Shown here: positions 1-64,000 of the stretch, in pieces
How the letters are laid out: every line of letters starts with the position of its first letter
Numbering within the stretch: the stretch's first letter is position 1
Source of the DNA: a virus
Strand: one strand, 5' to 3'
IMG/VR virus record: IMGVR_UViG_3300022912_000005
Span: 1-64,000 of that record
Length of the DNA stretch: 64,000 bases
The notes under the pieces: model-generated
The model's database searches: none
The model's input: only the letters and a program-made list of their open reading frames with translations
Told to the model about the DNA's origin: nothing
Program-made: the position numbers and the translations under genes

Positions 1-3000
1 TTTGGTACATTAGATGCAAATGATACATTATATGTTACACAGTCAAAAGTTGGAATTGGAACAAGCTCACCAGGTAGATTAGTTGATATGTGGAGAAGTG
101 ATTCAAGTACTAATATGCATCTTAAAATTCAAAATGATGGAGATGGTGATGCTGGAATATGGTTTCAAACGAGTGTAGATTGGAACATGGGAATTGATAA
201 TAGTGATTCAGATAAATTTAAAATATCAGCAGGATCATTATTAGCAACTGATCCAGCAATCGTAATTGACACAAGTGAAAATGTAGGAATACAAACAACA
301 TCACCATCAGTAGAATTAGAAGTTTCTGGTGGAGTATTAATTAATCAAGATGCTAATGAGGTTGCATTTGCTGTTACAGGTGGAGGCGGTGGTGTTAATG
401 TTGCAACCTTTGCAAGAGATGTTGGTGCAACTGGTATTATAGCAATAAATGTAAATGGTGGTGATCCACAAATAACATTTGATGTAGAAGGTGGCACTAT
501 ACACGTAATTGGTGTTGATGATGGTGCTGATGATACATTAAGAATTGGCCCTGCAACTTCAATTGAAAATCTTACAAATGAAGGTATCTCAATATCAAAA
601 ACTGGACAAGTTGGAATAAACACAACAACACCAACATCAGCATTAGAAGTATCAGGTACAATATTTATATCTGGAATGTCAAGTAATGGAGCTGAAGATG
701 CAATAACAATTGGTGTAGATGGTGAAACAGATGCATCAATTAAATTCTTTGATGATGATGCTGAATCAGCTCAACATTTCAAAATGACATTTAATGCTAG
801 TAGAGAAGATTTAAGATTTCAATCAGATGAAGTTGATAATATTTTATATATGACTCAAGATGGTTTGGTTGGAATTGGTACAGATGCTCCAGTATCGTTA
901 TTTCATATTACAGGATCACCTACAAGTAATGTAATACAAGCTGTTGAAAGTACAGATAATGTATCATATACACAATATTATACAAAAGCTACTGGAAATT
1001 CAGGAATTGGTGATGGATTAACTGTTGGATATAATGGTGCCGCTTATCTTTATAATCGTGAATCAACATCTATGCATTTTGGTACTGCGAATACTACAAG
1101 AATGACAATTCTTTCAGATGGTAAAATTGGAATTGGAACAGTCGTTCCAGCTTGGAATGTACACGTAAGTTCATCAGCAGGATGTACAATTGCGATAGAT
1201 GGTAATGGTGCTGATGTCGGCTATTTAGCTAAAGAAGGTGGCACAAATATATTTGCTTTATTTAGTGATGATTCAGATTCAATATTAAGATTAACAAATT
1301 ATCAAGCTGAAAATATTCAATTCTCTACAGATAGAGGTGGTACTGAAACTATAGTTATGACATTACAAGATTCTACTGGAAATGTAGGAATTGGAACGAC
1401 AGTACCAAAACATCCATTAACCGTTGAGGGAAATATATCAGCATCAGGTGATATTTATATAAGTCAGCCAACAGATGATTTAGCATTAAGAATATATGGG
1501 TATGACGATAGAGCAGCCGATTATGCAGATTTATATGTTAGAAGTGATAGCTATGTTCATCTAAAAAATAATTCATCGGGTGGTAGAGTATATATTGGTA
1601 ATTCAGATGGATTAAATGTTTTTGAAGGTGAGCAGTTTATGCGTGATGATAAGGTGTTTAGATTTGGTACAAGCAGTGATTATTCAATAGGATATCAGAG
1701 TTCAACCGATACTTTTCAAATTGTAGATGGGTCGGCTTTAGGAACAACAGTACGAGTTGTAGTAAATTCTTCAGGTTATGTGGGAATTGGTACGGTAACA
1801 CCAAAAACAGCATTAACAGTAGAAGGTGATATATCAGGATCAGGTAATTTATTTTTAACAGGAAATCAAAAATATATTTCATTTAGACGAGCAGATGGTT
1901 CACCAGTATATGGTGTTGGATTTCATACTGATAATGAATTTTATGTTGGAGCACATCCAGCATTAGCTCCAACAGCTGGAACAGTTTGTAATGTGAGAGC
2001 AGGTAGTGCGTTAAACTTTGGTCTTAGTTCAACTGATATGGTTTATTTAAGAACTGCTGGATTTGGAATTGGAACATCAACACCAACAGCTCAACTTGGA
2101 GTAGTGGGATCAGGATCATTCTCTGGACATTTAACATCTTCAAATCATTTAATGTTTGATGATGGTGGAAATAAAATATTCCAAACAACTGGTGATTATG
2201 CTGGTGGTGATGGTTTAATTAAAATCGGCGATATTGAAGAAAGTTCAGAGTCAACTGTTTTTGTATTAGATGATTCAATTCAATCTGCACATTTAACAAC
2301 AGCTCTAGCAAATACAGCCAAATTTGGAATTGGAACAGCAAGTCCAAAACATCCACTACATATAGTTAGTGACGGATATCCTCAATTAAACATCAGTAGT
2401 TCAACATCAGCATTTTCAGCTATACAATTAGCAACAGCAACAAATACAAATGATTGGAGATTGATAGCAAATAGTAATAGTACATTTAATATATATGATG
2501 TTACATCAGGATCATATAGATTTACAATAGATGATATTGGAAACGTAGGAATTGGTACGACATCACCATCGTATGCTTTAGATGTTGTTGGTAGTGCAAG
2601 ATTTAATGACGTGGGGGTATCAGATGTTTATGTTGGTGGTGCTCTTATGCTTAGAGAAGATGGTTCTGGAAATCTTAAAATTGGTGGAGTTTCAGGTGGG
2701 AGTTCTACAAGTATATATTCAGTAGGTGCGGAAGCAATAAGAATTGATACATCACAAAACGTAGGAATTGGTACAACATCACCAAATTATAGTTTAACTG
2801 TTGGTGATGGTACTAGTGCTGAATATATACAACTATCTACAAATAGTGGTGTTGGTGGTATAATGTTTACTGATACGGATAATACAACAAATCAAGGTGC
2901 AATTAGATATGATCATTCGACAAACACGATGTATATTAGAACAAATTCATCTGAGCAAGTTGCTATCAATTCATCTGGATATGTAGGGATTGGAACATCA

Positions 3001-5181
3001 ACACCTCAAGGAAATTTAGTAGTAACTGGTACTAGTGCGGCTAGTAACGCATCTACTGGAATATTTATGATAACAGATGGTACGGGTGTCAACACTGATA
3101 TGAAATTAAATTTCGGTGTAGTTGCAAATGATTATGGATGGATACAAGCTGTGAAACCTGGAACAGCAGTACGAGATATTGCTTTAAATCCAGAAGGAGG
3201 TAGTGTAGGAATTAATACAACATCACCAGAAGCATTATTACATGTAAAAGGTGCAGACGGTGTAACTGGTACAATATTAATAGAAGGTGGAAATACTACT
3301 GTAACTGCATTAGGTGAAATACACTCACAGTTAGAATTTGGGGCAAACGATATATCTGTTACAGGGGGAATCGGTGGTAGAATAGCATCAGTAACAGAAT
3401 ATACTAATGGTGCATTGGCTGGTATGTCATTTTATACGTTTCAACAATCCGTTGGACTTCTATCTGAAAAGATGAGAATTACATATCATGGTAGAGTTGG
3501 AATTGGAACAACAACACCACAGGCATTATTACACGTAAATGGAAATATATCAGGATCAAGTATTGAAGTATCAAATGCAGTATCATCATCAATAGTATAT
3601 ACAAATGTAATTGGTAGGTATGGTGATTATGCGGATAGAATAGGATTTAATAATAATAGAATTGATATAATAGCAAATAATAATGCTATATATTGGGATT
3701 CTGCTGATTTCTATCCAGGAAATGATGCTGTACGTGGTTTAGGTAAGTCATCTAATAGATGGGATGACTTATATTTATCAAACAATGCATATATAGATGG
3801 TGCAATATCAGCATCATCAATTGATATATCTGGACATCTAACTTCTTCAAATCATATAATATTAGATGAGGGATCAAGTAAAATATTCCAAACAACTGGA
3901 GATTATGCATCAGGTAATGGATTGGTTAAATTAGGTGATATTGAAGAAAGTTCAGAGTCAACTGTTTTTGTATTAGATGATTCAATACAATCTGCATATC
4001 TAACATCAGCGTTAGCAAATACAGCTAAATTAGGAATTGGAACAGCAACACCAATTACAGCATTAGAAGTAGTTGGTGATATAACAATTAGTAAAACTGC
4101 GGCTTCCACAATGAATATTAGTTCATCTGATGCTAATAGTTATAGTGTAGTGAGACTTGCTACTAATGAAGATACTAATAAATATATGATAGGATATGGA
4201 TCAGCGCATAGTGGTCAAGCTAATCAATTATCATTAAAAAATACTAATGGTGTAATTAATTTCTTGGTAGGTGGAACTGCATATCCTGCTAATGGAATAA
4301 TGGAAGTTACTACAGATGGTATAAATGTAACAGGTAGTATTAATGTAACAGGAACAGTTGATGGTGTAGATGTAAATGCAGTAAGTGCTAGTTATGCATC
4401 ACATGTTGTAAACGTATCAAATCCACATTCAGTTGTTTGGAGTGATGTATCATCTGGTCATGATGCTGGAGAACATGATGGACTAAATATAATATCTGCA
4501 CAATCTTCTGCTTTGACATCAGGATTAGCATCAACAGATGAATTTCTTATAAATGATGGTGGTACAGTTAAGAGAATGGATTATAGTGTAGTATTAACTG
4601 ATATTCATAAGAATACTGATATAGCTGATCTTTTTGATACGACAATAGCTTCAATAGCAAATGATGAAATAATAACATATGATGGAGCCGCTTCTAAATG
4701 GAAAAATACAACACCTCCAACATTAATTGCATCATTATCAACACAAATTGATGCTAAAAATGGAACAGATTATTATTATGGTAGCACAACATATGGGTGG
4801 AGTCATGTGCCGTGGACAATAGGTACAGCTGGCGATCCAACTGGAAGTTTTGCATCTAATGGTATTGTATGTCCAATTGATTTTGAGAATGTAATCGTTA
4901 AAGGTGTTGTTAAAAGTGTAGGTAATGATAATAGACGGGCAAAATTTAAAATTATGCATTCTGCAAGACCAAATGGTGGAGCATTATCAGCATCATTTGC
5001 TAGTGATACTTCTGTATTATGTTCAACAGCAAATCTATATTATGATGTAGACATCGATACTGATGTTTCATTGGCGGCTGGTGATTTAATTTTTATTATG
5101 GTAAATGGATTTGATCATGCTAGTGGAACTGAGTCATTTGATATATCATTATCAATATATGGTAAAGGATATACATTTTAA
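1..5181 (+). CDS. Long tail fibre / adhesin-type structural protein, 5'-truncated by the window edge
   Basis: The frame is open from base 1, so the gene starts upstream; at least 1726 codons are present. The protein is built from about 15 copies of a short beta-type motif of the form VGIGT-x-x-P-x-x-x-L-x-V-x-G (for example VGIGTTSPSYALDVVG), separated by variable Gly/Ser/Thr/Asp-rich stretches of 60-130 residues. This repeat is typical of phage tail fibres and of large surface proteins with trimeric beta-structure. A segment of about 72 residues is present twice (bases 2131-2346 and 3838-4053). The C-terminal ~150 residues are repeat-free and probably form the receptor-binding or trimerising tip; I see no S74 chaperone signature. 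Position ahead of a T4-like structural cluster supports a tail fibre role. The receptor cannot be predicted. Confidence 0.8.
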   Translation, partial: FGTLDANDTLYVTQSKVGIGTSSPGRLVDMWRSDSSTNMHLKIQNDGDGDAGIWFQTSVDWNMGIDNSDSDKFKISAGSLLATDPAIVIDTSENVGIQTTSPSVELEVSGGVLINQDANEVAFAVTGGGGGVNVATFARDVGATGIIAINVNGGDPQITFDVEGGTIHVIGVDDGADDTLRIGPATSIENLTNEGISISKTGQVGINTTTPTSALEVSGTIFISGMSSNGAEDAITIGVDGETDASIKFFDDDAESAQHFKMTFNASREDLRFQSDEVDNILYMTQDGLVGIGTDAPVSLFHITGSPTSNVIQAVESTDNVSYTQYYTKATGNSGIGDGLTVGYNGAAYLYNRESTSMHFGTANTTRMTILSDGKIGIGTVVPAWNVHVSSSAGCTIAIDGNGADVGYLAKEGGTNIFALFSDDSDSILRLTNYQAENIQFSTDRGGTETIVMTLQDSTGNVGIGTTVPKHPLTVEGNISASGDIYISQPTDDLALRIYGYDDRAADYADLYVRSDSYVHLKNNSSGGRVYIGNSDGLNVFEGEQFMRDDKVFRFGTSSDYSIGYQSSTDTFQIVDGSALGTTVRVVVNSSGYVGIGTVTPKTALTVEGDISGSGNLFLTGNQKYISFRRADGSPVYGVGFHTDNEFYVGAHPALAPTAGTVCNVRAGSALNFGLSSTDMVYLRTAGFGIGTSTPTAQLGVVGSGSFSGHLTSSNHLMFDDGGNKIFQTTGDYAGGDGLIKIGDIEESSESTVFVLDDSIQSAHLTTALANTAKFGIGTASPKHPLHIVSDGYPQLNISSSTSAFSAIQLATATNTNDWRLIANSNSTFNIYDVTSGSYRFTIDDIGNVGIGTTSPSYALDVVGSARFNDVGVSDVYVGGALMLREDGSGNLKIGGVSGGSSTSIYSVGAEAIRIDTSQNVGIGTTSPNYSLTVGDGTSAEYIQLSTNSGVGGIMFTDTDNTTNQGAIRYDHSTNTMYIRTNSSEQVAINSSGYVGIGTSTPQGNLVVTGTSAASNASTGIFMITDGTGVNTDMKLNFGVVANDYGWIQAVKPGTAVRDIALNPEGGSVGINTTSPEALLHVKGADGVTGTILIEGGNTTVTALGEIHSQLEFGANDISVTGGIGGRIASVTEYTNGALAGMSFYTFQQSVGLLSEKMRITYHGRVGIGTTTPQALLHVNGNISGSSIEVSNAVSSSIVYTNVIGRYGDYADRIGFNNNRIDIIANNNAIYWDSADFYPGNDAVRGLGKSSNRWDDLYLSNNAYIDGAISASSIDISGHLTSSNHIILDEGSSKIFQTTGDYASGNGLVKLGDIEESSESTVFVLDDSIQSAYLTSALANTAKLGIGTATPITALEVVGDITISKTAASTMNISSSDANSYSVVRLATNEDTNKYMIGYGSAHSGQANQLSLKNTNGVINFLVGGTAYPANGIMEVTTDGINVTGSINVTGTVDGVDVNAVSASYASHVVNVSNPHSVVWSDVSSGHDAGEHDGLNIISAQSSALTSGLASTDEFLINDGGTVKRMDYSVVLTDIHKNTDIADLFDTTIASIANDEIITYDGAASKWKNTTPPTLIASLSTQIDAKNGTDYYYGSTTYGWSHVPWTIGTAGDPTGSFASNGIVCPIDFENVIVKGVVKSVGNDNRRAKFKIMHSARPNGGALSASFASDTSVLCSTANLYYDVDIDTDVSLAAGDLIFIMVNGFDHASGTESFDISLSIYGKGYTF
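2131..2346 (+). repeat. Intragenic duplicated segment of the tail fibre gene, copy 1
   Basis: Encodes a segment from LTSSNHLMFDDGG through KIFQTTGDY and the identical block GDIEESSESTVFVLDDSIQS to FGIGTASP. The second copy lies 1707 bases downstream in the same frame. The central ~50 bases are almost identical, the flanks have diverged, so the duplication is fairly recent or is being homogenised. Confidence 0.85.
3838..4053 (+). repeat. Intragenic duplicated segment of the tail fibre gene, copy 2
   Basis: In-frame partner of bases 2131-2346; encodes LTSSNHIILDEGS, KIFQTTGDY, the same GDIEESSESTVFVLDDSIQS block and LGIGTATP. Recombination between the two copies would remove or add 569 codons without breaking the frame. 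Confidence 0.85.
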
Positions 5182-5230
5182 TGAATAATATTGAATTAAT
5201 TGCATTTATTTACTTAAAAATAGTAAACTT

Positions 5231-5250
5231 TTAATATTTATATATATATT
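5231..5250 (+). promoter_or_regulatory. Candidate phage promoter motif (ATATTTATATATATATT)
   Basis: AT motif in the 101-base gap after the tail fibre gene, about 33 bases before the ATG at 5283. It matches, less perfectly than the other copies, the recurrent TATATTTAT-NN-ATATA element found before six other gene blocks. Inferred promoter for the packaging gene block. Confidence 0.4.
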
Positions 5251-5282
5251 GAATTTTTTATATTTTTTGAGATTTGAACAAC

Positions 5283-5858
5283 ATGAATAAATTAGCAGAA
5301 ACATTAATAACACAAATAATGGACAATCCACATGAATTGATATCTAATACTGATATTGAGAATTTTATTATGGATGAAACTGCTAATATTTGTGAAATTT
5401 TCCAATTGAAAGAATCAAATTTATCTACTGGAATTTCAACAGATGATGGTCCGAGTGTGTATTATCGAAATATGAATTCATATAAGAGTAGTTCAGCAAA
5501 TGCGGCTGAGAAATTAGGAATGACAGTTCTTGATTATTTAGTAAAAGATGATAAAATGAATAAAACATTTAGAATATATCCAACAGGTCCAGTTGATTCT
5601 GTATCGTTTGCACCAGCTGGTGTAGGAACTGGACAAACACCAAATAACCAAACTGATTTAGTTGGTAAAGAGTTATGGGATGCATATATGAAACATATCA
5701 GAACAGTGAGTCAACAAGTTGGATATAAATTAATTGATTATCTTGGAAAAGATTCAAAAAATCATATTTTAAATATGGTATATAAAACGGAACGTGAACA
5801 AAAAGAATTAGAAAATTTGTGGAGCGATTTAAACGAAAATAAAATAAAGGGTCAATAA
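5283..5858 (+). CDS. Conserved-type phage protein of unknown function (191 aa)
   Basis: ATG at 5283 is preferred over an upstream in-frame TTG at 5274 because it lies behind a TTGAGA stretch at better spacing. The protein is soluble and mostly helical, with an N-terminal segment (NKLAETLITQIMDNPHELIS) and a C-terminal charged helix (YKTEREQKELENLWSDL). The middle contains SVSFAPAGVGTGQTPNN, likely a loop. I do not recognise the family. It is the first gene of a run leading into the terminase and its stop is directly followed by the GTG of the next gene, so it is probably co-transcribed with packaging genes; a small terminase role is possible but nothing in the sequence shows it. Confidence 0.6.
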   Translation: MNKLAETLITQIMDNPHELISNTDIENFIMDETANICEIFQLKESNLSTGISTDDGPSVYYRNMNSYKSSSANAAEKLGMTVLDYLVKDDKMNKTFRIYPTGPVDSVSFAPAGVGTGQTPNNQTDLVGKELWDAYMKHIRTVSQQVGYKLIDYLGKDSKNHILNMVYKTEREQKELENLWSDLNENKIKGQ

Positions 5859-6353
5859 GTGGGAAAAAATATACAAAGAGTTAGAGATATGATCGATGGT
5901 AGTTATCATCGAAAAACTGTTGTAAGTGTGAATATGGGTGAACCTAGAAAGAAACGTGAAGTTGGTGAAAGATGGACAGATATACATGGAGTTGAATGGG
6001 AACAGAAAAAAGGATATTATTCAAAGATAACAAAATTAGAGCCTAAAGGAATTGCTGATTCTTGCACTGAATGTGGGCAATATATATTTAAAGGTATTGA
6101 CAAAGCAACGTATAAGAGAATGCAACGATGTTATTATTGTCAAATAGATTTTGAAGCTCGATTAAAATCATTAGGAAAATGGGATGATTGGGTTATGGAG
6201 CAAGAGACTATACGATATGAAGCTATACAAGCTGATATTAAACAATATTACAAAGAAAACAATGAAACATCAAGATTGGCATTCGATGATAAACTTGCAA
6301 ATGCCATAACAAATGTTGGTGGTTCAATGAAAGTACGAAAGGATTTAGGATGA
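5859..6353 (+). CDS. Zinc-ribbon phage protein of unknown function (164 aa)
   Basis: Starts at GTG immediately after the previous stop. Residues ~70-100 hold two CxxC pairs (CTECGQYIF and, ~25 residues later, CYYCQIDFE), a treble-clef or zinc-ribbon pattern. The N-terminal half is basic and has the pattern GKNIQRVRDMIDG followed by ERWTDIHGVEWEQKKGYY, a layout I associate with small conserved proteins of T4-like marine phages. The function is unknown; DNA or protein binding through the zinc site is a reasonable guess. It overlaps the next gene by four bases (ATGA), which indicates translational coupling. Confidence 0.65.
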   Translation: MGKNIQRVRDMIDGSYHRKTVVSVNMGEPRKKREVGERWTDIHGVEWEQKKGYYSKITKLEPKGIADSCTECGQYIFKGIDKATYKRMQRCYYCQIDFEARLKSLGKWDDWVMEQETIRYEAIQADIKQYYKENNETSRLAFDDKLANAITNVGGSMKVRKDLG

Positions 6354-6535
6354 ATTTAAAGAGTAGAAAATTAATGGTAGCAATTGTGTGTTATTTAACA
6401 GCAACGATATTTGTTATTACAGGAAGTTCAACATTTATTGAATGGGCAGATTTCATTAAATGGGTAATTGGATTGTACTTTATTGGAAACGTTGGTGAAC
6501 ATTTCACGAATAAAATGAACAAGAATGATGAATAA
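6350..6535 (+). CDS. Small membrane protein, two predicted TM helices (61 aa)
   Basis: Two hydrophobic segments, about residues 9-26 (VAIVCYLTATIFVITGSS) and 33-50 (FIKWVIGLYFIGNVGEHF), separated by a short acidic turn, then a hydrophilic tail. Size and topology would fit a class II holin, and the next gene is a membrane-anchored coiled-coil protein, so the pair may be a lysis module. No endolysin is adjacent, so this is inference from topology only. Overlaps both neighbours by a few bases. Confidence 0.5.
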   Translation: MNLKSRKLMVAIVCYLTATIFVITGSSTFIEWADFIKWVIGLYFIGNVGEHFTNKMNKNDE

Positions 6536-7220
6536 ATTATTTAGTGGAATAAAATCAATATTTACATTCATATTGGGACTATTAGCAGTAGTTGCAATTC
6601 CCGTTGTATTATTTAAAAATAAAAAACATGATAAGAAGCTCGATAAAGAAATAAAACGAGTAAAAGCTGATCGTCAAGCACTAAGAAACAAATCTGACAA
6701 AATAGATAAAGAAAATGCTACAATAAAAGATGATATAAAGAAAAGTGAATTAGAAGTAGACAGACTTAAAAATAAGAAAATAGAAACGAAAACAGCTAAT
6801 GATGCATATAAATCAATCAAAAAACGAATTGGTACACTTATGTTATTGATAGTATTCATGATTTCATCATTAAATCCACAAGAAATATCAACACCAGAAC
6901 TAGCACAAGATGATACATTATATACTTTTACGGCTGAAGAAGTGAAAAACATGGAGTCTGTTTTTATTAAGTGTGCAAATAAAGATAGTGTGATTAGTGA
7001 ATTAGATTTACAAATAAAATTATATAAACGATATAGTGAAAATGATAGCATAAAATTTCAACTTAAAGAGTCAGAAATAAAAGTATTAGAAGAGCATATG
7101 CAATTATATATAGATGAATTGGCGTGGCAAACTAGATGGTATAATCATAGATATCTATGGTTTGGATATGGTGTTGGTACTATTTATTTGGCAAGTATAA
7201 TTGTAGATAATATAAAATAA
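6525..7220 (+). CDS. Membrane-anchored coiled-coil protein, spanin-like candidate (231 aa)
   Basis: N-terminal TM helix (about residues 9-30, IKSIFTFILGLLAVVAIPVV), a Lys-rich coiled coil (~33-95), a second hydrophobic stretch (IGTLMLLIVFMISSL, ~103-117), another coiled coil (~140-200) and a C-terminal TM (YLWFGYGVGTIYLASIIV). The internal hydrophobic stretch followed by NPQEISTPELAQDDTLYTFTAEEV resembles a signal peptide plus mature start, so the gene looks like two coiled-coil membrane proteins fused in one frame. Long periplasmic coiled coils between membrane anchors are typical of spanins, which disrupt the outer membrane at lysis. That role is inferred. Start may be either of two adjacent ATGs (6525 or 6528). 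Confidence 0.5.
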   Translation: MMNKLFSGIKSIFTFILGLLAVVAIPVVLFKNKKHDKKLDKEIKRVKADRQALRNKSDKIDKENATIKDDIKKSELEVDRLKNKKIETKTANDAYKSIKKRIGTLMLLIVFMISSLNPQEISTPELAQDDTLYTFTAEEVKNMESVFIKCANKDSVISELDLQIKLYKRYSENDSIKFQLKESEIKVLEEHMQLYIDELAWQTRWYNHRYLWFGYGVGTIYLASIIVDNIK

Positions 7221-7224
7221 ACAA

Positions 7225-7590
7225 ATGAATGAACTAAAGAAAATATTAACTGAAAATATAATAGCCAAATTACTTGGTAATTTTAAAATTGTCATGCAAG
7301 TTGATAAAACTGGACATGCAACAGATAGACAAACAAGACATTCAGATACAAATATTACTGATATTGATATTAGAGATACAGTGACATCAGCGATGAGGAA
7401 AATAGTACAAGCGTTAATATTCGATAAAATAGATATTGGTGATGCTGTACTAGTGACAAATAAATCAAATAATCTAAATGTGGTTGGTAAGTTAGAACGA
7501 AAAGGTGATATGCTTGATTTTATTGTTATTACGGTAATGATAAAACGAGGCTTTATGCCAAAAAAAGGAACATATCGATTAACGGTATAA
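7225..7590 (+). CDS. Unknown small phage protein (121 aa)
   Basis: No recognised family. The N-terminus MNELKKILTENIIAKLL is a short amphipathic helix containing I-L-T-E, which resembles the shorter capsid-targeting-type leaders found elsewhere in this window, though here the match is weak. The rest alternates beta strands (FKIVMQV, NVVGKLERKG, FIVITVMIKRG) and one helix (SAMRKIVQALIFDKI). It sits nine bases before the terminase gene. Confidence 0.55.
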   Translation: MNELKKILTENIIAKLLGNFKIVMQVDKTGHATDRQTRHSDTNITDIDIRDTVTSAMRKIVQALIFDKIDIGDAVLVTNKSNNLNVVGKLERKGDMLDFIVITVMIKRGFMPKKGTYRLTV

Positions 7591-7599
7591 ACTGATAAA

Positions 7600-8436
7600 A
7601 TGGCTAAACAAAATAATTATAAACATATCATAAAACGAGAATTCATAAAATGTGGGCAGGATTGTGATTATTTTTTAAATAAATATGCAATAATTCAACA
7701 TCCATTGAAGGGTAAAATTAAATTTAGTTTATATGATTTTCAACGAACAACATTGACTGATTATATAGAGCATAGATATAATATTATTCTAAAATCACGA
7801 CAATTGGGATTATCAACATTGACAGCTGGATATTCACTATGGTTAATGTTATTTCACTCAGATAAATTGATTATGTGTGTAGCTAAAGATAAAGATGCGG
7901 CTAAGAATCTGATAACAAAAGTTGAAGTGATGTATGATAATCTTCCATCTTGGTTGAAAGTGCCAACATCTGAATATAATAAATTATCAATGGGACTTAC
8001 AAATGGATCATTGATTAAAGCAGTAGCGGCAACACCAGAAGCTGGTAGATCAGATGCATTATCATTATTAATTTTAGATGAATCAGCTTTTACTATGTAT
8101 GCAGATTCAATATGGACTGCGGCTCATCAAACATTGGCAACTGGTGGTGATTGTATTTGCTTATCAACTCCAAACGGTGTAGGTAATTGGTTTCACAAAA
8201 CATGGCAAAAAGCAAACAGTGGTGAGAGTCAATTCAACCCAATTAAACTTAAATGGACAGTACACCCAGATAGAGATCAAGCGTGGAGAGATCAACAAGA
8301 TTTAGATTTAGGACCGAAAATGGCGGCACAAGAATGTGTGTGGGGTGAGAGTGTGGTTACGGTTAAAGATAATGATACTGGTGAAATAAAAACTATTTCG
8401 TTATATGATTTATATATGGAGTTAAATGGTGGATAA
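7600..8436 (+). CDS. Terminase large subunit, N-terminal ATPase half fused to an N-intein
   Basis: Residues 1-245 are the packaging-motor ATPase: Walker A-like SRQLGLS at 66-72, Walker B LLILDE at 156-161 and the coupling motif STPNG at 189-193, as in T4 gp17. At Cys246 (base 8335) the terminase sequence stops and a 33-residue N-intein begins (CVWGESVVTV ... LYDLYMELNGG), ending at the stop codon. It resembles the very short N-pieces of atypically split TerL inteins such as AceL-TerL (CVYGDTMV...). The remaining intein and the nuclease half are encoded at 9300-10520, and trans-splicing should rebuild a ~542-residue motor. The last 11 bases overlap the endonuclease gene that occupies the gap. 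Confidence 0.92.
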   Translation: MAKQNNYKHIIKREFIKCGQDCDYFLNKYAIIQHPLKGKIKFSLYDFQRTTLTDYIEHRYNIILKSRQLGLSTLTAGYSLWLMLFHSDKLIMCVAKDKDAAKNLITKVEVMYDNLPSWLKVPTSEYNKLSMGLTNGSLIKAVAATPEAGRSDALSLLILDESAFTMYADSIWTAAHQTLATGGDCICLSTPNGVGNWFHKTWQKANSGESQFNPIKLKWTVHPDRDQAWRDQQDLDLGPKMAAQECVWGESVVTVKDNDTGEIKTISLYDLYMELNGG

Positions 8437-9313
8437 CTTGAAATGTAAATTATGTGATTATACTGCAAAACAATTATTTCAACATTTGCGTGCTGTTCAT
8501 AATATATCTACTCAAGAATATAGAGAACGATTTGGAAAAGATGAAGTGGTGCAACTTAATTTCAACCCATCTAGATCGACAGTTGATGTTGAACATGCCA
8601 ACTACGTGCGAGGTGGCTATAAAAAACAAAAGACATTATTACAAAATGTTAAACAATTATATAGTAAAGATACAGTGCGAGATATATTAATTGAAAATGA
8701 ATTATGGAAAAACTATGTAGGTAGAACAAAACAAAGAACATTATTCAAAGATGATATTGTATTATATAAATCAATATTTGAATATACTAATATATTAAAT
8801 GATTATATCAATTGTGTAAAACTACCGCAGAGATTAGTATTTATTATAGATGGTAATTATGATATTAATTTTGCTAAATGTGAATGTGGTAATACATATA
8901 CGTTTAATAAATATTGTAGATATTGTCCAGTTAATAAATCAAATCCAGCTAATAGAAAGCAATCAGCTGAAACAAAAAGAAAGCGTAGATTAAGTGCTAT
9001 AAAATATATTTCAAAAATGAAAGGGCAATGTGCACCTAGGTATAATATAGATTCAATTCCAATAATTGAACAATATGGAAAAGATCATGGATATAATTTT
9101 AAACACGCAGAAAATGGAGGAGAATATTATATTAAAGATTTAGGATATTGGGTTGATGGATATGATGAGGTGAAGAATGTGGTGATTGAGATCGATGAAC
9201 GTCATCACTTTCAATATGGTGGTGAATTAAAAGATAGAGATCAACAACGACAATCGGAAATTGAAAACAAACTCAATTGTGAGTTTATTAGGATTAAATA
9301 TGAAAGTAAATAA
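8426..9313 (+). CDS. Free-standing Vsr-like homing endonuclease lying within the fractured terminase gene
   Basis: 295 aa. The N-terminus has a C2H2-like zinc finger (C7, C10, H20, H25) followed by NISTQEYRERFG, a MucR-like pattern of DNA-binding modules. A second Cys cluster (CECGNTYTF...CRYC) lies mid-protein. The C-terminal ~90 residues (DLGYWVDGYDEVKNVVIEIDERHHF ... DRDQQRQSEI split here for length) match the very-short-patch-repair fold of the EDxHD homing endonucleases such as I-Bth0305I. This is the class found inside fractured genes with split inteins. Its product should cut intein-less terL alleles and spread the whole unit. It overlaps the N-intein gene by 11 bases and the C-intein gene by 14, so the three are translationally coupled. 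Confidence 0.85.
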   Translation: MVDNLKCKLCDYTAKQLFQHLRAVHNISTQEYRERFGKDEVVQLNFNPSRSTVDVEHANYVRGGYKKQKTLLQNVKQLYSKDTVRDILIENELWKNYVGRTKQRTLFKDDIVLYKSIFEYTNILNDYINCVKLPQRLVFIIDGNYDINFAKCECGNTYTFNKYCRYCPVNKSNPANRKQSAETKRKRRLSAIKYISKMKGQCAPRYNIDSIPIIEQYGKDHGYNFKHAENGGEYYIKDLGYWVDGYDEVKNVVIEIDERHHFQYGGELKDRDQQRQSEIENKLNCEFIRIKYESK

Positions 9314-10520
9314 TAAATATAAAATATTAACACCAGATGGATTTGAACAATTCAGCGGCATCACTAAATTACAGAAAGAATCACATTTTGTTATATCATT
9401 ATCAAATGATAAAATTATTAAGTGTTCATTAAATCATAGATTTATTAAAAATGGTGAGGCTATATATGCATATGAATTAGTGGTTGGTGATAACATTGAT
9501 TCTGTTAATAATGCTGAGGTATTTGTGACTGATATTACGTTTAGTGATAGTTATATTGATTTATATGATATTAATGATGTTGGTGATAAAAGCATTTTTA
9601 ATGTAGATGGTATTGTTAGCCATAATTGTGATACTGATTTTTTATCATCTGGTAATTCAGTAGTCGATTTGACAATTTTAGAACAATATAGAAAAGAAAC
9701 GATAATCGATCCGATAGCAAAAGAATTTGTTGATAAAAACTTATGGATATGGAAATATAGTGAAGCTGGTAAGAATTATGTAGTAAGTGCTGATGTTGCT
9801 AGAGGTGATGGTGCTGATTATTCTACACTTCAAGTATTTGATGTAGATAACGTAGAACAGGTTGCTGAATATAAAGGACAATTAGATACTACAGTGTTTG
9901 GTAATTTTGCGATTGAGATAGCAACAAAATATAATGATGCATTATTAATTGTTGAAAATAATAATGTAGGTTGGGCTGTGATTCAAACAATTATCGATAG
10001 AGGATATAAGAATCTATTCTACCAAACAAAAGATTTAAAATATGTAGAATCTATAAACCGAAAAACAAACAATAAATACTACAAACTCGAAGATCAAAAA
10101 GTACCAGGATTTACTACATCAATGAAAACACGACCATTGATTGTAGCTAAAATGGAAGAATACACAAGAACAAAACAAGCAATATTAAGATCATCAAGAT
10201 TGATAGATGAGTTAGAAGTATTCATATATCGAAATGGTAAACCAGAAGCGCAGACTGGATATAACGATGATCTAACAATGGCATACGCAATAAACTTATG
10301 GATCAGAGATACCGCACTAAGATTAAAGAAAAAAAATACTGAAGTTCAAGAATCAATGCTTAGTGCAATTGTTGATTTTAATGGTAATGATGTATCTACC
10401 GAAGAAGAACTTATGCAAAATAGAGAACAGTCTAAAGAATATCAAGATTATTTGAAAAGGATGTCCGTGACAACAGATAACTCATCAGATGACGAAGACT
10501 TTTCTTGGTTAATTAATTAA
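9300..10520 (+). CDS. C-intein fused to the terminase large subunit nuclease half
   Basis: The ATG at 9300 is chosen, after TAGGA at correct distance, over an in-frame upstream ATG lying inside the endonuclease gene. Residues 1-109 are the C-intein: block B is CSLNHRF (~42-48) and the terminal blocks end VDGIVSHN with catalytic Asn109; Cys+1 is at base 9627. Residues 110-406 are the terminase C-terminal half with RNase H-like nuclease acids: VVSADVARGDG (Asp), LLIVENNNVGW (Glu) and YNDDLTMAYAINLWI (Asp). Joining point is ...MAAQE/CDTDF, a conserved TerL position also used by AceL-TerL. The protein acts at the portal to translocate and cut concatemeric DNA. Confidence 0.92.
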   Translation: MKVNNKYKILTPDGFEQFSGITKLQKESHFVISLSNDKIIKCSLNHRFIKNGEAIYAYELVVGDNIDSVNNAEVFVTDITFSDSYIDLYDINDVGDKSIFNVDGIVSHNCDTDFLSSGNSVVDLTILEQYRKETIIDPIAKEFVDKNLWIWKYSEAGKNYVVSADVARGDGADYSTLQVFDVDNVEQVAEYKGQLDTTVFGNFAIEIATKYNDALLIVENNNVGWAVIQTIIDRGYKNLFYQTKDLKYVESINRKTNNKYYKLEDQKVPGFTTSMKTRPLIVAKMEEYTRTKQAILRSSRLIDELEVFIYRNGKPEAQTGYNDDLTMAYAINLWIRDTALRLKKKNTEVQESMLSAIVDFNGNDVSTEEELMQNREQSKEYQDYLKRMSVTTDNSSDDEDFSWLIN

Positions 10521-10540
10521 TGAAATAATTAGAGGATAAA

Positions 10541-13387
10541 ATGGCAGAAAAAAATAACATATTTAGTAGATTACGAAATTTATTTACAAATGATACAATT
10601 ATCAGACGTAATAAGCGTGGAAAATTAATTGTAAAAGATATTGATTATTCACAACGAGCGTTGACTACCAATTTCATGGATAAATATAATCGAATTTATT
10701 CTAATTCACGAGTGTATGGTGGTAATAAACGTAATAAGATGGGTTCAGCATCTATTAGATCATCAATTAGACCGATGATTTATAGGGAATATGAATGTAT
10801 ATCAGGTGATACTATAATACCATTACCAGATGGTAAAAAGATGACTATGAAGGAATTGGCTGAAACATATCCAGACAAAAGTACTACATTTTATGTGTAT
10901 TCGTATGATCATAAAACTGATACAATAAAGTTAGGAAAAGCACATTCAGTTAGAAAAACTAAAACTGAATTGACATATAAAGTGACATTCGATAATGGTG
11001 AATTTATATTAGCTACAGAAAATCATCCATTTTTGATGAGAGATGGTGAGTATAAACAAGTACATGAATTGACAGAAAATGATTCAGTAATGCCACTATA
11101 TCAAAAAAGATTTTATGGTCATAAATCTTATAGATTTTTATATAATTTTTCAAAAGGATGGCAAGCTGAACATAAAATTGTAGCTGAACAATTTCACGGT
11201 GATGTGAATGAAGGTCACATTGTACATCACGTTGATTTTCAGAAGGAGAATAATTTACCAGATAATTTGAAAATAATGACGGAACATGACCATAAACATT
11301 ATCATTGTGTATTAATAAATAAAAATATAAAATGGGCTCCAGAAAATAGAGATAAGCAAATAGCGGCGATTAAACTTGCTAAATCTAAACTACCAACATA
11401 TTCTTGGGATGGTAAACGAAGTGGTGAAAATAATCCATTCTATGGAAAATCACATACTACAGAAAGTAAGTTGATGCGAAGTGAGAAGCACAAAGAGTGG
11501 CATAGATTGAATCCTGACGCTCAACAAGGTGTCAAAAACGCACGATATAGACATGATGTAACTATTGACTCAATATTAGAAAAAAGTTACGAATTGCTAA
11601 AGAATGATAATTTTAAAAAATATGAATTATTATCAGAATTGAATTGTGATAACGGTGTATTGTATGATCGATTAGAATCTATCGACATATCCAATTGGTA
11701 TGAGTTTAGAAATTATATACAAGCAACATTAAATCATAAAATAGTATCAATCGAACCATATGAAGTTGAAGATGTATATGATATGACAGTAGATACGTAT
11801 CATAATTTCGCAACAACAATGTGTTTTGTTCATAATTCTATGGACACTGATCCGATCATAGCATCAGCATTGGATGTTTATAGTGATGAGAGTACTGTTG
11901 GTGATGTGAATGGTGAAATGTTGACAATCAAAACTGATGATACAAAAATGAAAAAGATTCTTACTAATTTATTTTATGATAGATTAAATATCACTTTTAA
12001 TCTATGGTCTTGGATTAGAAATTTAACAAAATATGGTGATTTCTTTTTGAGATTAAATATTGTTGATAAAAATGGAGTTGTTGGAGTTGAGCCAATGTCA
12101 CCATATGAAATTGAACGAGTAGAAGATAGTGATCCTGAAAATCCAAATTTAGTTATTTTTACATACATGGATGATACGACAAGTGTATTAACTAAAAAGT
12201 CTGCTGAAGAACTACAAAATTATGAAGTAGCTCATTTTAGATTGATGTCAGATTCTAATTATTTACCATATGGAAAAAGCATGATTGAAGGTGGTAGAAA
12301 AATATGGAAACAATTGACATTGATGGAAGATGCTATGTTAATTCAACGAATAATGAGAGCACCAGAACGAAGAATATTTAAAGTGGATGTTGGTAATTTA
12401 GAACCAAATAAAATTGATGCATTCATGAAGAAATTTATTGCAAAGACAAAGAAAATTCCAGTAATTGATCAAGCTACTGGTGATTATAATTTAAAGTTTA
12501 ATGTTGACTCTGTAATGGATGATTATTATCTACCAGTACGTGGTTCAGATAGTGGAACTGATGTTGATACATTAGCTGGATTATCAAATGATGGTGCGAT
12601 TGATGATATTGAATATTTAAGAAATAAAATGATGGCATCATTAAAAATACCAAAAGCATTCTTAGGATATGAAGAATCATTATCATCAAAAAGCACATTA
12701 GCCGCTGAAGATGTTCGATTCAGTAGAACGATTGAAAGAATTCAAAAGATCGTAACAGCTGAATTGACAAAAGTTGCAATCATTCATCTATACACACAAG
12801 GATATGACGATGGTGATTTATTGAATTTTGAATTATTATTAACAAATCCATCAACAATCCATGAACAAGAAAAATTAGAAATATTGGAGAGAAAGTTGGA
12901 CATTGCAACATCAGCTCTTGAAAGTAATTTATTATCTAAGGATTGGGTGTATGATAAGATATTTGGATTCAGTGATGATGAACGAACAAATTTAACTGAT
13001 CAAATAATCGATGATTTGAAAGAGAAGTTTAGACAGGAACAAATTGAACAAGGTGGAAATGATCCTGCATATAGTGGTGAAAAAGTTGACACGAAAGAAG
13101 AAGAAGAGGAATGGGGTGGTAGTGAAAAAGGACCAGAATATGACAATACAGATACTGGGGAAGAACTTGGTAGCAATGACAATAAAAATGCTATGAAAAA
13201 TAGCGATAAGTTTGGATCGAGAGAATTCAAAAAGGGTAGTCCACTAGGATTATCAGCTGGATATAAAAAATCAAGAAATAAATCATTATTATCTATGTTG
13301 GAGAAGGAATTCACTACAAAAGATAAAGATACGTCAATATTAAGTGAAGATGCACTATTGAACGAAAAAAATGAAAAAAATAAATAA
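10541..13387 (+). CDS. Portal protein (T4 gp20-like) interrupted in frame by an HNH intein
   Basis: 948 residues as encoded; removal of the intein (residues 86-432) leaves a 601-residue portal, near gp20 size (524). The extein runs IRSSIRPMIYREYE/SMDTDPIIASALDVYSDEST, the conserved start of the T4-type portal body, and later contains YLPYGKSMIEGGRKIWKQL, ERRIFKVDVGN and DVDTLAGLSNDGAIDDIEYLRNKM, all typical of gp20. The C-terminal ~110 residues are charged and low in complexity. The portal forms the dodecameric vertex that docks the terminase and nucleates prohead assembly. The gene follows terL by 20 bases with an AGAGGA ribosome binding site. Both partner proteins of the packaging motor therefore depend on protein splicing. 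Confidence 0.93.
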   Translation: MAEKNNIFSRLRNLFTNDTIIRRNKRGKLIVKDIDYSQRALTTNFMDKYNRIYSNSRVYGGNKRNKMGSASIRSSIRPMIYREYECISGDTIIPLPDGKKMTMKELAETYPDKSTTFYVYSYDHKTDTIKLGKAHSVRKTKTELTYKVTFDNGEFILATENHPFLMRDGEYKQVHELTENDSVMPLYQKRFYGHKSYRFLYNFSKGWQAEHKIVAEQFHGDVNEGHIVHHVDFQKENNLPDNLKIMTEHDHKHYHCVLINKNIKWAPENRDKQIAAIKLAKSKLPTYSWDGKRSGENNPFYGKSHTTESKLMRSEKHKEWHRLNPDAQQGVKNARYRHDVTIDSILEKSYELLKNDNFKKYELLSELNCDNGVLYDRLESIDISNWYEFRNYIQATLNHKIVSIEPYEVEDVYDMTVDTYHNFATTMCFVHNSMDTDPIIASALDVYSDESTVGDVNGEMLTIKTDDTKMKKILTNLFYDRLNITFNLWSWIRNLTKYGDFFLRLNIVDKNGVVGVEPMSPYEIERVEDSDPENPNLVIFTYMDDTTSVLTKKSAEELQNYEVAHFRLMSDSNYLPYGKSMIEGGRKIWKQLTLMEDAMLIQRIMRAPERRIFKVDVGNLEPNKIDAFMKKFIAKTKKIPVIDQATGDYNLKFNVDSVMDDYYLPVRGSDSGTDVDTLAGLSNDGAIDDIEYLRNKMMASLKIPKAFLGYEESLSSKSTLAAEDVRFSRTIERIQKIVTAELTKVAIIHLYTQGYDDGDLLNFELLLTNPSTIHEQEKLEILERKLDIATSALESNLLSKDWVYDKIFGFSDDERTNLTDQIIDDLKEKFRQEQIEQGGNDPAYSGEKVDTKEEEEEWGGSEKGPEYDNTDTGEELGSNDNKNAMKNSDKFGSREFKKGSPLGLSAGYKKSRNKSLLSMLEKEFTTKDKDTSILSEDALLNEKNEKNK
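10796..11836 (+). mobile_element. Full-length intein with HNH endonuclease domain inside the portal gene
   Basis: Begins with Cys (CISGDTIIPLPDGK, block A), block B is ATENHPFL, and it ends YHNFATTMCFVHN with Ser as +1 residue (base 11837), giving 347 intein residues. Between the splicing blocks sits an HNH-type nuclease: HIVHHVDFQKENNLPDNL followed by HDHKHYH, then ENNPFYGKSHTTESK, a NUMOD3-like DNA-binding module. All splicing residues (Cys1, TxxH-like block B His, terminal His-Asn, Ser+1) are visible, so it should be active in splicing and perhaps in homing. Confidence 0.9.
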
Positions 13388-13414
13388 AAACATGTATTAT
13401 TTAATGAAGTATAA

Positions 13415-13431
13415 TATATTTATTATATATA
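13415..13431 (+). promoter_or_regulatory. Candidate phage promoter motif (TATATTTATTATATATA)
   Basis: In the 90-base gap after the portal gene, ~47 bases before the ATG at 13478, preceded by AATGAAGTATAA as in other copies. Just downstream a TATATAG / CTATATA inverted repeat with a TTG-T loop overlaps the likely transcript start. Confidence 0.5.
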
Positions 13432-13477
13432 GATTGTTTTCTATATATAGGATTAAATACATATTGGGAGCTAAATA

Positions 13478-14350
13478 ATGGCTAAAAACAGGTATCATAA
13501 TAAAATAAAAAATGCTGGATTAATCTTTGAATGTTTGGTACGTCAAACAACATCTGCAATATTGAATGGAGATGACAAGAATAAAGCATTAAACATAATT
13601 CGCAAGGGATTTAATACCCATCGTGAGCTTGGTAAAGAATTTATGCTATATAATGCAATTTTAAATTCAAAAACCATGTCAGATAAACGAGCAAATTATT
13701 TTGTTACTGAAATATTGAAACGAAGATGCACATTAGATCAGCGTACATTGAAGCGAGAGAAGTATAATGTAATTCGAGAAATTAAAGATACTTTTGATTT
13801 GAGTAAAATCATGTCATCTAAAGTAAAGGATTATAAAGTATATGCATCAGTATATAAATTGTTTGAACATTATGATGCGTTGTCACCAGCTGAACAAACG
13901 GAATCATACTTCAATGTTATTGAATTTCTTACAACTGATAAATCAATAGATAATTCATCATTACAGTCATCTCTTAATGAGAAGTTTAATAATGATAAAG
14001 ATTTGGCACATTTAACTAATAAACTTATATTAGATAAATTCAATAGTAAGTATGCTAATTTTTCAAAAAATCAAAAGAATCTATTAAAAGCATATATTAG
14101 TGGAGTCTCAAATGAAAATTCATTAAAAGAATATATCATTAAAATTCTACCATCATTAAAAAAGACGTTGAGATCACAATATAAATTAGTTGATAATAAG
14201 ATTGTACGAATTAAATTAAATGAAGCAATTAAATCGATTAATAAATTTTGCTTATTAGATAAGAAACGAAAACACGTAAATGACAAAACTGTAATTCAGA
14301 TAATGAGATATTATGAATTATCAGATGAATTGAAAAGGGTGGCAAAATAA
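13478..14350 (+). CDS. Probable prohead/head-associated protein of unknown function (290 aa)
   Basis: Starts at ATG behind GGGAGC. The protein is basic and almost entirely helical, with no cysteine-rich or membrane features. It begins NRYHNKIKNAGLIFECLVRQTTSAI and contains SSKVKDYKVYASVYKLFEHYDALSPAEQ. It is the first gene behind its own promoter motif, between portal and prohead protease, where T4 carries small core genes 67 and 68. I do not recognise the family; a core or scaffold-associated role is inferred from position only. Confidence 0.6.
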   Translation: MAKNRYHNKIKNAGLIFECLVRQTTSAILNGDDKNKALNIIRKGFNTHRELGKEFMLYNAILNSKTMSDKRANYFVTEILKRRCTLDQRTLKREKYNVIREIKDTFDLSKIMSSKVKDYKVYASVYKLFEHYDALSPAEQTESYFNVIEFLTTDKSIDNSSLQSSLNEKFNNDKDLAHLTNKLILDKFNSKYANFSKNQKNLLKAYISGVSNENSLKEYIIKILPSLKKTLRSQYKLVDNKIVRIKLNEAIKSINKFCLLDKKRKHVNDKTVIQIMRYYELSDELKRVAK

Positions 14351-14351
14351 T

Positions 14352-14618
14352 ATGACTGATGCACAAATACGAGAAATGATTAAAAATATATTATTGACTA
14401 CTGAAGAAGAAGAGGAAGTTGAAGAAGCAAATACAACTGGTAGTGTAGGTGGTAGTTACAATACACCAAATGCATTTTCAAAAGATAAAAAAAGCAGTAG
14501 AGTAAAAAAGAATTTAAAAAAGATGTCTAAAAAAGGTGGTGCAATTGAAGGATACGACTTAGTTGAAAAACAATTACGTAAATTTATTAGAAACGAACTA
14601 AATAAAGACAACGGATAA
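14352..14618 (+). CDS. Small charged protein with leader-like helices at both ends (88 aa)
   Basis: N-terminus MTDAQIREMIKNILLTTEEEEEVEE, C-terminus YDLVEKQLRKFIRNELNKDNG; both resemble the LR-x-I-x-x-E-L helix of the leader family described under Findings. The middle is a Gly/Ser/Asn-rich linker. Directly follows the previous gene (one base between stop and ATG). Size and position fit a T4 gp67-like prohead core protein, a class that is destroyed by the prohead protease at L/I-x-E sites; this is inference. Confidence 0.5.
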   Translation: MTDAQIREMIKNILLTTEEEEEVEEANTTGSVGGSYNTPNAFSKDKKSSRVKKNLKKMSKKGGAIEGYDLVEKQLRKFIRNELNKDNG

Positions 14619-14636
14619 TTTTAGGAGAAAATAAAA

Positions 14637-14951
14637 ATGGGATATAAAGTGGACCCAAATGACAGTAAAAAAATGATACCAGATGGTATGTCAACATGGG
14701 AAAGAGGGCAACCCGATTTCCAAGTGCTTTCTGGTAGTATAACATATACTAATACGTATAATGAAGTGCAAGCTGTAAATGGAAATGCTAGTGTGAAAAT
14801 GATTACCGTATTAGGTGATGATTATGCAACAGATGGTAGTTTCACATCTGGTGATCCTATGACAATATTAGAAGGTGATATTGTAAAGGGTCAATTTACA
14901 CGGATTTTAGTTAATTCTGGATATGTAATTGCAAAATTAAACAAATCGTAA
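14637..14951 (+). CDS. Small beta-rich structural-type protein of unknown function (104 aa)
   Basis: Good ribosome binding site (TTTAGGAGAAAATAAAAATG). Predicted as beta strands throughout: DFQVLSGSITYTNTYNEVQAV, SVKMITVLGD, PMTILEGDIVKGQFTRILVNSGYVIAKL. Soluble, no cysteines. Lies between portal and protease genes; a head decoration or head-completion role is possible but unproven. Confidence 0.55.
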   Translation: MGYKVDPNDSKKMIPDGMSTWERGQPDFQVLSGSITYTNTYNEVQAVNGNASVKMITVLGDDYATDGSFTSGDPMTILEGDIVKGQFTRILVNSGYVIAKLNKS

Positions 14952-14966
14952 TTGGAGAATATAAAA

Positions 14967-15578
14967 ATGAATGATAATAAAAATTTATTAGTAGATTGTA
15001 TGCCATTTCATATAGATACACAACAAATTAATGAATCAATTGATAAACATGGTAAGTTAATTGTATCTGGAGTTTTACAACGAGCTGATTCATTGAATCA
15101 AAATAAACGTGTATATCCTAAAAAGATTTTAATGAGAGAAGTTGACAAATATATGAAAGTGAATATTGCAGAAAAGAGAGCACTAGGTGAATTGGATCAT
15201 CCAGAATCAACGACTGTAAATCTATCAAATGTATCTCATAATGTAATGGAATTGAAATGGAAGGGCAATGACTTGGTTGGTAAGATTGAAATATTAAGCA
15301 CACCAGCTGGAAACATTTTAAAAGAATTATTCAAATCAGGAATAAGACTTGGTATATCATCAAGAGGTCTTGGTAGTGTTGAAAAACTAGCTGAAGGTGA
15401 TGAAGATGCTGTTGCAGTACAAGATGATTTTGAAATTCTATGTTGGGACTTTGTAAGTAATCCAAGCACACAAGGTGCGTTTATGAATCCACTACACGAA
15501 GGTACACGACATGATATTAAAAAGAACAAATATCATAAAGTTGAATCCGTATTAAATAACATAATGAGATGTGAATAA
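14967..15578 (+). CDS. Prohead core protease (T4 gp21-like, S68-type family)
   Basis: ATG at 14967 is chosen because GGAG lies nine bases upstream; a TTG at 14952 would overlap the Shine-Dalgarno. Family signatures in order: NQNKRVYPKKILMREV, GELDHPES (catalytic His), NVSHNVMELKW, ILSTPAGNILKELFKSGIRLGISSRGLGS (catalytic Ser) and DFEILCWDFVSNPST. In T4 this enzyme sits in the prohead core and cuts scaffold, capsid and internal proteins after L/I-x-E. Here it is followed by many genes whose leaders end in L/I-x-E, so it is the predicted processing enzyme for that family. Confidence 0.9.
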   Translation: MNDNKNLLVDCMPFHIDTQQINESIDKHGKLIVSGVLQRADSLNQNKRVYPKKILMREVDKYMKVNIAEKRALGELDHPESTTVNLSNVSHNVMELKWKGNDLVGKIEILSTPAGNILKELFKSGIRLGISSRGLGSVEKLAEGDEDAVAVQDDFEILCWDFVSNPSTQGAFMNPLHEGTRHDIKKNKYHKVESVLNNIMRCE

Positions 15579-15586
15579 GGAAATAA

Positions 15587-15847
15587 ATGTCAGTATATAA
15601 AAAATATGTTAAAGAAATTTATGATATGAAGGATGACGTTGTTAAAGAAAAACAATTAACAGTATCAAAAGATATATTAAAAGATCAGTTTTATTTAGAT
15701 TTATTACCATTGGAGAAATTAGCGATGAGATCATATATCAATGAAAAAGTTAATTTATATGGTAATTGTATTGGATTTAATAGCTTAGATGCAATTATAA
15801 CAGGTTTTGAAATACCAAATAAATACTTAATAGAATATAAAGGGTAA
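15587..15847 (+). CDS. Unknown small protein (86 aa)
   Basis: Acidic/basic mixed helical protein beginning SVYKKYVKEIYDMKDDVVKEKQL; no recognisable domain, no membrane segment. A GGAAATAA stretch precedes the ATG. Lies in the prohead gene run immediately after the protease. Confidence 0.5.
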   Translation: MSVYKKYVKEIYDMKDDVVKEKQLTVSKDILKDQFYLDLLPLEKLAMRSYINEKVNLYGNCIGFNSLDAIITGFEIPNKYLIEYKG

Positions 15848-15852
15848 AAACA

Positions 15853-16155
15853 ATGGGGAAAACAGAGATGAGTAGATCAGTAAGAACGTTTTTAATAGTG
15901 GGTGCTTTTGTCATTTCACTAGGTAGTATATTAAATAGTGGATACTCGGTTAAATACGGAGTGGATGAGAATCGAAAAGCAATAGGTGAATTAACCAAAG
16001 TAGTGGATGCTAATAAAGCTAATATTGATGAAATGGAAGATGAAATGGAAAATGTTAAGGATGCAATTGCGAAAGATATAAGCGTAATTAAAAGTGCTAT
16101 AGTACAAATACAAACACACTTGGATATAAAAAATCCAATTAGATTTGACGATTAA
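15853..16155 (+). CDS. Membrane-anchored coiled-coil protein (100 aa)
   Basis: One N-terminal TM helix (residues ~11-29, TFLIVGAFVISLGSILNSG), then a heptad-type helix (ENRKAIGELTKVVDANKANIDEMEDEMENVKDAIAKD) to the C-terminus. Topology resembles inner-membrane spanins or phage membrane-associated assembly factors. T4 prohead assembly starts on the inner membrane with a membrane chaperone (gp40), and the position here among prohead genes makes such a role possible; this is inference. Confidence 0.5.
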   Translation: MGKTEMSRSVRTFLIVGAFVISLGSILNSGYSVKYGVDENRKAIGELTKVVDANKANIDEMEDEMENVKDAIAKDISVIKSAIVQIQTHLDIKNPIRFDD

Positions 16156-16164
16156 TATAAAGAT

Positions 16165-16599
16165 ATGCCAGCTAAATCAAAACAACAACAGAAATTCTTT
16201 GCAATTGTAAAAGATGTGCAGAGTGGAAAACGAAAAGCATCATCAGTAACTAAAGATGTTAAGGATGCCGCCAATGATACTAAAAAAGCAGATGTAGAAG
16301 ATTTCGTAACAACTAAAACAAAGAGCCTACCGAAGAAAGTTAAGAAAGATGAAGAGTATATACGGAAATTTATACAAAGTGTCTTATTGAGTGAAGCTGG
16401 GCTCTCAGATGGTGATGTAATAGTACCTGGTGTTGGTAAATATTCATATAAATCATTAAAGCGAAATGTTGAAAATAAACTAACTGATATGCTCAAGAAA
16501 ATAAAACAAGATGATTATAGTAGATTAAATAAAAGACAATTTGATCTATTATTCACATTATGGTCAGCATTAGCAAAATATGTAGAAGATCAAAAATAG
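16165..16599 (+). CDS. DUF3008-like protein with an internal leader-like helix (144 aa)
   Basis: N-terminus MPAKSKQQQKFFAIVKDVQSGK is the DUF3008 signature (usually MPAKSKAQQKFFG), followed by the family's ATKTKSLP-like block (VTTKTKSLPKKV). In T4-like phages such proteins occur near prohead genes. Residues ~70-80 read EEYIRKFIQSVLLSEAG: the LLSE/A site fits prohead protease cleavage and the helix resembles the shared leader. Downstream is a small soluble domain (GDVIVPGVGKYSYKSL...). I infer a capsid-internal protein whose N-terminal part is removed. Confidence 0.6.
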   Translation: MPAKSKQQQKFFAIVKDVQSGKRKASSVTKDVKDAANDTKKADVEDFVTTKTKSLPKKVKKDEEYIRKFIQSVLLSEAGLSDGDVIVPGVGKYSYKSLKRNVENKLTDMLKKIKQDDYSRLNKRQFDLLFTLWSALAKYVEDQK

Positions 16600-16603
16600 A
16601 AAT

Positions 16604-17815
16604 ATGAAATTACGTGAATTTAAAAGTGATTTAAAGAAACAATGCATTGTGTTAATGGGACTACCAGCCGCTGGTAAATCAACTTTTATTGAAACTGATA
16701 TAAAGAAATATTTCTCTGGATTTAGTGGTTATAAAACAGTAAATTCGGATGTTACTATTGGTAAATTTCAATATGAAGTTGCAACTAATCATTATAAATA
16801 TTTATTAGGTACTAGTAGTGATCATGAAGTATTAGAATTCAGTAAAAACGCAAATTATACAACAAATCAAGGTAAAGAAGTTGACCATCCAATAACTGCT
16901 AAATGGTGGAATGATAATAAGGATAAAGGAATTAAATTTTTTTATAAAACATTTAAACCACCATATTATACTAATTATTTTGATATACGATCATTTGCTA
17001 AAGCTGAATCTGCTATTACATTTGATACTAAAATAAAGAAAGCTGGAAACTTTCTAATTGTTGATACTACAGCGGCACACCCAGGACCATTATTGAAAAA
17101 AATAAAACAGATTAAAGCAGATGGGTTTAATGTAACAGTGATATATTTAAGAATAAATCCAAAATATTCAATTGCACGAGATGTATATAGAGGAAAGAAT
17201 CAAGGTAGAACTGTAGGTGCTGATGTTATACTTGGATATGTATTGAAGATGAAAAATGCGATATCATCATATGAGAGTGAAGGTAGTGCTAAAGATGGTG
17301 TTATTGATAGAATAATGATTTTTGATTGGTCTGGTAAAGCTGACCCAAGATATGGTAAATGGGTAAAAAAGAGTGATGTTAGATATTCATTGAAACGAGA
17401 TACTAGGAAAGAAAATAAGAATATGGATGAATCAAAATTAAGAAAAATTATAAGAGAAGAAATTCAAAAATTAAATGAGATTGTACCATATTCAACACCA
17501 GAGGCACAGCGATTATCAGCAAATAGGGTGACTGAATTTGCAACAATGTTAAATAAAACTGAACTTAAAATAAAGAGACTAATGGCGAGTGATATTGTAC
17601 AAGGAGCGTATGATTTTTTTGATGTTATTACGAGTTCATCTTCAGGTAAAGTAAAAGGTACTAGAGATGAGATGAAAATGATTCAAGATATTGCAAATTC
17701 AAAAGAAATTGAAACTATATCAAGAAAAAAACATGGTGGTAGAAAAGGAAATTTTGATCGAATAGGAGCACAAAAATCAAATGTTAAAGGTCAACGAGGG
17801 GGATCAATCAGATGA
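16604..17815 (+). CDS. Zeta-toxin-like P-loop kinase joined in frame to a leader-bearing protein (403 aa)
   Basis: Residues ~12-250 form a P-loop kinase: Walker A GLPAAGKST (19-27), VNSD after the first strand, a later strand FLIVDTTAAH and TVIYLRINPKYSIARDVYRG, as in zeta-toxin/polynucleotide-kinase-like enzymes that phosphorylate nucleotide-type substrates. From residue 274 the sequence becomes MDESKLRKIIREEI-QKLNE, the shared leader, followed by a ~110-residue basic C-terminal region ending GGRKGNFDRIGAQKSNVKGQRGGSIR. AGGAAAG lies before the internal ATG at 17423, so a second product from there is likely. The kinase substrate is unknown. Confidence 0.7.
   Translation: MKLREFKSDLKKQCIVLMGLPAAGKSTFIETDIKKYFSGFSGYKTVNSDVTIGKFQYEVATNHYKYLLGTSSDHEVLEFSKNANYTTNQGKEVDHPITAKWWNDNKDKGIKFFYKTFKPPYYTNYFDIRSFAKAESAITFDTKIKKAGNFLIVDTTAAHPGPLLKKIKQIKADGFNVTVIYLRINPKYSIARDVYRGKNQGRTVGADVILGYVLKMKNAISSYESEGSAKDGVIDRIMIFDWSGKADPRYGKWVKKSDVRYSLKRDTRKENKNMDESKLRKIIREEIQKLNEIVPYSTPEAQRLSANRVTEFATMLNKTELKIKRLMASDIVQGAYDFFDVITSSSSGKVKGTRDEMKMIQDIANSKEIETISRKKHGGRKGNFDRIGAQKSNVKGQRGGSIR
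17423..17815 (+). CDS. Internal in-frame start giving a leader-bearing protein (130 aa), inferred
   Basis: ATG at 17423 follows TAGGAAAGAAAATAAGA. The product would start MDESKLRKIIREEIQKL-NE and continue IVPYSTPEAQRLS. The residues just upstream (KENKN) correspond to the normal untranslated ribosome-binding leader of this gene family, read as protein because the stop of the upstream kinase gene is missing. Separate initiation here is inferred, not shown. Confidence 0.45.
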   Translation: MDESKLRKIIREEIQKLNEIVPYSTPEAQRLSANRVTEFATMLNKTELKIKRLMASDIVQGAYDFFDVITSSSSGKVKGTRDEMKMIQDIANSKEIETISRKKHGGRKGNFDRIGAQKSNVKGQRGGSIR

Positions 17816-18102
17816 ATAAAATAAGAATTAAAGAAGTTCATAAGTGGATGAAAACATTGGAAGAAAACAAATATAAAAAAATATATAATTCTGATGTAAG
17901 ACGTGTGACGTGGTTCGTAAATAATAATATGTCAGAAGATTATGAATCAATGCCAAAATCAGTGAAACGAAAACGAACTGAATCAAAATATGGTAGAGAA
18001 CGATATCTAGCCAAGAAGTTTCTGGAACACAAAACATCAGAAGAAAAATTAAGAAATACAATTAGAGAAGCAATTCGAAAATTGATCGGAGAAACAAAAT
18101 GA
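17812..18102 (+). CDS. Basic protein with a leader-like helix at its C-terminus (96 aa)
   Basis: Overlaps the previous stop (ATGA). Highly basic, beginning NKIRIKEVHKWMKTLEENKYKKIYNSDV. The C-terminal 21 residues, from TSEEKLRNTIREAIRK to LIGETK, follow the same pattern as the shared N-terminal leader (ESKLRKIIREEIQKLNE). T4-type core and portal-associated proteins can carry targeting helices at the C-terminus, so this may be a C-terminal version of the capsid-targeting signal. No other domain recognised. Confidence 0.55.
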   Translation: MNKIRIKEVHKWMKTLEENKYKKIYNSDVRRVTWFVNNNMSEDYESMPKSVKRKRTESKYGRERYLAKKFLEHKTSEEKLRNTIREAIRKLIGETK

Positions 18103-18650
18103 TTAAATTAAAGAAAATAATAAACGAATCCTTTTCACTGGATGACGATAAACCAAAAATTGATAAGAAAAAAGTCATGGAAAGTGTATCTATGTATTCT
18201 GAATTAGGTAAATCTATATATAGAGAACAGAGCATTATGGAAGTTGCATCTCAATTGGTAGAAGTTATGGATGGTGCAAAAGGTCATATATTGGCTGAAA
18301 CTGATGCAGATTGGTTTGACAAAGTATCAATAAATCGAAATATGAAAACGATGGATAAACATGTTACAGAGTTTAAAAAGACTGCCAAAGATGCACATTC
18401 ATTGCAAGAACGAATGGTTGATTTATATGAGAATATAGGATTCACTTTGGGAAAATATTATGATATCAAAGAATTAAAAAAAGATGATGAAGATGACGGC
18501 AAAATCAATGAGGATTATGCAGATGACTTCAAAGCATTAATGAAAAAGTATAATATCACATCACCAAATCAATTAAAAGGTGACAATAAAAAGAAATTCT
18601 TTGATGAAGCTGACGCAATCAAAGATGCTGGTGAAAACGAAACTGATTAA
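18099..18650 (+). CDS. Acidic helical protein with short targeting-type leader (183 aa)
   Basis: Overlaps the previous gene by four bases. N-terminus MIKLKKIINE/S is a short version of the family leader ending I-N-E. The remainder is helical and acidic (KKVMESVSMYSELGKSIYREQSIMEVASQLVEVMDGAKG, later KKDDEDDGKINEDYADDFKALMKKY). The C-terminal part contains ITSPNQLKGDNKKKFFDEAD, a SAP/Rho-N-like pattern found at the C-end of many phage prohead-core proteins ('SPxxLxGxxKKKFFD'). Likely internal head protein; function unknown. Confidence 0.55.
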   Translation: MIKLKKIINESFSLDDDKPKIDKKKVMESVSMYSELGKSIYREQSIMEVASQLVEVMDGAKGHILAETDADWFDKVSINRNMKTMDKHVTEFKKTAKDAHSLQERMVDLYENIGFTLGKYYDIKELKKDDEDDGKINEDYADDFKALMKKYNITSPNQLKGDNKKKFFDEADAIKDAGENETD

Positions 18651-18665
18651 CTGGAGATTAATAAG

Positions 18666-18965
18666 ATGAAATTAACAGAAACAAAATTAAGAAAGATCAT
18701 TAAAGAAGAAATAAAAAGTATTCTCATAGAAGGTAATAGACCATTACATCAAATTGCTCGTGAGATTTCACAAGATTGGAAAAAAGTAAATTATGCGGCA
18801 AAACCATATTTAGAAGCAATGTCTACATTGGATTCAATTAAGGATAACTATTACATGGATTCAGGATTATCGATTGTGGCATACTTTTTATCTAATGCAT
18901 CAACTTGGCGTGGTGAAAAAGCGAAGATGATTAAAAAAGAACTTAAAGGTATGATGAAAGGATGA
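18666..18965 (+). CDS. Leader-family protein, unknown cargo (99 aa)
   Basis: Starts MKLTETKLRKIIKEEI then KSILIE/GNRPLH, so the predicted cut is after L-I-E22. The cargo is a ~77-residue basic helical protein (IAREISQDWKKVNYAAKPYLEAMSTLDSIKDNYYMDSGLSIVAYFLSNASTWRG..., quoted in part: AREISQDWKKVN, YFLSNASTWRGEKAKMIKKEL). The second half resembles small phage helical proteins with the sense 'S-I-V-x-Y-F-L-x-N-x-x-x-W-R-G'. Shine-Dalgarno CTGGAGATTAATAAG precedes the ATG. Confidence 0.65.
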   Translation: MKLTETKLRKIIKEEIKSILIEGNRPLHQIAREISQDWKKVNYAAKPYLEAMSTLDSIKDNYYMDSGLSIVAYFLSNASTWRGEKAKMIKKELKGMMKG

Positions 18966-18977
18966 TAAAGAAATAAA

Positions 18978-19460
18978 ATGAAACTAACAGAATCAAAATT
19001 AAGAAAACTTATTCGAGAAGAGTTGTTAAAAGAAGTTGGCTATCCTCGTGCTAAAAAATATTCAGATGCTGATTTTTATGATCATAAATCTAAAAATCGA
19101 TCAGATTCAGATATACAACTGAAATTTCCAGATGTATATAAATTTACTGTAAAAATGGCATCTGGTATTTTTGACTATGATATGCGATTTAAAGTATATT
19201 CAACTAAACCGTGGAAAAAGGGTGATGCTATAAAATTTCAAAAATTCCTTATTGGACCTAAGGGTGGACCTAAAGACGTAGGATTTAAAGAATTTACTAG
19301 TTCAGCGTTAAAGGGTAAAGATATTGAGGGTTGGAAAATGTATTTTATCACGTGGATCATTGATTATGAAGCTCGGGACCGCTTTAAACCTAAAGATCAA
19401 CAATATGCTGGAAAGAATAAAGTTGGTAAATATAAAAGAAATAAAGGATACCTACATTAA
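18978..19460 (+). CDS. Leader-family protein, unknown cargo (160 aa)
   Basis: Leader MKLTESKLRKLIREELLKE/V; predicted cut after L-K-E19. Cargo of ~141 residues, strongly basic, mixed alpha/beta, with a short proline/glycine stretch (LIGPKGGPKDVGFKEF) and a Lys-rich tail (AGKNKVGKYKRNKGYLH). No recognised domain and no catalytic motif seen. A basic cargo would suit DNA association in the head. Confidence 0.65.
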   Translation: MKLTESKLRKLIREELLKEVGYPRAKKYSDADFYDHKSKNRSDSDIQLKFPDVYKFTVKMASGIFDYDMRFKVYSTKPWKKGDAIKFQKFLIGPKGGPKDVGFKEFTSSALKGKDIEGWKMYFITWIIDYEARDRFKPKDQQYAGKNKVGKYKRNKGYLH

Positions 19461-19486
19461 ATATATAAAGAATTGGAAATAAAAAT

Positions 19487-19777
19487 ATGAAATTAACAGA
19501 AACAAAACTAAGAAAACTTATTCGAGAATATCTTCATCAGTTGAATGAAACTGATTCAACTTTATCGTTTATAGGTAATATAGCAAAATCTAAATCATTG
19601 ATGAACATGGGTGATGATTTAAAATCAAAATTTGGTAAAAATAATGTTGATTTTTCATTACGACCAGAGGCACATTATACTATAAAATATAAAGGTAAGA
19701 AGATTGTAATTATAAATAAAAAATATGCAGATGGGGCTGATTTAGTGGTTGGTCAGATCGCAGTGGGGTATATGTAA
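19487..19777 (+). CDS. Leader-family protein, unknown cargo (96 aa)
   Basis: Leader MKLTETKLRKLIREYLHQ then LNE/TDSTLSF, cut after Glu21. Cargo of ~75 residues with a helical first half (FIGNIAKSKSLMNMGDDLKSKFG) and a beta-hairpin second half (HYTIKYKGKKIVIINKKYAD). No family recognised. GGAAATAAAAAT precedes the ATG. Confidence 0.62.
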   Translation: MKLTETKLRKLIREYLHQLNETDSTLSFIGNIAKSKSLMNMGDDLKSKFGKNNVDFSLRPEAHYTIKYKGKKIVIINKKYADGADLVVGQIAVGYM

Positions 19778-19778
19778 A

Positions 19779-20060
19779 ATGAAACTAACAGAATCAAAAT
19801 TAAGAAAACTCATTAAAGAAGAACTATTGAAAGAAGGTGGTGATATAGGCACTTTAGAAAATGCACGATATCATATAAATGAATTAATACGTGATACAAT
19901 TTCAGCAGTAAATTCAGAGAATTTTTCAGGTGATGATGAAGGACATTCACAAGCAAAAGAAATTACGAAGGATTTGAAAATGCTTCGAAAAAAAGTAGAT
20001 GGTATATTTAAGAAATATAATCAAAATGAAAAACTTTGGTTCAGGAGTGTGGAGACATAA
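19779..20060 (+). CDS. Leader-family protein, small helical cargo (93 aa)
   Basis: ATG at 19779, one base after the previous stop and behind GTGGGG; an upstream in-frame ATG at 19749 lies inside the previous gene. Leader MKLTESKLRKLIKEELLKE/GGDIGTLE. Cargo is a helical bundle-type segment (NARYHINELIRDTISAV, AKEITKDLKMLRKKVDGIFKKY). Function unknown. Confidence 0.62.
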   Translation: MKLTESKLRKLIKEELLKEGGDIGTLENARYHINELIRDTISAVNSENFSGDDEGHSQAKEITKDLKMLRKKVDGIFKKYNQNEKLWFRSVET

Positions 20061-20064
20061 AATT

Positions 20065-20379
20065 ATGAAATTAGTAAAACTTATTCAAAATGAAGTATTA
20101 ACTGAATCTAATACTACAGTAGATGCATCAATGATATCAAAAATTAAAAATTATACAAAACATAATAATCATACTAAAGCACGAGCTATAATTGCAAATG
20201 ATATATTGAAAAATAAGAAATTATATAAATTTTATATTGCAATACATGATATTAATGAGTATTTTGGACATTCACCACCCGAACTATTAACGTTACGACG
20301 TAATGTTGATGATCTTCATTTAAAGGCTCAATTAAAACAAAAAATTGAAAATTGGAAAGAAGTGTGGGGAGCAATATAA
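20065..20379 (+). CDS. Small helical protein with short targeting-type leader (104 aa)
   Basis: ATG at 20065 follows GGAGACATAAAATT. N-terminus MKLVKLIQNEVLTE/SNTTVD: a shortened leader with L-T-E. Cargo is helical (ASMISKIKNYTKHNNHTKARAIIANDILKNKKLYKFYIAI, quoted in part) with RNVDDLHLKAQLKQKIENWKEVWGAI at the C-terminus. The repeated 'A-R-x-I-I-A-x-D-I-L-K-N-K-K-L' style is seen in small phage head proteins, but I cannot name a family. Confidence 0.58.
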   Translation: MKLVKLIQNEVLTESNTTVDASMISKIKNYTKHNNHTKARAIIANDILKNKKLYKFYIAIHDINEYFGHSPPELLTLRRNVDDLHLKAQLKQKIENWKEVWGAI

Positions 20380-20381
20380 AA

Positions 20382-20759
20382 ATGAAACTTACAGAATCAA
20401 AATTAAGACAAATCATTAAAGAAGAGATTCAAAATTTAAATGAAAGTTGGACTGAAAAATCATTAAAGAAAAAAATGGACCTTGCAAATAAATATATCAA
20501 AAAATCACAAAAAGACAATATATCAGCAATTGAAACAGATAGTACTTGGGAAGAAGTATATGATTTTGAATTGATTACACTGAAAGGTAATTTTATATTT
20601 TTTAGCTATAAAGAACCATATAATAGTAAAAAACTCAAAAAGGAACGATTTAGTTGGAAACGAGAAGATATGACAGAAGATATTAAGTATATGTTCCAAT
20701 GGGTAATTAAAACAATCAAAAAAGGTTATCGATCAGAAGGTCAAAAGATACAATTTTAA
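20382..20759 (+). CDS. Leader-family protein, unknown cargo (125 aa)
   Basis: ATG at 20382, behind GTGGGGAGCAATATAAAA. Leader MKLTESKLRQIIKEEIQ then NLNE/SWTEKS. Cargo ~104 residues, very lysine-rich, with a central strand region (YDFELITLKGNFIFFSYKEP) and a C-terminal helix (MTEDIKYMFQWVIKTIKKGY). Looks like a small alpha/beta protein; no family recognised. Confidence 0.62.
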   Translation: MKLTESKLRQIIKEEIQNLNESWTEKSLKKKMDLANKYIKKSQKDNISAIETDSTWEEVYDFELITLKGNFIFFSYKEPYNSKKLKKERFSWKREDMTEDIKYMFQWVIKTIKKGYRSEGQKIQF

Positions 20760-20778
20760 GACATAAACAAGAGGAATA

Positions 20779-21057
20779 ATGAAAAAACATAAGAAAAGAA
20801 ATCACAATCATAACAACAACAGACGAAAGAAACAAACTATGGAGTTCACTGGATTGTCTGTACATGTATACAATGGCAATATCAGTAGGGCATTGAGTGA
20901 TTTTAAGCGAATGGTAAAAGAGAGTGGACTGATGATTGATATTAAGAAAAAATCATACTATAAAAAGAAATCTGAGAAACTTAGAGAATTACGAAATTAC
21001 GGAAAACTAAAGGAAAAATATAGAGCAATCAAAGAAAAGAATGCTACTGATTATTAA
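20779..21057 (+). CDS. rpsU: Ribosomal protein bS21 homologue with basic N-terminal extension
   Basis: From residue ~24 the protein reads TGLSVHVYNGNISRALSDF-KRMVKESGLMIDIKKKSYYKKKSEKLRE, which follows the bS21 pattern (beta start, ALxxFKR, SG-hydrophobic, then R/K-x-x-Y-x-K-P/K-S). bS21 binds the 30S platform near the anti-Shine-Dalgarno and affects start selection. Large phages are known to carry bS21 genes that may enter host ribosomes. The first ~20 residues (KKHKKRNHNHNNNRRKKQ) are a His/Asn/Lys-rich extension; an internal ATG at 20839 would remove it. It has no targeting leader although both neighbours do. Confidence 0.75.
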   Translation: MKKHKKRNHNHNNNRRKKQTMEFTGLSVHVYNGNISRALSDFKRMVKESGLMIDIKKKSYYKKKSEKLRELRNYGKLKEKYRAIKEKNATDY

Positions 21058-21072
21058 TTGGAGATATAGAAA

Positions 21073-21810
21073 ATGAAATTAGTAGAATCGAAATTAAGAA
21101 AACTCATTCGAGAAGAAATTCAAAGACTGAATGAAAAAATTGAAGGTGGACAAAGTGCTGGGACATTGGAAATAGCTTCTACAAAACCTGATACTGCTCG
21201 TGCGTTTGCAAAGAAAAAGGGTTGGGATATTAGTGAAATTACCAACTTTGATAAGAATTTTAACTTTGCGGCAAAAAAAGCATCGTTGGGTAAAACAAAA
21301 CGTAAAGATATGCCCGTTATTAATGATAATGATGTAAAAGAATTTCAACGTAAATTGGAAAAGGGATATATTGATGTTGTTAAACCATTTTCTAAAACTT
21401 TTAGTGGAAAGAACCCATTTCCAAGTGGATTAAAAGGTGGAGAGGCTCGTGATTTTTTAGAGCGTGGATTAAAAGATGGTGAAAAAAGTGATGATGTGAT
21501 TAGTGTATCTATAAGACAGGTATCAGCAAAAAAATTAAAACCAATTCAAAAGCAAATATATTTTAGTAAAATAGTAGAACCAATGAAAAAATTTGGTGTT
21601 AAAGGATCAACAAAATTTTTAGTATCTCAGACATTTTTTATTGCAAGTGAGGATTTGTATATAATAGATGGACATCACAGATGGTTATCTGCTTTATTAA
21701 TGAACCCTGATATGAAAGTGAATGTATTGACAATTGATTTACCGATAAGAAAATTATTACCATTATCAATTGCATATGGAGATTCAATTGGAAATTCCAG
21801 AAATGGTTAG
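21073..21810 (+). CDS. Leader-family protein carrying a ParB/Srx-like domain (245 aa)
   Basis: Leader MKLVESKLRKLIREEIQ then RLNE/KIEGG, cut after Glu21. The cargo contains YIIDGHHRWLSALLMNP (DGHHR at 199-203), the nucleotide-handling core motif of the ParB/sulfiredoxin superfamily. Before it are VSIRQVSAKKLKPIQKQIYFSKI and KGSTKFLVSQTFFIASED. ParB-like domains of this type occur in phages as CTPases, nucleases or adenine-specific modification partners. A head-delivered ParB/Srx enzyme would be an attractive anti-defence factor, but activity is unknown. Its stop is followed immediately by the GTG of the next gene. Confidence 0.68.
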   Translation: MKLVESKLRKLIREEIQRLNEKIEGGQSAGTLEIASTKPDTARAFAKKKGWDISEITNFDKNFNFAAKKASLGKTKRKDMPVINDNDVKEFQRKLEKGYIDVVKPFSKTFSGKNPFPSGLKGGEARDFLERGLKDGEKSDDVISVSIRQVSAKKLKPIQKQIYFSKIVEPMKKFGVKGSTKFLVSQTFFIASEDLYIIDGHHRWLSALLMNPDMKVNVLTIDLPIRKLLPLSIAYGDSIGNSRNG

Positions 21811-22176
21811 GTGATAAAATTAAAGAATATATTATTAAATGAAGCATCAACAATAGCATGTGGTGAATGTGTATCTTATGCATTTAAAACTGCATATAAA
21901 AATCTTGGTAGTAAAAAGATCAAAATAGTATATGGTACAGTTCAAAATGAATGGATTAGTAAAGGTAAGCGATATAAACATGCATGGGTTGTTGATGGTA
22001 ATATAGTAAAAGATTGGCAAATGATGGTATTGGGTATGACAAAATGGGCGAAAAAAGGAATGCCAATTAAAGAATTTAATAAATTTTGGAATCCAAAAGA
22101 TATGAAAACATTTACACCAGATGAGGCTATGGAAAACTTCGCACGAACACAATCACAATTGGGTTGGGATTGGTAA
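21811..22176 (+). CDS. Short-leader protein with papain/transglutaminase-like fold (121 aa)
   Basis: GTG start directly after the TAG of the previous gene. N-terminus MIKLKNILLNE/ASTIA is a shortened leader ending L-N-E. The cargo has CGECVSYAFKTAYK (Cys17/Cys20 at a helix start), HAWVVDGN (His58) and KDW (Asp69), the spacing of a small Cys-His-Asp hydrolase or transglutaminase-like domain. It could be a cysteine protease, deamidase or an inactive fold. The gene at 23591 has a similar Cys/His/Asp layout without a leader. Confidence 0.6.
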   Translation: MIKLKNILLNEASTIACGECVSYAFKTAYKNLGSKKIKIVYGTVQNEWISKGKRYKHAWVVDGNIVKDWQMMVLGMTKWAKKGMPIKEFNKFWNPKDMKTFTPDEAMENFARTQSQLGWDW

Positions 22177-22182
22177 TTTAAA

Positions 22183-22653
22183 ATGATAAAGATTGATGTG
22201 AAAATTGGTGACACAATTCTTATGGGAAAGTGGAAAAATAAAAAAGTAGTAATAAAAACTATATCAGAAGATGAGCATGGAATGCCAACGATAAATGGTA
22301 AAAAAATAGTGACGTTTCGCATACCAAAAACAGAAGAAGTTAAGGAAAATAAAAATATGAAATTAACAGAATCAAGATTAAGAAAATTAATTAAAGAAGA
22401 AATTCAAAAGTTGAATGATTCTTATAATGGTGATATATTTTCACACAATCCCGATACTGTTGAAGATGCTAAATCAGAATTGAGATTATTATTAAAAAAG
22501 AAAATGACAGTTGATGATGCAATGAATAAATTACCATTTTCTGATGATGGATTATGGGATGAACTTGATGATGTCAAGTATGGCTCTAATCCAAATGTTG
22601 ATGTTAGATCAATAATAAAAAGAAGATTGGAAAAGTTAGGAATAAAATTATGA
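22183..22653 (+). CDS. Small conserved phage domain fused in frame to a leader-bearing protein (156 aa)
   Basis: Residues 1-58 (IKVGDTILMG-type: KIDVKIGDTILMGKWKNKKV, HGMPTINGKKIVTFRIPK) match a small beta-barrel protein I recognise from other T4-like phages, where it usually stands alone. From Met59 (base 22357) the leader MKLTESRLRKLIKEEIQ-KLND/S begins, with a helical ~75-residue cargo after it. The residues EVKENKN before Met59 correspond to a ribosome-binding leader. Here the final residue of the leader is Asp, not Glu, so cleavage may be lost or altered. Confidence 0.62.
   Translation: MIKIDVKIGDTILMGKWKNKKVVIKTISEDEHGMPTINGKKIVTFRIPKTEEVKENKNMKLTESRLRKLIKEEIQKLNDSYNGDIFSHNPDTVEDAKSELRLLLKKKMTVDDAMNKLPFSDDGLWDELDDVKYGSNPNVDVRSIIKRRLEKLGIKL
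22357..22653 (+). CDS. Internal in-frame start for the leader-bearing part (98 aa), inferred
   Basis: ATG at 22357 is preceded by TTAAGGAAAATAAAAAT, the same Shine-Dalgarno spacing used by stand-alone members. The cargo (SYNGDIFSHNPDTVEDAKS, LLLKKKMTVDDAMNKLPFSD) is helical and acidic. Separate initiation is inferred from the ribosome binding site. Confidence 0.45.
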   Translation: MKLTESRLRKLIKEEIQKLNDSYNGDIFSHNPDTVEDAKSELRLLLKKKMTVDDAMNKLPFSDDGLWDELDDVKYGSNPNVDVRSIIKRRLEKLGIKL

Positions 22654-22952
22654 AATTAACAGAATCAAGATTAAGAAAAATTATTAAAGAAGAAATTCAA
22701 AAATTGAATTTAGTAGAAAAATTGGATATGTCGGGGATTTCATTAGATCCGACATTTTTATATAAATTGTTGAGTAGACTGCAACAAGATTGTGAATATT
22801 ATTTAGGGTTTGGAGGTCGAAGTATCAGAAACCTTTGGGGTGGAAAAGACCATATAAAATATATGTATGCAATTCATGATAAATTGAAGAAAAAACCAGA
22901 GTGGTTGTCTCTTAATGATATTAAAAAATATGAAAAGGATATGAAACTGTAA
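22650..22952 (+). CDS. Leader-family protein, small helical cargo (100 aa)
   Basis: Overlaps the previous stop (ATGA). Leader MKLTESRLRKIIKEEIQ then KLNLVE/KLDMSG: the LNE is replaced by LN-LVE, giving an L-V-E site two residues later. Cargo has PTFLYKLLSRLQQDCEYYL and a Trp-Gly loop (IRNLWGGKDHIKYMYAIHD). Helical, unknown function; the C-terminus is lysine-rich. Confidence 0.62.
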   Translation: MKLTESRLRKIIKEEIQKLNLVEKLDMSGISLDPTFLYKLLSRLQQDCEYYLGFGGRSIRNLWGGKDHIKYMYAIHDKLKKKPEWLSLNDIKKYEKDMKL

Positions 22953-22966
22953 TTGGAGGTAATAAT

Positions 22967-23305
22967 ATGAAATTAACAGAATCAAGATTAAGAAAAATTA
23001 TTAAAGAAGAAATTCAAAAGTTGAATGAAAAATATGATCTGGATTATAAACCACCAAAACCAAAAGCTGATATTCTCAAATCATTAAAGGTTAAGAATCC
23101 AGACACTGAAGTTTTTGATACCTTCATGGATGGTTGGAATAATAAGCGTCATGGGTATACAAATGTGGATAAAAATTGGGCATGGCAGTTAGGTTGGCAT
23201 TACAAAGGATTACAACGTACGGAGCATAGAGGTAATAAATTTGATATAGCTCAATCACGAAAAAATGTCAATAGTATTAAATTGAAATTGAATAAAACTA
23301 GATAA
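22967..23305 (+). CDS. Leader-family protein, unknown cargo (112 aa)
   Basis: Strong ribosome binding site TTGGAGGTAATAAT. Leader MKLTESRLRKIIKEEIQ-KLNE/KYDLD. Cargo ~91 residues, Trp- and Asn-rich (FMDGWNNKRHGYTNVDKNWAW, QLGWHYKGLQRTE), with a basic C-terminus (SRKNVNSIKLKLNKTR). The pattern suggests a small nucleic-acid-binding protein; no family recognised. Confidence 0.62.
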   Translation: MKLTESRLRKIIKEEIQKLNEKYDLDYKPPKPKADILKSLKVKNPDTEVFDTFMDGWNNKRHGYTNVDKNWAWQLGWHYKGLQRTEHRGNKFDIAQSRKNVNSIKLKLNKTR

Positions 23306-23316
23306 GAGGTATATAT

Positions 23317-23589
23317 ATGAAATTAACAGAATCAAGATTAAGAAAACTTATCAAAGAAGAAATTCAAAAATTGAATGAAGAAGTGAAAATGTCAGATGTA
23401 TTGATGAAAGTGAAATCTATTGTGGATAATCATCAAGCACAAAAGATAAATGGAGTATTAGTAGATGCTCAAACAGCTAACGGAATTATGTTGGTGTGGA
23501 ATAAAGTCAAAGACCCAATGAAGGTAAAATTAAATAAATTAAAAATAAATCAACTTGCAAATTTATATTGGAGTATGGTAAAGAAATAA
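23317..23589 (+). CDS. Leader-family protein with a small domain seen in other phage virion proteins (90 aa)
   Basis: Leader MKLTESRLRKLIKEEIQ-KLNE/EVKMSD. The cargo (VKSIVDNHQAQKINGVLVD, AQTANGIMLVWNKVKDPM, KVKLNKLKINQLANLYW) follows a pattern I have seen in proteins of large myoviruses: KI-x-GV-L-V-D, T-A-N/S-A/G-I, and a final K-L-x-I-x-x-L-A. Its function is not known. SD is GAGGTATATAT. Confidence 0.62.
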   Translation: MKLTESRLRKLIKEEIQKLNEEVKMSDVLMKVKSIVDNHQAQKINGVLVDAQTANGIMLVWNKVKDPMKVKLNKLKINQLANLYWSMVKK

Positions 23590-23590
23590 A

Positions 23591-23911
23591 ATGGCAGGCG
23601 ATTGTTATCAAGCTAACTGTAATCACATATTATATACTGATTCAAATAAGAAGTATTTATTATGTCATGGTGTTGCCATATTACAAACAGATGGAAAACC
23701 ATTTGGTCATTGTTGGTTAGAGGTAGGCGATAAGGTTGAAGACTATAGTAATGGTAACGAATTTAGTATATCTAAAGATTTATATTATAGATTGGGTGGA
23801 ATTCCAGTTAAAGGATACGCTAAAATTTATAAATATACAAAAGAAGAAGCACGAAAGAAAATAGTAGAAACTGGAGTTTGGGGACCTTGGGAATCGAAAC
23901 CACCAAGATAA
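23591..23911 (+). CDS. Papain/transglutaminase-like small protein without leader (106 aa)
   Basis: ATG two bases after the previous stop. CYQANCNHIL (Cys5, Cys10), GHCWLEVGDKVEDYSNG (His40, Asp51) form a Cys-His-Asp arrangement like that of minimal papain-fold or NlpC-like domains, and resembles the cargo of the gene at 21811. It begins directly with the domain and lacks a leader, so it would stay in the cell or use another route. Substrate unknown. Confidence 0.55.
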   Translation: MAGDCYQANCNHILYTDSNKKYLLCHGVAILQTDGKPFGHCWLEVGDKVEDYSNGNEFSISKDLYYRLGGIPVKGYAKIYKYTKEEARKKIVETGVWGPWESKPPR

Positions 23912-23918
23912 ATAAATT

Positions 23919-24803
23919 ATGAAAAATATATTCAATATAACAAAACAAAGTCAAATAGGTAAAAAACGTCAAAAAGTGAGTAAGTCAGATAAGGATAAAT
24001 TATTTAGTTTGGATGAAAAAGCTAAACGTGATTATAAAGATGAATATAAGAAATTTCAATCATCTGATAAATCAAAGAAATATAGAGCTGAATTAAATAA
24101 ATATAACAGAGATAAAGGCACGTATGGAAATGGTGACTGTAAAGATGCATCACATAAAAAAGGAAAAATAACAGGATTTGAAGCAGAGTCTAAAAATCGT
24201 GGTAGACGAGAAAAAAGTAGACTAAAAAAAGAGTCAAAAATGAATTTTATAGAATCAGAATTAAAAGAATTTGTTAAATATATGAATGGTTTTTATGGGC
24301 CAAAAGGAGTTTATCCAGATAAAAAGAAAAGAATTCTAAAAGTGAACGATATAAAAGCGGCGTATTCAGTATTATTAAAAAAGAAACCAAATTTTGAAAT
24401 TGGATATGATTCAGTTGATAGAGAAATGTTAAGAGATATTTTAATTAGGATGGGAAAGCTTGACCCTGAGTATAATAAAGGTCGGTCAACCAAAGGTAGA
24501 AATGAATCAACAGTGAAAATTACAGAGTCAAAATTGAGAAAATTTATTAAAGAAGAAATTCAAAAATTGAACCAAACTGCTGACCCAAAAGCTGTACTAC
24601 GAGATATAAGAGCCGTTACAAAGAAATTAGACGCATCGTGGAAAAGGAGAGGACCCCATCAACTTTTTGGACAAAAAGAAATTAGAGCATTAACATCTAG
24701 ATATATTGATCCGTCTGATAATTCAAAAGGAATGAAGCAAATTCGAGCTATGATAAAGGACCTTGATCGTTGGGTATCGGAATATAAGTGGATGAACAGC
24801 TAA
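23919..24803 (+). CDS. Composite protein with an embedded leader (294 aa)
   Basis: Three modules in one frame. (1) Residues 1-107, very basic, with KKYRAELNKYNRDKGTYGNG and GDCKDASHKKGKITGFEAES, a pattern seen in phage proteins. (2) From Met108 (base 24240) MNFIESELKEFVKYMNGFYG, a divergent leader-like helix, then ~80 residues. (3) From Val199 (base 24513) VKITESKLRKFIKEEIQ-KLNQ, the shared leader with LNQ in place of LNE and no good Shine-Dalgarno, followed by a ~75-residue basic helical domain. It looks as if successive cassettes have been fused by loss of stop codons. The last leader may be a fossil, since the cleavage Glu is missing. Confidence 0.6.
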   Translation: MKNIFNITKQSQIGKKRQKVSKSDKDKLFSLDEKAKRDYKDEYKKFQSSDKSKKYRAELNKYNRDKGTYGNGDCKDASHKKGKITGFEAESKNRGRREKSRLKKESKMNFIESELKEFVKYMNGFYGPKGVYPDKKKRILKVNDIKAAYSVLLKKKPNFEIGYDSVDREMLRDILIRMGKLDPEYNKGRSTKGRNESTVKITESKLRKFIKEEIQKLNQTADPKAVLRDIRAVTKKLDASWKRRGPHQLFGQKEIRALTSRYIDPSDNSKGMKQIRAMIKDLDRWVSEYKWMNS

Positions 24804-24921
24804 AAAGAACTTTAAAAAGATATTTCCTAAAAGTGAATTTCCAAATAACGTAACATAATAGTGGTTATTTAACAAAAATGAAAATAAAATGAATTATTTC
24901 ATTCAAAAAAATTAAGTAGTA

Positions 24922-24937
24922 TATATTTATTAATATA
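24922..24937 (+). promoter_or_regulatory. Candidate phage promoter motif (TATATTTATTAATATA) before scaffold/capsid genes
   Basis: Lies in the 249-base gap between 24804 and 25052, the longest in the window, and is preceded by AATTAAGTAG. Ten bases downstream a hairpin ACACCG (24947-24952) pairs with CGGTGT (24965-24970); it would be at the 5' end of the transcript. About 80 bases of leader then reach the AGGAG ahead of the scaffold ATG. I see no other gene in this gap. Confidence 0.55.
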
Positions 24938-24946
24938 CAATAAAAT

Positions 24947-24970
24947 ACACCGTTGTACCTTATACGGTGT
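24947..24970 (+). promoter_or_regulatory. 5'-leader hairpin upstream of scaffold and capsid genes
   Basis: Six-base GC-containing inverted repeat ACACCG / CGGTGT with a 12-base loop, just downstream of a candidate promoter. It lacks a T-run, so it is not a typical terminator; an mRNA-stabilising 5' hairpin is the likely role for highly expressed capsid genes. Inference. Confidence 0.35.
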
Positions 24971-25052
24971 CTAAAGACATAAAAACATACCATTACAATC
25001 CAACCGAATGATTGTACTTCCAAGATATATAAAGAATCAGGAGAACACGAAT

Positions 25053-26033
25053 ATGAGTGACATATTAAAGGAAGCAATCGCCGATGCAAAATCAATAAAA
25101 GCCGTTGCTTTAGAAAACGCAAAGATGCAATTACAAGAAGCATTTGAACCACACTTACGATCTATCTTATCAACTAAATTGAGAGAAGAAGATGACGATG
25201 AAGATTATGAAGATGAAATGGGTGATGAGGATGAAGATGAGGAATCATTCGACGAAGATGTTGACGAGGACGTTGATGAAGAAGTTGATGAAGAAGTTGA
25301 CGAAGAAGTTGATGAAGAAGTTGATGAAGACATTGATGAAGACATCGATGAAGATGCTGATGAAGACATTAATGAAGAAGATGACGAAGAATATTCCGAT
25401 GACGATGAATTAGATGCTGAAATCGATAATGTAAATGCAGACTTAGATGATGAAGAAGAAGTTGATGAGGACATTAATGAAGAAGAAGACGAAGATGAAT
25501 ATTCTGACGATGACGAAGATGAAGAAGAATATGATATTGACGAAAACTTATTCAAAGAAGAAGATGACGAAGATATGGATTATTCCGATGACGATGAAGA
25601 AGATGACGAAGAAGAACTTGAAGAGCTTAAAACTAAATACACTGAATTAGAATCTGAATTAGAAGAACATAAGGAAGCTGTTGTATTCTTAAAAGATAAA
25701 TTGCATGAGATTAACATGTTGAATGCAAAACTTTTATATACTAACAAAGTATTTCAAATGTTTAATTTGGATAAAGATTCAAAAATGCAAGTTGTTGAAA
25801 CGTTCGATAGAACAAATACAACTCGTGAGATTAAGTTAGCATATTCAGTATTGTTAGAATCGTATAAGAAAAATACATCTATCGATAGAAAGAAATCTTT
25901 GAAAGAACATGTACTTCCAGGTGGATCATCTAGAAAAACAAAATCTACAAAATCTAAAAAAAGTGAAGAAATAATTAACGAAACATCAGAGATAGCTAAA
26001 AGATTTAAAAAGCTAGCTGGTATTATTAGTTAA
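25053..26033 (+). CDS. Prohead scaffold (T4 gp22-like), highly acidic
   Basis: ATG at 25053 is chosen behind AGGAGAACACGA. 326 aa. An N-terminal helix (SDILKEAIADAKSIKAVALE) is followed by ~150 residues of Asp/Glu-rich low complexity (repeats of EEVDEEVDEE, EDIDEDIDED) with YSDDDE blocks, and then a C-terminal coiled coil (LKTKYTELESELEEHKEAVV...). Ends with RFKKLAGII. Core scaffolds of T4-like phages are acidic, coiled-coil, and cut to small peptides by the prohead protease; several L-x-E sites are present (ILKE/A, QLQE/A). Position directly before the capsid gene fits gp22. Confidence 0.85.
   Translation: MSDILKEAIADAKSIKAVALENAKMQLQEAFEPHLRSILSTKLREEDDDEDYEDEMGDEDEDEESFDEDVDEDVDEEVDEEVDEEVDEEVDEDIDEDIDEDADEDINEEDDEEYSDDDELDAEIDNVNADLDDEEEVDEDINEEEDEDEYSDDDEDEEEYDIDENLFKEEDDEDMDYSDDDEEDDEEELEELKTKYTELESELEEHKEAVVFLKDKLHEINMLNAKLLYTNKVFQMFNLDKDSKMQVVETFDRTNTTREIKLAYSVLLESYKKNTSIDRKKSLKEHVLPGGSSRKTKSTKSKKSEEIINETSEIAKRFKKLAGIIS
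25205..25610 (+). repeat. Low-complexity Asp/Glu codon repeat tract in the scaffold gene
   Basis: Tandem GAT/GAC/GAA/GTT-type codons encoding imperfect EEVDEE / EDIDED / YSDDDE units. The repeats are not exact at DNA level (synonymous GAT/GAC and GAA/GAG alternation), which lowers slippage. The tract probably varies in length between related phages. Confidence 0.7.
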
Positions 26034-26059
26034 AAATATAACAAACGGAGAAAATTGTA

Positions 26060-27682
26060 ATGAGACAACAATTAAATGAAGCTTTAAAAGGCTTAACAGA
26101 AACACGAAAAATGGTTGATGTTGCACGAGAATTGGTTGACAAATGGGATGGTTATGGACTATTAGAGGGTCTAAAATCTGATTATGACAAATCAAGCATG
26201 GCTGTATTACTTGAAAATCAAGCGAAACAGTTAGTACAAGAAGCAACTTCAACAGGAACATCGGCTAATTCAGAAGAATGGTCAGGTGTAGCATTACCAT
26301 TGGTACGAAGAATCTTTAGTGACATTGCGGCACAGGATTTTGTATCAGTACAACCGATGAACTTACCATCTGGATTGGTATTCTACTTAGATTTCAAATA
26401 TGGAAATACTGTAGGTAACATCACAGCAGATCAATCTTTTTATGGTAAAACTGGACCTAATACTCCATCAGGATCAAGTGCCCCTTACGGTGTAAATGGT
26501 TTATATGGTGTTGGTAGATATGGATACACTGTATCTCAATCATCACTTACAATAACAACATTAACAACTGCATCTGCGGCTGATGGTGTTGATGATTGGA
26601 ATTATGATACTGAAGTATCTCAATCTAATGCGATTGCCGCTGGTGGAAACTGGTGGAAGGTTGCTATACCAAAATCATCATTTCCACGAGCTGATGAAAA
26701 AGCTATTAGAGCGTACAATGTACAAACAACTGGAAACATTAAAGGATCATTATCACAGTTCCATGCGATATCAGGAAACAACTTTGTATTCTTTGTATCT
26801 GGAGCATCTGGTGATGCAGTAACTGCTAGTTTAAGTATTGATTACTTGAAACAACCTACTGACATTACAAGAGGTGATTTTGAATCTACTGGTACAGCAA
26901 ACAATCCTGAAACGGATATTGCAATTCCAGAGATCAATCTTGAGTTAAAATCTCAAACGATCATTGCTAAAACTAGAAAGTTGAAAGCTGTATGGACACC
27001 AGAAATTGCACAAGATTTAACAGCATATCACGCTGTTGATGCTGAAGCTGAATTAACTTCTATCTTGAGTGAATACATCTCAATGGAAATTGATTTGGAA
27101 ATAATTGATATGTTATTGCTTGACGCTGTAACAGTTGATTATTGGTCAGCTAAAGTTGGTTACGATTGGGTATCTAGTTCAAGTACATTTGCTGGTGATT
27201 CAGTATCACAAGCGGCATATGCTTACACGAAAGCCGAATGGTATCAAACTCTTGGACAACGAATTCAAAGAGTGTCAAACAACATTCATAAATTAACATT
27301 ACGTGGTGGTGCAAACTTCTTAGTATGTTCTCCAACTGTTGCAACAGTTATCGAATCTATTCCAGGATTCCATGCTGATACAGATGGTACAAAAGAACAA
27401 TTCGCTATGGGTGTATCAGCAATTGGTGCATTGAAAAACAGATGGACTGTTTATAAGAATCCTTATATGACAGAGAATGCTATATTGGTTGGATTTAGAG
27501 GAAGTAATTTCTTTGAAACTGGAGCTGTATATGCACCATATGTGCCATTGTTAATGTCACCACTAGTTTATGATCCTAAGAACTTCACACCAAGAAAAGG
27601 TGTGATGACAAGATATGCTAAGAAAATGGTTCGACCAGAATTCTATGGTAAAATCTTCTGTCATGGACTAGAAACTGTATAA
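26060..27682 (+). CDS. Major capsid protein (T4 gp23-like)
   Basis: 540 aa, close to gp23 (521). Typical elements: VALPLVRRIFSDIAAQDFVSVQPMNLPSGLVFYLDFKYG near residue 75-115 (quoted across two blocks), LELKSQTIIAKTRKLKAVWTPE, AQDLTAYHAVDAEAELTSIL and LVCSPTVATVIESIPGF. The N-terminal region has predicted processing sites; the best candidate is after Glu61 (QLVQE/ATSTG), close to the T4 position (Glu65), although P3 is Val rather than Leu/Ile. It forms the hexameric lattice of the head. Very good Shine-Dalgarno (CGGAGAAAATTGTA). A strong terminator follows at 27725. Confidence 0.93.
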   Translation: MRQQLNEALKGLTETRKMVDVARELVDKWDGYGLLEGLKSDYDKSSMAVLLENQAKQLVQEATSTGTSANSEEWSGVALPLVRRIFSDIAAQDFVSVQPMNLPSGLVFYLDFKYGNTVGNITADQSFYGKTGPNTPSGSSAPYGVNGLYGVGRYGYTVSQSSLTITTLTTASAADGVDDWNYDTEVSQSNAIAAGGNWWKVAIPKSSFPRADEKAIRAYNVQTTGNIKGSLSQFHAISGNNFVFFVSGASGDAVTASLSIDYLKQPTDITRGDFESTGTANNPETDIAIPEINLELKSQTIIAKTRKLKAVWTPEIAQDLTAYHAVDAEAELTSILSEYISMEIDLEIIDMLLLDAVTVDYWSAKVGYDWVSSSSTFAGDSVSQAAYAYTKAEWYQTLGQRIQRVSNNIHKLTLRGGANFLVCSPTVATVIESIPGFHADTDGTKEQFAMGVSAIGALKNRWTVYKNPYMTENAILVGFRGSNFFETGAVYAPYVPLLMSPLVYDPKNFTPRKGVMTRYAKKMVRPEFYGKIFCHGLETV

Positions 27683-27724
27683 TAATAACACTTATATAGT
27701 TGGTTAGTTAATCTGAAATAAACC

Positions 27725-27758
27725 AAAAAGGGAGCTATTAACGTAGTTCCCTTTTTTT
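27725..27758 (+). terminator. Rho-independent terminator after the capsid gene
   Basis: AAAAAGGGAGCTA pairs with TAGTTCCCTTTTT (one G-T pair) around a six-base loop and runs into seven Ts. It lies ~43 bases after the capsid stop, closing the scaffold-capsid transcript. Confidence 0.85.
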
Positions 27759-27823
27759 ATATGAAGAAAAACAAAAAAAAATGAAAAAAAGTGAAAAAAG
27801 TTGTTGTTTTAATGTTTTTATTC

Positions 27824-27839
27824 TATATTTATATATATA
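27824..27839 (+). promoter_or_regulatory. Candidate phage promoter motif (TATATTTATATATATA)
   Basis: About 65 bases after the capsid terminator and ~40 before the ATG at 27879. Preceded by GTTGTTGTTTTAATG. The terminator/promoter pair separates the capsid unit from the neck-tail unit. Confidence 0.55.
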
Positions 27840-27878
27840 TTGTATTTTCTATATAATTAACCAATCGGAGCATATTAA

Positions 27879-28238
27879 ATGAAACTAAAAGATATTGTAA
27901 TAGGAGAATTTCAAGAATTGGATGAAGCCATCTCAAAAGAGGAGTGGCAGGGTTATGTTGAATATGGTAAACAATTGAAGACTTATTTGTCTTCACATGA
28001 TTTACGTGGATTGAAATTAAAAGTTAAGGTGATTAAATCAACAAGACCAAATCCGTGGATTGATGTTAGTTTAGTGAATTGGAAAGATGAAACGATACCA
28101 AATGAATTTAGAGTTAAAGTAGCAAAATCAATGTCAGCGTCAGGTGTTAGGGATTGGGATAATGTGCAATATGGTAATATAAGACCCAATTCAATATCAT
28201 TACTGCATAGTCAATGGAAAAAATTATTACATATATAA
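27879..28238 (+). CDS. Unknown protein with divergent targeting-type leader (119 aa)
   Basis: First gene after a terminator/promoter pair; SD is CGGAG. N-terminus MKLKDIVIGEFQELDE/AISKEEW ends L-D-E. Cargo is a small alpha/beta protein (EEWQGYVEYGKQLKTYLSSH, LKLKVKVIKSTRPNPWIDV) and ends RPNSISLLHSQWKKLLHI. The strand pattern with W-I-D-V and SLVNW may be a double-stranded-RNA/DNA-binding-like or ubiquitin-like fold; I cannot decide. Predicted head protein. Confidence 0.55.
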   Translation: MKLKDIVIGEFQELDEAISKEEWQGYVEYGKQLKTYLSSHDLRGLKLKVKVIKSTRPNPWIDVSLVNWKDETIPNEFRVKVAKSMSASGVRDWDNVQYGNIRPNSISLLHSQWKKLLHI

Positions 28239-28252
28239 TTGGAGCATATTAA

Positions 28253-28576
28253 ATGAAACTTACAGAATCGAAATTAAGACAGATTATTAAGGAAGAAATT
28301 CAGTTGTTGAAAGAGGCATTGACACCTAAAGATAAAAAAGTAATAGAAGCATTTTATTATAAAAAATCATTAAGTGGTAAATTATTAACAACGGATGGTA
28401 AATTATTAGAAAAGATGGGAATGGGTGGAATGGATATGGCACATTGGGAAGGACATGATATTGTAATAACAGCAAAATCTGATGTAGCTTCTACCGATTC
28501 AATATTACGATATATGAAGAAATTCATACCAAAGAATAATTTTTCAAGTAAAACACCAATATCAAATTATATTTAA
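28253..28576 (+). CDS. Leader-family protein, unknown cargo (107 aa)
   Basis: SD TTGGAGCATATTAA. Leader MKLTESKLRQIIKEEIQLL then KE/ALTPKD, an L-K-E site. Cargo ~86 residues: SLSGKLLTTDGKLLEKMGMG, GGMDMAHWEGHDIVITAKSD and a helical C-terminus. The 'K-L-x-T-D-G-x-x-L-x-x-x-G' then 'A-x-W-x-G-x-x-I-V/ITA' sequence looks like a compact beta-rich fold of unknown function. It lies between the capsid unit and the first neck gene. Confidence 0.62.
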   Translation: MKLTESKLRQIIKEEIQLLKEALTPKDKKVIEAFYYKKSLSGKLLTTDGKLLEKMGMGGMDMAHWEGHDIVITAKSDVASTDSILRYMKKFIPKNNFSSKTPISNYI

Positions 28577-28590
28577 GAATTAAATAAACA

Positions 28591-29829
28591 ATGTCAGACA
28601 CAAATACAAAATTCGCATATAGATATGCAGACCCAACAATAACAACATCAGCACAAGATGATACACCATTTTTAATATATAATACTGATCAAACATTCTT
28701 GTCAGAGAGTGTTGATGTGTGTAAATGGACTGCAAGACGATTAGGATTTCCAGTTATGGAAATTGAGATGCCAAGTTCATCAATTTACGCATGTTTTGAA
28801 GAAGCTATATCAGAATATTCACTACATATAAATAATTATAATATTAGAAATTGGATGTGGGACTCATATGGATCAGAAGATAGAATATCAGGATCATTAG
28901 GAACTGAAGTAAAAGAACCACATAATCCAAATATGGGTATGACAATAACATTATCAGAACAATATGGACAAGCGATTGGTATTGGTGGTAATATTGATAT
29001 GAAACGTGGATATATAACATTGGTCAATGGTGAACAAGATTATAATTTGCAAACATTATGGGCAAATGTATCAGAGTCATCTGGTAGATTAATGATTCAT
29101 AGAGTATTTAATGATGGTATGGCATCTATGACACGATATTATGATCCATATGGTGGTAACTATGATCAAAGACAGATGCTTGATATGTATGGATTTGGTG
29201 GATCATCACCAGCTGTTAGTTTTGTAATGAGACCTATATCATATGACATCATAAGAGCACAATCAATTGAAATAAATGATAAAGTAAGAAAATCAGCATA
29301 TTCATTTGAAATCACAAACAACAATTTAAGAATATTTCCATTACCAACAACTGGTGATTCAGGAAGTAAAATATGGTTTGAATATTATCTAAAATCAGAT
29401 ATGCAAACTACAACATCATCAGCAACAACTGGTAAAACAAGTAATCCATCAAATGCACCATATAAGTTTATTACATATAATTCAATAAATGCATCAGGTA
29501 GACAATGGATTAGAAAATATACATTAGCATTATCAAAAGAATTATTGGGAATCATAAGAAGTAAATATTCAGCAATTCCAATCCCAGATCAAGAATTACA
29601 ATTAGATGGTGAATCATTGAAAGCTGAGGGTAGAGAAGAGAAGTCAGATTTAGCAGAAGAACTAAAAGAATTTTTAGAATCAGTATCTTTGAATGAAAAA
29701 GCACGAAAAGAAGCTGAAGACGCAGAAGCACTACAACAGATCATGAATAAAATTCCACTTTTGATGTATGTAGACGGGTTCATACCATTTATATTTTTAT
29801 ATAATTTTCTTGATTGGGGTGCATTGTAA
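28591..29829 (+). CDS. Neck protein (T4 gp13-like, 412 aa)
   Basis: Residues 45-80 read KWTARRLGFPVMEIEMPSSSIYACFEEAISEYS, in short blocks the gp13 hallmark: 'RRLG-x-P-hydrophobic-x-E-hydrophobic ... I-hydrophobic-x-C-hydrophobic-x-E-A-x-x-x-Y'. Longer than T4 gp13 (309) with a Gly/Tyr-rich insertion (YYDPYGGNYDQRQMLDMYGF) and an acidic coiled-coil near the end (EEKSDLAEELKEFLESVSLNEKARKEAEDAEA, quoted in part). gp13 with gp14 closes the head after packaging. The C-terminal ~25 residues are hydrophobic and unusual for this family. Confidence 0.72.
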   Translation: MSDTNTKFAYRYADPTITTSAQDDTPFLIYNTDQTFLSESVDVCKWTARRLGFPVMEIEMPSSSIYACFEEAISEYSLHINNYNIRNWMWDSYGSEDRISGSLGTEVKEPHNPNMGMTITLSEQYGQAIGIGGNIDMKRGYITLVNGEQDYNLQTLWANVSESSGRLMIHRVFNDGMASMTRYYDPYGGNYDQRQMLDMYGFGGSSPAVSFVMRPISYDIIRAQSIEINDKVRKSAYSFEITNNNLRIFPLPTTGDSGSKIWFEYYLKSDMQTTTSSATTGKTSNPSNAPYKFITYNSINASGRQWIRKYTLALSKELLGIIRSKYSAIPIPDQELQLDGESLKAEGREEKSDLAEELKEFLESVSLNEKARKEAEDAEALQQIMNKIPLLMYVDGFIPFIFLYNFLDWGAL

Positions 29830-29891
29830 TGATAGATAATAATAATATAGCAGAATTGCATAATTTGAAACTTGAAAGAATTCGAGTTTAG
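29829..29891 (+). CDS. Possible 20-residue mini-ORF between neck gene and leader gene
   Basis: ATG overlaps the stop of the neck gene (TAATG) and encodes MIDNNNIAELHNLKLERIRV. No homology recognised and no clear Shine-Dalgarno. It may be a translated coupling peptide or chance. Confidence 0.2.
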   Translation: MIDNNNIAELHNLKLERIRV

Positions 29892-29902
29892 GAGAACAAA
29901 AA

Positions 29903-30154
29903 ATGAAACTAACAGAATCAAAATTAAAAGAGATAATCAAAGAAGAACTTGAAAAGTTGAATGAGATAATTCCAAAATTACGATTGAAATCTGGAATGAA
30001 AGAATTGGGTGAAATTTATGGAAAATTAGAGGACATAGTACCACCAACTAATATATCAGATGGGGAGCGTAAAAAATTCAATACTGCAATAAAAAACGCA
30101 CAAAAGTCTGTCAGTGAGGTATCACGTATAATTAGAGGTGTTAAATCGTATTAA
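29903..30154 (+). CDS. Leader-family protein, small helical cargo (83 aa)
   Basis: SD TTTAGGAGAACAAAAA. Leader MKLTESKLKEIIKEELE then KLNE/IIPKLR. The ~62-residue cargo is helical (GMKELGEIYGKLEDIVPPTN, GERKKFNTAIKNAQKSVSEV) and ends RIIRGVKSY. It sits between the two neck genes, a clear example of a cassette inserted into the structural cluster. Confidence 0.62.
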   Translation: MKLTESKLKEIIKEELEKLNEIIPKLRLKSGMKELGEIYGKLEDIVPPTNISDGERKKFNTAIKNAQKSVSEVSRIIRGVKSY

Positions 30155-30155
30155 T

Positions 30156-30623
30156 ATGCCAATTGAAAAACCATTTTTTACATCACCAAAAGAAATCTAC
30201 ATGTTTGATTCCATTAATGAGGAACTTATCGATGACATGGTGGGGCAATTTATTGATATTTATAAGATTCTTATTAATGATACAAATACAAATTTATATG
30301 GTGAATCACAAGTTAAATATTATAATAAAGCATTTAGAATAAATTGTCTTATTAAATACGAGGCACCAGAAGTAGATAGTACAGAAGTTGGATCAGATTT
30401 GAATACAAATATTGAAGCACTCTTTCACAGAGAAGCATTATCAAATGCCAACTTCATACCAGAAATTGGTGATATTATAGAATGGAATAATTTTTATTTT
30501 GAAATAGGATCAGTAACAGAACCACAATTGATTGCTGGTCATTATGACTATAAACATCAAATTAAAGTATTGGCACATCGAGTTAGAATAGCGTCATTAC
30601 AAATTGAAGAAAGAACTGAATAA
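30156..30623 (+). CDS. Head closure / neck protein (T4 gp14-like)
   Basis: ATG at 30156 is preferred over an upstream ATG at 30138 because it follows AGAGGTG and gives the family-like start MPIEKPFFTS. Contains NLYGESQVKYYNKAFRINCLIKYE, corresponding to the 'YGE-x...Y-x-x-x-x-R/L-x-C-L-I' region of gp14-like proteins, and ends with beta strands EIGDIIEWNNFYFEIGSV. Shorter than T4 gp14 (256). Forms the head-to-tail connector with the gp13-like protein encoded two genes upstream. Confidence 0.7.
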   Translation: MPIEKPFFTSPKEIYMFDSINEELIDDMVGQFIDIYKILINDTNTNLYGESQVKYYNKAFRINCLIKYEAPEVDSTEVGSDLNTNIEALFHREALSNANFIPEIGDIIEWNNFYFEIGSVTEPQLIAGHYDYKHQIKVLAHRVRIASLQIEERTE

Positions 30624-30627
30624 GAAT

Positions 30628-31254
30628 ATGAAACTTACAGAAACAAAATTAAGAGAGATAATTAAAGAAGAAATTCAAAAGTTAAATGAAGGTGGAGGAC
30701 ATCATTTTAAATATGGGAAAAAGTGGTATGTTGATAGTAGCTTTGTAAATTTTTGTCAACGTATTTTACCAAATTCAGAATTAAAACATATGGGATTTGG
30801 TGAATTTGAATTAGAAACTCCAAATGGCACGGTACAATTCGATAGGACTAATGGTAAAAAATTTACTGGTCAGGTTGGTAGATCACATGAAATGTATGAT
30901 GATGTTAATGGTAAACTTGTTGCAAAGCTCATCAAAGGAATGGAACAGAAAAAGAAATCTGAATTGGTGACAGAAGGATTAGTAATAAAGAAAACCCGAA
31001 TTACAAAATTGAATGACTTAATAATAACAGAACAAGAAGATAATAATAATGCGGTTAATGAAATATTATATGATGAAGTGACAGTTGCATTACGAGTGGC
31101 AAATGAGATGAAAACAAAACTTGAAAAATCCATCAAAGATTTAAGTGGAAATAAAGGTGGTAAAACGAAAGAAATGTTAAAATTCAATAAAAAATACTTA
31201 CATGATATTGAAGTACAAATAAAACAGTTGGAAGCCGCTGATAAATTTAATTAA
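30628..31254 (+). CDS. Leader-family protein with long two-part cargo (208 aa)
   Basis: ATG at 30628, four bases after the previous stop. Leader MKLTETKLREIIKEEIQ-KLNE/GGGHHF. The cargo has an N-terminal alpha/beta part (HHFKYGKKWYVDSSFVNFCQ, FGEFELETPNGTVQFDRTNGK) and, from ~residue 115, a second helical part with an additional I/L-x-E pattern (SELVTE/GLVIKK, LIITE/QEDNN) that may be further protease sites. The C-terminus is coiled coil (NEMKTKLEKSIKDLSGNKGG). Function unknown. Confidence 0.6.
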   Translation: MKLTETKLREIIKEEIQKLNEGGGHHFKYGKKWYVDSSFVNFCQRILPNSELKHMGFGEFELETPNGTVQFDRTNGKKFTGQVGRSHEMYDDVNGKLVAKLIKGMEQKKKSELVTEGLVIKKTRITKLNDLIITEQEDNNNAVNEILYDEVTVALRVANEMKTKLEKSIKDLSGNKGGKTKEMLKFNKKYLHDIEVQIKQLEAADKFN

Positions 31255-31262
31255 GAAATAAA

Positions 31263-32096
31263 ATGGCTGTAAAAAATATAACACATAAAAAAACACATAA
31301 CAAATCTAACATTAATAGAGCTGATCAAGTATCCACTAAGAATACAACTAAAGAAATACGTGGACAACAGAATGTAAATGTAAAAGGTGACTATGCAATA
31401 ACATTACAAGATATTGATGAAACTATACTAGGACACATCAATGAAGTCATGGCTATACATGTACCTGAGGCGAACAAAACAGTACCAATACCGACGTTTT
31501 ATAGTGATAGAGAGCGTTGGGTAGAGGCTAGACGTAATGGTGTTTTAAAAGACAAAAATGGTACAATACAACCACCATTTATTACATTTAAAAGAAACAG
31601 CATTGAGAAGAATGATCTATCACCATATGGATATGAACATGATATACATCGAAAATATGGAACAACTGTAGTGAGATCAACATCAAAAGCATTTGATAAT
31701 AGATATACAAGATTCTCACAACTGTATGATGAAAAACCAGTTAAAAAGATGATAGTGACATCAGTTCCAGATTATGTTACAATACCATATGATTTTATGG
31801 TATGGACTGCATATATAGAACAGATGAATATCATACAAGAAGCATTCATTGAACAGAGCAATAAATATTGGGGTTATAACACTGCACATAAATTTTTAAG
31901 TGTAGTAGATAGTATATCTAATGATAACTCAATAAGTGCTGGAGAAGAACGATTAATAAAGTCAACATTTACAGTAACAGTAAATGCATATTTATTGCCT
32001 GAGTATATAAACTCAGATATAACAAAGAAAATTTCGCAAATAAAGTCAAATACAACAACACGAAAAGTTGTGTTTGGTAGTGAAACAGTAATATAA
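31263..32096 (+). CDS. Tail completion / sheath stabiliser protein (T4 gp15-like)
   Basis: 277 aa, near T4 gp15 (272), and in the position between neck and sheath genes. Contains VPIPTFYSDRERWVEARRNG, IQPPFITFKRNSIEKND, VPDYVTIPYDFMVWTAYIEQ and STFTVTVNAYLLPEYI, which parallel the gp15 order: 'VP-x-x-Y-x-x-x-E-x-W', 'P-x-I-x-x-x', 'hydrophobic-strand Y-x-x-x-Q', and a final 'T-F-x-V-x-x-Y-hydrophobic'. gp15 forms the hexameric tail terminator that binds the neck. N-terminal ~45 residues are a basic, disordered extension. Confidence 0.72.
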   Translation: MAVKNITHKKTHNKSNINRADQVSTKNTTKEIRGQQNVNVKGDYAITLQDIDETILGHINEVMAIHVPEANKTVPIPTFYSDRERWVEARRNGVLKDKNGTIQPPFITFKRNSIEKNDLSPYGYEHDIHRKYGTTVVRSTSKAFDNRYTRFSQLYDEKPVKKMIVTSVPDYVTIPYDFMVWTAYIEQMNIIQEAFIEQSNKYWGYNTAHKFLSVVDSISNDNSISAGEERLIKSTFTVTVNAYLLPEYINSDITKKISQIKSNTTTRKVVFGSETVI

Positions 32097-32119
32097 ATAA
32101 AATAAAATAAGAGGTCAAC

Positions 32120-32419
32120 ATGCCAAAAAACGAAAAAATAGAAAACACAGAAGTTCAAGAAAACACAAATACAGTTAAAATGAACGAGGTGTACACAACA
32201 AAATTAACAGAATCACTTAATGCAATTCAAAACATAACACTTGCATTAGGTCAACTAGAAGTTCAAAAGTTAGATTTAGACGATAAAAAGAATAAATTAA
32301 CAACAGAACTTATGTTAATAAGGGAAAATCAATCAGCCTTAACACAAGAGATTTTAAATAAATACGGTGAAGGTGAAATAAGATTAGAAACTCAAGAATT
32401 TATTAAAAAAACAAAATAA
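32120..32419 (+). CDS. Small coiled-coil protein (99 aa), possible sheath/tube chaperone
   Basis: SD AAGAGGTCAACATG. First ~30 residues are polar and disordered; residues ~38-99 form a continuous helix (SLNAIQNITLALGQLEVQKLDLDDKKNKLTTEL in blocks). Such coiled-coil proteins are common next to sheath genes in T4-like phages. No named family. Confidence 0.5.
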   Translation: MPKNEKIENTEVQENTNTVKMNEVYTTKLTESLNAIQNITLALGQLEVQKLDLDDKKNKLTTELMLIRENQSALTQEILNKYGEGEIRLETQEFIKKTK

Positions 32420-32444
32420 ATTTATTGTTTAAATGAAGTAACAC

Positions 32445-32460
32445 TATATTTATTAATATA
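32445..32460 (+). promoter_or_regulatory. Candidate phage promoter motif (TATATTTATTAATATA) before sheath and tube
   Basis: Thirty-two bases before the sheath ATG, preceded by AAATGAAGTAACAC, almost the same upstream sequence as the copies at 13415 and 39860. Sheath and tube are made in high amounts, which fits a dedicated promoter. Confidence 0.55.
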
Positions 32461-32491
32461 ATGAATTTTTATTCTTAACGGAGAACATAAA

Positions 32492-34288
32492 ATGTCAACA
32501 GAAAAAGTATTATCACCAGGGGTATTTATTAATGAAATCGATAAATCGTACATCCCATCAGCTCCAATTGCTGTTGGTGCGGCTATTATAGGACCTACAG
32601 TAAAAGGACCAGCAATGGTTCCTATCAATGTAAGTTCATATGGCGAATTTGTTCAAATATTCGGTGATACATTCAAAAGTGGTAGTGGATATTACCAATT
32701 TTTAACATCACATACAGCAGAACATTATCTAAAACATAGTGGAAAATTAACGGTAATAAGAACATTGGCTGGTTCATATACAGGGGCAACAGCTAGAGTA
32801 CCAATAAATGGAAGTACAGTGGGAGCCGCCTATCAAAACATAACTAGTGCATCATTTACATTGAATACCATATCAGATGGTGCTATTATGAATAGTAGCT
32901 CATCATTAAAAACTGACAATTTATTGGATTCTGGTTCTGCACATAATATTCAATGGGAAATATCTAACAGAAACAACAGTAAAGGTACATTCTCATTATT
33001 GATTAGAAAAGGTGATGATAGAAATAATAGAAAACAAATTTTAGAATCATGGAGTAATTTAACATTAGACCCAAATTCTAATAACTATATTTCTAAAATA
33101 ATTGGTGATCAAGATGCTACAATTGGTGGTTCTGGAACTACTGATGTTTATTTAACATACACTGGATCATATGCAAATAGTTCTAAATATGTATGGGTAT
33201 CAGGTGTTAAAACTACAATTGATTATTTAGATGAAAATGGTAATGTTAGACTAGCTTCATTATCAGCATCATTGCCAAATGTTGGTAGTGGTTCGTTTGC
33301 AGGTGGAACGAATGGATATTGTGGAACAACAGTTGCACCAGGTGGATTTACATTCACAGCATCATCTAATAATTTCTATGAAAATATTAATTCAACAAAT
33401 ACTCAAGGATTTGATATGGGTACAGGAGATAATGGTAAAACATCATACGAAGATGCTATATATATGTTAGCAAATTCAGATGAATATAATATTAATTTAT
33501 TAATGATACCTGGACTTATTGATGGTGAAGCCAATCATAATGCAGTCGTTACAAAAGCGATTGAAATGGTAGAAGGTAGAGGTGATTGTTTCTTATTGGT
33601 TGATCCTGTTATTCATAATAGTTCAATTACAACTGTAACAACTGAAGCCGCTACTAGAAATAGTAGTTATACTGCTATGTATTGGCCTTGGCTTAAAATT
33701 GCTGATAATGCATTGGGAAAAAATGTCAATGTACCAGCATCAGTAGTTATTCCAGGAGTATTTGCATTCAATGATAAGATTGCTCATCCTTGGTTTGTAC
33801 CAGGTGGACTGAATAGAGGTGGATTAGATGTAGTTGGTATTGAAAGAAAACTACGACAGTCAAATAGAGATGATTTATATGATGCTAATGTTAATCCTAT
33901 TGCATCATTCCCAGGACAAGGGATTTCTGTTTGGGGTCAAAAAACATTACAGAAAAAAGCATCAGCTTTAGATAGAATCAATGTAAGACGATTATTGATA
34001 TTTGTTAAGAAGTTTATTACAAATGTGAGTAGAACAATTGAGTTTGAACCAAATTCAATAGCTACACGAAATAGATTTTTAAATATTGTTAATCCATTCT
34101 TAGAGCAAATCAAAGCTAATGAAGGATTAAATGAGTTTAGAGTAATTATGGATGATACGAACAATCCACCAGAATTACAAGATAGAAACATATTATATGG
34201 TCAAGTGGTATTAAATCCAACACGATCAATTGAATTCATTTTGTTAGATTTCAGTGTTGAACCTACAGGGGCGAATTTTGATTCATAA
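32492..34288 (+). CDS. Tail sheath protein (T4 gp18-like)
   Basis: 598 aa (T4: 659). Starts STEKVLSPGVFINEIDKS, the classic sheath N-terminus, followed by GAAIIGPTVKGPAMVPINVS and SGKLTVIRTLAG. The C-terminal domain has ISVWGQKTLQKKASALDRIN, VRRLLIFVKKFITNVSRTIE and NILYGQVVLNPTRSIEFILL, the conserved assembly core with exchange strands. Ends DFSVEPTGANFDS. Forms the contractile outer tube. Confidence 0.95.
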   Translation: MSTEKVLSPGVFINEIDKSYIPSAPIAVGAAIIGPTVKGPAMVPINVSSYGEFVQIFGDTFKSGSGYYQFLTSHTAEHYLKHSGKLTVIRTLAGSYTGATARVPINGSTVGAAYQNITSASFTLNTISDGAIMNSSSSLKTDNLLDSGSAHNIQWEISNRNNSKGTFSLLIRKGDDRNNRKQILESWSNLTLDPNSNNYISKIIGDQDATIGGSGTTDVYLTYTGSYANSSKYVWVSGVKTTIDYLDENGNVRLASLSASLPNVGSGSFAGGTNGYCGTTVAPGGFTFTASSNNFYENINSTNTQGFDMGTGDNGKTSYEDAIYMLANSDEYNINLLMIPGLIDGEANHNAVVTKAIEMVEGRGDCFLLVDPVIHNSSITTVTTEAATRNSSYTAMYWPWLKIADNALGKNVNVPASVVIPGVFAFNDKIAHPWFVPGGLNRGGLDVVGIERKLRQSNRDDLYDANVNPIASFPGQGISVWGQKTLQKKASALDRINVRRLLIFVKKFITNVSRTIEFEPNSIATRNRFLNIVNPFLEQIKANEGLNEFRVIMDDTNNPPELQDRNILYGQVVLNPTRSIEFILLDFSVEPTGANFDS

Positions 34289-34331
34289 TGAATAATAACA
34301 TGAAAATATATAATATAAACGGAGAAAAATA

Positions 34332-34820
34332 ATGGCTGATATATTAAGTGCAAATGAGATGTTTTACACACCATTTGAACCAAAATTACAGAATAGATTT
34401 GTTTTACAAATTGATGGAATACCATCATATTTAGTTAAGGGTGTTGCAAGACCTTCATTTAATTTTGAAGAAGTTGTAATTAATCACATGAATATCAAAC
34501 GATATGTTAAAGGTAAGATTGAATGGCAACCTATTTCAGTTACTTTATATGAAGCAATTGAACCATCAGCAGCCGCATCTGTTATGGATTGGATAAAATT
34601 ACATCATGAATCATCAACTGGTAGAGATGGATACAGTGATTTCTACAAGAAAGATATTTCATTATTGTTGATTGGTCCTCCAGGAGATAAAGTTGAAGAG
34701 TGGACATTCAAAGGTGCATGGATTCAAGATTGTAATTTTGGTGATTTATCATTAGATTCAAGTGATCCAGTAGAAATTGAGATGTCGCTTCGGTACGATT
34801 ATGCGAATTTAACGTATTGA
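34332..34820 (+). CDS. Tail tube protein (T4 gp19-like)
   Basis: 162 aa, matching gp19 (163). FEPKLQNRFVLQIDGIPSYL, VARPSFNFEEVVINHMNIKR, WQPISVTLYEAIEPSAA and WTFKGAWIQDCNFGDLSLDS show the single-domain tube fold; SS after position ~130 ends with a beta strand (EIEMSLRYDYANLTY). Follows the sheath by 43 bases with its own GGAG. Hexamers stack inside the sheath. Confidence 0.93.
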   Translation: MADILSANEMFYTPFEPKLQNRFVLQIDGIPSYLVKGVARPSFNFEEVVINHMNIKRYVKGKIEWQPISVTLYEAIEPSAAASVMDWIKLHHESSTGRDGYSDFYKKDISLLLIGPPGDKVEEWTFKGAWIQDCNFGDLSLDSSDPVEIEMSLRYDYANLTY

Positions 34821-34834
34821 TTAGGAGTTGAACA

Positions 34835-35134
34835 ATGAAATTAACAGAATCAAAACTAAGAGAAATCATCAAAGAAGAAATTCAAAAGTTGAATGAAGGT
34901 GGTGGTAAACAATCTATTGTAGAACTTGAAACAATGAAAGGTAGTATTACTAATCATATATTGAATATGCGTAAAAAAGAGGCAAGTCAACTACAAGGGG
35001 TGATTAAATATTCTTTAAAGGCAATGAAACAATCAGATATAGAAAAATGGGAAAAAGTGGAATATCAAGGGGTGATAAAAGATGCTGAGTTTAGATTGGC
35101 TTGGATTAACAAGGATATTAAACGATTATCGTAA
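34835..35134 (+). CDS. Leader-family protein, small helical cargo (99 aa)
   Basis: SD TTAGGAGTTGAACA. Leader MKLTESKLREIIKEEIQ-KLNE/GGGKQS. The ~78-residue cargo is helical (VELETMKGSITNHILNMRKK, LQGVIKYSLKAMKQSDIEKW). First of three consecutive leader genes behind the tube gene. Function unknown. Confidence 0.62.
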   Translation: MKLTESKLREIIKEEIQKLNEGGGKQSIVELETMKGSITNHILNMRKKEASQLQGVIKYSLKAMKQSDIEKWEKVEYQGVIKDAEFRLAWINKDIKRLS

Positions 35135-35162
35135 TCAAAAATTAAATTTCTAGGAGCAAACA

Positions 35163-35501
35163 ATGAAAATTACAAAAACAAAACTAAGAAATATCATCAA
35201 AGAAGAATTATTGAATGAAGCTAAACAAACTGATGCAGGAAAATATTTAGCAGATAGAGACATGGAAGATACTGTTGAAGAGGCGGCTGATGAGTTATTT
35301 GAATTGATTAATTCAGAAGTACTTAAATCTATACAGAAGGTTGTTAATACTGCCACTAAAAAGATACATTCAAAACATAAAATAAATAGATATGACGCTG
35401 TGCAGGTAAATAAGGCTTTTATAAGAAAATTTCATGATAATAAAAAGATTACAGATAAAACTGGTACTGATGTTATAACGAAAATATTTGATTATATTTA
35501 A
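35163..35501 (+). CDS. Leader-family protein, helical cargo (112 aa)
   Basis: SD CTAGGAGCAAACA. Leader MKITKTKLRNIIKEELLNE/AKQTD, a shorter 19-residue version with the L-N-E site. Cargo: KYLADRDMEDTVEEAADELF, SIQKVVNTATKKIHSKHKIN and FIRKFHDNKKITDKTG. Helical, mixed charge; no family recognised. Confidence 0.6.
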   Translation: MKITKTKLRNIIKEELLNEAKQTDAGKYLADRDMEDTVEEAADELFELINSEVLKSIQKVVNTATKKIHSKHKINRYDAVQVNKAFIRKFHDNKKITDKTGTDVITKIFDYI

Positions 35502-35514
35502 TAGGAGTTGAACA

Positions 35515-35787
35515 ATGAAACTTACAGAAACAAAACTAAGACAGATCATCAAAGAAGAATTATTGAATGAGGAATATTTCTATAATATTTCGTTTAATTG
35601 GAACAGTATTGTATCGGAATATATGAAATGGGAAAAGGCATCGTTTGATAATTATTCAGAAATGGAAAATGCAAAAAACACTGATGAAGGTTGGAATACA
35701 AAAGATGCAAAAGTTGAAATTCTAGAAGAACTATTATCTGAATTGCAGAAAAAATCAAAACGAAAAGATAAAATTAAAATAAGTTAA
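35515..35787 (+). CDS. Leader-family protein, small cargo (90 aa)
   Basis: SD ATAGGAGTTGAACA, identical to that of the gene at 34835. Leader MKLTETKLRQIIKEELLNE/EYFYN. Cargo ~71 residues, aromatic then acidic (NISFNWNSIVSEYMKWEKAS, DAKVEILEELLSELQKKSKR). Function unknown. Confidence 0.6.
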   Translation: MKLTETKLRQIIKEELLNEEYFYNISFNWNSIVSEYMKWEKASFDNYSEMENAKNTDEGWNTKDAKVEILEELLSELQKKSKRKDKIKIS

Positions 35788-35803
35788 AATAAAGGGTCAT
35801 AAT

Positions 35804-36352
35804 ATGGCAAGACAAACAAAGAAGAACAAAAAAGCATCAGCTGAAACTAAAGCAACTGATGCACCAAAAACGTTAAAAGATAATATCATTGATGCTAAGA
35901 AAAAAGCACATGAAGAATTAATATCTGATGATTCAAGATCAAAAAAAGATTTATCATTTGTTGATAACCCAAAAACGGATGTAGAGGAGGTAATAACACC
36001 AGAAGCACCAACACATAATTTCGATAATTTTAATATGCATAAATATGAATATACTCATAGCATAACAGGATATCTTAAAGATGTTGATGTTGGTGACGGT
36101 GATTTAATCGGTGCATTCATTAATGATGAAAATCGTGGTTTTGAGACATGGAAGTTATTCCCACCAACTGGTGATAAATTATTTATGATAACTGCATATT
36201 CACATGAATTGTGGTACATGAGAACATTCAAATTTAAATATTACAGTGCTAAAGAAAATAAAGTATATGATCTACGTACTGAAATATTATTAACCAAAGC
36301 TAATATGATAAAAGGTACACCAGAAGTTCCAGTGATATTTGAATTGGATTAG
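35804..36352 (+). CDS. Tail-associated protein with an extracellular-type beta module (182 aa)
   Basis: Residues 1-65 are Lys/Ala/Asp-rich and disordered. Residues ~70-182 form a beta module: HKYEYTHSITGYLKDVDVGD, GDLIGAFINDENRGFETWKL, LFMITAYSHELWYMRTFKFK and YYSAKENKVYDL. The 'GD-x-I-G-A-F-x-x-x-E-x-R-G ... F-K-x-Y-x-A' layout is one I associate with surface proteins of Bacteroidetes and related groups. Placement between the tube gene cluster and a peptidoglycan peptidase suggests a tail tip or fibre role, but this is inference. Confidence 0.5.
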   Translation: MARQTKKNKKASAETKATDAPKTLKDNIIDAKKKAHEELISDDSRSKKDLSFVDNPKTDVEEVITPEAPTHNFDNFNMHKYEYTHSITGYLKDVDVGDGDLIGAFINDENRGFETWKLFPPTGDKLFMITAYSHELWYMRTFKFKYYSAKENKVYDLRTEILLTKANMIKGTPEVPVIFELD

Positions 36353-36374
36353 ATTAGGTAAATGAGTTAGAACA

Positions 36375-36917
36375 ATGAATTTAAATCAGCAACTTACACC
36401 AAATTTTAAATACTATGAAATGGTCCGAAGTGATACTGCTACCAGATTTGGTATCGATAATATACCAGTAGATGAATATATAGTTAACTTCACTACATTA
36501 TGCAAATGTGTATTAGAGCGTATCAGATCAAATTACAAAAGACCGTGGAATAAACATTATATTAAAGTATTAAGTGGTTATCGGAACAATGCTCTTAATA
36601 TTCGAGTAGGGAGCACGAATACGAAATCACAACACAAGTTTGGTGAGGCTGCTGATTTTAAAGTTAAAGGAATTGATGTAAATGATGTGTTCAAATGGAC
36701 AATATTCAGTGACATTGATTTTGATCAAATAATATCAGAATTTGTATCAGAGGATGGTAGAGAAGGATGGATACACATATCTTATAAACGAAATGGTATT
36801 AATCGAAATAAAGTATCAATAGCCAAAAAGATATTGCCAATGGGTAGTAAGAAGTTAATAACAAAATATTATCACTTTAAGAGAAGTGACATTTTAAAGG
36901 GAAAGATAATACTGTAA
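36375..36917 (+). CDS. Peptidase M15-type cell-wall hydrolase (180 aa)
   Basis: Zinc ligands visible as SQHKFGEAADF (His87, Asp94) and GWIHIS (His134), with ISEF providing a Glu (122). LSGYRNNALNIRVGS is the conserved substrate loop. The fold is that of M15_3 D-Ala-D-Ala carboxypeptidases used by phages as endolysins or tail-associated murein hydrolases. The C-terminal ~45 residues (INRNKVSIAKKILPMGSKKL...) extend beyond the catalytic domain and are repeated as a broken copy at 37391-37547. Location among tail genes favours a tail role, but lysis is possible since no other endolysin is seen here. Confidence 0.8.
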   Translation: MNLNQQLTPNFKYYEMVRSDTATRFGIDNIPVDEYIVNFTTLCKCVLERIRSNYKRPWNKHYIKVLSGYRNNALNIRVGSTNTKSQHKFGEAADFKVKGIDVNDVFKWTIFSDIDFDQIISEFVSEDGREGWIHISYKRNGINRNKVSIAKKILPMGSKKLITKYYHFKRSDILKGKIIL

Positions 36918-37009
36918 TGAATTACTATGTATATACATTAAAAGACCCAATAAAATATAAAGAATATGTTGATAGACGAAATGTAACTAGATTTAAAAAG
37001 AAAGTATGA
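36917..37009 (+). CDS. 30-residue ORF resembling the start of a GIY-YIG endonuclease
   Basis: ATG overlaps the peptidase stop (TAATG). Encodes MNYYVYTLKDPIKYKEYVDR then RNVTRFKKKV. The first ten residues look like the 'YYVY-x-L-x-D-P' opening of GIY-YIG nucleases, then the sequence stops. It may be a remnant of a homing endonuclease or a chance match. Confidence 0.25.
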   Translation: MNYYVYTLKDPIKYKEYVDRRNVTRFKKKV

Positions 37010-37014
37010 ATAAT

Positions 37015-37362
37015 ATGAAATTAACAGAATCAAAATTAAGAAAGATCATCAAAGAAGAAATTCAAAAATTGAATGAAGCTAATTCATTTATTAAACTGAA
37101 TTTTAATTCACATAAAAAGCATAACCCTAGTGTTGATATACTTGAGGGTTATATAAACTCAGATGCAAAGATAACATATTATATTAATATAAAGGGTAAA
37201 GATATTGGCAATGAGGGTATGGAGTATTACACTGGACCAAATTATGTAAGTGGAGCATCAGGTAAAAGTTTTTCAAGGCATTTTACAGTAGATAAAATAC
37301 CAAGCAAATATAAAAACATGTGGCTTGAATTGAAAAAAATATATGAAAAGAAATATAAATAA
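37015..37362 (+). CDS. Leader-family protein, unknown cargo (115 aa)
   Basis: ATG at 37015 (an ATG six or nine bases earlier is possible). Leader MKLTESKLRKIIKEEIQ-KLNE/ANSFIK. Cargo of ~94 residues, beta-rich (SFIKLNFNSHKKHNPSVDIL, AKITYYINIKGKDIGNEGME) with a helical C-terminus (KNMWLELKKIYEKKYK). Flanked by the peptidase gene and its duplicated 3' fragment, so this cassette appears to have been inserted at a recombination point. Confidence 0.6.
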   Translation: MKLTESKLRKIIKEEIQKLNEANSFIKLNFNSHKKHNPSVDILEGYINSDAKITYYINIKGKDIGNEGMEYYTGPNYVSGASGKSFSRHFTVDKIPSKYKNMWLELKKIYEKKYK

Positions 37363-37367
37363 TATTA

Positions 37368-37547
37368 GAGTTTTATGATTCTACAACAAAGAGTGGATGG
37401 ATTCATATATCTTATAAACGAAATGGTATTAATCGAAATAAGGTGTCCGTAGCCAAAAAGATATTACCAATGGGTAGTAAGAAGTTAATAACAAAATATT
37501 ATCATTTTAAAAGAGGTGATATTTTGAAAGGAAATGTAATAATATGA
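37368..37547 (+). pseudogene. Broken 3' copy of an M15 peptidase gene
   Basis: From about 37391 the bases align with 36761-36917 (offset 630) at high identity, and in frame they encode SGWIHISYKRNGINRNKVS then VAKKILPMGSKKLITKYYHF and KRGDILKGNVII before TGA at 37545-37547. Upstream codons EFYDSTTK fit a different M15 sequence (original: EFVSEDGRE), so this is the tail of a diverged paralogue, not an exact copy. No start codon, and the zinc His87/Asp94 part is absent. Most base differences are synonymous, so the parent copy was recently functional. Confidence 0.8.
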
Positions 37548-37912
37548 AACTTACAGAATCAAAATTAAGAGAAATCATCAAAGAAGAAATTCAGAAGTTG
37601 AATGAAGGTGCAACACAATTAGGTCAGTTTGTAAATGCTAATAGTGAAGCAAAAATAGAAAAATGGTTTAAGACTATGCAAAAAAAAGATGCTAAACAAT
37701 ATGGTAAAAATCCATATGGTGCTAATTGGACTAGTTTTGATGGAATAGAAATTGTATATGGTAAAACATTTTCAGATTCAAAACAAGACAGAAAAAAAGC
37801 ATTCGATTATATAACGAATAATTCTGAAAAATATGGGCCTGCTTTGGCTGTACGTATAGTATCAAATGGTAAGCCGTTTGGATATGCTATTGGTGGTTGG
37901 GTAGCAGAGTAA
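37544..37912 (+). CDS. Leader-family protein, unknown cargo (122 aa)
   Basis: ATG overlaps the TGA of the broken peptidase copy. Leader MKLTESKLREIIKEEIQ-KLNE/GATQLG. Cargo ~101 residues, alpha/beta: FVNANSEAKIEKWFKTMQKK, NPYGANWTSFDGIEIVYGKT, AFDYITNNSEKYGPALAVRI then VSNGKPFGYAIGGWVAE. No family recognised. SD AAAGGAAATGTAA. Confidence 0.62.
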   Translation: MKLTESKLREIIKEEIQKLNEGATQLGQFVNANSEAKIEKWFKTMQKKDAKQYGKNPYGANWTSFDGIEIVYGKTFSDSKQDRKKAFDYITNNSEKYGPALAVRIVSNGKPFGYAIGGWVAE

Positions 37913-37918
37913 AATATT

Positions 37919-38308
37919 ATGAAACTCAAAACAATATTAGCAGAAAATGTTATCAATGAGACTCTTAATACTGATGGTGTTATAAAGAGAACATTAGTAA
38001 ATCAAATATATAAACAAATTGGCCCAATAACTAAAGGCTTTTTTAGAGACAATGCATGGCAAGGAATTCATAAAGTATTTGATAAATTCTCAACATTAGG
38101 ATTAGATTATAGTATAACAGATTCCTATTATGGTAATCATAAGCACGACAATACAATGCCAATGGAAAGAAAACGTTGGTTCTTTGAGATAGAGCTTACA
38201 AATAAACGAGGTAGACCTGATAAGATAAAAGGTGTAATGACAGCCGCTGGTGCAGGCACACTTGATGATCCATTAGATAAATATGATATAACAGTTGTTA
38301 TGTCGTAA
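37919..38308 (+). CDS. Protein with divergent targeting-type leader (129 aa)
   Basis: Starts six bases after the previous stop. N-terminus MKLKTILAENVINE/TLNTDG ends in I-N-E, a shorter leader version. Cargo: VKRTLVNQIYKQIGPITKG-type helix (IKRTLVNQIYKQIGPITKGF), DYSITDSYYGNHKHDNTMPM, KRWFFEIELTNKRGRPDKIK and a beta end YDITVVMS. Resembles an alpha/beta protein related in style to the cargo at 27879; function unknown. Confidence 0.57.
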   Translation: MKLKTILAENVINETLNTDGVIKRTLVNQIYKQIGPITKGFFRDNAWQGIHKVFDKFSTLGLDYSITDSYYGNHKHDNTMPMERKRWFFEIELTNKRGRPDKIKGVMTAAGAGTLDDPLDKYDITVVMS

Positions 38309-38322
38309 GGAGAAATTAGAAT

Positions 38323-38604
38323 ATGAAACTAACAGAATCAAAACTAAGAGAAATTATAAAAGAAGAAATTCAAAAGTTGAAAGAAAACTCAGCATATTTG
38401 CCATTAAAATCTAATCGTTATTTTTATAATAAACGAGATGATAAAACATTAAAAATAGTATCAGTTGATGGTGATGATATAGGTGTACAATATTATGATT
38501 ATAAGACAAAAAAGCCAACTGGAAAACAAGTACATTATAATAAATCTGAAGTAGATTATTGGATTAAAAAAGGTGCATGGTCAGTATACAAACAGAAATT
38601 TTAA
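38323..38604 (+). CDS. Leader-family protein, small beta cargo (93 aa)
   Basis: SD AAGGAGAAATTAGAAT. Leader MKLTESKLREIIKEEIQ-KLKE/NSAYLP (L-K-E). The ~72-residue cargo looks like an SH3-type barrel (YFYNKRDDKTLKIVSVDGDD, IGVQYYDYKTKKPTGKQVHY, VDYWIKKGAWSVYKQKF). Function unknown. Confidence 0.62.
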   Translation: MKLTESKLREIIKEEIQKLKENSAYLPLKSNRYFYNKRDDKTLKIVSVDGDDIGVQYYDYKTKKPTGKQVHYNKSEVDYWIKKGAWSVYKQKF

Positions 38605-38617
38605 TAGGGGGTATAGT

Positions 38618-38905
38618 ATGAAATTAACAGAATCAAAATTAAGAAAAATCATCAAAGAAGAAATTCAGAAGTTGAATGAAGCTAATAAATTTAGTGTATA
38701 TGTTCAGAAATATACATCATCTAACTATGATGAGTATGATCCTGATAGGGGTAAAACGTTTCCAAAACTTGATTACAAGGAGTTTGAAACTAAACCTGAA
38801 GCAAATAAATATAAACGTCAATTATTGAAAAAGTATAATATGAATAAACACTATAATAATGGAATTAATTTTAAAAAACAACTTGAATTATTCACTAATT
38901 ATTAA
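38618..38905 (+). CDS. Leader-family protein, small cargo (95 aa)
   Basis: ATG at 38618 behind AGGGGGTATAGT; upstream in-frame ATG at 38573 lies inside the previous gene. Leader MKLTESKLRKIIKEEIQ-KLNE/ANKFSV. Cargo ~74 residues: SVYVQKYTSSNYDEYDPDRG, KLDYKEFETKPEANKYKRQL; a small domain with a strand and a Lys/Tyr-rich helix. Last leader-family gene in the window with the full leader. Confidence 0.62.
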   Translation: MKLTESKLRKIIKEEIQKLNEANKFSVYVQKYTSSNYDEYDPDRGKTFPKLDYKEFETKPEANKYKRQLLKKYNMNKHYNNGINFKKQLELFTNY

Positions 38906-38929
38906 AAAAAAAATAAATAAGAGGTCACA

Positions 38930-39682
38930 ATGACAGAAAACACGTTTCCAACAGAATTCATAGAGTTACCAAGCCAAGGATTAGTATATCCAAAAAGTAG
39001 TCCATTAAGTACAGGTAAAATTGAATTAAAATTTCCAACAGCAAGAGAAGAAGATATATTATCAAGCAACAGTTTAATAAAAAATGGAACTGTTATTGAG
39101 AAATTTATGGATTCATTAATTGTTGATAAGAAAATAAAAGCTACTGAATTAATTGGTGGTGATTCTGATGTAGTATTAATATCAGCTAGAGTATTGGCAT
39201 ATGGTCCAAAATATGAGACAGAGATCAGTATTCCAGGTGAAGGTAAGATTAAACACGTATTCAATTTAACTGAATGTGAATTTAAACCACTACCAGATGA
39301 TGTAAAATATAACAATAAAAATGAATTTAAATTTACATTACCACAATCAAAATCAGTTATCACATTCAAACTATTAACATACGGTGAAAGTGAATTAGTT
39401 GAAAAAAGAATAAAGACCATCACTAAGAAAACTGGAATGAGTGTATCACCTACAGTCACAACTAGATTAAAAGAGGCTATAATTGCAATAGATGGTAATG
39501 CTGATAGATCAACTGTATATTCAGCAATTGATAATATGTTAGCTATTGATTCATTAGAGTTAAGAAAAGAGATTCAAAGGGTTACACCAATATTAAATAC
39601 AGAATATATTATAGAAGTTGGAGGTGAAGACGTTACGGTAACATTGCCAATAGCGTTGGACTTTTTTTGGCCCAACATCTAA
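38930..39682 (+). CDS. Baseplate hub / tail assembly protein (T4 gp26-like), probably frameshifted
   Basis: 250 aa in the zero frame. FPTEFIELPSQGLVYPKSSP, KIELKFPTAREEDILSSNSL and IKNGTVIEKFMDSLIVDKKI are characteristic of gp26-like baseplate hub proteins of T4-like and cyanophage genomes. It ends ALDFFWPNI at a stop 14 bases after a run of seven Ts (39662-39668). A second open frame in +1 continues from the T-run for 62 codons with sequence typical of tail assembly chaperones (see next entry), so a +1 ribosomal frameshift or an indel is likely. SD AAGAGGTCACA. Confidence 0.75.
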   Translation: MTENTFPTEFIELPSQGLVYPKSSPLSTGKIELKFPTAREEDILSSNSLIKNGTVIEKFMDSLIVDKKIKATELIGGDSDVVLISARVLAYGPKYETEISIPGEGKIKHVFNLTECEFKPLPDDVKYNNKNEFKFTLPQSKSVITFKLLTYGESELVEKRIKTITKKTGMSVSPTVTTRLKEAIIAIDGNADRSTVYSAIDNMLAIDSLELRKEIQRVTPILNTEYIIEVGGEDVTVTLPIALDFFWPNI

Positions 39683-39857
39683 TCTGACAATAAATGCCCA
39701 TAGTGAAATATTTGATCTAGTATACTATGGGCATTTTACACAGTCAGATGCATATAATATGCCAATCAACATAAGAAGGTTTTATTTAAATCGATTGATC
39801 ACATCGAAAAAAACAGAACAAGAATCTATAGATAACTTGAATAAAAAACAGAAGTAA
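39669..39857 (+). CDS. +1-frame extension of the hub/chaperone gene (62 codons)
   Basis: No start codon near its beginning. Reads (in +1) GPTSNLTINAHSEIFDLVYY then GHFTQSDAYNMPINIRRFYL and NRLITSKKTEQESIDNLNKK-QK, ending TAA at 39855-39857. The 'F-x-x-x-D-x-Y-x-M-P-x-x-x-R-R-F-Y-L-x-x-L' pattern is common to C-terminal parts of phage baseplate/tail chaperones, so it is real coding sequence. Slip sites: TTT-TTT-T at 39662-39668, or CCC-A at 39671-39674; both allow re-pairing in +1. Confidence 0.7.
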   Translation, partial: GPTSNLTINAHSEIFDLVYYGHFTQSDAYNMPINIRRFYLNRLITSKKTEQESIDNLNKKQK

Positions 39858-39859
39858 CC

Positions 39860-39875
39860 TATATTTATTTATATA
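39860..39875 (+). promoter_or_regulatory. Candidate phage promoter motif (TATATTTATTTATATA)
   Basis: Begins three bases after the end of the +1-frame extension and lies 37 bases before the GTG at 39912. Preceded by CAGAAGTAACC, matching the AAGTA-x-x seen upstream of other copies. Confidence 0.55.
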
Positions 39876-39911
39876 CAAACAAATAAAGTTTATTCATAGG
39901 AGAATACGATT

Positions 39912-40154
39912 GTGAAGAAAAAGAAATCTATATTAAATCCAAAAAACATCATCTCTGAAGGCATTTTTGATATAATAAAATCATCTAAATTGGTTAAGAT
40001 TATTAAAGCGGCAACAAAAGCTGGAGCAACTGATCATGTGAAAAGTATAAATACTTCAATAGAACGATTAGAAAAATCATTAAATGTTGGAAAGAAACCA
40101 GAAGATCAAATTAAGTTGCAAAAAGTTAAATTAATAGACTTTTTTAGAAAGTAA
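39912..40154 (+). CDS. Small basic protein with targeting-type leader (80 aa)
   Basis: GTG start behind ATAGGAGAATACGATT. N-terminus (M)KKKKSILNPKNIISE/GIFDI ends I-S-E, a divergent leader. Remainder is a basic helix pair (IIKSSKLVKIIKAATKAGAT, HVKSINTSIERLEKSLNVGK). First gene after a promoter motif and directly before the tape measure gene. Function unknown. Confidence 0.52.
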   Translation: MKKKKSILNPKNIISEGIFDIIKSSKLVKIIKAATKAGATDHVKSINTSIERLEKSLNVGKKPEDQIKLQKVKLIDFFRK

Positions 40155-40164
40155 AATAATTTAG

Positions 40165-42081
40165 ATGCCTACCTCAGCTGAAATACAAATACAAAACGAA
40201 TTATTAAAAACTCATAAATCGTTATTGAGTGATATCAATGATCAATTATCTGAAAGTGATGAGGGATTTGCTGATCGTACCCGAGCTCAAAAGATTATGT
40301 TGAGTAACTATAGATCAATATTAAATTCTTCAAAAGATGACAATGCTACCAATAAATTAGGCAATAAACAGTTTGCTGAAAGATTGCGAGTCGTTGGGTT
40401 GATATTAGATGATAATAAATCTATAAAAGATTTAAATAAGGTAATAGCCACTAAAACAAAAGATATAAATAGATTAAAGAAAATAGGTCATGATTTTATA
40501 GCAGATGAAGTTCAAAATACAGTTGATTTATTATCTCAAGAACGAGATAGGCTGGAGAAGGGTGAAGCATTAAATGCTCTACAAAGTGAATTTGGTAGTT
40601 TAACTGGTGGTATAATGGGTAGTCTTGATCAAATCAAATCAAAAGGTGCATTGGCATTTGCTATAGGATCAGCATTCACAATATTGAAATTATTTTCAGA
40701 TACATTGGATGATATTGGTGCTAAGTTCGGTACAATTGGTGTTACAGAGTTTAGTAGAGAATTGGGATTTGCAGGAGCTAAAGCTAATAAACTTGGATTT
40801 GGGCTATCTGATGCAATGGATAGTGCTGAAGTATTATCATCAGAATTTGGTATAGCATTTGATTCAGCGATTGGTATGACTCAAGAAGTAGCTAATATCT
40901 CAAGAATATTAGGAATGTCAGTATCAGAAGGTGCAAAATTGGTTGGTGTATTGACTACAACAATGGGATTGTCAATTGAGCAATCAACATCAATGGCACA
41001 ACAAGTGGAGTTATTATCAAAACAACATAAAGTAGCACCAACAGCAGTAATGAAAGATATTGCAGAATCAGCTGAAACTATCGCTAAATTTACAAGTGCT
41101 GGTACAGATAATATTACAAAAGCGGCAATTCAAGCTAAAAAATTAGGAACTACTTTAGATGTGACTGCTCAAATTGCAGAAGGTTTATTAGATTTTGAGT
41201 CATCGATTCAGAGTGAGATTCAAGCATCATTATTAATTGGTAGAAGATTAAATTTTCAAAAGGCAAGAGAATTAGCATTAAATAATGACATTGCAGGAGC
41301 GATGGGTGAGGTAGTAAGTCAACTTGGTAGTGAAAGTGAATTTAATGCATTGAATGTAATTCAACGAAAAGCACTTGCAGAATCAATTGGTGTTGGAGTG
41401 GATGTATTGGCTAAGTTTGTTAGACATCAAAAGAAATCACTTACATTGACAGAATCACTTGCGAATAAAAAAGGATTCAGTGAAATAATGGGTGAAGATG
41501 CAATATCAAATTTAACAGAATTAATATTTCAGTTTAAAAGTTTAGGTGCAACATTGGTACAAACATTAGGACCTGCACTCAATATAATTGTTGGAGTTGT
41601 TGGTAGTCTCGTTAAATTAATTGATAAATTTATTGGATTGGCTCCACTTGCTATAACATTAACAGGGTTATGGGCAGTTAATACTGCAAGATTAGCAATT
41701 GCACAATTATTTGCAAAAGGGGCATTACTTGGTATTGCTGGAATAGCAGCCGCGGTAATTGGAACTAGTTTGGTGATAAAAGCTATGTCAAGTGTTCCCA
41801 AATTGGCTGATGGTGGTGTTGTAATGCCACGAGCTGGTGGAACTATTGTTAGAGTTGGTGAAGCAGGAAGTCCAGAAGCGATTGTACCATTGAATAAAGC
41901 AGGAATTGGTACAACAAGCTCAAATGATACACTTGCATTGAAACGTGATATTTCAGCGTATAAAATGGAATTAATAGGATTGCGATCAGACTTGAAGAAA
42001 TACTTTGGTACTGGTGGAAGTGCAATTAATGGTATTGGTAAATCAGTCAGTAAAAATATTGAAAATATAGCAACCGTATAA
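40165..42081 (+). CDS. Tail tape measure protein (638 aa)
   Basis: N-terminal coiled coil (residues ~1-130), then alternating helical and hydrophobic segments (ALAFAIGSAFTILKLFSDTL, LNIIVGVVGSLVKLIDKF, GIAGIAAAVIGTSLVIKAM). Near the C-terminus ADGGVVMPRAGGTIVRVGEA then GSPEAIVPL is the signature of tape measure proteins. Replaces T4 gp29 functionally and sets tail length. No lysozyme domain is visible. SD is weak (AATAATTTAG). Confidence 0.85.
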   Translation: MPTSAEIQIQNELLKTHKSLLSDINDQLSESDEGFADRTRAQKIMLSNYRSILNSSKDDNATNKLGNKQFAERLRVVGLILDDNKSIKDLNKVIATKTKDINRLKKIGHDFIADEVQNTVDLLSQERDRLEKGEALNALQSEFGSLTGGIMGSLDQIKSKGALAFAIGSAFTILKLFSDTLDDIGAKFGTIGVTEFSRELGFAGAKANKLGFGLSDAMDSAEVLSSEFGIAFDSAIGMTQEVANISRILGMSVSEGAKLVGVLTTTMGLSIEQSTSMAQQVELLSKQHKVAPTAVMKDIAESAETIAKFTSAGTDNITKAAIQAKKLGTTLDVTAQIAEGLLDFESSIQSEIQASLLIGRRLNFQKARELALNNDIAGAMGEVVSQLGSESEFNALNVIQRKALAESIGVGVDVLAKFVRHQKKSLTLTESLANKKGFSEIMGEDAISNLTELIFQFKSLGATLVQTLGPALNIIVGVVGSLVKLIDKFIGLAPLAITLTGLWAVNTARLAIAQLFAKGALLGIAGIAAAVIGTSLVIKAMSSVPKLADGGVVMPRAGGTIVRVGEAGSPEAIVPLNKAGIGTTSSNDTLALKRDISAYKMELIGLRSDLKKYFGTGGSAINGIGKSVSKNIENIATV

Positions 42082-42093
42082 TGGAGAAATGAA

Positions 42094-43341
42094 TTGGGTT
42101 TAGAAAGTTTAACAAGTGCATTTTCACGATTAAATACAGATGAACGACAAGCATTTGATTTAACAGAATTAAGTACAAATCTTGATTTAGATAGTACTGA
42201 TGTCAGATTCAAAGCTGGTATTGGTTTTCCTGGTGCTAAAACAAAATTGGTAGTTTCAACAAAAGGGATAGATGCAAGTTTCTTCTATATAGATACACCA
42301 ACGGGCAATATTAAAACTTATTCTAATATTATTGGTATAAGTGGTGCTGTGAATAACTTAGGACCAATATCAGATGTATTATCTAGTTTGGGTATAAATA
42401 CACCAAATATACCATTTGGAGCATCAATTGATGTAACTAAAGAAGCCAAGAAAATTGATGAATTTGTTAAAGATAAGAAGAATTCAATCAAGGATTTCTT
42501 TGGTGTTCAAGCTACAGCAACTATGGATGCTAATGAATTACCAAATATAGATAAAGCCACACAAAGTGAAATACTAAATGAAGATGAATTTAAAAAGAAT
42601 AAATCCATTGTAGAAAATAGTATATTAAATGATACGTACAAAAATCAAAAAGTAATTTCAGAAATTAAAGGGTTCCCACTATATTTTAAAGATTTACGAA
42701 ATAATACATACATAATATTTAGAGGATATATTGAAGGATTGACTGATAATATTGCTCCAAGTTGGAATGCTGAAACATATCCAGGTAAAAGTTCACCAAC
42801 ATATATTTATGAAAATACAAGTAGAGATATTTCATTCACATTAAAATTAATGGCACATAGTCAAAAAGAATTATCATCTATATATAAAAAATTAAATAGG
42901 TTGGTATCATTGTGTTATCCAGAATATAAAATTGATGATGGGTTGAGTATGACAAAGAGTACACCACAAACTGAAATCATAAATACAGGAGATAGTGGAT
43001 TTGATACATCAGAGATAGGCTTTGAAGCATCAGAAGATGTAACAGTAACTACTACAATATCTGATAAAATACGAATGAAGGCTCCTGTATTAAAACTTAG
43101 AATTGGTGACGTGTTTGGTACACCAGGGTCTGGATTGATTGGGCATTTAACAAATATAAATCCAACATTTCCAGATGAATCACCGTGGGAAATTGAGCTT
43201 GGCAAAAAAGTACCAAAGTTTATTGATGTTGCAATTACATATCAAGTAATGCATAGTGAAGTACCAGGAATTGAAGTATCAGAGAGTGGTGAAACAACAC
43301 AAACAAATTTCTATGGATATGTAGGAGATAGTGATGCGTAG
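42094..43341 (+). CDS. Baseplate tube-type protein (T4 gp48/gp54-like candidate, 415 aa)
   Basis: TTG start at 42094 is used because GGAG lies seven bases upstream and the nearby ATG (42089) leads straight to a stop. Central region has YIIFRGYIEGLTDNIAPSWN, ISFTLKLMAHSQKELSSIYK and LNRLVSLCYPEY, a tube-like domain that recurs in baseplate tube initiator/cap proteins. C-terminus has beta strands KAPVLKLRIGDVFGTPGSGL and FIDVAITYQVMHSEVPG. Its stop overlaps the LysM protein gene. Confidence 0.65.
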   Translation: MGLESLTSAFSRLNTDERQAFDLTELSTNLDLDSTDVRFKAGIGFPGAKTKLVVSTKGIDASFFYIDTPTGNIKTYSNIIGISGAVNNLGPISDVLSSLGINTPNIPFGASIDVTKEAKKIDEFVKDKKNSIKDFFGVQATATMDANELPNIDKATQSEILNEDEFKKNKSIVENSILNDTYKNQKVISEIKGFPLYFKDLRNNTYIIFRGYIEGLTDNIAPSWNAETYPGKSSPTYIYENTSRDISFTLKLMAHSQKELSSIYKKLNRLVSLCYPEYKIDDGLSMTKSTPQTEIINTGDSGFDTSEIGFEASEDVTVTTTISDKIRMKAPVLKLRIGDVFGTPGSGLIGHLTNINPTFPDESPWEIELGKKVPKFIDVAITYQVMHSEVPGIEVSESGETTQTNFYGYVGDSDA

Positions 43342-43609
43342 ATATAAAGGTACAAAAAGATCAATTGATGATGCTACTGGTAAATTGAAATATGATACTA
43401 CATTATATCAAACAATTCCAGATCGAGATGGTGATTTATTTATTATAACTCAAGATGGTGATAGATTAGATAATCTTGCATATAGATTTTATAAAGATTC
43501 TTCATTATGGTGGTATATAGCAAATGCTAATAATATACAAACTATGAATGTAGAGTCGGGTTTACAATTAAGAATACCAGTTTCATTATCCAATGCTAAA
43601 GGATTTTAA
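43334..43609 (+). CDS. LysM-type baseplate wedge protein (T4 gp53-like / tail X-like)
   Basis: ATG at 43334 gives ideal spacing from AGGAG (43323-43327); a GTG at 43331 is also possible. The domain DGDLFIITQDGDRLDNLAYR then FYKDSSLWWYIANANNI is a LysM-like fold as in gp53 and P2 X-like proteins, linking baseplate hub and wedge. 91 aa, much shorter than T4 gp53 (196). Overlaps the previous gene by eight bases. Confidence 0.78.
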   Translation: MRRYKGTKRSIDDATGKLKYDTTLYQTIPDRDGDLFIITQDGDRLDNLAYRFYKDSSLWWYIANANNIQTMNVESGLQLRIPVSLSNAKGF

Positions 43610-43612
43610 AAA

Positions 43613-46483
43613 ATGATTGATATTAATAAACGTGTATTTGGAAATCAAATTCCAAATGAAGTTCGTGAAGTATTAGAAACTAGAAAACAGTTATCCAGAG
43701 GTAAAGGACCAAACGAAGAATTAGAAGTCTCAACAGATATGGTATTAAACTTTGATGGTGAAGCTGAATTATCATCACGTACACCATTTATTAGAATGTG
43801 GACTGCAATTGCGGCTACTCAAGGAAATAGTACTGGTGGTATTATATATGAAGTTGGAAATAATATATATAATAATTTAAGATTAGATGAACAATTTGGA
43901 AATATCACAGGAAATTCAACCAGATGGGGTGCTAATATGTCTGAAATATTACCAATGGAATTTGAATTAAATAAGAATGATTTTCTACGATATCCAGCCG
44001 CTATCAAAAGTTTAACATCAGAAACAAAAGGTACATTAGGAATAACTCGTGAAACTACAATTGAATTTGTTGTACATAATATTTATGATTATAATAATAT
44101 ATATAGTGTGTTCTTTACAAAACCAGGTGCTCAGATATTTGTTGATTATGGTTGGGATACTGCAAAATTGTACGATACGAAGGATATAGTATCAGGTGAT
44201 AGTCTAGGTATATCTAAACTGATATACGGCGATAATGGGGCAATTTTGGGCTCCAGAGGCGACTTAAATGTAGTGTATGGTGTTGTTACAGATTTTACAG
44301 TTACACCAACTACTACTGATTCATTCGATATAAGTTTAACAATATTATCAAAAAATACAACAATATTAAATTCTAGCTTAGTTGATGGATATGATGATGC
44401 AAAACAAACATTGATTAAATTATTAGATATTAAAGTTATTGATTATGCGGCTCGATTTTTCATTGATCCAAATACAGGAGCACCTTATAGTTTTTTGATT
44501 GATGGGTGGATATATTTAGAAGATAAAGAAACATACATAAACAGAGCAAAAATGTTTGCATCATTAAAATTAAGTGGAGCTGAAGGAAATATAACTGAAA
44601 ATGAATTATTATCTGGGGTGTATTGGCAAACAACAGATGATGGTGATCCAAATATTGATGGTGAGGATAGTGTATTTATATCATGGGGCTTATTTGAAGA
44701 TTTAATATTGAATGCTGAATTTGGTGTTGGGACTGATATTAAAACTATATTGGAAGGTAAGAATTTTGAAGGTAGATTTGACTCATCACAATCATTAATT
44801 CGATATAATAGACGATTGGTAGATAAGCAAAATTATAATGAAAATAAAGAATTGTCTGCATTTTTATATCCACCTAAACATTTAGTCGTTGGTGATGATG
44901 CAAAAACATTCAATACGATTACAAATAAATCAGTTGAATATAAATATGATACTGCATCATTTATACCAATGAGAGAATTATTTGTTAAGGTATCAGTGAT
45001 TAAACATGCGATTAGTACTCAAGATACATTACGTAAAGCACTTGCTGAAATATTTAGAATGATAAATTTGGCATCAAATGATGTGTTTTCTTTGAAATTG
45101 ATGTCTGGTGATTTATCTGATTCTGTATTATCAGTTATTGATCAAAATTCAATGTTTACTAAAGCTGAGGAATCTGATAATTTTAATGATATGTTTGTGT
45201 TTGAATTAAATTCACCAAATTCATTGGTTAAAGATTATTCATTTTCATATTCATTAGGTGGTGGTGATTTGCAGAGTATGTACGCAATACAGGGTGCTAG
45301 TGCCAATAATACATTCTTCCCAACAAATAATATGATCGATAAGTTTTTAACAATGAAGGGTGCTTTATATCAACCAGATGAGGGTATTCAATTATATAAT
45401 GTACCAACAACTGATACAATACTTACACATAAAACTGATAGAATATTGGTTAATATGGACATGCAACATGAATATATCAATAGACGAGCATATGACGATG
45501 TTAATTTTATAAAAGAAATTGGTAATCTTGGTGAATTAACAGCTGATGAGCTTGGATTAATAATACCAGAAAAAGATAAAACACCTATACAAAATGAATC
45601 AATTTCAGCTGAAGATAAAGAAGATATAATAAAAGATGAACGTGAATTATATGCAAAAAATGACATGATAATCAATGAAAATTTATTATTACCTACCACA
45701 ATAGATTCATATTTTGAAGATAAAATAAATGAAAATTTTATATTGAATGATAAATCAACATACGTTGGTATTGAATTTTCTATGGATATATATGGAATAT
45801 CATCATTATCATATGGTGATGTGTTTAGAATTGATCATTTACCAGAGCGATATAGTGACATGGTTTATTTTCAAATAACAGGTATATCAGATGATGTATC
45901 GACATCAGGTTGGACTACTAAATTAACTACAATAATGCGTTTACGTAGTAATATTAAAAAAAATAATAAAAAACTTATGGTTTTCACGGATATCACCTAT
46001 ATTTATATAAGTAAAGTAGTTTTAAGCAACATTATAAAGGGTAATTCAGTTAACAATAAATTTATATATAAATTAGTACCAATTCCATCATATTTTAAAA
46101 ATATAAAATATGCATTCACATTTGAATCAGCTGAAGATGGTACGTTTGAAAATAATACTGGTAGAGATAAGGATGGCAAAGGTAACGATTTTTTAATACC
46201 ATTAACTGATAACATTATAAATGCTGGTGTTGTTAATACATTTTCACAAATTAATACTGACACAATTGAAGACTCTGAAGTCTCATATGGAGTTGTAGGT
46301 GCTGATGCTGAGGTTATAACGACAACCTATCTTACAGTAAAAAATACTAATTTGAAAAAAAGTGATAAATGTTTATTGCTTGTTGGTGATAACAATATAA
46401 GCATTTGTCACAAGTTACAACCAACTGATAATATGAAACAACTACAAACAGGATTCTCAAAAGCATTCTTAGCAACAGTATAG
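43613..46483 (+). CDS. Large baseplate protein (956 aa)
   Basis: Begins three bases after the LysM gene. N-terminal region has SSRTPFIRMWTAIAATQGNS, LKSLTSETKG-type stretch (AIKSLTSETKGTLGITRETT) and FFTKPGAQIFVDYGWDTAKL, patterns found in large baseplate proteins of T4-like marine phages that combine hub (gp27-like) and wedge functions. The middle includes MRELFVKVSVIKHAISTQDT, RKALAEIFRMINLASNDVFS, and the C-terminus has a hydrophilic region with FVYKLVPIPSYF-type strands (NKFIYKLVPIPSYFKNIKYA). I cannot assign gp number. A promoter-like AT motif lies inside the gene at 45998. Confidence 0.65.
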   Translation: MIDINKRVFGNQIPNEVREVLETRKQLSRGKGPNEELEVSTDMVLNFDGEAELSSRTPFIRMWTAIAATQGNSTGGIIYEVGNNIYNNLRLDEQFGNITGNSTRWGANMSEILPMEFELNKNDFLRYPAAIKSLTSETKGTLGITRETTIEFVVHNIYDYNNIYSVFFTKPGAQIFVDYGWDTAKLYDTKDIVSGDSLGISKLIYGDNGAILGSRGDLNVVYGVVTDFTVTPTTTDSFDISLTILSKNTTILNSSLVDGYDDAKQTLIKLLDIKVIDYAARFFIDPNTGAPYSFLIDGWIYLEDKETYINRAKMFASLKLSGAEGNITENELLSGVYWQTTDDGDPNIDGEDSVFISWGLFEDLILNAEFGVGTDIKTILEGKNFEGRFDSSQSLIRYNRRLVDKQNYNENKELSAFLYPPKHLVVGDDAKTFNTITNKSVEYKYDTASFIPMRELFVKVSVIKHAISTQDTLRKALAEIFRMINLASNDVFSLKLMSGDLSDSVLSVIDQNSMFTKAEESDNFNDMFVFELNSPNSLVKDYSFSYSLGGGDLQSMYAIQGASANNTFFPTNNMIDKFLTMKGALYQPDEGIQLYNVPTTDTILTHKTDRILVNMDMQHEYINRRAYDDVNFIKEIGNLGELTADELGLIIPEKDKTPIQNESISAEDKEDIIKDERELYAKNDMIINENLLLPTTIDSYFEDKINENFILNDKSTYVGIEFSMDIYGISSLSYGDVFRIDHLPERYSDMVYFQITGISDDVSTSGWTTKLTTIMRLRSNIKKNNKKLMVFTDITYIYISKVVLSNIIKGNSVNNKFIYKLVPIPSYFKNIKYAFTFESAEDGTFENNTGRDKDGKGNDFLIPLTDNIINAGVVNTFSQINTDTIEDSEVSYGVVGADAEVITTTYLTVKNTNLKKSDKCLLLVGDNNISICHKLQPTDNMKQLQTGFSKAFLATV

Positions 46484-46490
46484 GATATAT

Positions 46491-47753
46491 ATGTATATAG
46501 TTTTACCAATATTTTCAGACGTAAAAGAACATTATATGGATAATAGATTATCTTTATTATATGTTGAAGATTATGATACTGGACAATCTGATATATATTC
46601 CATCAATAATTGTGATAAATATGATACATTAGATTTTGAATTCTTGAACACTGCTGATATTATAACATTCAATAAAAAGGAATTATATAATATTATTGAT
46701 ATAGACAGAGATAATGTATATGATATCAATTTGTTAAATTATTTCATTGAGAATAAAAAGATGAATTTTAGTAGTGATGCAGATACAAGTTTAAATTGGT
46801 ATAAGTTAAAATATAGGCATCTTAAAAATGTAAATGATATAATACCATCAGTGAAACATAAGCAATATTTACGAGGATTGTCTACAGAGCTTAAACGAGT
46901 GTGGAATGCTAAGGATACAATACAATTTGATAGTTATGCAGATTATAATAATAAAGTACTATCAGCATTCAATTCATTAGATAGAATTAAATTATCATTA
47001 TCGACACGACAGAGTTTAAATTCATTAATAGATAAAAATCATATATATCAGAACTTTAATATATATACCAAAACAGGTAGAACGAGTAACACATTCAATT
47101 CTGTTAATTTTCTTGCTATGACAAAAGAAATGCAAAAATGCTTTGTTGCTTCAAATGATGTATTTCTATCATATGATTATGATGCATATCATGTAAGATT
47201 AATTGCCAATTTAATAAATTATAACTTCAACAATGTTGAGTCTGTTCATTCATTATTTGCTGATAATTATGGATGTTCATATGATGAAGGTAAGTCACGA
47301 ACATTTAGAATTATGTATGGTGGAATAACAGATGAAGATTTGAAGATTGAATTCTTTTTTAGAGTGAATGAATATGTCAATGAATTATGGAATAAGTATA
47401 TAACAGATAGATATATAGAGACTCCAATATATAGAAGAAGAATGTATAAGAGAAATTTAACAATCAATAACAAATATAAACTATTAAGTTATTTGGTACA
47501 AGCATATGAAACTGAACTTAATGCAAACATTATAACCAAATTACAAGAATATTTGAAAGACAAAGAGAGTAAATTGATACTGTATAATTATGACAGTTTC
47601 ACATTTGATATTTCATATAAAGATGGTATAAATGTGATACCAGATACTAAGAATATAATAGAGAATAATATATTTAAAGCAAAGGTATATTACGGCAAAT
47701 CTTTAGATAATTTAACAAACGTTACGGAGAAAGTAAATGAGAGATATAAATAA
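46491..47753 (+). CDS. Minimal DNA polymerase family A-like protein (420 aa)
   Basis: Three palm/finger motifs of PolA in order: TKTGRTSNTFNSVNFLAM before motif A; motif A FLSYDYDAYHVRLIANLI (~residue 229, catalytic Asp present, the usual DYSQIELR Glu replaced by His); motif B GKSRTFRIMYGG (~265-276); motif C LILYNYDSFTFDI (~365-377, Asp present where PolA has HDE). No 5' or 3' exonuclease domain. The phage also has a family B polymerase at 56963. The protein may do translesion or repair synthesis, or prime, or be a degenerate accessory. It starts the early-type replication block. Confidence 0.7.
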   Translation: MYIVLPIFSDVKEHYMDNRLSLLYVEDYDTGQSDIYSINNCDKYDTLDFEFLNTADIITFNKKELYNIIDIDRDNVYDINLLNYFIENKKMNFSSDADTSLNWYKLKYRHLKNVNDIIPSVKHKQYLRGLSTELKRVWNAKDTIQFDSYADYNNKVLSAFNSLDRIKLSLSTRQSLNSLIDKNHIYQNFNIYTKTGRTSNTFNSVNFLAMTKEMQKCFVASNDVFLSYDYDAYHVRLIANLINYNFNNVESVHSLFADNYGCSYDEGKSRTFRIMYGGITDEDLKIEFFFRVNEYVNELWNKYITDRYIETPIYRRRMYKRNLTINNKYKLLSYLVQAYETELNANIITKLQEYLKDKESKLILYNYDSFTFDISYKDGINVIPDTKNIIENNIFKAKVYYGKSLDNLTNVTEKVNERYK

Positions 47754-48075
47754 AAGTACATTCATAGATGATGTATTACTAGAATTATCAATGAGAGTTG
47801 ATAATGGAATGCCAGATTTAAATGATAAAGCACATCTCAAGGTATTACGAGAGATATTAATTGAATGGAACGTTGATGAGACATTCATACGACAATATAT
47901 TAAAAATATAAAAGATGGTCCAGTTGAAACGATATATGAAGTTGATCTAACTGGGGATGTTGCTAAGGATTTACAAAAGCAACAAAAAATTGATGATAAA
48001 AAAGAAAAGAAAGAGGATGATGAAGATGAAAAGAAAGACGATGAAAGAGATGAGAAATTAAATGATAAAGACTGA
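47737..48075 (+). CDS. Small conserved phage protein with acidic/basic tail (112 aa)
   Basis: Overlaps the polymerase-like gene by 17 bases. First ~70 residues (INKSTFIDDVLLELSMRVDN, GMPDLNDKAHLKVLREILIE, WNVDETFIRQYIKNIKDGP) are helical and resemble a conserved small protein of T4-like phages; the last 30 are alternating Lys/Asp/Glu. Function unknown. Confidence 0.55.
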   Translation: MRDINKSTFIDDVLLELSMRVDNGMPDLNDKAHLKVLREILIEWNVDETFIRQYIKNIKDGPVETIYEVDLTGDVAKDLQKQQKIDDKKEKKEDDEDEKKDDERDEKLNDKD

Positions 48076-48502
48076 TAATAACAACACAACTACAGCGTAT
48101 GTGAAAACGCAACTATTGTGTACATTTACAGATAGGATAAGTTTACTACGAGTTGTAGATAAAATACAAGACATATATAAAATACCAACTGGTAAAATAT
48201 ATATACTACAGAACACTGATAATATTCAAGAGTTCATATGTACATATAATATTGAGATAGCTGAGAGTATGGATTTTTCACAAATACCGAATACAATAAC
48301 AGTGCATAGAAAAAAACATACCAGAACTATATATACAATTAATAGTCTGAATGAACTTATTAAAAACTTCAATAATGGTGTGCTTGATACGTCATTTGAA
48401 GTGCCGTGGGAAAACTTTCAAGATATGGTCATTGTGAGCAATAATAATGAACTTCAAAAAATAAACACGAAACTGTATAAAGTAGTCAATGTAATCGATT
48501 AA
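48062..48502 (+). CDS. Conserved phage protein of unknown function (146 aa)
   Basis: Overlaps the previous gene by 14 bases. Contains KTQLLCTFTDRISLLRVVDK, KIPTGKIYILQNTDNIQEFI, CTYNIEIAESMDFSQIPNTI and TVHRKKHTRTIYTINSLNEL; this order (CTF..., K-I-x-x-L-x-N, C-T-Y-N-I, N-T-I-x-x-H-R-K-K, Y-T-I-N-x-L-N-E-L) recurs in T4-like marine phages. Role not known to me. Confidence 0.6.
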   Translation: MIKTDNNNTTTAYVKTQLLCTFTDRISLLRVVDKIQDIYKIPTGKIYILQNTDNIQEFICTYNIEIAESMDFSQIPNTITVHRKKHTRTIYTINSLNELIKNFNNGVLDTSFEVPWENFQDMVIVSNNNELQKINTKLYKVVNVID

Positions 48503-48519
48503 TTAAATAAGAGGGATAT

Positions 48520-49293
48520 ATGAATAAAAAAGAGATTTATTTCTTTTTTTCTATAGGATGTGCATATTGCAAAAAAGCAGAACCACATATTGAAAAATTG
48601 AATAAAGAAGGTTACAACGTTACAAAATTAGACGTTGCAGATATAAAAAATAAAAAAGCATTTGCTGAAATAAAAAAAGAACTTGATATTAAATGTGGAA
48701 CACCACTATTTGTTGATGTAGAATCTGATAGATTTCTATGTGGATATAGAGACTTCGATACATTACATAGTTGGTTAGAAGGTGCTGATGTACCATCACA
48801 TATAGGTCCAATTACAAAACCACCAATATTACCACTAATGGATGCAAAATCAACTGAAGTTGATAAGTTCAAGAAAGAATATAAAAAATGGGTATCAGAT
48901 AATTCACATATGGAGAATATGCGAAATGTTGATGATATGTTGAAAAACAGACCTAAGACTAAACCACCAGTACCACCTAAAAATATAACAGATGTCACAT
49001 TGAAAGCATTTAAGAAAGAGTATACTACATGGCAATCTGAAAATACACATTTGAAGAATTTAATAGATGTTGATAAAGTCATACAGATGTTAAAACAAAG
49101 AGCGAATGTTACCAATACAGCATCTACAGGTGTTACCATACCACATGTTAAAACTATAAATACATCATTTTATTATATGGTTGAAAATGGTAAAAATGTT
49201 AAAGTATATGCAGATAGTGAATATATAAAAAAACTACAACAAACTCATTATATGAGAGATACTACAGGTAAATTAACAAAAGTTGTAATTTAA
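48520..49293 (+). CDS. Thioredoxin-fold protein with two C-terminal repeats (257 aa)
   Basis: Residues 1-90 are a glutaredoxin/thioredoxin-like domain with CAYC (Cys14, Cys17) and a cis-Pro motif GTPLF. After it come two ~46-residue repeats: KPPILPLMDAKSTEVDKFKK then EYKKWVSDNSHMENMRNVDD, and KPPVPPKNITDVTLKAFKKE then YTTWQSENTHLKNLIDVDKV. A C-terminal domain follows (TSFYYMVENGKNVKVYADSE). The redox domain may reduce the ribonucleotide reductase at 54168; the repeat's role is unknown. Confidence 0.68.
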   Translation: MNKKEIYFFFSIGCAYCKKAEPHIEKLNKEGYNVTKLDVADIKNKKAFAEIKKELDIKCGTPLFVDVESDRFLCGYRDFDTLHSWLEGADVPSHIGPITKPPILPLMDAKSTEVDKFKKEYKKWVSDNSHMENMRNVDDMLKNRPKTKPPVPPKNITDVTLKAFKKEYTTWQSENTHLKNLIDVDKVIQMLKQRANVTNTASTGVTIPHVKTINTSFYYMVENGKNVKVYADSEYIKKLQQTHYMRDTTGKLTKVVI

Positions 49294-49689
49294 ATGAAGA
49301 AGTTTGATATAACACCCGTAGATGAGGGTGAATTAACTGAATCTGAATTGGTAGAGGTTTCAAACATTGAAAGTGTAGTAGATGAAGAGAATGTCAAGAA
49401 GTTCCCGTCACGGTTCAATATGGCACGATCATTTGCTATTCAGAGTTGGAAAGAGATAAAGTCACGAGTTAAATTAAAAAATGCACCACAATCAATTGAT
49501 GAGTCCAATCGAAGATGGGAGATATGTAAAACATGTCCATTTTTAGTATTTGATGAAACCAATCCCGATACTGGAAAGAAAGATGGTAGATGTATTCATT
49601 GTGGATGTTTCATGGCAATCAAAGTGCATTACATCACAGCTGAATGTCCAGAAGAAAAGTGGGATGAAAAAGAAAATGAAAATAAATGA
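49294..49689 (+). CDS. Zinc-ribbon phage protein (131 aa)
   Basis: ATG immediately follows the previous stop. Cysteine pattern C-x-x-C ... C-x-x-C-x-C ... C in CKTCPFLVFDETNPDTG, RCIHCGCFMAIKVHYITAEC and PEEKW, a small treble-clef protein common in phages. The N-terminal ~50 residues are acidic and unstructured. Probably nucleic acid or protein binding. Confidence 0.6.
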   Translation: MKKFDITPVDEGELTESELVEVSNIESVVDEENVKKFPSRFNMARSFAIQSWKEIKSRVKLKNAPQSIDESNRRWEICKTCPFLVFDETNPDTGKKDGRCIHCGCFMAIKVHYITAECPEEKWDEKENENK

Positions 49690-49719
49690 AGAAAAGTTGT
49701 TGACTTGCGACTTTTACCC

Positions 49720-49733
49720 TATATTTATATATA
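49720..49733 (+). promoter_or_regulatory. Candidate phage promoter motif (TATATTTATATATA) before the SSB gene
   Basis: Between 49690 and 49801. Preceded by GTTGACTTGCGACTTTTACCC, with TTGACT possibly acting as a -35-like element. Immediately downstream CACTAC (49734-49739) and GTAGTG (49749-49754) form a hairpin at the likely 5' end. Confidence 0.55.
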
Positions 49734-49807
49734 CACTACGAATTAAGTGTAGTGTCAATAAACAATAAATAATAAAATAAAAAATAATAACAATAGGAGT
49801 TATGATT

Positions 49808-50602
49808 ATGGATGTAAATGCCGCAATTAAAAAGTTACAAAAATTACAAAACGTTACGAGCACAGCAAAGAACATTTGGAAACCTACTGGAAAATCAACT
49901 GTTAGAATAGTACCTTATAAATTCAATAAGGATAACCCATTTCTTGAATTATATTTTCATTATAATTTAGGTGATAACAAAACACATCTTTCACCAGTAT
50001 CGTATGGTAGACCTGATCCGATTCAAGAGTATGCTGATAAACTAAAAGCTACTGGAGAAAAGCAAGATTTTGTTGAGGGAAGAAAGCTTGAACCTAAAAT
50101 GAGAACATTTTTACCAATCGTCGAAAGAGGAAAAGAAGATGAAGGTGTCAAATTTTGGGGATTTGGTAAAACAGTATATACAGAATTGTTAGGTACTATT
50201 GCTGATCCTGAATATGGTGATATTACACGAATTGAAGAAGGTCGTGATATTAACATTGAAAAGCAAACACCACAACAAGCAAACAATCAATATGGGAAAG
50301 TACTAATTAGAGTTAGTCCTAGAGTGTCACCATTACATGAGGATGCAACGGTAACTAAATCATTATTAGAAGATCAGCTTGATATTAATGATGTGTATGA
50401 GGAACCTTCATATGATGAGTTAGATAGATTATTTAAGAATCTAATATCTCCAGAAGATGATGATTCTAATGGATCAAATGGTGAGAGTACGGAATCACAT
50501 GCAGAACCTGCTGGTGATGTTGAAACTACACAACCTGCACAAGCAACAACCGATCCAACAGAAGTTGGTGATGCGTTTGAACAAGCGTTCGGATCAAAAT
50601 AA
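49808..50602 (+). CDS. Single-stranded DNA-binding protein (T4 gp32-like)
   Basis: ATG at 49808 is preferred to 49802 because AGGAG (49795-49799) then stands eight bases away. 264 aa, close to gp32 (301). Core sequence includes NIWKPTGKSTVRIVPYKFNK, NPFLELYFHYNLGDNKTHLS, PVSYGRPDPIQEYADKL and an acidic, Ser/Thr/Glu-rich C-terminus ending FEQAFGSK, typical of recruitment tails. No cysteine is present, so the structural zinc of T4 gp32 is missing. It has a strong hairpin terminator and its own promoter motif. Confidence 0.82.
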   Translation: MDVNAAIKKLQKLQNVTSTAKNIWKPTGKSTVRIVPYKFNKDNPFLELYFHYNLGDNKTHLSPVSYGRPDPIQEYADKLKATGEKQDFVEGRKLEPKMRTFLPIVERGKEDEGVKFWGFGKTVYTELLGTIADPEYGDITRIEEGRDINIEKQTPQQANNQYGKVLIRVSPRVSPLHEDATVTKSLLEDQLDINDVYEEPSYDELDRLFKNLISPEDDDSNGSNGESTESHAEPAGDVETTQPAQATTDPTEVGDAFEQAFGSK

Positions 50603-50635
50603 GGTTCACACTATAACCTCGTAGTTATGTAAACG

Positions 50636-50662
50636 AATATGCCCCCTTTGGGGGCATATTTT
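50636..50662 (+). terminator. Rho-independent terminator after the SSB gene
   Basis: AATATGCCCCC (50636-50646), loop TTT, GGGGGCATATT (50650-50660), followed by TT. Eleven-base perfect stem in a low-GC genome. Ends the SSB transcript before uvsX. Confidence 0.85.
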
Positions 50663-50697
50663 ACAACAATTTATAAATATATAATCAGGAGCTGTAT

Positions 50698-51798
50698 ATG
50701 TCAAAAACTAATACGGACACATTGGCTGGAGTCTTAGCCAATGATTTAAACAAACAATTTAAAGATAACGACAAAGTGGCGTTCTTTTTAGATGACGCAA
50801 AAGGATCACCTACTGATGTAGTTGATTTCGTTTCAACAGGATCATCAATTTTAGATTTAATAATTTCAAATAGAAAAAATGGTGGATTACCATACGGTAA
50901 AATAGTAGAGTTTCAAGGGTTAGAAGCATCAGGAAAATCATTAATATGTTCACATGTAATTGCTGAAGTACAGAAGCAGGATGGAATTGGTATATACATA
51001 GATACTGAATCTGCGGCATCTCAAGAGTTTTTAACTGCTATTGGAGTGGATAACAGTCAAATGTTATATTTGAGTTTTGATACGGTTGAAGATATTTTCA
51101 GTTCAATTGAAGCATTAGTAACAAGAATAAGATCATCAGATCGAGACAGAAAAGTTGTGATAGTGGTTGATTCTATATCAGCCGCATCAAGTAAAGTTGA
51201 AATGGAAGCTGATTTTGATCAAGCTGGTTGGGCAACTGCAAAAGCTATTATTATTTCAAAAGCTATGAGAAAATTAACACAAATGATTGCCAAACAAAAA
51301 ATATGCTTAATATTCACATCACAATTACGAATTAATCTTGGTGTATCATTTGGTGACAAATACATAACATCAGGTGGTAAAGCATTAGGATTTCATGCAT
51401 CAGTTATTGTTAGATTAACAAAATCATTAAAAATCAAAAACCCAAAAGGTGATATAATTGGAATTCAAGCGAAGGCTAAAATTCATAAAAATAGAATAGG
51501 ACCCCCATTACGAGAAACTACTATATTGATATATTTTGATCGTGGGATTGATGATATTAACGGATGGTTGCAATTTTTGAAGATTCGAAAGTTAGTAAAA
51601 TCAGGTGGGTCTTGGTACACAATTACACATCCAACTACAAAAGAAGACATTAAATTTCAAGCAAAAGATTGGGAAAATAAACTTAAAGATCCTGTATTGA
51701 AAAGTCATGTGTATGATATTATATGTGATGATTTAATATTAACATACAAAAAACGTGAAGATCGTAATTTAGATAATATTAACGTAGTAGATGAATGA
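50698..51798 (+). CDS. uvsX: RecA/UvsX-type recombinase
   Basis: 366 aa (T4 UvsX 391). Walker A GLEASGKS (74-81), Walker B VVIVVDSISAA, and the L2-type region FTSQLRINLGVSFGDKYITS with GGKALGFHASVIVRL. Ends with an acidic C-terminus. Acts in strand invasion for recombination-dependent replication and DNA repair. Strong SD (ATCAGGAGCTGTAT). Confidence 0.9.
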   Translation: MSKTNTDTLAGVLANDLNKQFKDNDKVAFFLDDAKGSPTDVVDFVSTGSSILDLIISNRKNGGLPYGKIVEFQGLEASGKSLICSHVIAEVQKQDGIGIYIDTESAASQEFLTAIGVDNSQMLYLSFDTVEDIFSSIEALVTRIRSSDRDRKVVIVVDSISAASSKVEMEADFDQAGWATAKAIIISKAMRKLTQMIAKQKICLIFTSQLRINLGVSFGDKYITSGGKALGFHASVIVRLTKSLKIKNPKGDIIGIQAKAKIHKNRIGPPLRETTILIYFDRGIDDINGWLQFLKIRKLVKSGGSWYTITHPTTKEDIKFQAKDWENKLKDPVLKSHVYDIICDDLILTYKKREDRNLDNINVVDE

Positions 51799-51805
51799 GT
51801 AATGA

Positions 51806-52810
51806 ATGAATGCTAATGATAATATCTTAATTGTAGACGGATTCAACACCTTCAAGAGAGTATTTGCAGTCAATAGCTCAGTTAATTCAATTGGTGAGCA
51901 TGTTGGTGGTATTGTTGGATTTTTATATTCATTACGTAAAGCGATAAATATAATCAATCCAAGTAGATGTATCATTGTATTTGATGGAAAAGATGGGTCT
52001 AAATATAGACGTAAAATATATCCAGAATATAAGATGAATAGACGTAATAAACATAGTTACAATCGACATAAACAGTTCAGCACGGGCGTATCAGAAGAAC
52101 AACAAATCATAAATGAATTGAGACATTTAATTACATATCTGGAAGTGTTACCATTAAACATAATATCAATAGATGGTATTGAAGCTGATGACACGATAGC
52201 ATATATAGTGAATACTCTATCTCATGATAAAAATAAAACAACAATAATGTCTACAGACAAAGATTTCTATCAATTAATCAATGATAACGTTATAGTGTGG
52301 AGCCCAACTAAAAATATATTAGTTACTAAAACTGAAGTAAATGATGAATTTGGTATTATTCCAGATAACTTTATTGTATTGAAAACATTAATTGGTGATA
52401 ATAGTGACAACATATCTGGTATAAAAGGTGCAGGGTCAAAGACAGTGAAGAAGTATTTTCCAGAGTTATTTACGAGTGATGTTATGGATATGAAAGAGTT
52501 TTTCAAATATGCAAAAGAATGTAGTGTAGATTCTAAATTAAAAATACATGATAATGTGATTAATAATATTGATATATTAAAAAGAAATTATATATTAATG
52601 CAACTAAAAAACCCACCAGTGAATAATAGAAATAAATTGAAAATAACAAACATAGTGAATGGAGATATACCAGAATTGATAAAATATAAATTGCAAGTTA
52701 CATTCTTACAAGATAATCTATCATCAAATATAAAGAATTTTGAATCATTTATTAGATCATTTAATATATTACATTTTAATGCATGTGATCATAATAAAAA
52801 TATAACATGA
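51806..52810 (+). CDS. 5'-3' exonuclease / RNase H (T4 Rnh-like, FEN family)
   Basis: Acidic cluster motifs: NILIVDGFNTF (Asp11), IVFDGKDGSKYRRKIYPEYK, DGIEADDTIAYIV, MSTDKDFYQLI and IGDNSDNISGIKGAGSKTVK, the last being the helix-three-turn-helix DNA-binding motif. 334 aa, near T4 RNase H (305). Removes RNA primers at Okazaki fragment ends. Overlaps the helicase gene by four bases (ATGA). Confidence 0.87.
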   Translation: MNANDNILIVDGFNTFKRVFAVNSSVNSIGEHVGGIVGFLYSLRKAINIINPSRCIIVFDGKDGSKYRRKIYPEYKMNRRNKHSYNRHKQFSTGVSEEQQIINELRHLITYLEVLPLNIISIDGIEADDTIAYIVNTLSHDKNKTTIMSTDKDFYQLINDNVIVWSPTKNILVTKTEVNDEFGIIPDNFIVLKTLIGDNSDNISGIKGAGSKTVKKYFPELFTSDVMDMKEFFKYAKECSVDSKLKIHDNVINNIDILKRNYILMQLKNPPVNNRNKLKITNIVNGDIPELIKYKLQVTFLQDNLSSNIKNFESFIRSFNILHFNACDHNKNIT

Positions 52811-54162
52811 AAAATATAGAATACTTAAAATATGGTTACAATTTCCAAATAAAATTAATTGTTGCACTGATGCTTGATAGAACGTTTTTAGAACAGATAT
52901 ATGATATATTGGATGTTAAATTAATAGAAGCTGAATCATTGAAATGGATATTTAAAAAAATGAAAACATATTTTGAAAAATATCAAAAGTCAATTACATT
53001 TGATATATTTAAAATTGAAATGGAAACAGATAAAGTATCTGATATAATAAAAAGTGACATTATAGATAAGCTACGAGATGTACATAAAAATTACAATGCT
53101 ACAGATTTGGATTTTATAAAAGATAAATCAGTTGAATTTTTTAAAAATCAAAATTTAAAAGGTGCAATAGTTGAGACTGCATCATTGATGGAAAACACAT
53201 CACAAGATTATGATAAAATAAGAACAATAATAAATAACGCATTAAATGCGGGAACAGAGAGAAACATAGGACATGAATATTTAACAATGATAACAGAAAG
53301 ATATGATGAAGAAAACAGAAATACAATACCAACACCCTGGTCACATTTTAATGAGGCTATGGATGGTGGTTTAAGTGCTGGTGAATTAGGTGTGATAGTT
53401 GCACCAAGTGGAGTTGGTAAGAGTTGGATATTACAAGCAATGGCGGCTCATATGATACAAGAAGGCAAGGATGTGGTGTATTACACAATGGAATTAAATG
53501 AGATATATGTTGGTAAACGAGTTGATAGTATATTGAGTGGAATAAATTATCAAGAATTAAAATATCGTGAAGATGAAATTCACCCGATAGTTAATAAAAT
53601 ACCAGGTAAGTTAACGATTAAATATTTTCCAACAAAGTATCCAACAGCACATACATTGTTGGCACATACTAAAAAATTAAGAGCAATGGGAATTGGATGT
53701 GATGCTATAATAGTCGATTATGCAGATATTATTAAAGATGCACAAGCCAATACTGAAATGAGACATGCATTAGGTAATATATATGAAGATTTGAGAGGTA
53801 TTGCTGGTGAATTAGAAGTACCTATGTGGACAGCATCACAAGCAAATAAGAGTGCATTACAAGATGACATAATTGAAGCTGAAAGAATTGCAGAATCATA
53901 TCAAAAGATAATGACAGCAGATTTTGTATTATCATTATCACGACATAAAGAAGATAAGATTGCAAATACTGGAAGGTTTCATGTTATAAAGAATAGATTT
54001 GGGCCTGATGGGATGTCATATAGTGCTGAAATTGATACCAATAAAGGTTATATACGAATATTAAAAGCATATAATGAAGTAAAGACGCTATCTCCAACAG
54101 AAACTAAAGCTTATCATGGAAAACGTCATAAAGAAATATTTGGTAAAGCTACTAGGAGTTAA
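52807..54162 (+). CDS. Replicative DNA helicase (DnaB/T4 gp41-like)
   Basis: 451 aa (gp41 475). N-terminal helical domain, then SHFNEAMDGGLSAGELGVIV, Walker A APSGVGKS (~199-206), DVVYYTMELNE, Walker B DAIIVDYADI, and MWTASQANKSALQDDIIEAE plus RFHVIKNRFGPDGM, the RecA-fold DnaB family motifs including arginine finger region. Unwinds the replication fork on the lagging strand. No primase-fused domain; no separate primase is seen in this window. Confidence 0.88.
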   Translation: MKNIEYLKYGYNFQIKLIVALMLDRTFLEQIYDILDVKLIEAESLKWIFKKMKTYFEKYQKSITFDIFKIEMETDKVSDIIKSDIIDKLRDVHKNYNATDLDFIKDKSVEFFKNQNLKGAIVETASLMENTSQDYDKIRTIINNALNAGTERNIGHEYLTMITERYDEENRNTIPTPWSHFNEAMDGGLSAGELGVIVAPSGVGKSWILQAMAAHMIQEGKDVVYYTMELNEIYVGKRVDSILSGINYQELKYREDEIHPIVNKIPGKLTIKYFPTKYPTAHTLLAHTKKLRAMGIGCDAIIVDYADIIKDAQANTEMRHALGNIYEDLRGIAGELEVPMWTASQANKSALQDDIIEAERIAESYQKIMTADFVLSLSRHKEDKIANTGRFHVIKNRFGPDGMSYSAEIDTNKGYIRILKAYNEVKTLSPTETKAYHGKRHKEIFGKATRS

Positions 54163-54167
54163 AGAAT

Positions 54168-56189
54168 ATGAATATAAAATCATTTAAATTATCAAAACAA
54201 TTTGTTGAAAGATATAAGAAAATAAATCCAGAATTTGGATTTGATGGTCTTGGTGAATTAGTGTACATGAGAACCTATTCAAGAATTAAAGACGATGGTA
54301 CAAATGAAGTGTGGTGGGAAACTGTACAACGTGTGGTTGAAGGAACCTACACCATGCAAAAGAATCATATTGAAAATTCTAATTTGGGTTGGAATGCATG
54401 GAGAGCACAGAAATCAGCACAAGAGATGTACAGACGAATATTCACTATGAAGTTTTTACCACCAGGTCGTGGATTGTGGGCAATGGGAACACCAATAACA
54501 GAGGAACGTGGATTATATGCCGCATTAAATAATTGTGCATTTGTTTCAACCAAAACATTAAAAGAAGATTTGTCAAAACCATTTTGTTTTTTGATGGATG
54601 CATCAATGTTAGGAGTTGGTGTTGGTTTTGATGTGAGAGGTGCTGAACAAATAATCATTAAACCACCTAGAGTATCATCATTAAAAGAGAAATATGTTGT
54701 TCCAGATGATCGTGAAGGTTGGGTTGAAAGTTTGAAATTATTACTTGATAGTTATTTCATGGGTACTGGTGAAATTGAATTTGATTATTCATTAATTAGA
54801 GCTGAAGGTGCTTTAATTAAAGGATTTGGTGGAGTGAGTAGTGGTGCAGGACCATTAAAAAAAGTACACAAAGACATTCGAAGAGTATTGAACGGTAATA
54901 TTGATGATCCAATAACGATTACCACGATTGTTGATATTATGAATTTAATTGGAACATGTGTTGTAGCTGGTAACGTGAGAAGAAGTGCTGAGATTGTATT
55001 TGGTGAAGCTACTAATGATGAATATATCAATTTAAAAAATTATGAAATGAATCCAGAACGAGAAGAATATGGTTGGACATCAAACAATTCAGTATTTGCT
55101 AATGTAGATACTGATTATTCACAGTTTGTTGATAGAATATGTGACAATGGTGAGCCTGGGATATTTTGGTTAGATAATGCAAGAAAATATGGTAGAATGT
55201 CAAATGGTCCAGACAACAAAGACTTTCGAGCTGATGGTACAAATCCATGTGCAGAGCAAGTATTAGAATCGTATGAATTATGTTGTTTGGTTGAAACATT
55301 TCCAGATAGACATGAATCATTAGATGATTTTTTAACTACTCTTAAATATGCATATTTATATGCAAAGACGGTGACTCTTGGTAAAACTCAATGGTCTGAC
55401 ACAAATAGAGTGATGTTGAGAAATAGAAGAATTGGATGCAGTGTGAGTGGAGTGGCACAATTTATATCACATCAGGGATTAACTACATTAAAGAAATGGT
55501 TAGATGTTGGATATAATGCAATTAAAGAGTGGGATGAGAAATATTCTGATTGGTTTGCAATACCAAAAAGCATTAGAGTTTCAAGTGTGAAACCAAGTGG
55601 TACAATCTCATTATTAGCTGGTGCAACACCAGGAATTCATTATCCAGAGAGTAGATTTTATATACGTCGAATTAGATTATCAAATACAAGCAAATTATTA
55701 ACACCATTGAAGAGAGCTGGATATGTTATTGAACCTGCATTTGGTAGTGAAGATTCTACAGTTGTAGTTGAGATTCCAATTGATGTTGGTGAAGGAGTAA
55801 GAACGTTAGATGACGTGGGGATGTATGAGCAATTATCATTGGCGGCATTTATGCAGAAGTATTGGTCTGATAATTCAGTAAGTTGTACAATTACATTTGA
55901 TAGGGAGACTGAAGGACCACTAATTGAACAAGCATTGAATTATTTTCAATATCAATTAAAGAGTGTTTCATTCTTACCAAAATTAGACAATACTACATAT
56001 AAACAAATGCCATATGAACATATAACTGAAGATGATTATAATACAATTACTAAGAAGATCAAGAAATTGAATTTCAAAAGCGTTAAAGGAAATGAAGCTG
56101 AGATTGATAGATTTTGTACAACAGATTATTGTGAATTAGGATCAGAAATTAGTGAAATAAAATCAACACAAAATGTAGGAAAAAAATAG
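54168..56189 (+). CDS. nrdJ: Class II (B12-dependent) ribonucleotide reductase, monomeric type
   Basis: 673 aa, like the monomeric RTPR enzymes (739 in Lactobacillus). Key cysteines: NNCAF (~123) and ELCCL (~371) for the redox pair, TNPCAEQ (~361) for the thiyl-radical cysteine with the N-x-C-x-E loop, and FCTTDYC near the C-terminus (Cys-x4-Cys) for re-reduction by thioredoxin. No radical-storing subunit gene is adjacent, and class II enzymes need only cobalamin. It supplies dNTPs in the operon with dUTPase and DNA polymerase. Confidence 0.87.
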   Translation: MNIKSFKLSKQFVERYKKINPEFGFDGLGELVYMRTYSRIKDDGTNEVWWETVQRVVEGTYTMQKNHIENSNLGWNAWRAQKSAQEMYRRIFTMKFLPPGRGLWAMGTPITEERGLYAALNNCAFVSTKTLKEDLSKPFCFLMDASMLGVGVGFDVRGAEQIIIKPPRVSSLKEKYVVPDDREGWVESLKLLLDSYFMGTGEIEFDYSLIRAEGALIKGFGGVSSGAGPLKKVHKDIRRVLNGNIDDPITITTIVDIMNLIGTCVVAGNVRRSAEIVFGEATNDEYINLKNYEMNPEREEYGWTSNNSVFANVDTDYSQFVDRICDNGEPGIFWLDNARKYGRMSNGPDNKDFRADGTNPCAEQVLESYELCCLVETFPDRHESLDDFLTTLKYAYLYAKTVTLGKTQWSDTNRVMLRNRRIGCSVSGVAQFISHQGLTTLKKWLDVGYNAIKEWDEKYSDWFAIPKSIRVSSVKPSGTISLLAGATPGIHYPESRFYIRRIRLSNTSKLLTPLKRAGYVIEPAFGSEDSTVVVEIPIDVGEGVRTLDDVGMYEQLSLAAFMQKYWSDNSVSCTITFDRETEGPLIEQALNYFQYQLKSVSFLPKLDNTTYKQMPYEHITEDDYNTITKKIKKLNFKSVKGNEAEIDRFCTTDYCELGSEISEIKSTQNVGKK

Positions 56190-56191
56190 AT

Positions 56192-56614
56192 ATGGAATTA
56201 AAAGTGAAAAGATTAACTCGACATGCTAGATTACCAGAAAAAGCACATGCTGATGATTTGGGGTATGATATATTTTCATCAGAACCTTATCAATTTGAAC
56301 CTGGTGATATTAGAACAATAAAGACTGGAATATGTATATCACCAAATAATAATTCATATGGGTGTATTATCAAAGATAGAAGCTCACTTGCTATGAAAGG
56401 GATGTTTGTACATGCTGGTATTATTGATGCTGGATATAGAGGTGAGGTAAAAATACTATTTCATAATGCATCAAAGAAGGCATATCAAATCGATACTGGT
56501 GATAAAGTTGCACAGTTGATTCCACATAAGATTATCAATTTTACAATTACTGATCAATATGATCTACATAACACAAAAAGAGGAGCTAAAGGCTTTGGAA
56601 GTACAGGTAAATGA
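56192..56614 (+). CDS. dut: dUTP diphosphatase
   Basis: 140 aa with all five trimeric dUTPase motifs: ADDLGYDIFSS (I), IKDRSSLAMKG (II), GIIDAGYRGEVKI (III, with the uracil-binding beta-hairpin Tyr), GDKVAQLI (IV) and RGAKGFGSTG (V). Converts dUTP to dUMP, keeping uracil out of phage DNA and feeding dTMP synthesis. Three bases after the reductase stop; overlaps the next gene. Confidence 0.93.
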   Translation: MELKVKRLTRHARLPEKAHADDLGYDIFSSEPYQFEPGDIRTIKTGICISPNNNSYGCIIKDRSSLAMKGMFVHAGIIDAGYRGEVKILFHNASKKAYQIDTGDKVAQLIPHKIINFTITDQYDLHNTKRGAKGFGSTGK

Positions 56615-56955
56615 ATATGGCAGTAGGTGATCCAACATGCCCAAAGTGTGGATTTTATTATGCACATACATATGATATTATGAATGGGCATCATGTATGT
56701 GTAATTGTGAATAAATCGGATAATAAAGATGATACAGTTGCAACAAAAATAGAACCAATACCACACGGTAAAGGTCCAAATATTCATGATCTATTGAAAG
56801 TTGATATTGAGGAACGTGCAATATTAGGAGAAAATAGATATGGAGAAAAATTAAAGCCATTCAATGGCAGAGAGGTACTAGTAGATGCATATCAAGAAGC
56901 TCTTGATTTGTCAGTATATCTACGACAATTAATATATGAAAAATATGGAGAATAA
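56611..56955 (+). CDS. Zinc-finger plus MazG-like helical protein (114 aa)
   Basis: Overlaps dut by four bases (ATG at 56611 or 56617). N-terminus CPKCGFYYAHTYDIMNGHHVC is a small zinc motif. C-terminal half EERAILGENRYGEKLKPFNG then REVLVDAYQEALDLSVYLRQ fits an all-alpha NTP-pyrophosphohydrolase-like family (the NGR-x-x-L-x-D-A-Y-x-E-A-L-D pattern) common in phages and actinobacteria. Location between dut and polymerase suggests nucleotide-pool work, perhaps on modified or non-canonical dNTPs; this is inference. Confidence 0.65.
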   Translation: MNMAVGDPTCPKCGFYYAHTYDIMNGHHVCVIVNKSDNKDDTVATKIEPIPHGKGPNIHDLLKVDIEERAILGENRYGEKLKPFNGREVLVDAYQEALDLSVYLRQLIYEKYGE

Positions 56956-56962
56956 AAAATAA

Positions 56963-59479
56963 ATGTATCAAAATATACACATTACAAGATTAAAAAACGC
57001 ATATAAAGTTCATCTATGGGATGATGCTGATGGATATTCAGAATATATACACAAAACATATGCATACGTAAAAAATACTAAGGGTAAATATCTATCATTA
57101 TATGGTGATAAAGTTAAAAAGGTTGACCATTGGAGTAAAGAAGACTTACAAGCAGGTAAGATATTTGAAAGTGATATCCCACCAGAAACACGAGTCTTAA
57201 TTGATAAATATGGTGAATCTGATGAAGTATCAATTAATCATAGAGAATTATATTTTGATATAGAAACTGAAGTAACACAAGGATTTCCTGATAAAAATAG
57301 AGTGGATAATAAAATAACATCAATAGCATTATATGATAAATCAAAAGATGCATATTGTGTATTTATCACATCAGAAGATAATTTAAATTATATAGAAGAT
57401 AATGTAACGGTGGAATCGTTTGATACTGAAGAATTAATGTTACATCGATTTTATGAAGAATATGTGACAATATCACCTACCATATTGAGTGGTTGGAATA
57501 TTGATGGATTTGATGTTCCATATTTATATAATAGAACGAATAGATTGTTTGGTGAAGAATATGCAAATTCACTATCTCCCATCGGAATTGTTCAATATAA
57601 TGAGTATAGTGATACATATAAAATTGCAGGAGTATCTTGTTTGGATTATTTAGCATTATATAAAAAGTTTGCAATTAAACAACAATCTTCATATCAATTG
57701 GGTGCCATTGGTCAACTTGAGGTTGACACAGGTAAGATTGAATATAGAGGATCATTGAATGATCTATATAAAAATGATATTAAAAAGTTTATTAAATATA
57801 ACTTAAATGATGTTGTAATTATTAAAAAATTAGATGATAAATTAAAATATATTGAAATTGCTATGGGTATTGCTCACATTGGACATGTGCCATATGATAC
57901 CATATATCATAGTAGTAGATATCTTGATGGTGCAATTCTTACATATTTGAAGAAAAATAATATAATAGCACCGAATAGAAAACAAATAACAAAAGAAGCT
58001 AAAGATTCACATTTCAGTGGTGCATATGTAAAAGAACCAATTCCTGGTAGATATGATTGGGTATATGATTTGGATTTGACATCAATGTATCCAAGCATAA
58101 TTATGTCATTAAATATATCACCAGAAACTAAAATAGGTAAATTTGAAAATTGGGATGATACATCTCTCATTGATGAAAATAAAGATGATCATATATTTAT
58201 AAAAACCGATGGTACTAAATATGAATTGACACATAGTAAGATGAGGGAAATACTTGATAATAACGAGATGACCATTTCATCAAATGGAGTGATGTATGAT
58301 AATGATCGAGTAGGAGTGATTCCTACAATATTGAACACTTGGTTTGATCAACGAGTGCATTATAGAAAGTTAATGGCACAATATGATGAGTCTGGTGATA
58401 TTAAACAGAGAGATTTTTATGATAAACGTCAACATGTTCAAAAGATTATATTGAATAGTTTGTATGGTGTATTAGGATTATCAGTATTTAGATTTTATGA
58501 TATTGATAATGCTGAGGCAACTACATTGACTGGTCAAGCTCTTATTAAATATACTCAAAAGATGGCTAATTATTATTATAATAATGAATTGAACGATGAT
58601 AAGGATCATGTAATATATACAGATACTGATTCAATATATTGTTCTGCTGTACCAATAATAAAGAATAGATTTCCTAATATAGATGTGTCAGATGATAAAA
58701 TTATGACAGAAAAAATATTGGATGTAACATCAAATGTGCAAACATTTATTAATAAAAGTTATGATATGTTTGCTGATAAACTTTTAAACTGTAAATCGCA
58801 TAAATTTAACATAAAGCAAGAAGTGATTTCAAAATCAGCATTTTGGGTTACTAAAAAAAGATATGGTCAATGGATTATAAATGATGGTGGGACTCCATGT
58901 AATAAATTAGATGTTAAAGGACTTGATATTGTTAAAAGTAATTTCCCAGTATCATTCAGAGGTATTATGACTAAATTGTTAAATGGGATATTAAATCATG
59001 ATCCTAAATCTCAGATAGATGATATGTTATCAAATTTTAAAATGAAAATGAAAACATTACCATTAAGTGATATTGCATCTCCAACTGGAGTAAATAATAT
59101 GAAAAAATTTAAACATAAACCTAGGACAATATATAATTCAAATATGATATTCACGAAGACTAAAAAAGGAGCACCAGCTCATGTCAAAGCTGCTATAGTT
59201 TATAATGATTTATTGGAATATTTTAAACTTACGAATATAGTACCAATTACTAGTTCAGATAAGATAAGATGGGTATATTTAATAGAAAATCCTCTAAACA
59301 TAGAACAGATTGCATTTAAGGGATATGATGACCCTGAAGAAATCATGAGTTATATTAATATGTATGTTGATCGTAATAAAATATTTAACAAATTATTGCA
59401 GAAAAAGATAGACATGTTTTATGATAGCATGAGTTGGGTATTTGTTGATACTCAAAATACATTAGAACGTTTTTTTTAA
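56963..59479 (+). CDS. DNA polymerase, family B (T4 gp43-like)
   Basis: 838 aa. 3'-5' exonuclease motifs: YFDIETE (99, 101), NIDGFDVPYLYN and YNLNDVVIIKKLDDK. Polymerase motifs: DLDLTSMYPSIIMSLN (A, ~370), QKIILNSLYGVLGLS (B, ~493), YTDTDSIY (C, ~551) and KKRYGQW (~633). Ends with a 'KIDMFYDS...LERFF' tail, corresponding to the clamp-binding C-terminal peptide. Leading- and lagging-strand replicase. Confidence 0.93.
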   Translation: MYQNIHITRLKNAYKVHLWDDADGYSEYIHKTYAYVKNTKGKYLSLYGDKVKKVDHWSKEDLQAGKIFESDIPPETRVLIDKYGESDEVSINHRELYFDIETEVTQGFPDKNRVDNKITSIALYDKSKDAYCVFITSEDNLNYIEDNVTVESFDTEELMLHRFYEEYVTISPTILSGWNIDGFDVPYLYNRTNRLFGEEYANSLSPIGIVQYNEYSDTYKIAGVSCLDYLALYKKFAIKQQSSYQLGAIGQLEVDTGKIEYRGSLNDLYKNDIKKFIKYNLNDVVIIKKLDDKLKYIEIAMGIAHIGHVPYDTIYHSSRYLDGAILTYLKKNNIIAPNRKQITKEAKDSHFSGAYVKEPIPGRYDWVYDLDLTSMYPSIIMSLNISPETKIGKFENWDDTSLIDENKDDHIFIKTDGTKYELTHSKMREILDNNEMTISSNGVMYDNDRVGVIPTILNTWFDQRVHYRKLMAQYDESGDIKQRDFYDKRQHVQKIILNSLYGVLGLSVFRFYDIDNAEATTLTGQALIKYTQKMANYYYNNELNDDKDHVIYTDTDSIYCSAVPIIKNRFPNIDVSDDKIMTEKILDVTSNVQTFINKSYDMFADKLLNCKSHKFNIKQEVISKSAFWVTKKRYGQWIINDGGTPCNKLDVKGLDIVKSNFPVSFRGIMTKLLNGILNHDPKSQIDDMLSNFKMKMKTLPLSDIASPTGVNNMKKFKHKPRTIYNSNMIFTKTKKGAPAHVKAAIVYNDLLEYFKLTNIVPITSSDKIRWVYLIENPLNIEQIAFKGYDDPEEIMSYINMYVDRNKIFNKLLQKKIDMFYDSMSWVFVDTQNTLERFF

Positions 59480-59492
59480 AAAAGGAGTTAAC

Positions 59493-60020
59493 ATGATAAA
59501 ATATAACATAGCAAAAGAATTTAACTTTGATTATGGGCATAGGGTATGGCCTCAAAAACTAAATTCTGAATTTAGCTTAGATTGTGAATTGGCGTGTAGA
59601 CATTTACATGGACATAGAGGTACTGTAATTGTTCACTTAGAATCAGAGGAGTTGGATAACCAAGGAATGGTGACTGATTTTCATCATTTAAATTGGTTTA
59701 AGAAGTTCCTAGATGATGCAATTGATCATAAATTTATATTGGATAGAAATGATCCGTTGTTACTTGATTTATTTCCACTATTGGTATTGGAGGAAATGAA
59801 AGAATATGCAGTAGCTAACTTAAATGATGTACCAGTATTATTGTGGGAAATATATGAAGGATTAGTTATAGTTGATTTTATACCAACTTCAGAAAATATG
59901 GCAAAGTGGTTATTAGATATTGTTAGCCATAAAATGAAACCATTATCTGTATTGGTATCTCATATAGAATTTTTTGAAACACCAAAATCACAAAGTGTAT
60001 GTTATCAAGGAACTATGTAA
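59493..60020 (+). CDS. queD: 6-carboxy-5,6,7,8-tetrahydropterin synthase
   Basis: 175 aa. Zinc-binding histidines in FDYGHRV, CRHLHGHRGTVIV (with catalytic Cys), GMVTDFHHLN, DHKFIL and a C-terminal PTSENMAKWL ... HIEFFETPKSQSVC. Catalyses the second step of preQ0 synthesis from 7,8-dihydroneopterin triphosphate. First gene of the modification operon; SD AAAGGAGTTAACATG. Confidence 0.92.
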   Translation: MIKYNIAKEFNFDYGHRVWPQKLNSEFSLDCELACRHLHGHRGTVIVHLESEELDNQGMVTDFHHLNWFKKFLDDAIDHKFILDRNDPLLLDLFPLLVLEEMKEYAVANLNDVPVLLWEIYEGLVIVDFIPTSENMAKWLLDIVSHKMKPLSVLVSHIEFFETPKSQSVCYQGTM

Positions 60021-60767
60021 ATGAATTATAATGATATTATTCCCGTAAATGAAGTGTATCCATGTATACAAGGTGAGGGTAGATTAATTGGTGTTCCTCA
60101 TCTTTTAATCAGAACTACTGGATGTAGATTGAAATGTCAATTCTCTGGAGGATCATTTTGTGATACACCATATAGTAGTTGGAATCCTGAAAAGGGTAAA
60201 TTCTCATTAAATAATATAGTTGATATATATAAGGAATTTCCTAATATACGTCATACTATGATAACTGGTGGAGCTCCAACTTTACATTCAAAGTTATTAC
60301 AAGAATTATGTACAATTGGAAAAGAATTTGGGCACTATATTACAATTGAAACAGAGGGTAGTGAATATGTATATACTAAAGCTGATTTGATATCATTATC
60401 ACCAAAACTATCAAATTCAATTCCAATACCTGGATCAAAAATGGGACAACAAACTGTGACAGATAATGATAGACGGCAACACGTTAAATGGTATAGAAAT
60501 ATAGAAGCTATGAAGGATTTAATAAAACACCATCATGATTATCAAATTAAACCAGTAATTTCACAACAATCAGATTTGAATGAGGTTGAAGAATTATTGA
60601 AAGAATTAGATGTAGCAAAATGTAAAGTATATCTAATGCCAGAAGGATTGACTAAAGATCAATTGGAGAGTAGAAGAAAGTGGTTAATACAATTGTGTAT
60701 TGATCGTGGTTATAATTTCACTGATAGGCTACATATAATAGCTTATGGTGATAAACGAGGAGTTTAA
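60021..60767 (+). CDS. queE: 7-carboxy-7-deazaguanine synthase, radical SAM, with unusual Cys spacing
   Basis: 248 aa. ATG directly follows queD's stop. Iron-sulfur cysteines are C35, C39 and C47 (TTGCRLKCQFSGGSFCDTPYSSW); in most QueE the spacing is C-x3-C-x2-C. Other features fit QueE: IQGEGRLIGVPHLLIRTTGC, MITGGAPTLHSKLL and IETEGSE. GGAP replaces the usual GGEP. Converts 6-carboxy-tetrahydropterin to 7-carboxy-7-deazaguanine. Confidence 0.88.
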   Translation: MNYNDIIPVNEVYPCIQGEGRLIGVPHLLIRTTGCRLKCQFSGGSFCDTPYSSWNPEKGKFSLNNIVDIYKEFPNIRHTMITGGAPTLHSKLLQELCTIGKEFGHYITIETEGSEYVYTKADLISLSPKLSNSIPIPGSKMGQQTVTDNDRRQHVKWYRNIEAMKDLIKHHHDYQIKPVISQQSDLNEVEELLKELDVAKCKVYLMPEGLTKDQLESRRKWLIQLCIDRGYNFTDRLHIIAYGDKRGV

Positions 60768-60768
60768 T

Positions 60769-61383
60769 ATGGGAACAAAGAAACCATCAAGTAATAAATT
60801 ATTTAATAAACAATTTTCAAAGGGTAAAGTAGGTGAAGAATATTTTGAACATGTAATAGCTAAAGATTATTTTGATGAATTATACATGTATAATGATTTT
60901 AATAATCCTGTTGACAGGCGATATCAGATTGATGGCATAGATGGGTATATAAAGGATAATAAGTGGGATAACAAATATTTTATAGAGATTAAAAGTAATT
61001 TGACATATAATCCAATACTTAAAGATTTTTCAGCTTGTTTAGAATTTAATAAGTGGGATATAAGTGAACAACAACATCATGGAAATGATGAGGAAGAGGG
61101 ATATATTCAGGATTCAAAGGCACATCGAATTTATCATCTGGAAGTGATAAATACGAAAAATACAAAATCAGGATTTGTGGGCACTGGAAATTGGGTATAT
61201 TATGATTTACCAACGATGAGAAATTTTATACACCGTGAATGGAATAAACCAAAGGCAACAAATTGGATACGTGCCCTATCGTTTGTTGGAGGATATAATT
61301 CTAATTATGCAAGATTAATTTCAATGTCAGTAAAGGATTCTAGGTTCCCACTTCACAATAAGCGGTCTATAACATACAGATGA
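60769..61383 (+). CDS. Putative PD-(D/E)XK nuclease-fold protein in the deazaguanine operon (204 aa)
   Basis: ATG at 60769 follows CGAGGAGTTTAAT; an upstream in-frame ATG at 60745 lies inside que[18 protein letters not shown] then [14 protein letters not shown] has the D-x(n)-E-x-K pattern of PD-(D/E)XK enzymes (Asp within [11 protein letters not shown]). The rest has [17 protein letters not shown] and [14 protein letters not shown]. Sits between queE and folE. It may act on unmodified DNA or be a repair nuclease. Overlaps folE by four bases. Confidence 0.6.
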
Positions 61384-62006
61384 TAAAAAAAATAAAAAGT
61401 AATGAAAATATAATTAGATCAACATCAGATCGAGATGAGATGTTGTTGGATGCTACTAAATATTATGGTAAGTTTCTTGATAGTTTGGGATTCGATTGGA
61501 AACATGACCCTAATATGATGGATACTCCAAATCGTGTAGCTAAAATGTTCATTGATGAATTGTATGCTGGAAGTTTTAATGCACCACCAAATATAACAGC
61601 ATTTGATAATGTAGATGGATATGATGGTATGGTGTTTCAAGGAAATATTAAGATGCAATCTACTTGTAGTCATCATGCAGTTCCGTTTGTTGGAGTTGCC
61701 CATATAGCATATATCCCATCAGCTGATGGTAAAATAATAGGTTTGAGTAAATTAAATAGGATTGTTGAATATTATGCAAGAAGACCACAAGTTCAAGAAA
61801 ACTTAACTATGCAAATACATTCACATGTTGATCAAATGTGTGAGGGAAATATAGGAGTAGCTGTTATGATAGAAGCAAATCATATGTGTGTGCAAGTGCG
61901 TGGGGTGGAACATGATTCTATAATGAAGACTACTAAATTATCAAAAAGATTCTTAACAGAAGATAAAGTATTAAATGAACTTTATCAATTTATAAATGGA
62001 CAATAA
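61380..62006 (+). CDS. folE: GTP cyclohydrolase I
   Basis: 208 aa. Zinc ligand and catalytic motifs are [11 protein letters not shown], and [20 protein letters not shown] then [18 protein letters not shown]; the FolE signature [16 protein letters not shown] and [15 protein letters not shown] are present. Makes 7,8-dihydroneopterin triphosphate, the precursor for QueD. Starts within the stop of the previous gene. Confidence 0.93.
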
Positions 62007-62009
62007 TAA

Positions 62010-62672
62010 ATGAGTAAAATTAAGAAAGTAATTATATATTCTGGTGGATTAGATTCATATACGATGTTGATGGATTTATTGTATAAAAACAAATCTATAT
62101 CAGCCATATCATTTGATTATGGACAGCGACATGATAAAGAACTTGAGTTTGCTAAACGAGTGTGTAGTAAACATGATATTGAGCATATAGTTGTTGACAT
62201 AAATTCAATAAATAAACTAATGCAAGGATCATCATTAACATCTGATATTGATATACCAGAAGGACATTATGAAGATGAAAACATGAAATCGACAGTTGTA
62301 CCAAATAGAAACATGATCTTCATATCGCTTGCAACAGCCTATGCTGTGTCAATAGGGGCGAATGAAGTGTGGACTGGTGTACATGCTGGAGATCATGCGA
62401 TATACCCTGATTGTCGGGGTGAATTTATTGATAAAATAAATGAAGTTACTAAAATTTCAAATTATGAATCTGTTGAAGTAAAAGCTCCATTTATTGAAAT
62501 GTCTAAAATAGGTATAGTAGATATTGGTAAACGATTGGGAATTGATTATTCTGATGCATGGACCTGTTATAAGGGTAATGAATTTGCATGTGGAAAGTGT
62601 GGATCATGTCAGGAAAGACTTGAAGCATTTGATCAAAATGACATTAAGGATCCGATGAGATATGAAACATAA
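62010..62672 (+). CDS. queC: 7-cyano-7-deazaguanine synthase
   Basis: 220 aa. PP-loop [11 protein letters not shown] at residues ~10-20, [50 protein letters not shown] and a zinc site ACGKCGSC(QERLEAF). ATP-dependent conversion of 7-carboxy-7-deazaguanine to preQ0. Overlaps the next gene by 11 bases. Confidence 0.93.
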
Positions 62673-63348
62673 TTCTGGTGATGAAAAGTTAATACCAATG
62701 TTAGAATGGGGAGTACCAGCTGATATTCAAGGAAGTGATGAAATTGTTTTAAATTCACCAATAATGATCAAGGCACAAGAAAAGATTATTGAATTATTTA
62801 AACCAAAAAGTAATACTGCATTTGTTTCATTATGTACTTCAACTAGACCATATTCATCAGGAAGAAAATGGAACAAATTCATAAAAGAATTTAATGATGT
62901 TGATTTTATAATATCATCAAATGGTGGTGTAATTCCCATTGAATATGAAAATTCATATCCATATTTGACTTATGATGCACATGGTACGATAGAATATGAT
63001 GAGGTATATAAATTATATACGACAAGAAATTTAATAAGATTTTTTATACTTAAAAAATATGAGAATATAGTATTTAATTTCAGACCTAATTTAAGAAATA
63101 GTAAATCTGCAAAAATTGCTGGGGATTATCTTTTTGAAAAAGGACATATAAAAAGTTATTGCATTATACCAAATATTGATTTGTATAATGAGGCACAGAA
63201 TGATGGATTTACAAAACTTGGATTGTCAATGTATCCAGATTTACATCCAATAATATTGACAAAATTAAAAGAATCAGTGATTAAATATACAAAAAATACA
63301 ACGATAAAAAAAGAAAAGGATGAAAATGATATTAATTTATTTTGGTGA
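62662..63348 (+). CDS. ArcS-core-like (DUF5591-type) protein (228 aa)
   Basis: Its motif order matches the core of archaeosine synthase Arc[21 protein letters not shown] (ArcS: 'C-S/A-x-x-K-P-Y-S-x-S-x-x-H'), [20 protein letters not shown] then PYLTYDAHG (ArcS: 'VI-x-S-P-x-G-V-V-P-x-E-L-E ... YP-x-x-x-Y-D') and a later [20 protein letters not shown]. ArcS transfers lysine to preQ0 in tRNA. Here it lies between queC and dpdA, so it may tailor the 7-position in DNA to archaeosine- or other preQ0-derived forms. Family assignment is by motif resemblance only; it lacks the PUA domain. Confidence 0.68.
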
Positions 63349-63383
63349 ACTATCAATCAAAACTCACACTGGAGGAAGATATA

Positions 63384-64000
63384 ATGAGTAACTTTATTTA
63401 TATACCATCATTCTTTTCTGGTGAATATGGTGGGACTATGAAAAAGAATTTTAGATTTTCTAAATCTAATATGACATGTAGATATTATGCTGATGATTTT
63501 CCAGAAAAATATCAACATAAATATGCTTTGATTAGTGCAGGTGCAAATTCATCAAAAACATATAGACACGACTTGGGATTAGACAATTCATTTGTGTTGG
63601 GTGATTCTGGTGGTTATCAAATAGCGTCTGGTGCAATGAAGTGGGATATTAAACATAGAGATAGAATTTTTAACTGGTTAGAAACTAACTCAGATGTTGC
63701 TATTAATTTGGACATTCCACCACGAATGAAATATGCTGGTAAATTTAATGAATGTTTGGATATTAGTAAAGATAATTTTAAATATTTTTATGAAAATCAA
63801 ACTGGAAATACTAAATTTTTAAATGTATTGCAAGGTGAAAATGAACTATCTTATTTAAATTGGTATAATGGTGTGAAAGATTTCCAGTTTAATGGATGGA
63901 GTATTGGAGGAGTTCGGGGTAATTTATATAGAATGTTATCAGGCATATATACTTTAATTAACAATAAAGAACATTTGAATCTTAATAATGATTATTTTCA
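63384..64000 (+). CDS. dpdA: DNA 7-deazaguanine transglycosylase (DpdA-like), 3' end beyond the window
   Basis: ATG at 63384 behind TGGAGGAAGATATA. 205 codons are visible and still open at 64000. TGT-fold signatures: GDSGGYQ (Asp74), INLDIPPR (Asp110), FLNVLQGENE and GWSIGGVRGN, corresponding to base-binding and catalytic motifs of tRNA-guanine transglycosylases. Phage DpdA inserts preQ0-type bases in place of guanine in DNA. Immediately follows folE, queD, queE, queC and the ArcS-core-like gene. Confidence 0.87.
   Translation, partial: MSNFIYIPSFFSGEYGGTMKKNFRFSKSNMTCRYYADDFPEKYQHKYALISAGANSSKTYRHDLGLDNSFVLGDSGGYQIASGAMKWDIKHRDRIFNWLETNSDVAINLDIPPRMKYAGKFNECLDISKDNFKYFYENQTGNTKFLNVLQGENELSYLNWYNGVKDFQFNGWSIGGVRGNLYRMLSGIYTLINNKEHLNLNNDYF

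What the first reader, a model, noticed from the sequence alone, without database searches (positions are those of the whole stretch)
7600..10520. Fractured terminase gene: split intein plus free-standing Vsr-like endonuclease
Seen: the TerL N-half ends in a 33-residue N-intein (Cys246), an endonuclease gene fills the gap with overlaps of 11 and 14 bases, and a 109-residue C-intein (ending HN/C) starts the nuclease half. This matches the 'fractured gene' arrangement known from metagenomic phages, with the atypical S1-type split of AceL-TerL inteins (very short N-piece, long C-piece). The case is of interest because it appears in a full genomic context, with an endonuclease of the zinc-finger plus EDxHD type.
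Basis: partly seen in the sequence, partly recalled or inferred. Interest (0 to 1): 0.85.

Follow-up and report, generated by a model that had tools for sequence, protein, structure and literature searches.

The report
Phage packaging-motor gene split by intein
A virus of bacteria carries its DNA-packaging motor gene broken in two, with self-joining protein tags on the halves and a gene for a DNA-cutting enzyme in the gap; this is a real and clear new example of an already described kind of mobile genetic parasite, and the many relatives found here show how it spreads, decays and even breaks the gene twice.

Summary
TerL N-half 7600-8436 ends in a 33-residue N-intein from Cys246. A 295-aa endonuclease ORF (8426-9313) overlaps it by 11 nt and the C-half by 14 nt. 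The C-half (ATG 9300-10520) opens with a 109-residue C-intein ending HN/C. The insert is 8335-9626. Fifty-three distinct intein-free TerLs join exactly there (QE|CD; E, C and D invariant), and the 113.6-kb record has no second terL. The C-intein is homologous to CatC, the solved consensus of the atypically split AceL/GOS-TerL inteins. So this is a new member of a known kind: a fractured gene with an atypical split TerL intein.

The relatives add more. About 47 distinct TerLs carry the cassette, at two sites two codons apart. Endonucleases are under purifying selection (dN/dS 0.07-0.27), and cassette DNA can be more alike than its flanks, which supports homing. Other states occur: endonuclease fused to the N-half, endonuclease decayed, swapped nuclease domain, and terL fractured twice into three ORFs (two diverged phages). 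'Vsr-like' is plausible but only weakly supported; 'EDxHD' was not demonstrated. Splicing and cleavage are inferred, not shown.

The parts
7600..8334 (+). TerL N-extein (245 aa, ATPase domain)
   Evidence: Pfam Terminase_6N 7e-7; PHROG terminase large subunit 4e-42; about 50-67% identical to relatives up to residue 245
8335..8433 (+). N-intein, 33 aa from Cys246 (stop 8434-8436)
   Evidence: begins exactly at the junction of intein-free relatives; CxWGxSxVxV...LY-type motif shared by the fractured relatives
8426..9313 (+). free-standing putative homing endonuclease, 295 aa, overlapping both TerL halves (11 and 14 nt)
   Evidence: same gene in the same place in fractured terL loci of diverged phages; dN/dS 0.07-0.27 in the family
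8444..8500 (+). C2H2-type zinc finger (C7, C10, H20, H25), ROS/MucR-like DNA-binding module of the endonuclease
   Evidence: Pfam ROS_MUCR 8e-4 here, best 3.6e-5 in relatives; all four ligands invariant
8879..8926 (+). second Cys cluster (CxC...CxxC, C152-C167) of the endonuclease
   Evidence: all four Cys invariant in 28 aligned family members
9041..9298 (+). predicted nuclease domain (about residues 206-291; D244, E255xD257E258xHH261, D272, R275)
   Evidence: conserved residues; Pfam MTES_1575/DUF559 about 2e-6 in members; weak Foldseek match to Vsr 1vsr
9300..9626 (+). C-intein, 109 aa (block B SLNH, block F LYDINDV, block G GIVSHN)
   Evidence: phmmer 6dsl_B CatC E=5e-12; profile E=3.7e-25, also gp41-1 and VidaL; Foldseek 6dsl_B E=6e-9, TM 0.77, 37% identity
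9627..10517 (+). TerL C-extein, 297 aa, starting with Cys+1 (nuclease domain; stop 10518-10520)
   Evidence: PHROG terminase; profile match to gp17 1.6e-15; Foldseek T4 gp17 E=2e-13, RB49 and G20c TerL nuclease domains
8335..9626 (+). whole inserted cassette, 1292 bp (N-intein, endonuclease gene, C-intein), absent from intein-free relatives

Best explanation
This is a mobile intein cassette in the large terminase gene (terL) of a T4-like myovirus. Three overlapping ORFs are made: TerL ATPase half plus N-intein, a site-specific endonuclease, and C-intein plus TerL nuclease half. The two intein pieces associate (33-residue N-piece docking into the 109-residue C-piece, as in the AceL/GOS/Cat-TerL inteins) and splice in trans. 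That ligates QE-245 to CD-246 and restores a normal, scarless TerL, so the fracture costs the phage little. The separately translated endonuclease recognises uninterrupted terL around the QE|CD codons with its zinc finger and helical/Cys-rich DNA-binding region. It cuts empty alleles in co-infecting phages, and repair copies the whole 1.3-kb cassette across (homing). Shown here: the anatomy, the homology of every part, empty alleles joined exactly at the site, no second terL in the record, purifying selection on the endonuclease family, and sporadic distribution with cassette-biased similarity in some pairs. Inferred: trans-splicing, DNA cleavage, homing.
For: Anatomy. C-intein homology to CatC, gp41-1 and VidaL and structure. 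Catalytic residues conserved: H46, D90, N109 and C+1 invariant in 33 C-halves, S43 and H108 nearly so. Fifty-three distinct intein-free TerLs with N- and C-extein contiguous at residues 245/246; E245, C246 and D247 are 53/53. Close empty/occupied pairs: L081/L084 versus L121/L125, flank DNA 71-77% on both sides with an exact break. Same order of parts, mostly as three ORFs with short overlaps, in over 40 distinct relatives. Endonuclease dN/dS 0.07-0.27. Endonuclease dS far below TerL dS in some pairs (L123/L124 0.06 vs 0.31; L146/L152 0.11 vs 0.73/1.54), and cassette DNA 95-99% identical against mostly 75-92% in the first ~0.9 kb on either side for L149/L152. Presence label needs 8 changes on the TerL tree. 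Endonuclease/TerL trees disagree more (deltaL 509-615, RF 48-50) than the two TerL halves do with each other (deltaL 96-168, RF 36). No second terL half. No Rfam intron or other RNA.
Against: No splicing or cleavage assay exists for this locus. In some pairs (L137/L154, L141/L143) the cassette is not more similar than its flanks, and TerL halves also conflict with each other, so phage recombination in general explains part of the incongruence. The endonuclease model is low quality (mean pLDDT 71, pTM 0.41), with no Foldseek match below 1e-3. The record is a 113.6-kb virus record that may be incomplete, so a second terL elsewhere is not strictly excluded.
Confidence: 0.9

Rival explanations
1. 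The split intein is real and splices, but the endonuclease is no longer a homing enzyme; it is a decaying or domesticated passenger kept because its ORF couples translation of the two halves.
For: Decay happens in the family: L094 keeps only a 45-aa zinc-finger ORF between the halves, L092 has a broken and L161 a truncated endonuclease frame, L087 lacks the last residues, L176 has no endonuclease at the QE|C site. Short overlaps are conserved.
Against: In the window the ORF is full length with all conserved residues, and the family shows dN/dS 0.07-0.27. Cassette-biased similarity points to recent spread in relatives.
Confidence: 0.12
2. Splicing of TerL is conditional and serves the phage as a timing switch: the packaging motor becomes active only when both halves have accumulated and spliced.
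For: The ATPase and nuclease domains are kept apart until splicing; splicing of the AceL-TerL intein depends on temperature (PMC11766414).
Against: Close relatives have intact terL with no cassette, and presence is patchy, as expected of a parasite rather than a needed control. No evidence on timing.
Confidence: 0.05
3. The two halves work as separate subunits without splicing, or terL is a pseudogene.
For: Only that splicing has not been shown here.
Against: All residues needed for splicing are conserved, including Cys1, His and Asn of block G and Cys+1. Low dN/dS of both halves in relatives. terL is essential in this phage type (established knowledge of T4-like phages) and no other copy is seen.
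Confidence: 0.02
4. Assembly artefact, or an RNA intron with an intron-borne endonuclease.
For: None found.
Against: Independent assemblies with identical sequence (L001, L002) and the same order in diverged phages; no Rfam match; the intein pieces are translated in frame with the exteins up to the junction.
Confidence: 0.01

Closest known systems
AceL-TerL / GOS-TerL / Cat-TerL atypical naturally split inteins (Thiel 2014, Bachmann 2015, Stevens 2018, as reviewed in PMC11766414; PDB 6dsl)
   Same: Same host gene, same short-N/long-C split (25-37 / about 104 aa; here 33 / 109), Cys1 and Cys+1, and clear sequence and predicted-structure homology of the C-intein to CatC.
   Different: About one third identical to the CatC consensus; here with its endonuclease gene and neighbouring genes on a long contig. 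The exact insertion site of AceL/GOS-TerL could not be compared because the papers are not held.
'Fractured genes' (Dassa et al. 2009, NAR 37:2560; paper not held, known through citing papers)
   Same: Essential phage gene broken in two, each half carrying part of a split intein, with a free-standing endonuclease gene in the gap and intein-free homologues elsewhere.
   Different: From my own knowledge, those intein splits are mostly at the canonical site; here the split is atypical (short N-piece).
Split PolB intein with HNH ORF of Pseudomonas phage MIJ3 (PMC6892783)
   Same: Gene half, free-standing endonuclease, gene half, in a complete phage genome.
   Different: Other gene, HNH endonuclease, serine-type intein with a long N-piece.
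gp41-1 and VidaL split inteins (PDB 6qaz, 6vgv)
   Same: Related intein domain (profile E 1e-10 and 7e-5; Foldseek E 2e-6 and 1e-5).
   Different: Other host genes and other split positions (own knowledge).
EDxHD / Vsr-type phage homing endonucleases (I-Bth0305I; large outgroup noted in PMC12350094)
   Same: C-terminal nuclease domain of Vsr/DUF559 character behind a modular DNA-binding region, in a mobile element.
   Different: No significant match to a solved member; N-terminal ROS/MucR-like zinc finger; conserved motif is E-x-D-E-x-H-H.

Membership tests
Atypical naturally split TerL inteins (AceL/GOS/Cat type) | short N-piece (25-37 aa), long C-piece (about 104 aa) | tested here: met
   33 and 109 aa
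Atypical naturally split TerL inteins (AceL/GOS/Cat type) | sequence/fold homology to the family | tested here: met
   CatC E=5e-12, 3.7e-25 profile, Foldseek TM 0.77 and 37% identity
Atypical naturally split TerL inteins (AceL/GOS/Cat type) | class 1 splice residues: Cys1, block B H, block F D, HN, nucleophilic +1 | tested here: met
   Cys246, H46, D90, H108-N109, Cys+1
Atypical naturally split TerL inteins (AceL/GOS/Cat type) | host protein is TerL | tested here: met
Atypical naturally split TerL inteins (AceL/GOS/Cat type) | protein trans-splicing | not testable with these tools
   needs co-expression assay
Fractured genes (Dassa et al. 2009) | gene halves in separate ORFs, each with one intein piece, adjacent in order | tested here: met
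Fractured genes (Dassa et al. 2009) | free-standing endonuclease gene in the gap | tested here: met
   ORF 8426-9313, same place in relatives; that it is a nuclease rests on weak homology
Fractured genes (Dassa et al. 2009) | intein-free homologues at the same site, no intact copy in the same genome | tested here: met
   53 distinct intein-free TerLs; single terL in the 113.6-kb record
EDxHD/Vsr homing endonucleases | Vsr-like PD-(D/E)xK nuclease domain | tested here: inconclusive
   MTES_1575 2.6e-6 and DUF559 2.4e-6 in some members, none for the window protein itself; 1vsr prob 0.51, E 0.64
EDxHD/Vsr homing endonucleases | EDxHD signature residues / profile match to I-Bth0305I | tested here: inconclusive
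   no PDB profile match, phage 0305phi8-36 record not held; conserved motif is ExDExHH
EDxHD/Vsr homing endonucleases | site-specific cleavage of the empty host gene | not testable with these tools
   needs cleavage assay
T4-like large terminase | ATPase plus gp17-type nuclease domain | tested here: met
   Terminase_6N; gp17 nuclease domain E=2e-13

The most novel reading that the evidence does not exclude
The window is one state of a widespread mobile element that repeatedly re-shapes the packaging-motor gene of T4-like phages. It uses two insertion sites two codons apart, set by which codon offers a native Cys+1. Its endonucleases exchange zinc-finger and nuclease modules, fuse to the N-half, or decay. 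In two diverged relatives (L088-L091 group, L176) terL is fractured twice, so that an active motor would need three polypeptides and two orthogonal natural trans-splicing reactions, one of them right behind the Walker B DE motif.
Probability: 0.7. Interest if true: 0.68.

Novelty: new member of a known kind. Interest (0 to 1): 0.48.

Why it matters
The window locus itself is a well-formed natural example for split-intein engineering (a 33-residue N-piece) and for homing in an essential motor gene. The comparative set is the larger gain. It offers closely related empty and occupied terL alleles, two adjacent insertion sites, several stages of endonuclease fusion, swap and decay, and doubly fractured terL. 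The homing cycle of split inteins, and whether two natural split inteins in one gene must be orthogonal, become directly testable.

Tried and rejected
A separate intact terL: searched with both exteins in the own record, none found. RNA intron: Rfam at E<=1, none. PF03354 TerL_ATPase was the wrong family for this T4-type terminase and gave nothing. An endonuclease structure model from six sequences was too poor to fix the nuclease family. A PDB profile search with 28 endonucleases gave only a chance zinc-cluster match. An attempt to fetch I-Bth0305I from phage 0305phi8-36 for a direct comparison failed: record not held. The genome-contig scan gave only two nuclease-domain-only matches. AU tests alone were rejected as proof of horizontal transfer, because the two TerL halves also reject each other's tree; only the difference in size and the dS contrast are used. 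Key papers (Dassa 2009, Bachmann 2015, Stevens 2018) are not held in the library; one further look-up, meant for Taylor 2011, used a wrong DOI, so that paper was not checked.

Full report
OBSERVATION. The claim was checked base by base. The TerL N-half ORF is 7600-8436 (278 aa). Residue 246 is the Cys that opens a 33-residue tail, CVWGESVVTVKDNDTGEIKTISLYDLYMELNGG. The next ORF, 8426-9313 (295 aa), overlaps it by 11 nt. The C-half, from ATG 9300 to 10520, overlaps that ORF by 14 nt and begins with 109 residues ending GIVSHN, followed by Cys. Both internal starts have a Shine-Dalgarno-like GGAG or AGGA in the right place (own reading). The inserted DNA is 8335-9626, 1292 bp. Two other assemblies carry it unchanged (L001, L002).

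THE HOST GENE. The N-extein matches Terminase_6N (7e-7) and PHROG terminase large subunit (4e-42). The C-extein matches PHROG terminase families, and, as a profile, solved gp17 of T4 (1.6e-15). An AlphaFold2 model of the C-half (33-row alignment, mean pLDDT 78) gives Foldseek matches to T4 gp17 (2e-13), the RB49 gp17 nuclease domain and phage G20c TerL nuclease. The fracture therefore separates the ATPase from the nuclease. Neighbouring genes include a T4-type portal (1.6e-71), major head protein, tail sheath, DNA polymerase and ribonucleotide reductase: a T4-like contractile-tailed phage. The nearest annotated TerLs are from Microcystis phage Mel-JY01 and Flavobacterium immuto phages (45-48%). 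Both are annotated as one continuous terL gene.

EMPTY SITE. In 53 distinct intein-free TerLs the N-extein match ends at residue 245 and the C-extein match starts at residue 1 (window C246) with nothing between. E245, C246 and D247 are invariant in all 53; residue 248 is C in 31, A in 13 and T in 9. Neither TerL half has a second copy in the 113,597-bp record. A closely related empty/occupied pair exists: L081/L084 (QECDCDF, intact) against L121/L125 (fractured), with 71-77% DNA identity on both sides and an exact break.

THE INTEIN. The C-intein alone finds one significant solved relative, 6dsl chain B, 'Consensus engineered intein CatC' (E=5e-12). A 33-row C-half profile finds it at 3.7e-25, plus gp41-1 (1e-10) and VidaL (7e-5). 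Foldseek agrees (6dsl E=6e-9, TM 0.77, 37% identity). Cat is the consensus of GOS-TerL and AceL-TerL, the natural atypical split inteins with a 25-37-residue N-piece (PMC11766414). In the aligned C-halves H46, D90, N109 and C+1 are invariant and S43 and H108 nearly so. This is an atypical split TerL intein.

THE ENDONUCLEASE. It has an N-terminal C2H2 finger (C7, C10, H20, H25; ROS/MucR-like, 8e-4 here and 3.6e-5 in a relative), a helical middle, a CxC...CxxC cluster and a C-terminal domain with D244, E255-x-D257-E258-x-H260-H261, D272 and R275. Relatives match MTES_1575 (2.6e-6) and DUF559 (2.4e-6), which by my own knowledge belong to the Vsr/PD-(D/E)xK group. Ten of 28 show a weak NUMOD3 signal. 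The AlphaFold2 model is poor (pLDDT 71, pTM 0.41); its nuclease matches include 1vsr at probability 0.51. 'Vsr-like' is plausible; 'EDxHD' is unproven.

DISTRIBUTION. Scanning viral contigs with the endonuclease alignment gave 286 relatives, of which 80 were kept. Nearly all of these lie between the halves of a fractured terL. Among 100 distinct TerLs examined, 38 carry the cassette at site B, 9 at site A and 53 have none; this is not a frequency estimate, since the queries chose the sample. Site A is QE|C (window). Site B is two codons on, QECD|CDF. Both use a native extein Cys as +1. Site B needs Cys248; most site-A loci lack it (T, A or G at that position; C in L005 and L093). Site-A endonucleases carry the zinc finger and site-B ones start after it; exceptions are L087 (B with finger) and L157 (A without).

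STATES. (1) Three ORFs, as here. (2) Two ORFs with N-half, N-intein and endonuclease in one frame: L127, L157. (3) Endonuclease reduced to a 45-aa finger ORF with overlaps kept: L094. (4) Same finger and middle region but another nuclease domain: L164. (5) terL fractured twice: L088-L091 and, diverged (61% in the site-1 endonuclease), L176. Here the first intein sits right behind Walker B DE and the second at QE|C. L176 has no endonuclease at the second site, and the middle TerL ORF bears a C-intein in front and an N-intein behind.

MOBILITY. Endonuclease dN/dS is 0.07-0.27 in pairs where it could be computed. In some pairs the cassette is younger than the gene: L123/L124 dS 0.06 (endonuclease) against 0.31 (both exteins), and L146/L152 0.11 against 0.73 and 1.54. 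For L149/L152 the cassette is 95-99% identical while most flanking windows within about 0.9 kb are 75-92%, with individual windows up to 99%. In others (L137/L154, L141/L143) there is no such excess. On the TerL tree cassette presence needs 8 changes and the three-way site label 13. Endonuclease and TerL trees conflict (deltaL 509-615; RF 48-50) more than the TerL halves conflict with each other (deltaL 96-168; RF 36), though those also reject each other. Homing is thus supported, not proven.

KNOWN OR NEW. Fractured genes with free-standing endonucleases were described in 2009 (Dassa et al., cited in PMC12350094 and PMC6892783) and atypical split TerL inteins in 2014-2018 (PMC11766414). The window is a new member of that kind. 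I found no report of a natural gene fractured twice by split inteins in the held open-access library, but my search was narrow and the key papers are not held, so I claim no priority.

Noticed in passing
L088, L089, L090, L091, L173 (same phage kind) and L176 3358-6898: terL fractured twice: a split intein with its own 342-aa endonuclease right behind the Walker B DE motif, and a second split intein at QE|C. The 84-residue middle TerL piece has a C-intein in front and an N-intein behind. L176 is a diverged second case without an endonuclease at the second site.
   Followed up: partly
L127 3140-4768 and L157 3068-4648: TerL N-half, N-intein and endonuclease form one continuous ORF, with only the C-half separate: a two-ORF state that may be an intermediate between intein-borne and free-standing endonuclease.
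   Followed up: partly
L094 4989-5126: Endonuclease reduced to a 45-aa zinc-finger ORF between the two TerL halves, overlaps kept. The C-half also has a TGA where relatives have Trp (5563-5565).
   Followed up: partly
L164 3734-4789: Same zinc finger and middle region as the window endonuclease but a different nuclease domain (EFDGxYWH type): a module swap.
   Followed up: partly
window 10796-11842, in portal gene 10541-13387: The next gene (portal, gp20-like) carries a contiguous intein with an HNH_3 endonuclease and NUMOD3. Only contigs of the window's own phage (L179, L180) were found to carry a close relative.
   Followed up: partly
L095 4137-7011: A DnaB-like helicase gene fractured in or near its P-loop, with an ORF between the halves that shares the zinc finger but has another Vsr-like nuclease domain.
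   Followed up: no
L087 3293-4162, L100 1188-1619, L161 1332-1601, L162 1062-1400, L164 1471-2256, L096 4380-5399: Free-standing relatives of the nuclease domain (some with NUMOD3-like repeats), mostly a few kb upstream of terL; in L162 the terL itself is intein-free.
   Followed up: no
intein-bearing loci, TerL residues 246-248: Two insertion sites two codons apart, seemingly set by whether residue 248 is Cys; zinc-finger endonucleases go mostly with the first site.
   Followed up: partly

Follow-up and report, generated by a model that had tools for sequence, protein, structure and literature searches.

A predicted internal-protein system of T4 type in an uncultured relative of phage T4, with a leader of its own and cargo units shared with polyproteins

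The internal proteins of phage T4 lie in the core. They are ejected and act as inhibitors of type IV restriction enzymes (PMC12373910, PMC3012670), and such inhibition holds for all three of them (PMC12373910). IPI of T4 reads MKTFKEFTSTTTPVSTITE/A (a slash marks the site boundary throughout). The proteins described here resemble IPI-III and Alt of T4 and the T-even phages in being small, diverse, putatively late proteins that have in common only an N-terminal propeptide, here a predicted one, ending in L/I-x-E, the phage likewise encoding gp21 (S77) (PMC9026906, PMC3012670, PMC12373910). Unlike the T4 CTS, the leader found here belongs to another sequence class of about 21 residues; further differences from T4 are the internal leaders, the polyprotein format with which leader proteins are interchangeable, and a copy number of 22, where T4 has three internal proteins and the T-even phages together are reported to have at least 10 (PMC9026906, PMC3012670, PMC12373910). 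The leader profile matched no internal protein of T4, its sole match in that phage (E 0.013) lying inside trna.3. Likened by description, phiKZ and SPN3US use a diverged gp21-type protease that takes propeptides off many internal head proteins after x-x-E (PMC10052503, PMC7411985). Polyvalent proteins of phages and conjugative elements likewise carry many domains per polypeptide and are predicted to be packaged and injected, possibly with proteolytic processing (PMC5512222); in contrast, the units here are small and mostly unknown, repeated L/I/V-x-E linkers stand between them, and a separate adjoining prohead protease gene takes the place of a built-in peptidase domain. The virion proteomes of cyanophages S-SCSM1 (PMC9602691) and S-CREM2 (PMC10665884) offer a similar set of virion-associated unknown proteins together with NMNAT, and targeting leaders, linkers and polyproteins are not described in the available text of the two papers. 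The S-SCSM1 virion NMNAT begins MKSFLQFLKE/A (proteome PMC9602691; its virion status is the record label), and the authors mention possible carry-over of expressed proteins (PMC9602691). By the leader profile the long leader is absent from S-SCSM1, and gp279 of this cultured phage, labelled 'virion protein' in its record, is homologous to the first polyprotein unit.

In this study, the window (the whole stretch of 64,000 nucleotides analysed) comes from an uncultured relative of phage T4, and gp17, gp20, gp21, gp22, gp23, sheath and tube stand in T4-like head-module order, with leader genes intermixed with both tail and head genes. The original prediction of a gp21-like protease at 14967 was borne out by matches to PF03420 (E 6e-30) and phrog_207 (E 3e-53), with H83 (ELDHP) and S137 (SSRG) near-invariant among 62 homologs. 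A shared leader had been proposed for about 22 proteins; the leader profile, run in all six frames, found exactly these 22 places (Table 1) at 28.6-48.8 bits with the next-best match at 8.2 bits, so the family is cleanly apart from background. All 22 copies are on the + strand and span 17423-38680, and no copy was found outside this span in the 113.6-kb record; with one leader protein as query against the whole record (113,597 bases), 21 copies were recovered, all inside 17.4-38.7 kb. The consensus MK[LI]T[KE]SxL[KR]xIIKEE[IL]..LxE covers about 21 residues, and the terminal L/I-x-E, anticipated for nearly all leaders, is present in 20/22, the exceptions being 22357 (LND) and 24513 (LNQ); the leader of 22650 reads LN-LVE. 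Three copies (17423, 22357 and 24513) are internal to longer ORFs, and at 17423 and 22357 the internal ATG is preceded by an SD-like stretch. The amphipathic moment of the consensus was not significant (p 0.05 and 0.18 in the helical moment test). Beyond the leader the cargos proved unrelated, as had been claimed, with no window-vs-window match among the mature parts at E<1e-3. Short leaders of another kind showed no significant enrichment in late genes of the window (14/34 vs 3/19, p 0.07).

On sequence grounds, we consider it highly probable that this locus encodes an expanded internal-protein system of T4 type, one that uses a distinct leader and is interchangeable with a polyprotein format. 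We infer core binding, cleavage, packaging and ejection, and a host-directed function of the cargo: the leader would be a capsid-targeting propeptide of the T4 internal-protein kind with a sequence class of its own, steering the small proteins, each expressed late, into the core of the prohead ahead of DNA packaging, the gp21-type protease would cut past the terminal L/I-x-E and release folded cargo inside the head, and some cargos would probably be ejected from the head along with the DNA.

Table 1. Leader proteins and neighbouring features of the window (leader ends in brackets).
Position	Strand	Feature	Basis or remark
14952..15578	+	gp21-type prohead protease (Peptidase_S77), predicted processing enzyme	TTG start; in-frame ATG 14967
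16165..16599	+	DUF3008-like unit, helix ending LLSE, second unit; without MKLT leader	homology
16604..17815	+	Zeta-toxin/PNK-like kinase domain, internal leader 17423-17479, 110-aa cargo	PF06414 E 3.5e-8; leader 37.4 bits
18099..18650	+	conserved core protein, short leader MIKLKKIINE/S	first segment fused in L037 polyprotein
18666..18965	+	leader protein, leader 18666-18731 (LIE)	leader profile
18978..19460	+	leader protein (LKE)	leader profile
19487..19777	+	leader protein (LNE)	leader profile
19779..20060	+	leader protein (LKE)	leader profile
20382..20759	+	leader protein (LNE)	leader profile
21073..21810	+	leader protein (LNE)	leader profile; ParB-like PF08857 E 0.09, below cut-off
21811..22176	+	probable short-leader protein VIKLKNILLNE/A	sequence
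22183..22653	+	unit, internal leader 22357-22419 (LND), unit	leader profile
22650..22952	+	leader protein (LNLVE)	leader profile
22967..23305	+	leader protein (LNE)	leader profile
23317..23589	+	leader protein (LNE), 69-aa cargo	leader profile
23919..24803	+	polyprotein-like ORF: RDYKDEYKKF unit, another unit, internal leader 24513-24575 (LNQ), unit	leader profile
25008..26033	+	acidic prohead scaffold (gp22 position)	precedes gp23; homologs in relatives; start probably 25053
26060..27682	+	major capsid protein gp23	phrog_138 E 3e-73
27879..28238	+	probable short-leader protein MKLKDIVIGE/F	sequence
28253..28576	+	leader protein (LKE)	leader profile
29903..30154	+	leader protein (LNE)	leader profile
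30628..31254	+	leader protein (LNE), extra L-x-E sites inside	leader profile
34835..35134	+	leader protein (LNE)	leader profile
35163..35501	+	leader protein (LNE)	leader profile
35515..35787	+	leader protein (LNE)	leader profile
37015..37362	+	leader protein (LNE)	leader profile
37544..37912	+	leader protein (LNE)	leader profile
37919..38308	+	probable short-leader protein MKLKTILAE/N	sequence
38323..38604	+	leader protein (LKE)	leader profile
38618..38905	+	leader protein (LNE)	leader profile

The cargo units of leader proteins also occur leaderless, often within polyproteins of 600-840 aa in which units of 50-110 aa are separated by ESVNE/EGKLTE-type sites. Polyproteins with SVNE or KLTE repeats show reshuffled units and mostly lie no more than 2.5 kb from gp21, five distinct ones directly after it; exact repeated 4-mers told them from acidic scaffolds, which counts of a loose linker pattern did not. 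Unit boundaries fall at the sites: one precedes the RDY unit (RDYKDEYKKF in the 23919 ORF) in 45/61 contexts (5 expected). One contig (L160) carries both leader proteins and a polyprotein. Counting against the proposed system, an RDY-like protein is present in the T7-like cyanophage P-SSP2. When the L062 polyprotein was the query for related loci, only its own contig matched. Within the window, the 19487 cargo corresponds to a unit of the L037 polyprotein with sites at both boundaries, the 28253 cargo to a unit of a 723-aa ORF of L052 that begins right after MNE/, and the first unit of 30628 to polyprotein units of L050, L321 and L333, while most of the 34 homologs of the 23317 cargo stand behind ESVNE-type sites within polyproteins. 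The 16165 ORF is homologous to the first units of the polyproteins of L062, L066 and L160, and through them to S-SCSM1 gp279. The first unit of the 22183 ORF has leadered homologs (L133 and L176), the 18666 protein has a homolog (L282, 62% identity) with its own site just upstream, and the 17423 cargo belongs to a family with 19 members elsewhere. In relatives, the same cargo units are encoded as polyproteins at or near gp21 with L/I/V-x-E linkers, mostly ESVNE or EGKLTE, and units move between the two formats. The idea that shared leader DNA would help the swapping of cargo stood as to the swapping itself, which appears to occur at protein-unit boundaries, including those of the polyprotein format. 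It is likely that uncultured T4-like phages of aquatic origin, as a large group, load many small effector-like proteins into their heads through two interchangeable formats, leader tags and polyproteins with ESVNE-type sites, and that inside the head the prohead protease matures both, which would amount to polyprotein processing in a tailed DNA phage. No description of a polyprotein design with cut sites was found in the literature searched (leader and linker strings; polyprotein plus prohead protease).

Among 137 leader proteins, Pfam matched seven families with one member each, one LPD11 and one Zeta_toxin match were recorded, and a PADLOC/defence-family scan gave weak single matches only. 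From the predicted cut onward, the 23317 cargo was modelled by AF2 as a compact domain (pLDDT 91.5); in its fold search all E values were above 0.01 and the best TM scores (0.70-0.77) fell on domains in larger uncharacterised phage proteins, and the fold search of the 17423 cargo returned nothing. That almost no effector families are recognised, that cargos in the window are of small size and basic, with a median charge per residue of +0.065 vs +0.007 (p 0.0005), and that T4 internal proteins sit in the core would suit cargos that are packaged and cleaved, yet act as core, scaffold-like or DNA-condensing head components and not as ejected host-directed effectors. We regard this as possible though rather doubtful: basic charge, tried as a general cargo feature, holds in the window but is absent in other contigs, the cargos, in contrast to structural proteins, vary extremely and are replaced from phage to phage, one internal leader is preceded by a Zeta-toxin-like kinase, and the T4 precedent is one of ejection and inhibition of type IV restriction enzymes (PMC12373910, PMC3012670). 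If the expanded internal-protein system is real, tag and site rule together would allow head-packed, probably injected proteins of uncultured phages to be listed from sequence alone, bringing to light a large number of hidden candidates for early effectors and counter-defence proteins; polyprotein processing would become a further known use of the prohead protease, and the leaders would provide new packing tags for putting foreign proteins into phage heads.

As for the predicted cut site, an L/I-x-E with its E at residues 17-27 was found in 76% of 102 other leader proteins, compared with 20% after shuffling and 6-13% farther along, and 24% of the 102 are without a terminal L/I-x-E. At the leader end E stands two residues past L/I in 36% vs 7% in the body, and A, G and S are common directly after the predicted cut. 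Alignment of MCP N-termini showed that the MCP propeptide carries the conserved site QL[IVL]xE/[AN]. When leader cargos were paired with leaderless homologs, the homolog had a site no more than 4 aa from the predicted mature start in 35/65 pairs (12 expected), and unit starts align at the terminal site, as in TLQE/DGHEDVSS vs SVNE/DGHTDVAS and LLNE/GPAADY vs TINE/GPAYDY. The site placement, the MCP propeptide and the homologs starting at sites, together with S77 co-occurrence, are several independent lines that argue indirectly for the proposal that the leader targets the head and is cut off by the gp21-like protease. The cut could be earlier, because every leader also has an I-x-E at residues 12-14 (I-[KR]-E in the core of 22/22 leaders in the window), which fits the L/I-x-E motif too. 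Cleavage at this inner site rather than the terminal one would agree with I12 and E14 being among the most invariant leader positions (121/122 each), but is unlikely in that homologous units of other phages begin after the terminal site; both sites may also be cut.

The leader recurs widely among viral contigs, with up to about 26 copies per genome; the copy number of the window, which had been called far above that of T4, is indeed high but not unique, two larger contigs carrying 26 and 25 copies. The case named as refuting the proposal, a leader in phages with no gp21-like protease, was not encountered, S77 being present in 13/13 leader contigs of at least 81 kb. With controls that were not habitat-matched, S77 was found in 27/39 leader contigs of at least 30 kb vs 0/17 controls (Fisher p 6e-7), and in 14/26 of those of 30-81 kb vs 0/17 (p 1.5e-4). 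S77 was missing from 12 leader contigs, all of them fragments (about 80 kb at most) in which the major-head-protein and sheath profiles likewise found no match, and HK97-type S78 was found in 0/39. Counting against the proposed system, many MCP relatives are without the leader (10/20 of the records matched at E<=0.01). The presence of tail genes among the leader genes, and of some leader clusters far from S77 (e.g. in G004), could be taken to mean that the leader serves as a tag for docking or localisation at a non-head target such as tail or baseplate, membrane or host machinery, with L/I-x-E incidental; this is quite unlikely in view of the strong S77 co-occurrence, the sharp placement of E two residues past L/I, unit homology that starts at the site and polyproteins that adjoin the protease gene.

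The leader DNA, thought at first to be nearly identical among copies, is similar only, identity across its first 48 nt averaging 84% and spanning 69-100%. The leader is conserved at the protein level and under purifying selection (pS 0.40, pN 0.10, pN/pS 0.25), and conservation stops at the predicted cut. Adjacent copies have more synonymous sites in common (Mantel r 0.39, p 0.0002), as would fit local duplication or conversion, but a mainly DNA-level cassette (a repeat or recombination seed) with no protein role is very improbable given this pN/pS, similarity that sets in with the ATG and tails off at the L-x-E codons, and a peptide kept with different codons in other phages. A near-DNA search of 20 kb of the window against phage records gave no match, and tblastn of the bare leader against phage records gave a sole match, in the 484-kb LR756508.

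A leader profile run in all six frames returned 22 matches in the window (28.6-48.8 bits), all on the + strand and within 17423-38680, and the next best match reached at most 8.2 bits, so the predicted family of about 22 leader-sharing proteins is cleanly separated from background. With a single leader protein as query, a search of the entire record recovered 21 of the 22 and found no leader outside this interval. Nineteen copies are gene-initial and three lie inside longer ORFs (17423, 22357 and 24513). The consensus is MKLTESKLRKIIKEEIQKLNE, with I-[KR]-E at the core in 22/22 copies and a terminal L/I-x-E, expected in nearly all, in 20/22. The cargos, i.e. the parts after the leader, had no mutual match at E<1e-3, in agreement with their description as unrelated. 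The pN/pS ratio of leader codons 2-15 was 0.25 (pN 0.10, pS 0.40), the similar stretch runs from the ATG to the L-x-E codons, where it fades, and synonymous similarity of the copies falls with genome distance (Mantel r 0.39, p 0.0002), which indicates that the leader is maintained as a peptide and spread by local duplication or conversion. Weak leader-like C-terminal helices were also seen at 14352-14618 (VEKQLRKFIRNELNK, 8.2 bits) and 17812-18102 (EEKLRNTIREAIRKLIGE, 7.3 bits); in a related contig (L100), a homolog of 17812 is joined via a leader-like helix ending QKLNE to one further cargo.

The window comes from an uncultured virus record of 113,597 bases that has a T4-like late module, in which the gp21-like protease claimed at 14967 was identified as a Peptidase_S77 (S77) prohead protease. 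The leader-protein array spans 9.4 kb from protease to scaffold, the same place as the polyproteins of relatives, and was exceeded in length by only one of 46 loci compared.

Late-module features of the window
Feature	Position	Basis
Terminase and portal		Homologs in relatives
Peptidase_S77 prohead protease	14952-15578	
Acidic scaffold	25008	
Major capsid protein	26060	
Sheath	32492	
Tube	34332	

Scanned with a degenerate nucleotide pattern of the leader, IMG/VR contigs gave at least 118 matching stretches. Among the matches listed, 165 leaders at >=14 bits fell in 79 loci, the commonest form was MKITKSQLKQIIKEEL, and large contigs carried 4-26 copies; with 26 copies in a 242-kb contig and 25 in a 273-kb contig, the 22 of the window are high, not a record. 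M1, K2, T4, L8, I12 and E14 were near-invariant in the 122 distinct leaders among these matches, an invariance partly built in by the search pattern, whose requirements included a start codon as well as several of the residues named. A 484-kb uncultured huge-phage record (LR756508) holds 15 leader matches and a T4-like capsid protein unannotated in the record. A further leader class (MKKLLTEWRKYLNE, MKLLLENWRKYMKE) occurs in loci L133 (1391) and L176 (7074), ahead of the unit fused at the start of window ORF 22183.

Among the matches listed, S77 was encoded in 27/39 leader contigs of >=30 kb, and no HK97-type S78 protease was found in these 39. S77 was absent from all 40 control contigs (17 of them >=30 kb), drawn by random 15-mer; against these controls, whose habitat was unmatched, co-occurrence was significant overall (Fisher p 6e-7) and for 30-81 kb (p 1.5e-4). 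As to whether the leader always accompanies a gp21-like protease, S77 was present in 13/13 contigs of >=81 kb and lacking in 12 of the 39. Since major-head-protein and sheath profiles had no match in these 12 contigs, while 12/16 S77-positive contigs matched the head profile, the 12 are probably fragments without the structural module.

The leader end mostly carries the predicted cut motif. T4 gp21 cleaves after L/I-X-E, the propeptides of T4 internal proteins have 10-19 residues, and in IPIII the N-terminal 10 residues are enough for targeting (PMC9026906). We read the leader end of T4 IPI as ITE|A (the bar marks the cut). Among the matches listed, 76.5% of 102 leader proteins from other contigs had L/I-x-E with E at 17-27; in shuffled sequences the share was 19.5% (sd 4), and in intervals further along it was 6-13%. 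E stood two residues after L/I in 36% of cases within the leader-end zone vs 7% within the body, while the predicted cut was commonly followed by A, G or S. In the aligned relatives, the capsid protein propeptide ends QL[IVL]xE|[AN], the same type of site.

Homologs of leader cargos that have no leader sit inside long ORFs of T4-like relatives, with matching boundaries for example in IQLLKE|ALTPKDKKV (28253) with KKNMNE|ALKPADKKV (L052), TLQE|DGHEDVSS (L104) with SVNE|DGHTDVAS (L066), and LLNE|GPAADY (L160) with TINE|GPAYDY (L162). The boundary of the 19487 unit also matches in L037, where its C-terminus coincides with the next linker. In 35/65 cargo-homolog pairs, vs 12 expected, a site was no more than 4 residues away from where the mature protein is predicted to start, the pairs being partly non-independent as several targets are near-identical or overlapping contigs. 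The widespread RDY unit (RDYKDEYKKF...), which window ORF 23919 contains as well, had 41 different partners upstream of it in a total of 61 distinct contexts, and [LIVM]xE ended 0-4 residues ahead of it in 45/61 (expected 5.2; maximum 14 in 2000 simulations); a stand-alone relative lies in the T7-like cyanophage P-SSP2 (L349 1889-2125). Most of the 34 relatives of the 23317 cargo directly follow ESVNE-type sites. Repeat analysis revealed polyprotein ORFs with 3-7 exact SVNE or 3 KLTE linkers. Where the gp21 protease gene lies on the same locus, most of these ORFs begin no more than 2.5 kb from it, and those of L300, L301, L314/L324, L317 and L331 directly after it. The polyproteins of L301, L331 and L317 each comprise ~8-12 units of 50-110 residues, with units in common and in different order, and L160 holds both formats, eight leader proteins and one polyprotein.

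Most likely, the leader or its polyprotein counterpart would bind the prohead core, and after shell closure the S77 protease would cut after L/I/V-x-E, freeing folded cargos and removing leaders and linkers; some cargos would then exit with the DNA. In a structure model of the 23317 cargo that starts at the predicted cut, the chain forms a compact domain (pLDDT 91.5), which fits the release of units by cleavage in folded form. Mass spectrometry of CsCl-purified virions of the cultured Synechococcus phage S-SCSM1 detected 45 proteins, some of which, the authors cautioned, were perhaps carry-over (PMC9602691). The first unit of the polyproteins of L160 and L062 is homologous to gp279 of this phage, labelled virion protein in the record, and to window ORF 16165, and L/I-x-E is abundant in gp280, another virion protein of the phage. 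Its virion NMNAT (gp281; L347 1194-2423) begins MKSFLQFLKE|AAES, a T4-like short leader that suggests targeted packaging, not carry-over. These data support packaging of the protein class, not of the window's own proteins.

Recognisable domains in 137 leader proteins were limited to one Zeta-toxin-like kinase domain, which precedes the internal leader of ORF 16604, one LPD11 domain and a small number of unknown families. As the three internal proteins of T4 have the leader alone in common and inhibit different type IV restriction enzymes (PMC12373910), a counter-defence role for part of the cargos is, by analogy, a reasonable guess. The principle of a shared leader, diverse internal proteins and gp21 is already known from T-even phages; the leader class, copy number, breadth in uncultured phages and internal leaders are new, and above all the interchange of the leader format with protease-punctuated polyproteins. 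No description of the leader/linker motifs or of polyproteins with a prohead protease was found in the papers searched, which include few subscription papers, so an earlier description may exist.

Other features of the window were also observed. The terminase large subunit appears to be divided into halves (7600-8436 and 9261-10520) whose ends are intein-like, and a free-standing endonuclease-like ORF (8426-9313) lies between them, apparently a split intein (7600-10520), and the portal protein (10541-13387) contains an intein-like insertion (CISGDTIIPLPDG ... FATTMCFVHN). Consecutive QueD-, QueE-, FolE- and QueC-like genes, as judged from sequence, at 59493-62672 suggest 7-deazaguanine modification of the phage DNA.
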